Shown here piece after piece: positions 1 to 26,987 of a stretch of 26,987 nt of DNA. The stretch covers positions 1 through 26,987 of the forward strand of contig JAKLJP010000073.1 of NCBI GenBank assembly GCA_023151115.1, written 5' to 3'. Position 1 is the stretch's first letter, and each line of letters starts with the position of its first letter. The stretch comes from Anaerolineae bacterium (lineage in GTDB: Bacteria; Chloroflexota; Anaerolineae; 4572-78; J111). The notes beneath the pieces are model-generated. The model made no database searches. It was given only the letters and a program-made list of their open reading frames with translations, and was not told the origin of the DNA. Position numbers and translations under genes: made by a program.

Positions 1-118
1 GAAATCTTTAGAATTCAGTACATTTAGCAATGGTCTATCCGTGACCTTCCTAATCCCATTTAGTGAACTCAGTGCCGGTGTGTCAAAAAGCGGCAAATTT
101 ATCATTTTGTTGTCCGTA

Positions 119-3100
119 TCAGCCATACGGTATCACCCGCCGCTGCCAGCCGAACGGCGCTCGCTCCCGGTAGATTGGCGGCAAGAGATAGCCCTGGCTT
201 TCATCGGCGGCTTCCTCTTCTTCTTCCTCTTCTTTCTTGTGCATTACCTGGATGCGGATCGGTTCGGTTTTAGTTTCGTTGCCGGCGGAGTCGAAGGCGA
301 CCACGTGGAGCAGGTGGGTTTCGGTGTAGCCCAGGGTGGTGCTGATGATGCTGAAGCCGCCGGAATAGACTTTTTGATAGCCAATCCATTTTTCCGGGGC
401 AAAGTCAGCCGGCCAGTTGGCCAGTTCGGCCGGGTCGGTGATGGTTTGGGTAATGGTCAGCACTTCGCTGACGGTGATATAGCCGGTGGTGGTAATGGTT
501 CCGTCGGGTTGGGTAATGGCAACAGTTTGAGTAATGGGCGCTTCTTGATGTAGAATGGGCGTGTCGGTCATCACAATGTTCCAGCGTAGGGTGTAAGGGG
601 CCACCGTGCTTTCGCCAATTTTTTGATTGTCCAGGAAAAACTCGACCCGGTTCATCGAGAGGTTATCTATGGCGTCGGCCTGGATATTGACCCACAGATC
701 ATCTTCCTGCACATAAACCTTATCCGGCTCCGGGTTGATCAATTCGACCGTCGGCGGGGTGTTATCCACCGTCACCTGGACGGCCTTGCGCTCGATGCTC
801 TGATCGCCTTTGACCACCGTCAGTTGCAAGGTGTACAGCCCTTCCTGGGCGCTGCCGGTGTCCCAAAATTCCAATTGACCGCCTTCAACCTGGTTGGGAT
901 GGTCGCTGCCCAGTTGCCACCACTCGGTGGGGTTCAACCCCTGGCCCACTTCAACTCGGTAAAGCTGGAAATTATCGGCTTTGGCGTTGCCGGTAATCAC
1001 CTGACCGCCCTTGATGTACTCGTAGGGGCGCGGGCTGATAATCGCCACCGGGCCAACATTGACCGCCGGGCCAGTGCTGTCGTCGTACTCGGTTGGCGGC
1101 TGGGGGATGCCATTTTCGCGCACCCAGTCGGCGGCAACGGGCGGGTAAACTTCGTAAACGCGCTCTTCGACCTTTTCGGGCGGGGTGTAAACGGTGGCTA
1201 ACTTGCCGTTCTCGCGGTTGATACGGAATACCTGATGAACATTATCCCTCTGGGTCGGTTCCGTTCCCTCCAGGAAAAGTTCGGTCACTGTTGCAGGAGT
1301 ATATTCGTTGGGTAACAGGCCGGAGACCGAGTCGACGCGGACATCCACCAGTCCGGGCGGACGCTGCCACTCTTCCACCGGCTGATCTTTGAGGTAATAG
1401 AGCATGACATCGTGCCAGATCGGGGCCGCGCCGGAGAGGCCGGTCACGTCTTCCATTTCTTCGTTGTTGTTATTGCCTACCCAAACGGCAGTGGAAAGCT
1501 GCGGGGTAAAGCCGACTGTCCAGTTATCTCTAAAGTTGTTGGTCGTCCCGGTTTTGGCGGCGATGGGCCGGTCTTCAAAATCTTTTTTCAAAACGCTGTT
1601 GGCCCCAAAGCCGGGGGTGCGGGCGTTGTTGTCCGACAGGATGTCCACCATCAAATAGGCCAGGGCCGGATCAACGATTTGCTCGGTGGTGGGTTGTTTG
1701 TACTCATAAATAATATTGCCGGCTTTGTCCTCGATTCGCAGAATTGCGACCGGGTCGAGGGTACGATGGCCGGGGCGGCGGTCTACTTCGGGGACGGGCT
1801 GGCCGGCCATTACGCCGAGGTTAGCCCAGACGCTGTAGGCGTAGGCCATATCCAGCGGCTTCACTTCGCCGCCGCCCAGAGTCAGGGCCAGGCCGTAGTA
1901 ATCGGCATTGAGGGTGGTAATGCCCATACGGTGGGCCGTAGCGATGACATTTTTCACCCCAGCCTTGCTCAAGGCCCACACCGCCGGAATATTGTAGCTG
2001 CTGGCCAGGGCAGTCCGCAGGCGAACCGGGCCATGATATTTGCCCTGGCCAGTCGGGTCGTAATTCTCAGGCACATAGGGGGGATTCGGGTCATCGGGGA
2101 AGGATTGGCGCACATCCATGACCATGGTGGCGGCGTTGTAAACGCCTTGCGAGAAGAGGGTCATGTAGTTGAAGGGTTTAAAGGATGAACCGGGCTGGCG
2201 GCCGGGGTCGGCGGTGCAGACATTCACATTGCCGTCGTTTTCTTCATCCCAATAATCCACGCTGCCGACCATAGCCAAAATTTCGCCGGTTTTGGGGCGG
2301 ATAGAAACGACACAGGCATTGCTGGCATTGTGTTCTTCTTCCAATAACTGTTTGATGTGTCCGGCAGCAATCCTTTGGGCTTCGTTGTTCAAATCAAGAT
2401 CAAGGGTGGTGTAAACCTTCAAGCCGCCTCGATAAATCTGGTCAGGGTCGGTGATGTTGTAGCGCTCTGGGGTACGCTCCAGTTCCTTGCGGACGTAAAC
2501 AGCAAAATGAGGGGCGATAATGTCAAAGCGGTTTTCCTCCGCCTGTCTGACCTTGATGGGTTCATTATAGATTTGATCGGCTTCCTCCGGCTCAAGGACG
2601 CCTTCTTCGACCATGCGGTTGAGGGTAATGCGCTGGCGATTTTTGGCAATATCGAAATTGTCAATTGGGTTGTAAAAAGGATTCTGCGGAATTGCGGCCA
2701 ACATGGCGCACTCTGCTTTGGAAAGGGCGCTGGCCGGTTTATCAAAGTAGACCCGCGCTGCCGCGTCAATGCCGTAAGCCAGGTTAAAATAGCCGTTGGT
2801 GTTGAAATACCATTCCAAAATCTGGTCTTTGCTAAAGCGGCGGGTAATTTCGGTGGCTAAGATAACCTCTTTGATTTTGCGGGTGTAGGAAAGTTGGGTG
2901 CGCTCTTCTTCGGCGATCAAGATGTTTTTAATAAGCTGTTGGGTAATCGAGCTGCCGCCTTGAATGCGCTCGCCGCGTAGGTTTTGCACAAAGGCGCGGG
3001 TAATACCTTCGATATCGAAGCCGGGGTTGTTGTAAAAATTCTTGTCTTCCAGGATGATGGTGGATTCGCGGCAAAATTCGGGGATTTCACTCAGCTTGAT

Positions 3101-3415
3101 GTAGCTGCGGTCGCCGCGCAGCGGGTCAAAAATTTCGTACAGCAAGGTTTTGCCGGTGCGATCATAGATTTTGGTGGTTTCAAAATCTTCCTGTTCGGTT
3201 TCAATAGCGGTTGGGTCGGGCAATTGTTGGGCAAAGCTGTTGTAAAAGGCATAGGCTGAGCCAACCCCACTGAGAACAACGGTTAGAATGGCTGCCACTA
3301 TCACCGCCACAACAGCAATGGCAAAATTTAGCAGATAAAGAAAAATCTTTGGTTTTTGTTCCAGCACCCGCCGCCGCCGGCGGCGGGTAATCATTACTTT
3401 GCGACTGGTCTGCAT
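119..3415 (-). CDS. Bifunctional class A penicillin-binding protein (GT51 + transpeptidase) with Ig-like C-terminal tail
   Basis: Polymerises lipid II glycan strands and cross-links the stem peptides outside the membrane. The chosen ATG (3413-3415) gives 1098 aa and follows a GAGGAG at 3429-3434 (13-nt spacing); an upstream TTG at 3439 would add 8 residues. In the chosen numbering: a basic cytoplasmic tail; one membrane anchor at about 23-50; a GT51 domain at about 95-250 with the EDKNFY catalytic Glu at 123 and the GGSSITQQL motif; and a transpeptidase domain at about 330-680 with all three motifs, SSFK (Ser410/Lys413), SYN (473-475) and KTGTT (from 621). The tail is unusually long: an Ig-like domain at about 787-885, a second at about 886-1060 with a Thr-rich insert, then a poly-Glu run at about 1061-1068. 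The family assignment is secure; the role of the tail is unknown. Positions 1-118 downstream hold no gene I can support. Confidence 0.95.
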   Translation of the reverse strand: MQTSRKVMITRRRRRRVLEQKPKIFLYLLNFAIAVVAVIVAAILTVVLSGVGSAYAFYNSFAQQLPDPTAIETEQEDFETTKIYDRTGKTLLYEIFDPLRGDRSYIKLSEIPEFCRESTIILEDKNFYNNPGFDIEGITRAFVQNLRGERIQGGSSITQQLIKNILIAEEERTQLSYTRKIKEVILATEITRRFSKDQILEWYFNTNGYFNLAYGIDAAARVYFDKPASALSKAECAMLAAIPQNPFYNPIDNFDIAKNRQRITLNRMVEEGVLEPEEADQIYNEPIKVRQAEENRFDIIAPHFAVYVRKELERTPERYNITDPDQIYRGGLKVYTTLDLDLNNEAQRIAAGHIKQLLEEEHNASNACVVSIRPKTGEILAMVGSVDYWDEENDGNVNVCTADPGRQPGSSFKPFNYMTLFSQGVYNAATMVMDVRQSFPDDPNPPYVPENYDPTGQGKYHGPVRLRTALASSYNIPAVWALSKAGVKNVIATAHRMGITTLNADYYGLALTLGGGEVKPLDMAYAYSVWANLGVMAGQPVPEVDRRPGHRTLDPVAILRIEDKAGNIIYEYKQPTTEQIVDPALAYLMVDILSDNNARTPGFGANSVLKKDFEDRPIAAKTGTTNNFRDNWTVGFTPQLSTAVWVGNNNNEEMEDVTGLSGAAPIWHDVMLYYLKDQPVEEWQRPPGLVDVRVDSVSGLLPNEYTPATVTELFLEGTEPTQRDNVHQVFRINRENGKLATVYTPPEKVEERVYEVYPPVAADWVRENGIPQPPTEYDDSTGPAVNVGPVAIISPRPYEYIKGGQVITGNAKADNFQLYRVEVGQGLNPTEWWQLGSDHPNQVEGGQLEFWDTGSAQEGLYTLQLTVVKGDQSIERKAVQVTVDNTPPTVELINPEPDKVYVQEDDLWVNIQADAIDNLSMNRVEFFLDNQKIGESTVAPYTLRWNIVMTDTPILHQEAPITQTVAITQPDGTITTTGYITVSEVLTITQTITDPAELANWPADFAPEKWIGYQKVYSGGFSIISTTLGYTETHLLHVVAFDSAGNETKTEPIRIQVMHKKEEEEEEEAADESQGYLLPPIYRERAPFGWQRRVIPYG

Positions 3416-3440
3416 ATTTTTACAACTACTCCTCAACAAT

Positions 3441-3489
3441 AGTAGTCAGTGGTCAGTAATCAGATACTCTTTTCTGATCACTGATTACT
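3441..3489. repeat. Heptamer array (AGTNRTC) and inverted partner
   Basis: Three direct heptamers (AGTAGTC, AGTGGTC, AGTAATC; 3441-3461) are followed after a short loop by heptamers of the complementary type (TGATCAC, TGATTAC; 3475-3488). The halves can pair (AGTAATCAGA with TCTGATCACT, 9 of 10). It lies about 25 nt upstream of the penicillin-binding protein start. Related words recur at 6804-6838, 8869-8876 and 9059-9066. Confidence 0.7.
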
Positions 3490-3490
3490 C

Positions 3491-3558
3491 AATGTCGTTA
3501 AGTTAGTGAAGTTTAGCCCCTTGTGGGCGGGCACGTACGGCCTTAACTTAATAACATT
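3491..3558. repeat. Hairpin element, copy A of the shared-core repeat
   Basis: Terminal arms 3491-3505 and 3544-3558 are inverted repeats (13 of 15 pairs). The interior 3510-3534 is identical over 25 nt to 6717-6741, and the decamer TACGGCCTTA (3536-3545) recurs at 6754-6763. Relative to the other copy, about 12 internal bases are missing. A diverged 9-bp direct repeat (ACTGATTAC 3480-3488, ACTGACTAC 3560-3568) flanks it, which could be a degraded target duplication or simply more of the heptamer family. Confidence 0.7.
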
Positions 3559-3584
3559 AACTGACTACGGGCTACTGTTTAGTA

Positions 3585-3667
3585 CCTATCCGAAAACCCG
3601 TAGATTGGCATCCCTATGCCAGCCGATGACGCATCCTATGCGTCATCTACAGAGGTTTTCGGATAGG
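3585..3667. repeat. 83-bp palindromic element with three-way-junction fold
   Basis: Perfect 14-bp terminal inverted repeats (3585-3598 with 3654-3667; CCTATCCGAAAACC type) enclose two further perfect hairpins: GGCAT/ATGCC (3607-3620) and a 10-bp stem GATGACGCAT/ATGCGTCATC (3625-3647). GTAGA/TCTAC (3600-3604, 3646-3650) can extend the outer stem. No clear target duplication flanks it and no transposase is present. It could be a MITE-like repeat or a structured RNA; the sequence alone does not decide. Confidence 0.75.
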
Positions 3668-3778
3668 CTCTTAATAACGAAGCGTCATGTTAGCAGAAAG
3701 GCAGAGGTTGGGCAAGCCGAGTGCAACAGGCTTCTACCCGAATTTGTTAAGAATTTAACAGAATATTTTGCGGCTGAA

Positions 3779-3807
3779 TTTACACCCGGTTTTTGATGTG
3801 GTAGAAT
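3779..3807 (+). promoter_or_regulatory. Sigma70-type promoter of the response regulator gene
   Basis: TTTACA (3779-3784) and TAGAAT (3802-3807) each match the consensus at 5 of 6 positions and are separated by the optimal 17 bp. The predicted start near 3814 leaves a short leader carrying the GGAGGG ribosome binding site at 3821-3826, 6 nt before the ATG. Confidence 0.7.
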
Positions 3808-3832
3808 AAATAGCGTTAGCGGAGGGCTAATA

Positions 3833-4258
3833 ATGTCCAAATTCAAAATTCTTTGTGTTGAAGATAACGCCGATACCCAGCGTATGTTAAGTTTTCTGCT
3901 AACTCAAGCTGGTTATGAGGTTATTACCGCCGACGACGGTTTCCAGGGTATTCAAAAAGCCAAAGCCTGGCGTCCTGCCTTGATTTTGATGGATATGATG
4001 ATGCCCCGTATGAGCGGCGTCGAGGCCGTTAAACGGCTGCGTAAATTAAAAGTAACCAAAGATATTCCTATTTTGATGCTCTCAGCCTACCAGGAGCAGG
4101 CGCTCATTGACGAGGCTATGCAAGCCGGAGCTGATGATTATCTGATCAAAACCATCCTCCCCGACGACTTGACTGATATTATTGATCGCTATCTGGAGGT
4201 TGGTTCGGCGGTATTATCTAAAAGGGTCGTTCGGATGCGGCAGGATGAAGCAGAATAA
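3833..4258 (+). CDS. Single-domain response regulator (CheY-like receiver)
   Basis: A 141-aa receiver domain that would accept a phosphoryl group from a histidine kinase and signal through protein contacts rather than DNA binding, since no output domain follows. Seen directly: the acidic pair Glu10/Asp11, the phospho-acceptor Asp54 in LMDMMMP, Ser84 in the switch position, and Lys106. The family-typical K-P step is K-T here. The last 20 residues are charged and probably disordered. The gene has its own promoter and GGAGGG ribosome binding site and is closed by a strong hairpin terminator, so it is a monocistronic unit. No histidine kinase is in the window, and the partner is unknown. Confidence 0.93.
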   Translation: MSKFKILCVEDNADTQRMLSFLLTQAGYEVITADDGFQGIQKAKAWRPALILMDMMMPRMSGVEAVKRLRKLKVTKDIPILMLSAYQEQALIDEAMQAGADDYLIKTILPDDLTDIIDRYLEVGSAVLSKRVVRMRQDEAE

Positions 4259-4277
4259 ACTCACCCTTCATTTGCTC

Positions 4278-4314
4278 AAGACCCTAAAGGTCTTTAAAAC
4301 CTTTAGGGTCTTTT
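4278..4314. terminator. Bidirectional intrinsic terminator
   Basis: A perfect 14-bp stem (4278-4291 with 4299-4312) around a 7-nt loop, followed by a T run, sits 19 nt after the response regulator stop. The stop codon of the convergent methyltransferase (4313-4315) lies in the T run, so the hairpin can serve both convergent genes. Confidence 0.88.
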
Positions 4315-5068
4315 ATATTTTCTCAATCACCAGCAGATGAGACAAGCCAAACAAGCGCAAAGGAGTCTGCTCCAGGGTGTAAGTGAGGCGGCGCAGCAGC
4401 CGCCCTAGCGCCGGACGGTGAGCGACTACATTATCATAGCCAGGGTAAATTTGGGTAAGAGAAACTATTTTGACGGGCAGGCCGGCGACCAATTTCTTCA
4501 AATCACTGCCTGTGTAAGTGCGGACGTGCGGCGCTAACTTGTTACGCAGGGTGTTGGGCAGGTAATTGATGAGCGCCGTATTGCCAAAATGATATTTTCC
4601 CTGCCAATAATGGCCGTGCGTTTCAAAGGGATAAAGCCGGTTGGGGCAGAAAATAACTGCCCGCCCGCCTTTCTTGAGAACCCGCGCCATTTCGGCCACA
4701 GCCAGGGCGTCGTTTTGAACATGCTCAATCACCTCATGGCTTAGTACTAGATCGAAGCAGCCGGAGGGATAGGGCAGATATTCTCCGGCGGCCACATTGA
4801 CCAGCGGTGAATGAGCGTAGCTGTCGCTCACGCGTTCCGGCTCAATATCCAGCCCAACCACATGCGGTGTAAATTGGCACAGGGCGCGCACGTACATGCC
4901 CACTCCACATCCATCTACCAAAACCCAATTCGACGGCGATAGGCGCTCACCCGCCGCCGCCTGAATCATAGCCAGCCGCCGGTTTTGCCCGGCTCGCCAA
5001 ACCAGGCTGGGCACACCGCGCTCGTCGGCTTTGTTGAAGTGGGAAGCAGGTGTCATTGGCGTACCCAT
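4313..5068 (-). CDS. Class I SAM-dependent methyltransferase (Methyltransf_11 type)
   Basis: A 251-aa methyltransferase of unknown substrate. The SAM-binding motif I is VDGCGVG (51-57), an unusual DGCGVG in place of the common DxGCGxG; the acidic residue after strand 2 is Asp74 (GLDIE). The SHEVIEHV segment (110-117) and the RVLKKGG loop (129-135) are typical of this family. Asn/His/Tyr-rich residues around 150-165 could shape the substrate pocket. It lies 60 nt downstream of ubiE on the same strand and may be co-transcribed. No Shine-Dalgarno sequence precedes either candidate ATG (codons 1 or 5); instead a heptamer array runs straight into the start codon. The fold is certain, the substrate is not assignable from sequence. 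Confidence 0.87.
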   Translation of the reverse strand: MGTPMTPASHFNKADERGVPSLVWRAGQNRRLAMIQAAAGERLSPSNWVLVDGCGVGMYVRALCQFTPHVVGLDIEPERVSDSYAHSPLVNVAAGEYLPYPSGCFDLVLSHEVIEHVQNDALAVAEMARVLKKGGRAVIFCPNRLYPFETHGHYWQGKYHFGNTALINYLPNTLRNKLAPHVRTYTGSDLKKLVAGLPVKIVSLTQIYPGYDNVVAHRPALGRLLRRLTYTLEQTPLRLFGLSHLLVIEKI

Positions 5069-5123
5069 TTACGATTTTGGATTTACGATTTGGTTTGATA
5101 ATACTAATCGTAAACCAAAAATC
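5067..5123. repeat. AAATCGT heptamer array and imperfect palindrome
   Basis: On the minus strand the heptamers AAATCGT, AAATCCA, AAATCGT plus AAAT (5091-5067) run into the methyltransferase ATG. The 25-bp unit 5067-5091 matches 25871-25895 inside the RHS gene at 24 of 25 positions on the opposite strand. An inverted partner at 5106-5123 gives a stem (TTTACGATT 5082-5090 with AATCGTAAA 5106-5114) extending imperfectly to about 17 bp. Confidence 0.8.
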
Positions 5124-5128
5124 ATCTA

Positions 5129-5872
5129 TCACTTTACTCCCACATGCAAAGCAACCGTTCCAAACATCAGCATCGTATAACACACCTCCCGCAAGCCAGC
5201 TTTTTCCATTTCGGCCTTAAGTTCGTTGGGGCGTAGAAAAACTTCGGCGGAGGCGGGGAGATAGGCATAGGCGTCACGCTGGCCGCTGATCAGGCCGCCG
5301 ATAAAGGGGACAACCCGGTGGAAGTACAGCCGGAACAGCCGGCCAAACCAGGTGTCGGCCGGACGCGGAATTTCCAAAATCAACACCCGCCCGCCCGGTT
5401 TACAGACTCGCCGCTGCTCGGCCAGAGCCAAAGACACACTGGTAACATTACGCATCAAAAAGCCGCTGGCAACCGCATCAAAAGTGTTGTCGGCAAAGGG
5501 CAGGTGCAGCGTATCGGCCCCGCTCCAACTGAGGGAAAGCGTGACGCGAGGGGGCGAGGACGCGGGTGACCTCATCGCTTCGTCTCCTCGCCTCCTCGCT
5601 TCTCTCAACATCGGCAGGGTAAAATCCGCCCCGACAACCTGTTCCAAATGAGGGTGTTGGTGAAGCGCCTCGAAGGCAATATCACCCGTGCCGGTAGCAA
5701 TGTCGAGCAGTTTACCCTGGGGCGGCAGTTGTGCCTGTTGAATCAGAAGTTTGCGCCAGCGCCGGTCCTGCCCACCGGTCATAATCCGGTTCATGGTATC
5801 ATAGCGGTGAGCAATCCGGGCGAACATGGTGTTCACGTAGTGGTGTTTTTCGGTGGGTGAGTTAAATGACAT
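5129..5872 (-). CDS. ubiE: Demethylmenaquinone / 2-polyprenyl-benzoquinol C-methyltransferase UbiE/MenG
   Basis: Methylates demethylmenaquinone with SAM at the membrane in the last step of menaquinone synthesis. The 247 aa carry the family signatures: FARIAHRYDTMNRIM (17-31) with DRRWR (36-40), motif I LDIATGTGD (56-64), LP/FD...GF.MRNV (124-143), CKPGG, an ILE.PRP segment, and the Y.YLP.S block near the C-terminus. The usual GFGLRNV is GFLMRNV here. Residues about 91-109 form an extra Arg/Ser/Pro-rich loop between strands 3 and 4, encoded by a palindromic repeat (5546-5603). Its position at the surface loop after helix C may explain tolerance. A near-consensus promoter ends 6 nt before the ATG with no Shine-Dalgarno, so translation is probably leaderless. 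Genome context does not show other men genes; menaquinone is inferred rather than ubiquinone. Confidence 0.93.
   Translation of the reverse strand: MSFNSPTEKHHYVNTMFARIAHRYDTMNRIMTGGQDRRWRKLLIQQAQLPPQGKLLDIATGTGDIAFEALHQHPHLEQVVGADFTLPMLREARRRGDEAMRSPASSPPRVTLSLSWSGADTLHLPFADNTFDAVASGFLMRNVTSVSLALAEQRRVCKPGGRVLILEIPRPADTWFGRLFRLYFHRVVPFIGGLISGQRDAYAYLPASAEVFLRPNELKAEMEKAGLREVCYTMLMFGTVALHVGVK
5546..5603. repeat. Palindromic repeat embedded in frame in ubiE
   Basis: Left arm 5546-5560 and right arm 5585-5599 are inverted repeats matching at 14 of 15 positions around a 24-nt loop. The right side is made of octamers (TCGTCTCC, TCGCCTCC, TCGCTTCT; 5580-5603). A 19-nt stretch, 5586-5604, recurs at 26334-26352 in the RHS gene with one difference. 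In UbiE it encodes the non-conserved loop at residues about 91-109. Confidence 0.8.
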
Positions 5873-5878
5873 CGTGCA

Positions 5879-5907
5879 ATTATTAAGGGTTAGGCACTAA
5901 TTGTCAA
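5879..5907 (-). promoter_or_regulatory. Promoter of ubiE, predicted leaderless start
   Basis: On the minus strand TTGACA (5907-5902, full consensus) and AATAAT (5884-5879, 5 of 6) are 17 bp apart. Only 6 nt separate the -10 box from the ATG at 5872, placing the expected transcription start at or next to the A of the start codon. No Shine-Dalgarno is present, which agrees with a leaderless mRNA. Confidence 0.72.
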
Positions 5908-5915
5908 TTTTGGCA

Positions 5916-5943
5916 ATAAAAAAGCTCCCGTACTTCGGGAGCT
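5916..5943 (-). terminator. Intrinsic terminator after the small membrane protein gene
   Basis: On the minus strand a perfect 8-bp stem AGCTCCCG/CGGGAGCT (5943-5936 with 5930-5923), 5-nt loop, is followed by a run of six T with further T/A. It lies 22 bp past the stop of the 5966-6541 gene and just upstream of the ubiE promoter, insulating ubiE from read-through. Confidence 0.88.
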
Positions 5944-5965
5944 GTGGGTTTAACTAAGCCAAAAT

Positions 5966-6541
5966 TTATTGCTGGTGGCCTAACTTGGGATAAACCATTC
6001 CACCGATGGAGCTAAAAAGGCCGGATACCAACGAACCGATCACGCCATACACCAGCAAGGCCCCGGAGACGCGCCCGGCCAGGGCGATAATTTCGGGGGT
6101 GAGGCCGAAATTGACCAATTCGGCTAATTGATCGGGCGTGAACTGGCTGACCACATTTTGACCAAAGCTGCCCATAATAGCCCCAAAGGCGGCCATGGCC
6201 ATGGCCACGATACCCCCGATGACGCCCGCCCAAAATCCGGCCATCCAGCCAACTTTACCACCTTGATGGCTGTTCTGCACACTATCTCCGGCAAAGATAC
6301 CGGCCAGCAGCCCGGTGGTTAGCCAGACGACCAAAAAACCGGGCACAACCAGACAGGCCAAAAATTCAAAGGGTACCAGGCTAATCAACATTAAAAGTAA
6401 AATACCAAATCCGCCAATCAAGCCAGCCTTTAGGCTCGAAGTAACGGTTGAGCCAGTCGGTTGGCTTCTTTTGGCGATACGCTGGCGGCGGGGCGAAGAT
6501 GTAAATTCAGCTTGCCGTCGTCGTTGGGTTGTTGCCGTCAT
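5966..6541 (-). CDS. Conserved-type small membrane protein of unknown function
   Basis: A 191-aa protein. The ATG at 6541 follows GGAGGAAGG at an appropriate distance; a frame extension to 6643 would start inside the -35 box of the promoter and is rejected. Residues 1-37 are basic and Ser/Thr-rich (cytoplasmic). Hydrophobic segments follow at about 38-60, 60-85, 97-122 and 150-180, the last three rich in Gly/Ala, suggesting a four-helix Gly-zipper-like membrane protein. The loop at 128-148 (QFTPDQLAELVNFGLTPEI) is the only long polar stretch in the second half. It has its own promoter and terminator and no functional partners nearby. I do not recognise the family with certainty; similar Gly-rich DUF membrane proteins are common in Chloroflexota. 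Confidence 0.8.
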   Translation of the reverse strand: MTATTQRRRQAEFTSSPRRQRIAKRSQPTGSTVTSSLKAGLIGGFGILLLMLISLVPFEFLACLVVPGFLVVWLTTGLLAGIFAGDSVQNSHQGGKVGWMAGFWAGVIGGIVAMAMAAFGAIMGSFGQNVVSQFTPDQLAELVNFGLTPEIIALAGRVSGALLVYGVIGSLVSGLFSSIGGMVYPKLGHQQ

Positions 6542-6613
6542 TTTTACCTTCCTCCAAATGGTTTTGTTGCTCACTGTTCCCAGAGTGGGCAACCATTTAC
6601 TATCTAATTGGCG

Positions 6614-6643
6614 ATTATAGCATGATGGCTTACGGCTTGGCAA
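6614..6643 (-). promoter_or_regulatory. Promoter of the small membrane protein gene
   Basis: On the minus strand TTGCCA (6643-6638) and a perfect TATAAT (6619-6614) are separated by 18 bp. The expected start near 6607 gives a leader of about 65 nt to the ATG at 6541. Confidence 0.72.
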
Positions 6644-6686
6644 CTCTTGGTAGGCGATTTAGCCTACGCAATCCCTACGCAAATTT

Positions 6687-6787
6687 GTTCTAAAGCCAAT
6701 ACTTTTCAAATAACGTAGTTTAGCCCCTTGTGGGCGGGCACAAGGCCCTATACTACGGCCTTATTTGAAATGTATTGGTTCTAAAGC
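6687..6787. mobile_element. MITE-like hairpin element with 10-bp direct repeats (copy B of the shared-core repeat)
   Basis: The decamer GTTCTAAAGC occurs at 6687-6696 and again at 6778-6787, bracketing an 81-bp element (6697-6777) whose ends are 17-bp inverted repeats (CAATACNTTTCAAATAA type, 16 of 17). Inside, 6717-6741 is identical to 3510-3534 and TACGGCCTTA at 6754-6763 to 3536-3545. CGTAGT/ACTACG and CCTTGTG/CACAAGG form inner stems. The architecture is that of a non-autonomous insertion with target duplication. The outer arms differ from copy A, so the termini are not a conserved family end. Confidence 0.65.
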
Positions 6788-6790
6788 TGA

Positions 6791-6838
6791 GGTCAAATGA
6801 CCAGTAGTCAGCCTTATCTTGCTCCAACTACTGACTAC
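6791..6838. repeat. Inverted repeats of the GTAGTCAG word family
   Basis: A 12-bp palindrome GGTCAAATGACC (6791-6802) is followed by GTAGTCAG (6804-6811) and its inverse CTGACTAC (6831-6838) around a 19-nt loop. The words match the heptamer family at 3441-3489 and 3561-3568. Confidence 0.55.
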
Positions 6839-6851
6839 CGCTTCCTTACAG

Positions 6852-6880
6852 TTGCCCTGGTAGGATGATTGTGTTAATAT
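6852..6880 (+). promoter_or_regulatory. Weak candidate promoter for glgB
   Basis: TTGCCC (6852-6857) and TAATAT (6875-6880) each match 4 of 6 consensus positions with a 17-bp spacer. Downstream purine-rich sequence (AGGAG and AGAGG between about 6897 and 6914) provides ribosome binding for the ATG at 6917. Confidence 0.4.
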
Positions 6881-6916
6881 GATTTCATCCAAAATTAGGA
6901 GAAGGGTGAAGAGGAT

Positions 6917-8863
6917 ATGACCAAGCGAAAAACAGCTTCCGCTCAGGAAATGCCGCCCACCAATGCCGGCTCTTTTTTGACCGATTTTGATCTTTACCTC
7001 ATTGGGCAGGGTACTCACGAGCGGGCTTACGAAAAAATGGGCGCTCACCTGATTGAAATGAATGGGGAAAAAGGAGTCCATTTTGCCGTTTGGGCCCCTA
7101 ATGCCCGGCAAGTTTATCTGATGGGTGATTTTAACAATTGGCACGGCGAAAGTCATCCCATGCATTCCAGCGATAGCGGCATTTGGACTCTGTTTGTGCC
7201 GGGGCTGGCTGAGTATGCGGTCTATAAATACCGAGTGGTGAGTCAACGGGGCGAAAGTTTTGATAAAGCCGACCCTTATGGTTTTGCCATGGAGCAGCGG
7301 CCTAAAACCGGCTCGGTGGTGGCAGACCTTGACCGCTATCAGTGGGGCGACTCTGAGTGGGTCAACGGACGTACCCGCCATCAAGCGTTTGACCGACCCA
7401 TATCCATTTATGAAGTTCATCTGGGGTCGTGGCGTAAAGTTCCTGATGAGCAGTGGGGCACTCGTTATCTGAGCTATCGCGAATTGGCTGCCGAATTGAT
7501 CCCCTATGTCTCGGAACTGGGCTATACCCACATCGAGTTGCTGCCGATTACGGAGCATCCCTTAGATGCCTCGTGGGGCTATCAGGTGTTGGGTTTTTAT
7601 GCCCCCACCAGCCGCTTTGGCCCGCCCGAAGATTTGATGTATTTCATTGACCAATGCCACCAACACAATATCGGCGTTATTCTGGATTGGGTTCCCGCCC
7701 ACTTTCCCAAGGATGGCTCCGGCCTCAATTACTTTGATGGCACGCACCTCTACTCGCACGCCGACCCACGCCAGGGTGAACACCAGGACTGGGGGACGCT
7801 GATTTTTAATTATGGCCGGAATGAGGTGCGTGTTTTTCTCATCTCCAATGCCGTTTTCTGGTTGGAGAAGTATCACTTTGATGGGCTGCGGGTAGATGCC
7901 GTCGCCTCGATGCTTTATCTGGATTATTCGCGTGAAGAAGGAGAGTGGGTGCCCAATGAATACGGCGGCCGCGAGAATCTGGCCGCCGTCAGCTTTTTAC
8001 GCAAAACCAATGAAGTGGTGCATGGTCTCTTTCCCGGTGTGTTAACCATCGCCGAAGAGTCAACCGCCTGGCCGATGGTTTCCCGGCCTACCTATATGGG
8101 CGGCCTCGGTTTTAGCCTCAAATGGAACATGGGCTGGATGCACGACACCCTAAAATATATGAGCAAGGAGCCGATTTATCGCCGCTACCATCATAATGAT
8201 GTAACCTTCAGCTTGCTTTATGCCTTTACCGAAAATTTTGTACTGCCTCTCTCGCATGATGAGGTGGTGCATGGCAAAGGCTCGCTGCTCAACAAAATGT
8301 CGGGCGATGAATGGCAAAAGTTTGCCAATTTGCGGGCTTATTATGGCTTTATGTGGGGACACCCCGGCAAAAAGCTCTTGTTTATGGGCGGCGAGTTTGC
8401 CCAGTGGCAGGAATGGAATTTTAGCACCAGTTTAGAGTGGGCGGCCCTGACCGCGCCCACGCATCAGGGGGTGCAGCGTTTTGTTAAAGATTTGAACTAT
8501 CTTTACCAAAACGAGCCAGCCCTGTATGAAGATGATTTTGAGTGGACCGGTTTCACCTGGATTGACGCCAATGACAGCGACAACAGCGTCTTTTCATTCA
8601 TGCGCAACGCCAAATCACGCCCTGAGTTTGTGGTCGTTGTGACCAACTTTACCCCGGTGACCCGCCACAATTATCGGGTAGGGGTGCCCAAATCCGGCTA
8701 CTATCGAGAAATATTAAACAGCGACTCGGCCCATTACGGGGGGAGTAATATGGGGAACGACGGCGGCAGAACAACCGAAGACATCCCCTGGCACGGGCAT
8801 GCCCAATCGTTGTCTCTTACCTTGCCGCCTTTGGCGACCATTATGCTGAAATTGGCCGCATAA
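6917..8863 (+). CDS. glgB: 1,4-alpha-glucan branching enzyme GlgB
   Basis: Creates alpha-1,6 branches in glycogen in the cytoplasm by cutting alpha-1,4 chains and transferring them. At 648 aa it is a short GlgB with one N-terminal CBM48 (about 50-145, containing [20 protein letters not shown]) and no extra N1 domain. The GH13 core (about 160-530) shows YEVHLGSWR (165-173), DWVPAHFP (257-264), [17 protein letters not shown] with nucleophile Asp327, IAEES with acid Glu380, and [10 protein letters not shown] with Asp448. The C-terminal beta domain ends in [14 protein letters not shown]. No glgA, glgC or glgP lies adjacent, so it stands alone here. The function is secure. Confidence 0.97.
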
Positions 8864-8926
8864 AACCGCTGACTACCAGCCACAGCTATAAAATACCCTT
8901 GTGGTATCGCCGAAATATAGATACCC

Positions 8927-9029
8927 AGAAAAGTTTTTTCTAACGATTTTGGGCCGGGATTAGGAGATTGGGGGGATTTTTTCCTTTATTTTTCATCTCC
9001 AAATCCCCTAATCCGGCAGAAACTTTTCT
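8927..9029. repeat. Large imperfect palindrome between convergent glgB and apt
   Basis: Outer arms AGAAAAGTTT (8927-8936) and AAACTTTTCT (9020-9029) are perfect inverses. Inside, 8952-8977 pairs imperfectly with 9001-9018, including CCGGGATTAGG (8954-8964) against CCTAATCCGG (9007-9016). The loop is T-rich. It could act as a bidirectional terminator for the two convergent genes, but its length and two-part arms fit the repeat style of the other spacers better. Confidence 0.65.
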
Positions 9030-9067
9030 AAAGAACTATAATTCGTTTTTGCGGCCGTCAGTGGTCA

Positions 9068-9586
9068 TTACGTATCGTATTGGAGCAAAGAGAAAACGTT
9101 ATAACCTTTTAAGATATCGCGGCCATTCAAAAAGGTTAATTCGATGGCAAAGGCCAGGCCCACTACCTGACCGCCCAATTTTTCCACCAGGCCGCAAGTA
9201 GCTTTGGCGGTACCGCCGGTGGCCAGCAAGTCATCTACAATCAAAACTTTTTGGCCTTTTTCTATGGCATCTACATGTACTTCCAGGGTATTGGTACCGT
9301 ATTCCAGAGCATAACTTTCGGCAATGGTTGCGGCGGGTAATTTGCCCGGTTTCCGCACCGGCACAAAGCCCACGCCTAAATTGTAAGCTAAAGGAATACC
9401 AAAAATAAAGCCACGCGACTCAATGCCGACGACCAGATCTACCCCGGCATTTTGATACTGACCTGTCAGCCGATCAATACTCTCTTTGAGAGCAATGGGA
9501 TTCTTCAACAAGGTTGTGATATCGTAAAATAAAATGCCCGCAATAGGAAAATCAGGTACACTCCGAATAGTTGCCGCTAGGTCCAT
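9068..9586 (-). CDS. apt: Adenine phosphoribosyltransferase
   Basis: Salvages adenine by transferring it to PRPP to give AMP in the cytoplasm. The 172 aa match the family's usual size (170-180). Seen: the N-terminal [15 protein letters not shown] block, [10 protein letters not shown] (54-63), the RKPGKLP loop (78-84) and the PRPP-binding [14 protein letters not shown] (114-127). The ATG at 9586 is preferred because GGGGAG lies just upstream; a GTG five codons earlier (9601) would overlap that site. It is transcribed divergently from the lipoprotein gene from an extended -10 promoter (9628-9656). Confidence 0.97.
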
Positions 9587-9627
9587 TGAATTGCTCCCCA
9601 CTCCTAAAATTTAAGCTGCAAGTCCCC

Positions 9628-9656
9628 ATTCTAGCAGAACCCCCTAGAATCAGCAA
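9628..9656 (-). promoter_or_regulatory. Promoter of apt (extended -10)
   Basis: On the minus strand TAGAAT (9633-9628) is preceded by TGC, giving an extended -10 box; a poor -35 TTGCTG lies at 9656-9651 with a 17-bp spacer. The expected start near 9621 gives a 35-nt leader. Its -35 region overlaps that of the divergent lipoprotein promoter. Confidence 0.6.
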
Positions 9657-9666
9657 AGCGCTTTTA

Positions 9667-9675
9667 TGGTATAAT
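9667..9675 (+). promoter_or_regulatory. Extended -10 promoter of the solute-binding lipoprotein gene
   Basis: TGGTATAAT (9667-9675) is a perfect extended -10 element. The -35 region around 9647-9652 is poor, which extended -10 promoters tolerate. AGGA at 9701-9704 lies 6 nt before the ATG at 9711. Confidence 0.7.
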
Positions 9676-9710
9676 ACCTGTGGCATTTTTATTAAGGTTA
9701 AGGAATCTGT

Positions 9711-11069
9711 ATGAATTTTTTGCATAACAATTGGGCCGCTCGGTTAGGTTTACTTTTGATGAGTGTGACTATAACCCTTGTGGCAGGCTGTCAAGGCGTC
9801 ACTTTACCGGGTGAGATAAATCAAGCCCTGCCTACTGTTCAACCGACGACTATGGGTGCGCCTGTGACCACACCAACCTTAGTAATAACCCCCCTCATCA
9901 CGGCAACTCCTACCCCGGAAAATGAAGGCTTGACTCTCACCTTTTGGACTGTCGAAGCCATTTCACCCCAGGCTCCGGCGGAGTTGGGTACTTTTATGGC
10001 CGGCAGTTTACGCACCTTTGAGGCCAACAACCCTGATCTTAAAGTTAAGGTGCTGCTTAAAAAACCCAGCGGTAAAGGAGGAATTTTAGATTTCTTGAGA
10101 ACCGCCCGCGAGGCAGCTCCCACCATTTTACCCGATGTTGCAATTATGAACGCGACCGATCTTACTCAGGCCCAGGCTGACGGACTGCTGCAAACGCTGG
10201 ACAACCGCCTGGACCGCTCCATTGTCCAAGATTTGCTCCCCGCTGCCCGCAAAATGGGCACAGTTGACGAACGGTTGGTGGGCGTCCCCCTAAGCCTGGA
10301 AATGGAACATACGATTTATAATACCGCTACCTTCACCACCACGCCGATTTTGTGGAGCGATGTGCTAAGTAGTAACACACGCTATCTTTTTCCGGCCAAA
10401 GGGACCAACGGGCTGGTCAACGATGCGACGCTGGCGCAGTACTTTTCTGCTGAAGGCAGTTTTCATAACGATCAGGGTACCCTCCAAATTGATGATCGGG
10501 TTTTGCGGCGAGTTTTGACCTTCTATCAGCAGGCGCTTGAAATTGGGATTATTGACTCGACCATTTTAGATGCGGCAACCAGCGAAGAATTGTGGCCTAT
10601 CTATCTGGAAGATCAAGAGGGCTTGGCCCAGATAAGCGTGCGACAATATCTGACCGACCGGGAGGCTTTGACCAACAGCACCTTTACCGCTTTGCCCGTG
10701 CCTGATAAAGACTCCACACCGGTCACAATTTCGCACGGCTGGGCGCTGGTTTTGATTACCGATGATCTCGAGCGGCAAAGAGCTGCGCTGCGTTTGATTG
10801 AGTGGTTTTTATCAACCAGCAACAACGCCACCTGGAACAGTATCAACAAATCTATTCCCAGCCGGGATACGGCCTTTCAGCAGTTGGCCGGCAATGACCC
10901 TTATTGGGCTTTCCTGACCGAACAACTCAACACGGCTCAACCCCAGCCTGGCTTTGCCGGGTATGATCAACTGGGCCGCATTTTTCAACAGGCAGTTGAG
11001 CAAGTTCTGCGCGGTGAGGCGACCCCCCAGGAAGCCACTGCCACGGCTGTGGATGCGTTAACCCCATGA
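9711..11069 (+). CDS. Extracellular solute-binding lipoprotein (ABC family 1 / SBP_bac_8-like)
   Basis: A 452-aa lipoprotein that would capture a solute, probably a sugar or sugar-like ligand, outside the membrane. Residues 1-26 form a lipoprotein signal peptide ending in the lipobox LVAGC (23-27, lipidated Cys27). A Thr/Pro linker (about 39-70) precedes the binding domain, which begins LTLTFWTVEA and contains features of family 1 binding proteins: FEANNPDLKVKV, LPDVAIMNATDL, LVGVPLSLEMEHTIYN, and WALVLITDDLERQRAALRLIEWFLS near the hinge. The last residues are again Ala/Thr-rich. No permease or ATPase gene flanks it, so it is an orphan. It overlaps the glycerate kinase gene by the four bases ATGA and both are probably one operon. 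Ligand unknown. Confidence 0.87.
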   Translation: MNFLHNNWAARLGLLLMSVTITLVAGCQGVTLPGEINQALPTVQPTTMGAPVTTPTLVITPLITATPTPENEGLTLTFWTVEAISPQAPAELGTFMAGSLRTFEANNPDLKVKVLLKKPSGKGGILDFLRTAREAAPTILPDVAIMNATDLTQAQADGLLQTLDNRLDRSIVQDLLPAARKMGTVDERLVGVPLSLEMEHTIYNTATFTTTPILWSDVLSSNTRYLFPAKGTNGLVNDATLAQYFSAEGSFHNDQGTLQIDDRVLRRVLTFYQQALEIGIIDSTILDAATSEELWPIYLEDQEGLAQISVRQYLTDREALTNSTFTALPVPDKDSTPVTISHGWALVLITDDLERQRAALRLIEWFLSTSNNATWNSINKSIPSRDTAFQQLAGNDPYWAFLTEQLNTAQPQPGFAGYDQLGRIFQQAVEQVLRGEATPQEATATAVDALTP

Positions 11070-12406
11070 CCCTATCAACCTTTGAGGCTCGCCAGGTTGC
11101 CTGGCAAATGATTCAAGCAGCTTTAGCTGCCGTAGACCCGGCGGCGGCGGTCAAAAATTACTTTAACAACCAGATCGAACTGGTCAGCCAGATCAAATCA
11201 ACGCCTGGCCGAATTATCGTCGTTGGGGCAGGCAAGGCCAGCGCCCCCATGGCGGCTGCGGTGGCCGAAATCTTTGACAACAAAATTGCGGCCGGTCTTG
11301 TCATCGTCAAATACGGCTATACAACCACACCCTCCACCCTCCACCCTCCACCCTCCGCCCTCCGCATTGTTGAAGCCGGTCACCCCGTGCCGGATGAGGC
11401 AGGATTGCGGGCCGCCCAGGAGATCACTCGGCTTCTCCGCGGCGCCGCCGAGGATGATACCGTTCTCTGCCTGATTTCGGGCGGTGGTTCGGCCTTGCTT
11501 ACCCTGCCCGCCGAGCCGCTGACTTTGGCCGATCTCCAGGCCACCACCGAGGCGCTTTTAGCCGCCGGCGTCACGATCAATGGCGTCAATACCATTCGCA
11601 AGCACCTCTCTGCGGTCAAAGGGGGACAACTGGCCCGGCTGGCGGCCCCAGCACATGTCTATTCTCTGATTTTGTCGGATGTGGTCGGCGACCCGCTGGA
11701 AGTGATTGCCTCCGGCCCCACCGTGCCCGACCCAACCACCTTTGCCGACGCCTGGGCCATCATCGAACAATTTCAATTACAGGCCGCTCTGCCAGCCGCC
11801 GTCGTTGAGCGATTGCAGGCCGGACGCGCCGGCATGCTGCCCGACACGCCCAAACCCGGCGATCCTCTTTTTGAGCGTGTCCACAATGTCATCATCGGCA
11901 ACAACCGGCTGGCGGCTGAGGCTGCCGTCAAAGCGGCGGCAGCAGCGGGATTTGCCGGGCAGGTGTTGACCACGTTTATGGAAGGCGAAGCGCGAGAAGT
12001 GGGCCGGGTCGCGGCGGCGCTGGCTAAAGGGCTGGCTCGTGATGAAAGTTCACTGACCCGTCCGGCTTGCCTGGTTATGGGTGGAGAAACAACCGTAACG
12101 CTGCGGGGTAGGGGGAAGGGAGGCCGCAACCAGGAAATGACCCTGGCCGCGGCCCTGGCCCTGGCCGGCTGGCCGAATCTCCTCATCACCTGCTTTGGCA
12201 CCGACGGTAGCGACGGCCCCACCGACGCCGCCGGCGCTTTTGCCGACGGTCAAACCGTTGCCCGCGCGCAAGCCGCCGGTTTAGCCCCCGTCGAGTACCT
12301 GAGCCACAACGATGCCTATAATTTCTTTGCCGCCCTGGACGACCTGATTATTACCGGCCCTACCAACACCAATGTCAACGATTTAACTTTTATTTTGGCG
12401 TGGTGA
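11066..12406 (+). CDS. Glycerate 2-kinase, MOFRL type (glycerate kinase type II)
   Basis: Phosphorylates D-glycerate with ATP, in this family usually to 2-phosphoglycerate. The 446 aa show the two-domain family layout: VVGAGKASAPMA (52-63), AGHPVPDEAG (104-113), LISGGGSALL (136-145), NTIRKHLSAVKGGQLA, SDVVGDPLEVIASGPTVPDP, and the C-terminal MOFRL domain with GGETTVTLRGRGKGGRNQE and TDGSDGPTDAAGAF. Start and ATGA overlap with the lipoprotein imply translational coupling. Odd: residues about 86-99, just before the AGHPVPD motif, are encoded by five tandem CCCTCCA/G heptamers (11330-11364), an in-frame low-complexity insert. The next gene is a glycosyltransferase-like protein, hinting at glycerate-linked sugar chemistry. 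Function is confident; the pathway is open. Confidence 0.94.
   Translation: MTLSTFEARQVAWQMIQAALAAVDPAAAVKNYFNNQIELVSQIKSTPGRIIVVGAGKASAPMAAAVAEIFDNKIAAGLVIVKYGYTTTPSTLHPPPSALRIVEAGHPVPDEAGLRAAQEITRLLRGAAEDDTVLCLISGGGSALLTLPAEPLTLADLQATTEALLAAGVTINGVNTIRKHLSAVKGGQLARLAAPAHVYSLILSDVVGDPLEVIASGPTVPDPTTFADAWAIIEQFQLQAALPAAVVERLQAGRAGMLPDTPKPGDPLFERVHNVIIGNNRLAAEAAVKAAAAAGFAGQVLTTFMEGEAREVGRVAAALAKGLARDESSLTRPACLVMGGETTVTLRGRGKGGRNQEMTLAAALALAGWPNLLITCFGTDGSDGPTDAAGAFADGQTVARAQAAGLAPVEYLSHNDAYNFFAALDDLIITGPTNTNVNDLTFILAW
11330..11364. repeat. Five tandem heptamers (CCCTCCA/G) inside the glycerate kinase gene
   Basis: Units start at 11330, 11337, 11344, 11351 and 11358: three CCCTCCA then two CCCTCCG. 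The array is 35 bp, not a multiple of three, yet the frame is intact, so flanking bases must compensate. It encodes a Pro/Ser/Thr/Leu/His segment at residues about 89-99. Confidence 0.9.
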
Positions 12407-12429
12407 AATTAATGGGAGTTGCGCAGTTC

Positions 12430-12516
12430 ACATGTCATTTCGAGGCCGTAGGCCGAGAAATCCCAACCGTGCTACATAAGCGTTCAAGATTTCTCCCTTC
12501 GGTCGAAATGACATGT
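12430..12516. repeat. 87-bp palindromic element (CATTTCGAGGCC type)
   Basis: Perfect 14-bp terminal inverted repeats (12430-12443 with 12503-12516; ACATGTCATTTCGA) enclose a second perfect 8-bp stem, GAGAAATC/GATTTCTC (12455-12462, 12488-12495), and a small GGCC-GTA-GGCC hairpin (12444-12454). The 16-nt CGAGGCCGTAGGCCGA at 12441-12456 recurs at 15557-15572. It lies 24 bp after the glycerate kinase stop. Confidence 0.8.
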
Positions 12517-12523
12517 CTCAGTA

Positions 12524-12604
12524 GATCTAATTTTCGAGGAGTGAGGCACGCCCACGTGCCGAACACCGCCGCACGTGGGCGTGCTGGCTCCTCAAATTTG
12601 GATC
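12524..12604. repeat. 81-bp palindromic element with 14-bp perfect core stem
   Basis: GCACGCCCACGTGC (12546-12559) and its inverse (12571-12584) pair perfectly around an 11-nt loop. GAGGAG/CTCCTC (12536-12541, 12588-12593), AATTT/AAATT words and GATC at both ends extend the symmetry over the whole element. It sits 7 bp from the preceding palindrome; the two are unrelated in sequence. It could terminate transcription of the lipoprotein-kinase operon, but no T run follows. Confidence 0.75.
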
Positions 12605-12633
12605 CACTGTGTCGGGGTAGTTACCCTTTGGTC

Positions 12634-12664
12634 ATTTACAATTCACAATTCACTATTCACTATT
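12634..12664. repeat. ATTCACA/T heptamer array abutting a start codon
   Basis: ATTTACA, ATTCACA, ATTCACT, ATTCACT (12634-12661) continue as ATTAGC directly into the ATG at 12668. No Shine-Dalgarno sequence is present, so the array occupies the whole translation initiation region of the glycosyltransferase-like gene. Confidence 0.85.
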
Positions 12665-12667
12665 AGC

Positions 12668-13975
12668 ATGTATCACCCTATCTTGCGCCCGCGAGCGCAG
12701 CGTCAACTAAAAAATATCGGCGAAGCTGACCTGGTGATTGGCTTGCCCACTTATAAAAATGCTCAAGCCGCCGCGCATGTGGCTCAAACAGCGTTGGCGG
12801 GTGTGCGCCAGCATTACCCCCATTTCCGCACCGTCCTGATTAATGCCGATGCGGGTTTGGAAGCGACCACTCGACGGCTGGTTGCGGCTCAGGCCGGGAG
12901 CAACGGCTTTCGGGATACGGTCGTTACCGCCCGTTACGAGGGCTTGTTGGGAGCGGGCAGCGCTGCTGCCGCCATTTTCGACGCGGCGCTGGCTTTGGAT
13001 GCCAAAGCTATTATTATTTTGGACAGCCAGACTCGAAGTATTACCCCAAAATGGGTACCCGGTCTGGCCCATTTGATTTTAGAAGATAAAGCCGATTTGG
13101 TCACTGCTCGTTATCGTTGGCCTTTGTCCGACGGCGCGGTGAGCGATCTGATCGTCTATCCCCTTTTCCGTGCTCTGTGGGGCCGGAGTATGCGCCACCC
13201 GGCCGCCCCTGATTTTGCGCTCTCTCCCCGCTTGGCTGCTGCCGCGTTGGATGAGGATGTCTGGGAAACCGAAGCGGCCACCTTTGGCCTGCCGCCCTGG
13301 CTGAATACTTATGCGGTTCTTGGCCCATGGCGGGTGGCCCAGTCGGCCCTGGGTGAAAAATTATCCTTTCAGCCCCCGGCTCCTGCCAATCGAGCTGAAC
13401 AGAGAGCCGTCCGGCAGCACGCGGTCCAGCGGCAGGCGCAATTTCAAACAGTTATCAGCGCTATGCTGCGCCTGGTTTATGACTACCGGCAGCATTGGCT
13501 CAAGGTGAGTCAGTTTGGTTCCCTTTCAACCCTGACCGAATTTGTATCACCTGTCTCCTCCATCGAGACCAATGCAGAGTTTACAGCCGAAATAGACCCT
13601 CCCCCCCTCCTTGATCGGCTGGCCCTGGGCTGGATTGAATATCGCGCCTTGTGGCAGCAAGTCCTTACCCCGGCTAATCTGGGCGCAATTGAGGGCCTGG
13701 CCGTACTGCCGCCAGACCGCTTCTATTTTCCGGCGGACCTATGGGCGCGAATCATGTATGACTTTGCCGTTGTTTTTAACAAAGGCGATTGCGACCCGGT
13801 CCAGATTGTCAGCTCGCTCTGGCCGTTGTACCAGGGCCGCCTGGCGGCTTTCAGCCAGGAGGTGGCTGGCCTATCCGTAGTCGGCTATGAAGGGACAGTG
13901 GCCGCCCAGGCGGTTGAGTTTGAAGAAACGCGGCCTTATTTGGAAGACCGCTGGCAGGCTTATCAACCCGTTTAA
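12668..13975 (+). CDS. GT-A glycosyltransferase-like protein, divergent (mannosylglycerate/glucosylphosphoglycerate synthase-like)
   Basis: A 435-aa protein. Start at 12668 is chosen because the upstream extension translates only repeat sequence. The N-terminal Rossmann-like half shows DLVIGLPTYKNA (21-32), TVLINADAG, and ILDSQTRSITPKWV (117-130), which lines up with the DxD-bearing strand of GT2/GT78/GT81-type enzymes, for instance the YDADITSFGPDWI segment I recall from Rhodothermus mannosylglycerate synthase. The metal-binding second Asp is Gln121 here (DSQ). A YPLFRALWGRSMRHPAAPDFALS segment (164-186) matches the acceptor region of related proteins, whose usual GGDF is APDF. The alpha-helical C-terminal half (RLVYDYRQHWLKV, FNKGDCDPVQIVSSLWPLYQGR) also matches the family. 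It follows glycerate kinase and precedes a phosphohexomutase. Whether it is catalytically active is doubtful. Confidence 0.75.
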   Translation: MYHPILRPRAQRQLKNIGEADLVIGLPTYKNAQAAAHVAQTALAGVRQHYPHFRTVLINADAGLEATTRRLVAAQAGSNGFRDTVVTARYEGLLGAGSAAAAIFDAALALDAKAIIILDSQTRSITPKWVPGLAHLILEDKADLVTARYRWPLSDGAVSDLIVYPLFRALWGRSMRHPAAPDFALSPRLAAAALDEDVWETEAATFGLPPWLNTYAVLGPWRVAQSALGEKLSFQPPAPANRAEQRAVRQHAVQRQAQFQTVISAMLRLVYDYRQHWLKVSQFGSLSTLTEFVSPVSSIETNAEFTAEIDPPPLLDRLALGWIEYRALWQQVLTPANLGAIEGLAVLPPDRFYFPADLWARIMYDFAVVFNKGDCDPVQIVSSLWPLYQGRLAAFSQEVAGLSVVGYEGTVAAQAVEFEETRPYLEDRWQAYQPV

Positions 13976-14061
13976 AACGTAAGGCATAAAACGTAATGTC
14001 TTAAGTATGGAAAGCTATTTGTCAACAGATCATTACGTTTTACGTTTTACGCCTGACAAAT
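13974..14061. repeat. AAAACGT / TTTTACG heptamer arrays forming a hairpin
   Basis: AAAACGT, AAGGCAT, AAAACGT (13974-13994) begin within the glycosyltransferase stop codon. CATTACG, TTTTACG, TTTTACG (14031-14051) face it, giving a perfect 12-bp stem (13987-13998 with 14031-14042). An overlapping 8-bp inverted repeat ATTTGTCA/TGACAAAT (14017-14024, 14054-14061) can form an alternative hairpin. Confidence 0.8.
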
Positions 14062-14096
14062 AATCAAACCTTACCTTTAACTCAGGAGTTTACCTC

Positions 14097-15527
14097 ATGA
14101 CCATTCGCTTTGGCACCGACGGCTGGCGGGCCGTCATCGCCGAAACCTTCACTTTTGAAAATGTGCGCCTGGTAAGCCAGGCGGTCGCCAGTTACTTGCT
14201 TGACGTCGCTGAGCCGGGTATTCAGCCGGAGATTGTCATCGGGTTTGATACCCGTTTTCTGTCAGACCGTTTTGCCGCCGAAGTAGCCCGCGTGATGGCG
14301 GCCAATGGTATTACGGCTTATCTGGCCCGCGCCGACGCCCCAACCCCGGCCATCAGTTACAACATTGTTCACAAAAAAGCGGCCGGCGGGGTGATGATTA
14401 CAGCCAGCCACAACCCGCCGCGCTACAATGGGTTTAAGGTCAAGGCTGCCTATGGCGGGTCGGCCCCCAAATATCAAACCCAGGCCATTGCCCAAAAGCT
14501 CTACTCGCTGCACGAGCCACACGGCATGAATCTGATGGATTACAAGTTGGCCGAGGACCGCGGGTTGATTCGCAAGTTCGACCCGGCCTGGCCTTATTAT
14601 GAGCACCTGACCACGAATTTAGTTAATATGGATATCATCTCCAACGGCGAGTTGAAAGTGGTGGCCGATGCCATGTACGGGGCGGGCCGGGGCGTTTTTC
14701 GAGAGGTTTTGTCGCGGACGCGCACCAAAATCCACGAACTGCACAGTGACCTCAACCCCGGTTTTGGCGGCATCCACCCGGAGCCGCTGGGCAAAAACCT
14801 CAAAGAGCTGATTACTACGGTCCAAAATGAAAACGCCCACCTCGGCCTGGCCACCGATGGCGACGCCGACCGGATTGGGGCTGTGGACGAGCGCGGCAAT
14901 TTTGTAGACCCGCACACGATTATGGCCTTATCGGTACGTTATTTGGTGGAGAAGCGCAAGATGAGCGGGGCCATTGCCAAAACCATCAGCAGCACCCTGT
15001 TGCTCAATCGCATGGCTAAAAAATATGGTCTGGCCCTGCACGAAACGCCGGTGGGTTTCGACGGCATTGCCGAGCTGATGCTCAACGACGACGTGCTGCT
15101 GGGCGGCGAGGAATCGGGTGGGATCAGCATCAAGGGGCATATTCCTGAAGGCGACGGCATTTTGATGGGGCTGCTGCTGCTGGAAATTGTGGCCGAGGCC
15201 GGCGCGCCCTTAACCGAGTTAATTGCCGATTTGCAGGTAACTTTTGGTCCGACAGTTTACCAGCGGAGCGACATCCACCTGAAAAATCCTGTATCCAAAG
15301 AAGATATGACCAAACGCTTGGTGGACAAAGCCCCGGCGGAACTGGCCGGTGAGCGCGTGGTCAAAGTAGACAGCTACGACGGAGTCAAATATCACCTGGC
15401 CGACGATAGCTGGCTGCTCATCCGGCCCTCCGGCACCGAGCCGCTGCTGCGCGTCTACGCCGAAGCGGGCAGTGAGGAAGCGGTTAAAGCCATGTTGCAA
15501 AAGGGGAGAGAGTTGGCGGGGGTATAA
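14097..15527 (+). CDS. Phosphoglucomutase/phosphomannomutase (alpha-D-phosphohexomutase)
   Basis: Interconverts hexose 1- and 6-phosphates through a phosphoserine. The 476 aa contain the four family landmarks: FGTDGWR (5-11), the phosphoserine loop TASHNP with Ser104, the Mg-binding DGDADR (Asp254, 256, 258), the sugar-specificity loop GEESGG (337-342), and the phosphate-binding RPSGTEP (443-449). GEESGG is of the type shared by phosphoglucomutases and bifunctional enzymes, so glucose versus mannose specificity is not decided. AGGAG lies 8 nt before the ATG. A nested hairpin terminator follows. It could feed glucose 1-phosphate to glycogen synthesis (glgB in the window) or precursor to the glycosyltransferase upstream. 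Confidence 0.95.
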   Translation: MTIRFGTDGWRAVIAETFTFENVRLVSQAVASYLLDVAEPGIQPEIVIGFDTRFLSDRFAAEVARVMAANGITAYLARADAPTPAISYNIVHKKAAGGVMITASHNPPRYNGFKVKAAYGGSAPKYQTQAIAQKLYSLHEPHGMNLMDYKLAEDRGLIRKFDPAWPYYEHLTTNLVNMDIISNGELKVVADAMYGAGRGVFREVLSRTRTKIHELHSDLNPGFGGIHPEPLGKNLKELITTVQNENAHLGLATDGDADRIGAVDERGNFVDPHTIMALSVRYLVEKRKMSGAIAKTISSTLLLNRMAKKYGLALHETPVGFDGIAELMLNDDVLLGGEESGGISIKGHIPEGDGILMGLLLLEIVAEAGAPLTELIADLQVTFGPTVYQRSDIHLKNPVSKEDMTKRLVDKAPAELAGERVVKVDSYDGVKYHLADDSWLLIRPSGTEPLLRVYAEAGSEEAVKAMLQKGRELAGV

Positions 15528-15551
15528 GCGAATTTGCCACTACTCAGGCAT

Positions 15552-15578
15552 CATTGCGAGGCCGTAGGCCGAAACAAT
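15552..15578 (+). repeat. Half copy of the CATTTCGAGGCC-type palindrome
   Basis: CATTGCGAGGCCGTAGGCCG and the following AAACAATC match the left half of 12430-12516 (16 nt identical, 15557-15572). No full right arm follows, only a short ATTGTTTC word at 15639-15646 that can pair with GAAACAAT (15571-15578), so the element is decayed or truncated. Confidence 0.65.
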
Positions 15579-15623
15579 CCTCAGATTGCAATCCTGAACT
15601 CAAAGCAAAATTTACTGACGGCC

Positions 15624-15684
15624 AACGCGCCAACCGCAATTGTTTCTCTGAATAAAGGGAGCAAAAGCGGTGAGCGCGTTTTTT
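15624..15684 (+). terminator. Nested-stem intrinsic terminator after the phosphohexomutase gene
   Basis: AACGCGC (15624-15630) pairs with GCGCGTT (15674-15680); inside, ACCGC (15633-15637) pairs with GCGGT (15667-15671) and a weaker inner stem closes the loop. Six T residues follow (15679-15684). The stem is long and multi-part for a terminator but the T tail and position 97 nt after the stop fit the role. Confidence 0.75.
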
Positions 15685-15735
15685 GTTTAGCTCACTTTTC
15701 ATATTCAACTTGCCATTTTTTCAAGAGGCCCCTTT

Positions 15736-18700
15736 ATGCAGACCTATCCTAACCGGCTGACCCGTTGGCTGCACCTTATCGTCATTATTACCTCTTTATG
15801 GTTCACTTCAATTTCGCCCGCCGCTATTTATGCAAATCCAGCCAGGCGTCCGGCCTACCAAACCGAAGAACCCGCCACCCCACCCCCGACCGCAGAAGCC
15901 ACCGCTACCTCGATGCCGACCGACACCCCTACGCCACCTCCCGCTGAGACAGCGACCGCGCTGCCCACAGACACTGATACCCCTCCGGCCACCGAAACCA
16001 CGGTCAGCCCGGCTACCGCCACCCCCACCCCGACGAACACAACCCAACCTCTGCCTGAAACGGAGACCTCCACGCCTGAGCCAACCGCTACCGTCGCTGT
16101 AACGGAAACCCCGACTCTGACCCCCACCGCCGTTTTGACCTTAACCCCGACCCTGACCCCCACGGCGATCCTCACCCCGACAGTCAGCCCGGAGCCGACG
16201 AACCTGGACCTGGCCATGGCCGTAGAGCCACCCTTTGTCACTGCTGGGGAGCAGGTTACTGTCACCCTGACCCTGTCCAATCCGGCCCAAATTTCGGTCG
16301 AGAACCTGGTTATCAGCAGCACCCTCCCGGCGGAACTGAGCTACGATACCCCGCTGGACGCCCTCAGCCCCGGTTTCAACCCGATTGCGCGCCTGCTGAC
16401 CTGGCAGCTTCCGCCGGAGCTAACAGCTCAACCCACCCTAACGGTTGGGTTTGTGGGACGGGTCGCGCCGAATGCTCCGGTCAGCGCGCTTAACTTGAGT
16501 GCCGAGCTACAGCCGTCCTCCCGCCAGGCCCAAACGAGCCTGGTTATCCTGGCCGCCCCCACTCCGACCCCCACTGCCACCCCCTTTCCGGTCGGACCCC
16601 CGGCCACCATCCAACTCGGCGTCGAAGCCGGCCCCGGTGAACGGGACGGCGACCAACGGCGGCGGTGGCTGACGGTCTACGTGACCGACGCCGACGGCCT
16701 GGCCGTAGCCGATGACACCGAAGTGCAACTCAGCATCCAGGGCGGGACGTTGGCCGAAACCCAACTGCGGACGCGCAACGGTGTGGCCTCCACCCGGCTG
16801 CTCGCCCGACCCGGTGATGTTGTTACTATCAGCGCCCAGGCCGGTTCAGCCCAGGGGAGTTTGCAAGTGGGACCGGGCAGCGGGACGGAGACGATTCTGG
16901 CTGACCTGGGGTTGGGCGGGCTACATAATGGGCGGATCGCCGCCTTGGCCGCGGCCCGCAACGCCCTGCGGAATGAGGGCGGCGACTGGGTGGCCGACAA
17001 CTTCACCCGCCGGGTGGCCTTCCAGGCCGATGGGCTGACCTTCACCCTCAAAGGCGACCGGGACCGCAACCGGCACGCCGCCTTGAATTTCCGTTTGACC
17101 GGGCTGTGGGTCGGGCAGACCTCGCTGCTGTCCGGTTCGCCGGAACGGAAAGCCGGCGGCAACTGGCTGGCCTACCAACCCGCCGCCGGGCGCTGGCAGG
17201 CCATCTATGAGGTGGGCGAGGCGACGGTTGAGCAGTATTTCCTGTTTGAGAAAGGCACGCCGACCGATGGCGACCTGGTCATCGAAGGCCGGTTTCAAAC
17301 CGGCTTGCAGCCGGTGCTTCTTTCCAATGAAGAAGGGATTCATTTTGTGCGCCGGGGTGGGCAGGAGGATGAAGCCGTGTTGGGCTACGGCCCGGCTCTG
17401 GTCAGCGACGGGTTGGGCCGGCAGATGACAGCCCGCCTCGAATTGCAGGGGCGGCGGCTGCGCATCATTATTCCGGCGGCCTGGCTGGCCGGGGCTGAAT
17501 TCCCGGTCATCGTGGACCCGCTGATTGGCCCGGCGGAACTGGTCAGCGAGGCGAACAACGGCGTGACCGACCCGGTCGTGGCTTCGGATGGGGATAAGTT
17601 TCTGGCGGTCTGGAATTGGCAGGGGGACATCTACGGCCAATGGCTGGACAGCGACGGCACGCTCAGCAGGGATTTGATTGCCATCAGCCAGGCGGACGGC
17701 GACCAGAACCAGCCGGCGGTGAGCTACAACCCGGCCAACGACCAATACCTGGTCGTCTGGAATGACCACCGTTACGGCTACACCTATAACAGCCTGCGGG
17801 GGCAACGCCTGAGCAGCGCCGGCCAACTGCTGGGCAGCGAACTGGAGCTGCTGCCGCCGACCAAGAGCGCCAACTATCCGGCCCTGGCCGTCTCCCCAGC
17901 CGGAGCTTACCTGCTGGCCTGGGCCGATCAGTCGGCCAGCAGCAGCTACGATCTATATGGTCAATTCCTGACCAGCAGCGGGGTGGTGAGCGGCACGCGG
18001 CTCACCCTGAGCAATGCCAGCAATCACCAGACCACGCCCGACGTGGCTTACGACAGCCAAGCCAATCTCTTCGAGGTGGTCTGGAGCGACCTGCGGGACG
18101 GCAGCGCCTATGACATTTACGGGCAACAGGTCACGGCCGGCGGGGTCATCTCCGGCAGCAACCAACAACTGGCCGGGAGCGGCGATAGCCAAAACCTGAA
18201 CCGGCCCGATGTGGCGGCCAACGGGGCCGGCCAGTTCCTGGTCGCCTGGGACCGCACCCTCTCCAGCAGCAATGACGACCTGCACGCCGTCCGGCTGACC
18301 GCCGCCGGCATCCCCAGCGGGAGTATCCTCAATCTTGATACCGGCAGCAACAGCGAGCGCCATGCGGCGGTAGCCGACGTCTCAGGCGGAAATTACCTGC
18401 TGCTGTGGTACGATAACGGCGAGATCGAGGCCGCGCCGGTCGGCAGTGATGGTACGGTGGGCAGCGTTCAGGTGCTCAACAGCACGACCAGCGGTAGCCA
18501 GAGCTTACCGGCAGTGGCCTATGGCGGCGGGCAGGCTCTGGCCGTCTGGACGGATACCGGCCAGGGTGGCTCAAGCCAGGCCATGCTGACCGGGCGGCGG
18601 GTGGCCGTTGACGCGACCTCGCAGGGTAGCGAGATTTTTGTCTCGCCCTACTACGCCCGGCGCGAATATGTGGATATCGCCCAAGCCCCGACCGGCGGTT

Positions 18701-21700
18701 CCGGTTTCCTATTGGCCTGGGAGCAGGCCGCCGCAGCCCCCCAAGCCGATATTTTTATCCAGCCGTTGGACAACCAGGGGTTGGCCCTGGGCACGCCGAC
18801 GAATCTGACCAACCACGCAGCGGCCCAGGCGCGAGTGGCCCTGGCTACCGGGCAAAACGGCTACCTGGCCGCCTGGCGGGATGCCCGTAATGAAGCCACC
18901 TCCGGTCTGGACATTTACGGCCACCTGCTGACCCCCAGCGGCGTCCCGACCGGCTCGCTGATTGCCCTCAGCACGGCTGCTAATACCCAATCCAACCCGG
19001 TGGCCGCCTACAACAGTCAGCAAGATAATTACCTGGTGGTCTGGGATGACAACCGGGCCGGCAACTACGACATCTACGGCCAGGTAGTCAACAGCAATGG
19101 CAGCCTGGGCAATAGTTTCAACTTGAGTGTAAGCAGTACTCAGGACTTTCCTGAGGTGGCTTACAACCCTGACCAAAATACCTACCTGGTGGTCTGGGAA
19201 GATAACCGGGCCAGTAGCTCAGAGGACATTTACGGCCAGGTCATCAGCGCCGATGGCGCCTTAGCCGGCAGCAGTTTTGCCATTGCCAGCGCCAGCAGCA
19301 ATCAGTACGATCCGGTCGTGGCTTACGACCCCGCCAGCCGGACCTACCTGGTGACCTGGTGGGACAAACGCAGCGGTACGTATGACATTTATGGGCAGAT
19401 TATCAGCACGACCGGGGTCTTGAGCGGCAGCAACTTTGCCATCGCCACCCCCAGTGGAACCAACAACGACCAGGAGTTGCCGGCCATCGCCGTGCGGTCT
19501 GGCAGCGAGTTTCTGGTGTTGTGGCAGGACCGGCGCAACAACACCAGTTCCCGCGACCTGTACGGCCAGCGGGTCAGTGCAGCCGGCGTGTTGCTGGATG
19601 AACCGGATACGACCGGGGTTGATGAAACAGACCCCACCCTCAACTTCCCCTTTGAAACCAGCAGCGACTACACCGAGCGCCCGGCGCTGACCTATAGCAG
19701 CGCCACCGGGGTGTACCTGGCCGCCTGGAACAACCGCAATAACGGCAGCGCCTATACCCAGCGTTACAGCCCGACGGTCCCGCCCACCGGCACGGCCAGC
19801 TTTACGGCGACGCCCGGCAGCGGCGTTGTCCCCCTGACCGTGACCTTTACCGACACCTCCAGCGGGACCATTGCCACGCGGATCTGGAATTTTGGCGATG
19901 GGACCAGCCCGATCACGCTGACCAGCAGCGCCCCGCTGAGCCACACCTACCTGGCCACCGGGAGCTTCACCGCCGTGCTAACCGTGACCAACCCCAGCGG
20001 CTCGGCCTCGGCCAGCCGGCTCATGACCGTGACCGAGCAGATCACCCCCAGCCTGAGCGCCGATTTCGAGGGTTTGGATTTGGGAGTTGACCCAACCTTC
20101 TGGTTGGACCAGACCGGCAGCACGGGCAGCAACGATGATTTTGAAATCCTGCTCAGCCCCGACAGCCGGGCGCTGGGTACGCTGCAAACCGCCACGAGCA
20201 GCCGTCACTCGACCTACGCCATTCCCGGCTGGCAGCAGTGGCAGAATTACGACTACAGCGGGCGGATGCTGATTAGCGATGCCGCAGGAGAGGTAGGGCT
20301 GAATTTTTACTCGCGCAACCCGTTATCGGATCAAAAGCGATACTCGCTGCATAACCCCGGGGGTACGTTTGAGTTAAACGCGACCAACACCACCCTCAGC
20401 GGCCAGCTCAATACCGGCGTCGTCCCGCAAAGCAACACCTGGTATCGCTTCCGGGTGCAGGCCGCCACTTACCCCGACCGGGTCGTGCTCCGGGCCAAAG
20501 TCTGGCCGTCGGGCCAGGCCGAACCAGTCCTGTGGCAAGCCGAGGCTTACGACACGAGCAGCAGCCGGAGTATTGCCGGGGCGGTCGGGGTGCGCACCTG
20601 GGGTCCGGGCAGCAAATATTTTGACGATTTGCTGGTCACCCCGCTGGCCGTGCAAGCCGATTTCAGCGCCGCGCCCCTGACCGGGTTAGCCCCCTTGACC
20701 ACGACCTTGACCGCGACCCCGCTGGGCCAGGTCTTGACCTACACCTGGAACTTTGGCGATGGCTCCCCCTTGTTCAGCAGCAGCACCCCCACCGCCAGCC
20801 ATACCTATGCCGAGGTAGGCAGCTACACTGTCAGCCTGACCGTACAAAACGCAACCGGCAGCGATACCCTGACCCGGCCCAACGCCGTTGCTGCCACCAA
20901 CTTGACCACCGACCTACGCGGCTATTGGAAACTGGATGAAAACGGCGGCCTGCGCCTGGATAGTTCTGGCTATGGCAACCACCTGACCGAGACCAACACG
21001 GTGAGCTACACGGTGGGCCAGGTGGGCCAGGCCGCAGATTTCGAGCGCGACAACAGCGAGTACCTCTCGATCAGCCACAGCCTGCAAAGCGGTCTGGCCA
21101 TTACCGGCAGCCTGACCCTGGCCGGCTGGGTTCGCCTGGAGAGTATCAACCCCAATGATGCCATGATTGTAGCCAGCAAGTATGAATACGGGGTCAACAA
21201 CCGGGCCTATCGTCTGGATATTCGCCCAGATGGCATACCGGCCTTCATTGTCTCGCCCGATGGCAGCACCAGCAGTAATTATAACCTGGTCGCTACCACC
21301 CCCTTGACCCCCAACACCTGGTACCATCTGGCCGCCGTTTTCGACAGTCAGGCCCAGACGATGGCTCTCTACCAGGATGGCACGCTGGCAGCCACCCGCT
21401 CGATCACCTTTAACACCATCTACCCCTCGACTGCGCCCTTCTTCCTGGGGACGAACCTGAACAACGGCAGCGCCATGCAGTTCTTTGACGGCCTGCTGGA
21501 CGAGTGGCGGGTCTATGCCCGCCCCCTCAGCCAGAGCGAAATCCAGGCGTTAATGTCCACCACGCCGCCGGCTGTTGCCTTCAACGCCGCACCCCTCAGC
21601 GGTACGGCTCCCCTGACCGTTGTCTTTACCAATACCACCAGCGGCACAGCGACCTATCTCTGGAACTTTGGCGATGGCCTGACCTCGACCCTGGTCCACC

Positions 21701-22683
21701 CGACCCACACCTACAGCCAGGCCAGGGTCTACACGGTCAGCCTGACCGCCAGCGGAGCGGGGGGCAGCGCCACCCTGACCCGAATCAACTACCTGACCGC
21801 AACCAGTTCTTTCAGCCAAAACTGGCGGCTGGTCACAACGACCGTTTCACCGCCGATCACCGGCGAGCATGCCTCGGCCTACGACAGCACCCGCAGCCGC
21901 CTGGTCCTCTATGGCGGTAATGGGGCCGGCTGGCCCTATGCCAACGCCACCTGGGAGTTTACCGGCACAAATTGGCTGGCGATCACCCCCACGGCTACCC
22001 CGACCGCCCGTTACGGCGCGGCCATGGCGTATGACAGCATCCGCGGGGTGATGATCCTCTTCGGCGGCGCGGCGGCGGATGACCTGGCCCTCAACCAGAC
22101 CTGGCGTTATACTAACACGGTCTGGAACCTGGTCACCATTGGCGGGACGGTCCCGGCCAGCCGCACTTACGCGGCCATGACGGCGGGGGCCAACGGCCAG
22201 CTTTATCTCTTTGGCGGCAACAATGGCACAACCCATTACAACGACCTGTGGCGCTACGACAACGGCACCTGGACCAACCTGGCTTCTGGCCCGCCCGCCC
22301 GAACCCTGGCGGCGCTGGCCTACGATGCGGCTAACAACCGCCTGCTGCTTTTTGGCGGGCGGATGGGGGTGGGCACACTCCTGAACGACCTGTGGGCTTT
22401 CAACCTGGGCACTTTGACCTGGAGCCAGCTTACCCCGACCAGCAGCCCTCCGGCGCGGATGGGTCACATGCTGACCTACCATGCCGCCACCAACAGCGTG
22501 GTTTTGGTGGGCGGGATCGGCAGCGGCCATACCCTGCTGGGCGATACCTGGCATTATTACCAGAATGCCTGGACGGTGGTGTATCCTACCACCCTTCTGC
22601 CGCCGCGCGCCTATCACCAGGGGGGCTACGGCAGCAACGCCATTATCCTGTTCTCCAATGGGGAGGTCTGGAAGTATGAATAG
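15736..22683 (+). CDS. Giant secreted multidomain protein: Thr/Pro linker, Ig-like, 13 DIYGQ-type repeats, three PKD, LamG, Kelch
   Basis: A 2315-aa protein, exported and probably cell-surface or matrix located. AGAGG lies upstream of the ATG. Signal peptide about 1-34 (cut after AIYA). Thr/Pro-rich linker 48-155; DUF11/CARDB-like Ig domain 156-270; second linker 275-284; invasin-like Big_1 domain 286-379; a module ending EFPVIVDPLIG (389-598) like those preceding repeats in large secreted proteins; about 13 units of 50-60 aa with the consensus YLVVW.D.R....DIYGQ....G (599-1345), probably a beta-propeller; PKD 1350-1435 (WNFGDG); a LamG-like domain 1437-1637; PKD 1639-1721; LamG 1722-1943 (YWKLDE...GYGNHL, WYHLAAVFD, DEWRVYARPLS); PKD 1944-2025; six Kelch-like blades 2026-2315. 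No cell-wall sorting signal or membrane anchor at the C-terminus. Adhesive or polymer-binding role is inference. The next gene starts 48 bp on and shares its N-terminal signal motif. Confidence 0.9.
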   Translation: MQTYPNRLTRWLHLIVIITSLWFTSISPAAIYANPARRPAYQTEEPATPPPTAEATATSMPTDTPTPPPAETATALPTDTDTPPATETTVSPATATPTPTNTTQPLPETETSTPEPTATVAVTETPTLTPTAVLTLTPTLTPTAILTPTVSPEPTNLDLAMAVEPPFVTAGEQVTVTLTLSNPAQISVENLVISSTLPAELSYDTPLDALSPGFNPIARLLTWQLPPELTAQPTLTVGFVGRVAPNAPVSALNLSAELQPSSRQAQTSLVILAAPTPTPTATPFPVGPPATIQLGVEAGPGERDGDQRRRWLTVYVTDADGLAVADDTEVQLSIQGGTLAETQLRTRNGVASTRLLARPGDVVTISAQAGSAQGSLQVGPGSGTETILADLGLGGLHNGRIAALAAARNALRNEGGDWVADNFTRRVAFQADGLTFTLKGDRDRNRHAALNFRLTGLWVGQTSLLSGSPERKAGGNWLAYQPAAGRWQAIYEVGEATVEQYFLFEKGTPTDGDLVIEGRFQTGLQPVLLSNEEGIHFVRRGGQEDEAVLGYGPALVSDGLGRQMTARLELQGRRLRIIIPAAWLAGAEFPVIVDPLIGPAELVSEANNGVTDPVVASDGDKFLAVWNWQGDIYGQWLDSDGTLSRDLIAISQADGDQNQPAVSYNPANDQYLVVWNDHRYGYTYNSLRGQRLSSAGQLLGSELELLPPTKSANYPALAVSPAGAYLLAWADQSASSSYDLYGQFLTSSGVVSGTRLTLSNASNHQTTPDVAYDSQANLFEVVWSDLRDGSAYDIYGQQVTAGGVISGSNQQLAGSGDSQNLNRPDVAANGAGQFLVAWDRTLSSSNDDLHAVRLTAAGIPSGSILNLDTGSNSERHAAVADVSGGNYLLLWYDNGEIEAAPVGSDGTVGSVQVLNSTTSGSQSLPAVAYGGGQALAVWTDTGQGGSSQAMLTGRRVAVDATSQGSEIFVSPYYARREYVDIAQAPTGGSGFLLAWEQAAAAPQADIFIQPLDNQGLALGTPTNLTNHAAAQARVALATGQNGYLAAWRDARNEATSGLDIYGHLLTPSGVPTGSLIALSTAANTQSNPVAAYNSQQDNYLVVWDDNRAGNYDIYGQVVNSNGSLGNSFNLSVSSTQDFPEVAYNPDQNTYLVVWEDNRASSSEDIYGQVISADGALAGSSFAIASASSNQYDPVVAYDPASRTYLVTWWDKRSGTYDIYGQIISTTGVLSGSNFAIATPSGTNNDQELPAIAVRSGSEFLVLWQDRRNNTSSRDLYGQRVSAAGVLLDEPDTTGVDETDPTLNFPFETSSDYTERPALTYSSATGVYLAAWNNRNNGSAYTQRYSPTVPPTGTASFTATPGSGVVPLTVTFTDTSSGTIATRIWNFGDGTSPITLTSSAPLSHTYLATGSFTAVLTVTNPSGSASASRLMTVTEQITPSLSADFEGLDLGVDPTFWLDQTGSTGSNDDFEILLSPDSRALGTLQTATSSRHSTYAIPGWQQWQNYDYSGRMLISDAAGEVGLNFYSRNPLSDQKRYSLHNPGGTFELNATNTTLSGQLNTGVVPQSNTWYRFRVQAATYPDRVVLRAKVWPSGQAEPVLWQAEAYDTSSSRSIAGAVGVRTWGPGSKYFDDLLVTPLAVQADFSAAPLTGLAPLTTTLTATPLGQVLTYTWNFGDGSPLFSSSTPTASHTYAEVGSYTVSLTVQNATGSDTLTRPNAVAATNLTTDLRGYWKLDENGGLRLDSSGYGNHLTETNTVSYTVGQVGQAADFERDNSEYLSISHSLQSGLAITGSLTLAGWVRLESINPNDAMIVASKYEYGVNNRAYRLDIRPDGIPAFIVSPDGSTSSNYNLVATTPLTPNTWYHLAAVFDSQAQTMALYQDGTLAATRSITFNTIYPSTAPFFLGTNLNNGSAMQFFDGLLDEWRVYARPLSQSEIQALMSTTPPAVAFNAAPLSGTAPLTVVFTNTTSGTATYLWNFGDGLTSTLVHPTHTYSQARVYTVSLTASGAGGSATLTRINYLTATSSFSQNWRLVTTTVSPPITGEHASAYDSTRSRLVLYGGNGAGWPYANATWEFTGTNWLAITPTATPTARYGAAMAYDSIRGVMILFGGAAADDLALNQTWRYTNTVWNLVTIGGTVPASRTYAAMTAGANGQLYLFGGNNGTTHYNDLWRYDNGTWTNLASGPPARTLAALAYDAANNRLLLFGGRMGVGTLLNDLWAFNLGTLTWSQLTPTSSPPARMGHMLTYHAATNSVVLVGGIGSGHTLLGDTWHYYQNAWTVVYPTTLLPPRAYHQGGYGSNAIILFSNGEVWKYE
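17530..19770 (+). repeat. Tandem protein repeat tract, 13 DIYGQ-type units
   Basis: Within the giant secreted protein, DIYGQ-like words mark the units (GDIYGQ, YDLYGQ, YDIYGQ, LDIYGH, EDIYGQ, RDLYGQ and degenerate forms). Units 9 to 12 (about 18900-19450) are the most alike and the most regularly spaced; units 5 to 8 are degenerate, suggesting recent amplification of the second half. Confidence 0.75.
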
Positions 22684-22731
22684 GTTCATTTCATCCCTCA
22701 TTCTTCATCCTTTCTTTCAGGAGTGTCACTT

Positions 22732-25700
22732 ATGCCTATCATCTCTAAACGCCTGACCCGTTGGCTGAATGTTTTGCTAATTATTTCAATGACTGGGGGA
22801 TTATTACCACCAACACAATCAGTTTCAGCGGCATCAGCCCCAGAGAATTTAACTGCCAGACATTTTAACAACCAAGCTATTGGTGCCTCTAAACTCTTTG
22901 ATAACGGTGATAACGATGAGGCTCATCCAACAACTGAGGTGGCAAATAAAACAGTTATTAATTCTCATGATATCAAGGTGAGCAGAGTTAATGCTGTAGC
23001 TGCCAGGACATACCCTTTATCTTTCGATTTTTTATTATCAAATGATCGCAAGTTAGAAGGATGGTCGCTTGCGACCCAAGAAATTAAGACCGAGGATGGC
23101 AATGATGACTCTCTGAGAATACCCCTCAATAGGCCGGCGGCACTGGCCGGAGAGTTGGTATTCAATGGCACTTTTAACACGGATATCTCGGGATGGTCTA
23201 ATTCAAATCCGCCTTGTTGTGGTAGCCCTAGCGGAATTATCTGGGATGCAGGTAGATTGAAACAATATTGGGATGCTTCCTGGGAATTTGGATGGTCCTG
23301 GACAACGGTTCAAGTGCCGGTAGATGGCATCTATCGTTTGACGGTCGATTACGCTCGATACCCAGGAGGTACTTGTGAAAGTAGTTGGCCCTCGCCCTGG
23401 GTTACCCTCGGTGGAATTGCCCGATTATCTTGGGGTCAATCTGAAGAAGGTTTGAAATCGGTTGATCTAGCGTTGTCTGCTGGTAGCTATCAACTGGCAT
23501 TGGGGACCGCTATGATCAACAGTGCTGGTTGTATTTTTGGCTATTGGGATAATGTGAGTTTACGCTTAGCAAAAGTTCTTCCCCTTGACCAAACCTATTC
23601 TCCTGAGGAGTGCCCTATTTGTAACAACAGGGAGATCAATAACTTCATTGGTGGCCCTATCAATACGGCTAGTGGTAACTACAACTACGAAACCAGCGAT
23701 CTCTCTATCCCCAGCATCGGCCACCCGTTAAACTTTGAACGTAGTTACAATAGCGCCACTATCACCGGCACTGCCGTCTACTCCCGACCCCTGGGCTACG
23801 GCTGGACGCACAACTACGACCTCAACCTCACTTTCCCCGATGCGCCGGGCGGCGAGGAAGGCATGGTCATCCTCAAAGCGCCGCACGGCTCGCGGCTGCG
23901 CTTTACCGAGGTCAGCAGCGGGACTTACGAACCGTATCCCGGCGTGTGGGCGGCGCTGACGCGGACGCTGGTGACCACCAACACTTATGTTTATACCATC
24001 ACTACCGCCAACCAGGAACAATTTGCCTTCAACAATGCCGGTTATTTGACGAGCCAGACCGATCCTCAAGGGAATGAGACCAGCTTGACCCGTACCAACG
24101 GCATCACCCTGACCCGCGTAACCGACACAGCCAGCGGGCGCTACCTCAACTTTGGCTACGACAGCTTGGGCCGGCTCCTCACCCTGACCGACCACACCAG
24201 CCGCAGCGTCACTTACGGCTATGATAGCAACAACGACCTGGTCTCGGTGCGCGACAGCCGCGGCTTTACCTGGACTTACACCTACTCGGGTACAACCCAC
24301 TTATTGCGCCAGGTCAGAGATCCCGAAAACAAAGTATTGGAGGATACGAGCTACACCCTAGTCAACGGCGAATACAAGGCTACCCTGCAAACGGATGGGG
24401 CAGGCCGGACCATGGCCCAGATTGAGTATCTGAGCGACACCCAGCGGCGGGTGACGGAGGCCGGAAAAGTCATCACCGATACCTACGACGCCGGCAACTT
24501 GCTAATCAGTCAGACCGATGCCCTGGGTCGCGTCCAGAATTATATAGTAGATGACAATTTCAACCGGGCCGCTGTCACTGATATTAGACAACAAACCACC
24601 GCCTACGACCGCACCCCCATGGGTTTGACGACGGCCATTACCAACGCCCTCGGCCAGACGACGACGCTGCAATACGACACGGGCACGAATAACCTCTCCG
24701 CCGTGATCGAGGACGACGGCACCCTGACCGATTACACTTATGACAGCAGCAACAACCTGCGCCAGATTGCCACGGTTTCTGGGACCACTTATTTTGATTA
24801 CAACAGCTTCGCCCAGGTCATCTCGACCACCAACCGGCGCGGCTACCGGACGCAGTTTGGCTATGATCAAATCGGCAACCTGACCGTGATTACCGACGCC
24901 AAATTGCAAACCACCCACTTCACCTATGACCCCCAGGGCCGGGTCGAGACCGTAACCAACGCTCGCGGTATGGTCACGCGTTACCAATACGACGCCGGCG
25001 ACAACATTCGCTTTGTGACCGAAAATTACCAAACGACCCCCTGCCCGCCCCATGAGTGCAACCTGACCACCGAGTTCCAGTACGACAACGCCGGGCGGCT
25101 GGTCTGGATCATTGACCCGGCCGGCCGCCGCACCAAGCGGGAGTACGACAACGGCGGTCTCTTGGTCAAGATCATTACCAATTACCAGGATGGCGTCTTT
25201 CATAACAGCGCCCCCGACGAGGACGTGACCATCCGCTATGGTTATGACAGTTCGGGCCGCCTGCAAAGCCTGTTCGAGACCCTGGCGGCGGGCGCGGAAC
25301 GGGAAACCCGGCTGGTGTATGACGGGTTGAGCCGGGTCCAGCAGGTCATTTTCAACTACGGCGGCGGTTCGGCCGAGTTGACCACCAGCTACAGTTATCA
25401 AGACAACACCGTCCCGGCCCTCGTCAGCGTGACCGACCCGACCGGCCTGGTGACCCGCACCGAGTACGATGCCCTGGGCCGGTTGGCCAAACGGATTGAC
25501 AACTACCGCGAGACAAGCTGCCCGGCGACCGAGTGCAACCTGGCCACCCGCTACGAGTACGACGACGTGGGCAACCTCAAACGGCTGTACGACCCGGCCA
25601 ACCTGCGCACCGAGTACGAGTACGACCCCCTGCACCGCCTGATCGGGGTGACTGAGAACTACACCGGCACGGGGGTCTACAGTGGGATTGTGGATGAAAA

Positions 25701-26987
25701 TATCAAAACCAGCTACCGCTACGACAACGAAGGCAACTTGCTCCAAGTCTCCAATCTCCAATCTCCAATCTCCATCTTCCGCTACGACGAACTCAACCGG
25801 CTGGACCAGGTGGAAAACGCCCTCGGCCACCTGAGCGACTATGATTACGACGGGGCGGGCAATCTTCGCCAAATCGTAAATCCAAAATCGCAAATCATCA
25901 ATTACCAGTATGACCTGGTTAACCGGCTGACCTATATTGACTACCCCAACCCCGACGCCGACGTGACCTTTGGCTACGACGCCCTGGGCCGGCGCACCTC
26001 GATGAGCGACGGGGTGGGCAATAGTGTCTACATCTATGATGATTTGGATCGACTCATCGGCCTGACCCAACCGGCGGTCGGCGGTCCGTCGGCGGCGGTC
26101 GGCTACGGCTACGACGCCCGCGGCAACCGCACCCGCCTGACTTACCCCGACGGCAAAACCGTTGTCTACGGTTACGATAACGCCGACCGTATCACCACCA
26201 TCAGCCCCGATTGGGATACGGGCAGTTATAACTACCAATACCTCAACCACCGCCTGATCACCACGACCAACCCGGCAGGCGTAGCGACAACCTACAACTA
26301 CGACACCGCCAATCGCCTGACCGGCCTGACTCACCTCGCCTCCTCGCCTCTCTCCTCCTACACCTATGCCTTAGACGCCACCGGCAACGTCCGCACCGTC
26401 ACCGAAACCCAATCCCTCGTCCTGCCTGCCGGAACCTACCAGGAAAGCGGTGGCCAGGTGGTGATGGAGAGTGAAAACGGGTCAAGAGTGGCCGGGACAA
26501 CTCACCAATGGCTGACAGCCACCACCCAAAGCGGCTACACCGGCACGGCTTACTTACAGACCTCCCTCGACGTTGACCAACTGTACCAGACGAGCCAAAT
26601 CACCAGCAGCCCGCGAGCGGAATATTCCATCCAATTCACCACGCCGGGTACGTATACGGTTTGGCTGCGGGGTTATCCGGCCAACGCCGCGGGCGACTCG
26701 GTGTATGTGGGTACGAAAAACCAAATCGTTGGGGTCACGGGGTTTGCGCCGGGTCAGTGGGGTTGGGCGAAGCTCAACTTGAGCAGCGGCGCAGCAGCGA
26801 CCCTACCCCTAACCACAACCGGCCTGGTTACTGTTGGCCTGTGGATGCGCGAAGATGGCTTGCAGATTGATCGGGTTTTGTTGACCACTGATACGAACTA
26901 TATTCCGACCGGCTTTGGCCCGGCGGAGAGCACGCGCCTCATCAATCAGACCACGCTCTCAACGACGATCACCCGGACGATTGTTTA
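22732..26987 (+). CDS. Secreted RHS/YD-repeat protein with carbohydrate-binding-like domains, 3' end beyond the window
   Basis: The frame is open for 1418 codons from the ATG at 22732 (AGGAG 10 nt upstream) to the window end, with no stop seen. Residues 1-33 are a signal peptide (cut near SVSA) whose RLTRWL motif matches the preceding giant protein. Residues about 92-283 form a jelly-roll/CBM-like domain with Cys pairs. A DUF6531-like entry (FIGGPINTASGNYNYE, about 304-345) starts the RHS shell. About 457-1236 are YD repeats (YDxxGxL, YDALGR, YDNxG). About 1234-1400 are a GH115_C-like domain (MESENGSRVAGT, YTVWLRGYPANAAGD, GLWMREDGLQIDRVLL). Such shells usually encapsulate a C-terminal toxin or effector, here out of view. 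Residues encoded by 22732-23640 use A/T-rich codons, unlike the rest. Three in-frame micro-repeats lie in the shell at 25741, 25871 and 26334. Confidence 0.93.
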   Translation, partial: MPIISKRLTRWLNVLLIISMTGGLLPPTQSVSAASAPENLTARHFNNQAIGASKLFDNGDNDEAHPTTEVANKTVINSHDIKVSRVNAVAARTYPLSFDFLLSNDRKLEGWSLATQEIKTEDGNDDSLRIPLNRPAALAGELVFNGTFNTDISGWSNSNPPCCGSPSGIIWDAGRLKQYWDASWEFGWSWTTVQVPVDGIYRLTVDYARYPGGTCESSWPSPWVTLGGIARLSWGQSEEGLKSVDLALSAGSYQLALGTAMINSAGCIFGYWDNVSLRLAKVLPLDQTYSPEECPICNNREINNFIGGPINTASGNYNYETSDLSIPSIGHPLNFERSYNSATITGTAVYSRPLGYGWTHNYDLNLTFPDAPGGEEGMVILKAPHGSRLRFTEVSSGTYEPYPGVWAALTRTLVTTNTYVYTITTANQEQFAFNNAGYLTSQTDPQGNETSLTRTNGITLTRVTDTASGRYLNFGYDSLGRLLTLTDHTSRSVTYGYDSNNDLVSVRDSRGFTWTYTYSGTTHLLRQVRDPENKVLEDTSYTLVNGEYKATLQTDGAGRTMAQIEYLSDTQRRVTEAGKVITDTYDAGNLLISQTDALGRVQNYIVDDNFNRAAVTDIRQQTTAYDRTPMGLTTAITNALGQTTTLQYDTGTNNLSAVIEDDGTLTDYTYDSSNNLRQIATVSGTTYFDYNSFAQVISTTNRRGYRTQFGYDQIGNLTVITDAKLQTTHFTYDPQGRVETVTNARGMVTRYQYDAGDNIRFVTENYQTTPCPPHECNLTTEFQYDNAGRLVWIIDPAGRRTKREYDNGGLLVKIITNYQDGVFHNSAPDEDVTIRYGYDSSGRLQSLFETLAAGAERETRLVYDGLSRVQQVIFNYGGGSAELTTSYSYQDNTVPALVSVTDPTGLVTRTEYDALGRLAKRIDNYRETSCPATECNLATRYEYDDVGNLKRLYDPANLRTEYEYDPLHRLIGVTENYTGTGVYSGIVDENIKTSYRYDNEGNLLQVSNLQSPISIFRYDELNRLDQVENALGHLSDYDYDGAGNLRQIVNPKSQIINYQYDLVNRLTYIDYPNPDADVTFGYDALGRRTSMSDGVGNSVYIYDDLDRLIGLTQPAVGGPSAAVGYGYDARGNRTRLTYPDGKTVVYGYDNADRITTISPDWDTGSYNYQYLNHRLITTTNPAGVATTYNYDTANRLTGLTHLASSPLSSYTYALDATGNVRTVTETQSLVLPAGTYQESGGQVVMESENGSRVAGTTHQWLTATTQSGYTGTAYLQTSLDVDQLYQTSQITSSPRAEYSIQFTTPGTYTVWLRGYPANAAGDSVYVGTKNQIVGVTGFAPGQWGWAKLNLSSGAAATLPLTTTGLVTVGLWMREDGLQIDRVLLTTDTNYIPTGFGPAESTRLINQTTLSTTITRTIV
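25741..25775. repeat. TCTCCAA heptamer array inside the RHS gene
   Basis: A CTCCAAG unit is followed by TCTCCAA at 25748, 25755 and 25762 and TCTCCAT at 25769. It encodes LLQVSNLQSPIS, replacing the usual YD-repeat loop between GNL and FRYDELNRL. Confidence 0.9.
25871..25898. repeat. AAATCGT heptamer array inside the RHS gene
   Basis: AAATCGT, AAATCCA, AAATCGC, AAATCAT occupy 25871-25898 and encode part of QIVNPKSQIINYQYD. The first 25 nt match the spacer array at 5067-5091 (opposite strand) at 24 of 25 positions. Confidence 0.92.
26334..26352. repeat. CCTCGCCTCCTCGC octamer repeat inside the RHS gene
   Basis: Nineteen bases match 5586-5604 in ubiE with one difference, in the same plus-strand orientation although ubiE is on the minus strand. 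It encodes LASSPLSS between two YD-repeat strands. Confidence 0.8.

Follow-up and report, generated by a model that had tools for sequence, protein, structure and literature searches.

The two 25-base arrays that an earlier note singled out in the 26,987-nucleotide stretch of Anaerolineae (Chloroflexota) DNA analyzed here (the window), one between two methyltransferase genes and the other inside an RHS gene, belong, as unexceptional examples, to a large population of heptamer repeats (Table 1). This population is best read, with a probability of roughly 0.55, as genome-wide period-7 micro-repeats of some Anaerolineae that turn over by slippage and spread ectopically. About half of the period-7 arrays in the close relative H5_CFX5 (G001) and in G027 are arms of small hairpins built from complementary heptamers, in which the G-richer unit nearly always lies 5'. 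The population itself, the pairing in these two genomes, the polarity, the intergenic bias and the lineage-specific presence of arrays are directly supported, as are length change by whole heptamers and the change of units at fixed sites and fixed length.

Table 1. Heptamer repeats and associated open reading frames (ORFs) in the window.
Feature	Position	Strand	Remarks
AGTAGTC-family heptamer hairpin	3441..3489	.	z -5.6; same site and same family in G001, rearranged
Class I SAM methyltransferase ORF	4313..5056	-	Pfam PF08241; start set at the second in-frame ATG
GATTTAC-family heptamer hairpin, 55 bp	5071..5125	-	between the UbiE-like gene and the methyltransferase gene; 3' arm 5071-5090 inside the reported array 5067-5091, degenerate 5' arm 5106-5125
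UbiE-like methyltransferase ORF	5129..5872	-	PF01209
Coding heptamer array, CACCCTC	11328..11363	+	exactly three units fewer in G001 (21 bp, in frame)
ATTCACA heptamer array	12634..12664	+	kept in G001, with point differences
AAAACGT-unit heptamer hairpin	13974..14051	.	z -3.75; same G001 spacer carries GTGATGC units
RHS repeat protein ORF, open at window end	22723..26985	+	PF05593, PF20148
Second translated array, AATCTCC family (NLQSPIS)	25741..25774	+	same RHS gene
Translated AAATCNN array in RHS/YD repeat	25870..25896	+	GNLRQIVNPKSQIINYQYD

The earlier note had reported that the arrays at 5067-5091 (minus strand) and 25871-25895 (plus strand) match on opposite strands, and direct alignment confirms this, with 24 of 25 ungapped positions identical and only 14 matches at the next-best of the offsets tried (-8 to +8). 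The pair is not due to chance, since AAATCNNAAATCNNAAATC, allowing up to two mismatches, occurs six times in the window compared with 0.01 expected from shuffles. The further argument that the shared order of unit variants betrays copying of the whole array does not hold: when 400 pairs of distinct arrays were drawn at random from G001, 116 matched just as closely or better, GT is followed by CA in nine neighboring units of G001 arrays (8.7 expected if units are independent), and the flanks of the two window arrays show no resemblance where compared. As equally good matches are common in G001, whole-array copying was rejected as the cause of the 24/25 match. The proposed dispersal of such arrays does stand, this array type being present hundreds of times in G001, the closest relative.

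Exact three-unit AAATC windows number 335 in G001 (reversed control, 0). Perfect period-7 arrays occur at 21.7 per 100 kb in G001, 7.2 in G002 and 1.2 in 12 other Anaerolineae loci, and the only period besides 7 that exceeds 4.4 per 100 kb in G001 is 14. Sites filled in one genome are empty in another; 24 of the 31 G001 array sites that synteny places in G002 are array-free there. Differences in array copy number are seen between species only, and the indel that separates the window from G001 at one array measures exactly three heptamers, in frame.

An inverted partner within 80 bp (score of at least 10) accompanies 49% of 110 period-7 arrays in G001 and 38% of 45 in G002, percentages that may include a hairpin twice, once per arm, compared with about 4% when the flanks of other arrays serve as control. 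In G027, whose contigs were chosen for AAATC arrays, 48% of 67 arrays are paired at a score of at least 11 (control, 5.5%). Pairing is weak in G003 (12% of 33 vs. 6.8%) and G005 (10% of 10 vs. 2.8%), and in two Planktothrix stretches it is not above control (33% of 9 vs. 31%); these counts cover G001, G002, G003, G005, G027 and Planktothrix, and not the genome richest in arrays, G017. In G001, the direction in which units face the loop hardly varies within each of about 20 heptamer families. Over 106 hairpins, the 5' arm contains more G than C in 89, more C than G in seven and equal numbers in ten, with per-family ratios of 24:0 (GTGATGC), 7:0 (AAGGATG), 7:0 (GGAGATT) and 9:1 (AGTAGTC); in G027 the polarity is 22 to 2 of 25 hairpins. 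Paired arms and fixed polarity are constraints for any mechanism. Arm lengths and loops vary widely among hairpins. Loop pairs scoring at least 10 make up 2.6% of 386 within families, compared with none of 1500 between families; some GTGATGC hairpins have loops in common, and most loops within a family are unrelated. Over 86 hairpins, the partner arm is more alike than the arms of other family members in 0.57 of comparisons (0.73 in GTGATGC, 0.68 in GGAGATT and 0.35 in GATAGAG). Because this advantage is only 0.57, fold-back templating lacks general support, and so does arm-to-arm co-evolution, the two arms being hardly more alike than family arms elsewhere.

At the methyltransferase junction, the reported array is one arm only, facing a degenerate inverted partner at 5106-5125. 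At -17.6 kcal/mol (z -5.1), the fold of the minus strand over 5066-5128 is equaled by 0 of 200 shuffles. Relatives with an empty site, for which the earlier note had called, do exist: of 14 relatives examined, five have overlapping genes instead of the hairpin, the stop of the UbiE-like ORF overlapping the next start (ATGA) in L003, L004, L005, L006 and L010, and three have other repeats. This one site can be compared across related genomes in its empty state, in its filled state and with a different heptamer in place. The statement that the array abuts the start codon changes in detail: its last unit (AAATG) makes the first ATG (5066-5068) of the 251-aa ORF. The true start is probably the next ATG (MTPAS..), and most likely the array ends about 10 nt upstream of it, since this ATG is the predicted start in 22 of 27 aligned homologs and H5_CFX5 reads AAATTGG at the position of the first. 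In G001, AATGA flanks the insert on both sides, which resembles an insertion footprint. The junction has four different fillings across genomes, which is striking; as 59 of 276 G001 spacers hold an array, the base rate may suffice, and its candidacy as a hotspot was dropped.

The RHS array is unpaired, with no opposite-strand AAATC match near 25870..25896. Other RHS genes carry related translated arrays at these codons, where length changes hardly or not at all, and RHS homologs also carry the translation of a different heptamer there; for the homologs P0125, P0135 and P0196 the arrays are read from the protein sequence. Translated copies had been deemed unusual; the AAATCNN signature is in fact translated in 8 of 120 listed RHS homologs (the window's own protein included), in six of the eight inside a YD repeat. 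Likewise, the same codons of one ORF hold GCAGGTA units in G001 and GAAGGTT units in G002, with a 3-bp gap. Repeats of this kind can rewrite protein loops while leaving their length nearly or entirely as it was.

The hairpins are mostly intergenic (38 of 39 in G001 and 12 of 14 in G002, on home-made gene calls). They could be functional regulatory hairpins or binding arrays, acting for instance on translation or on transcript ends at junctions, an explanation that would account for the fixed polarity and the intergenic bias and that we consider unlikely. Many hairpins lie 14-60 nt ahead of a start codon or directly past a stop, a tendency noted with no distance control. Of 63 single-array cases, none falls in a convergent spacer, where random placement would put about seven, and the sense strand is the C-rich one for 29 of 43 single arrays in tandem spacers (p 0.03) and for 16 of 22 within ORFs. 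In line with such a role, MacGregor (2015) proposes translational control for TAACTGA repeats (PMC4679880). However, G002 has no array at 24 of the 31 syntenic sites, the units at a given site change, and the G001 hairpins occupy tandem, divergent and convergent spacers (26, 9 and 3) much as random placement would have it (0.66, 0.21 and 0.12), whereas 11 of 12 in G002 are in tandem spacers (0.62 at random).

Under the preferred reading of slippage-driven turnover and ectopic spread, arrays would change through replication slippage or unequal exchange, by which units would become homogenized within a site, and the same families would reach new sites via template switching or other ectopic copying of short hairpin DNA that leaves no target-site duplication. 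Slippage on its own cannot account for a single heptamer sitting at numerous unlinked sites; the ectopic step is what we infer. Arrays would survive where harm is small, at gene junctions and in the variable codons of YD repeats, the latter of which would keep only versions that preserve the frame and contain no stop. Neutral residence does not explain the absence of single arrays from convergent spacers, and it is possible, as far as sequence can tell, that heptamer hairpins at some junctions play a role in transcript processing or translation. A bolder view, which we hold to be doubtful, is that separate array-rich Anaerolineae, and in part cyanobacterial plasmids, have in common a set of heptamer words with a fixed loop orientation, which would move between sites with neither target duplication nor any transposase detected to date; a hitherto undescribed way of copying DNA in seven-base steps, e.g., hairpin-primed, polymerase-linked template switching, may then write arrays into spacers and overwrite codons in phase.

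Less probable is that the arrays are palindromic mobile elements (MITE- or REP-like) whose transposase recognizes the heptamer arms. The hairpin form, the families at many loci, the loops common to several GTGATGC copies, the filled and empty sites and the AATGA on each side of the methyltransferase insert in G001 would all suit such elements. However, that AATGA pair is a single case, and target-site duplication, as expected of MITEs, is absent over 106 hairpins (the longest word shared by the two flanks averages 3.92, compared with 3.93 for re-paired flanks); the wide variation of arm lengths and loops also argues against them. REP/BIME elements with RAYT are small intergenic hairpins in high copy and, to our knowledge, have no period-7 arms. 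Unlike in that system, Y1 transposases, the family searched, do not track the arrays: over 10 genomes no link is seen, with matches in G001 (3), G002 (3), G003 (9), G005 (2), G017 (4) and G027 (1) and also in G008 (3) and G012 (6), which are free of exact arrays. Reverse transcriptase shows no clear link over 20 genomes either, being matched in five of six array-rich genomes (G001 1, G002 1, G003 0, G005 2, G017 2 and G027 1) and in seven of 14 array-poor ones (0 to 3 matches per genome), and Ku is found in 0 of 20. Purely local origin, in which each array expanded in place by slippage from a chance heptamer and families reflect mutational bias only, would suit the length change by whole heptamers and the concerted unit change at a fixed position, but is very improbable given that the same heptamer and its variants recur (335 times as exact AAATC windows in G001, never in the control) and that a complementary array lies in an array's flank in 49% of cases vs. 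4%.

Cyanobacterial STRR and small dispersed repeats, on which Mazel reportedly wrote in 1990 and Elhai in 2008, are dispersed short tandem heptamers with no gene of their own. The comparison with STRR made in the earlier note is apt, the present repeats also being tandem, dispersed and mostly intergenic heptanucleotides, in a host that is not cyanobacterial, the window being Anaerolineae by its homologs and by the syntenic locus L001; we know of no paired-arm polarity in the cyanobacterial STRR literature. As a precedent, the P6b stem of the Nostoc tRNA-Leu(UAA) (trnL) intron comes closer. This stem is built of heptanucleotides of Class I (TDNGATT) or Class II (NNTGAGT); one class has replaced the other at this fixed site several times, and size changes by repeat units (PMC4476775). 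TACGATT (Class I) is a rotation of the GATTTAC 5'-arm unit found here. Unlike the single P6b locus described there in a group I intron, about 20 families occupy Chloroflexota spacers and coding sequence, and no such intron is indicated in the window, which has no Rfam match at gathering thresholds. Direct TAACTGA repeats of Beggiatoaceae, Cyanobacteria and Bacteroidetes (MacGregor, 2015; PMC4679880) are similarly dispersed heptamer arrays, mostly intergenic, often near start codons, at times in ORFs and patchy across phyla. They are built from a single unit, and just one of 170 sets is inverted (PMC4679880), whereas many families and paired arms are seen here; the present units are AAATCNN, not TAACTGA, TCAGTTA appearing in one G001 hairpin (L171), and single arrays lean toward the C-rich strand in sense. 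Mrazek et al. (as quoted in PMC4679880) drew attention in 2007 to an overabundance of heptamer repeats in bacteria, offering no more than a suggested mechanism. Among the matches listed from literature titles and abstracts, subscription papers lying outside this coverage, none concerns heptamer hairpins in Chloroflexota. We read the window repeats as a Chloroflexota counterpart of cyanobacterial heptamer repeats. Heptamers resembling those of the window are found on Planktothrix plasmids. In plasmid records, AGTAGTC gave no match; of the two reversed controls, AGTAGTC gave none and GATTTAC one (Stanieria); GTGATGC gave four, weak and scattered. The GATTTAC hairpin gave four (three Planktothrix and one Bacteroides) and GGAGATT gave 13 (nine Nostoc), and these records are supportive of cross-phylum sharing for two families only.

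The arrays at 5067-5091 (minus strand) and 25871-25895 (plus strand) are equal at 24 of 25 positions when the second is compared with the reverse complement of the first, as the earlier note had observed, and their three-unit AAATCNN pattern is far more frequent in the window than in shuffled sequence. The window was placed in Anaerolineae, and genome-wide counts for its lineage come from a stand-in, the closest relative in the collection (H5_CFX5, G001), which is syntenic with window positions 101-15526, the main aligned blocks being 89-93% identical; for the RHS part of the window, no counterpart was found in the 360-kb G001 stretch examined. G001 contains 335 exact three-unit windows (reversed control, 0), or 513 vs. 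9 in the control with one mismatch allowed, and thus the array unit is not rare and its suggested dispersal is real. The main argument of the earlier note, that the conserved order of variants argues for copying of whole arrays, fails, because in 47 G001 arrays taken from stretches partly picked around arrays, 116 of 400 random pairs are equal at 24 or 25 of 25 positions, and GT is followed by CA, and CA by GT, 9 times each, where independent draws predict 8.7. Within the same 47 arrays, CA-TA (7) and TA-CA (4) neighbors are in excess over the expected 1.6, and GT-TA neighbors are in deficit (4 vs. 7.9 expected). A search of 61 genomes (G001 and 60 relatives) found AAATC matches in 23 and high counts in six (G017, 501; G001, 335; G027, 246; G003, 150; G002, 138; G005, 114). 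Period 7 is prominent in G001 and G002 but has no such prominence in 12 other Anaerolineae loci. In G001 it is followed, once 14 is set aside, by period 8, and some period-8 hairpins exist.

Of 110 arrays detected along a contiguous 360-kb stretch of G001, 49% are accompanied by an inverted partner at most 80 bp away, vs. 4% in a control with the flanks of other arrays; the corresponding values are 38% of 45 arrays vs. 4% in G002, and G027 resembles them (48% of 67 vs. 5.5%). Pairing is weak in G003 and G005, and no higher than control in two Planktothrix plasmid stretches. A set of 106 hairpins was compared, with 39 taken from the contiguous stretch of G001, 14 from G002 and 53 from regions picked around arrays. 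The 5' arm has more G than C in 89, more C than G in 7 and neither in 10, and is purine-rich in 84; orientation is almost invariant within heptamer families. Within the GATTTAC family, orientation agrees for 14 hairpins; the single row scored as opposite (G001 482844) seems, by eye, misassigned, and L183:9804, which was entered as a separate family, genuinely has the opposite orientation. Likewise, all 17 neighboring opposite-strand AAATC pairs among the exact matches listed read GATTT and then AAATC (hand count). G027, in which the match to a 1.9-kb window gene is absent though 12 of 15 genomes have one, shows a polarity of 22 to 2 and has GATTTAC, GGAGATT, AAGGATG and GGCGAAT hairpins oriented as in the main set. 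Two GGCGAAT hairpins (G001:C1:341925 and 514279) have an identical loop and similar longer flanks; therefore, some heptamer hairpins seem to travel within a larger repeat.

The UbiE-like/methyltransferase junction was inspected in 14 relatives. The window insert folds as a hairpin (z -5.1), and the G001 junction (L001) has one of the same kind. The genes overlap as ATGA in L003, L004, L005, L006 and L010 and apparently as GTGA in L012; in L008 and L009 the genes are separated by a short spacer, and in L007 and L011 by a long one that is free of such repeats. Other junctions contain AGCAGGGG octamers (L002, from G002, 9955-9985), GTGTTGC-type heptamers (L014, 6300-6400) or a 7- to 8-bp repeat of the GGGGAATC type (L017, 9870-9960). 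The array had been described as abutting the methyltransferase start: the first ATG in the window is indeed array-derived, but it is absent in G001, and 22 of 27 aligned homologs begin 12 nt further in. AATGA flanks the insert on both sides in G001 (AGTGA and AATGA in the window), copies that preserve the stop as well as the start; despite this pair, flank duplication gave no signal across the 106 hairpins.

Among five heptamer spacers comparable between the window and G001, those at 3464, 5085 and near 6800 keep their family in a changed arrangement, that at 13999 differs in family, and the array at 12634 is retained; one coding array differs in length by exactly 21 bp, in frame. Between G001 and G002, 31 of 75 array sites are syntenic, and at these G002 has no array (24), a loosely similar one (4) or a different one (3). 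One of the last three lies within an ORF (72% identity over 370 aligned bases, with a 3-bp gap), where GCAGGTA and GAAGGTT units occupy the same codons, a change of unit with length almost fixed.

Arrays within the RHS gene of the window
Array	Position	Gene	Location in the protein
AATCTCC	25741-25774	window RHS gene	within a YD repeat of 19 residues (our count)
AAATCNN	25870-25896	window RHS gene	within a YD repeat of 19 residues (our count)

RHS genes carry three further arrays in G001 (two in L129, one in L135) and one of a different family in G003 (L132). Among 120 listed homologs of the 3837 found for the RHS stretch, the AAATCNN translation occurs in eight, including the window's own protein (P0122), and lies outside a YD repeat in two (P0173 and P0240); NLQSPIS-type (2), INNEQLTI-type (2) and QQSAVS-type (1) words also occur, with a shuffled-protein mean of 0.05 at most. 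P0125 (80% identical) lacks the first array, with one extra residue there, and has a different sequence without a gap at the second, and P0135 has the INNEQLTI translation without a gap at the first. For these homologs, which are known as proteins alone, arrays at the DNA level are inferred.

We favor, at a probability of roughly 55%, heptamer repeats subject to slippage, homogenization and ectopic spread. Evidence for slippage and homogenization of units, which would change arrays in place, comes from the indel of whole units and from the unit swap within an ORF. Ectopic copying would carry heptamer words to new sites and seems to be needed because identical words recur at many sites; shared GTGATGC loops are its sole hint. 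Y1 transposase, reverse transcriptase and Ku did not track array abundance across the genomes searched. That the arrays or hairpins have a regulatory role is unlikely, given that G001 hairpins are distributed over spacers much like random placement; however, single period-7 arrays in the contiguous stretches of G001 and G002 occur in tandem and divergent spacers, and of 63 such arrays none (about 7 expected) lies in a convergent spacer, a deficit that slightly shifts the odds toward regulation and away from slippage, homogenization and ectopic spread. In single arrays, moreover, the sense strand is more often the C-rich one (45 to 20 overall).

Heptamer-built stems with class replacement are described for one intron locus in Nostoc (PMC4476775), and dispersed TAACTGA repeats for Beggiatoaceae and others (PMC4679880, which also cites Mrazek et al., 2007, for a general excess of heptamers). 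Planktothrix agardhii plasmids contain GATTTAC, GATTTGG and GATTGGG units oriented, by eye, as in the Anaerolineae hairpins. One such plasmid has an almost pure GATTTAC array of ~200 bp (L234, 5847-6050) amid genes annotated as DISARM defense (drmC, drmA).

The window also contains other dispersed repeats. A palindromic MITE-like element at 12517-12609 (CAGTAGATC...GGATCCACTG) has ~16 matches across the 360-kb G001 stretch; the corresponding site in G001 is empty, and one G001 copy has GATACT on both sides. A second dispersed palindrome at 12431-12524 (GTCATTTCGAGG...CGAAATGAC) has at least 6 more matches in the G001 stretch. The segment GTTTAGCCCCTTGTGGGCGGGCAC is common to the spacers at 3499-3676 and 6728-6770, G001 being without it at both places, and one more palindrome lies at 3579-3676.
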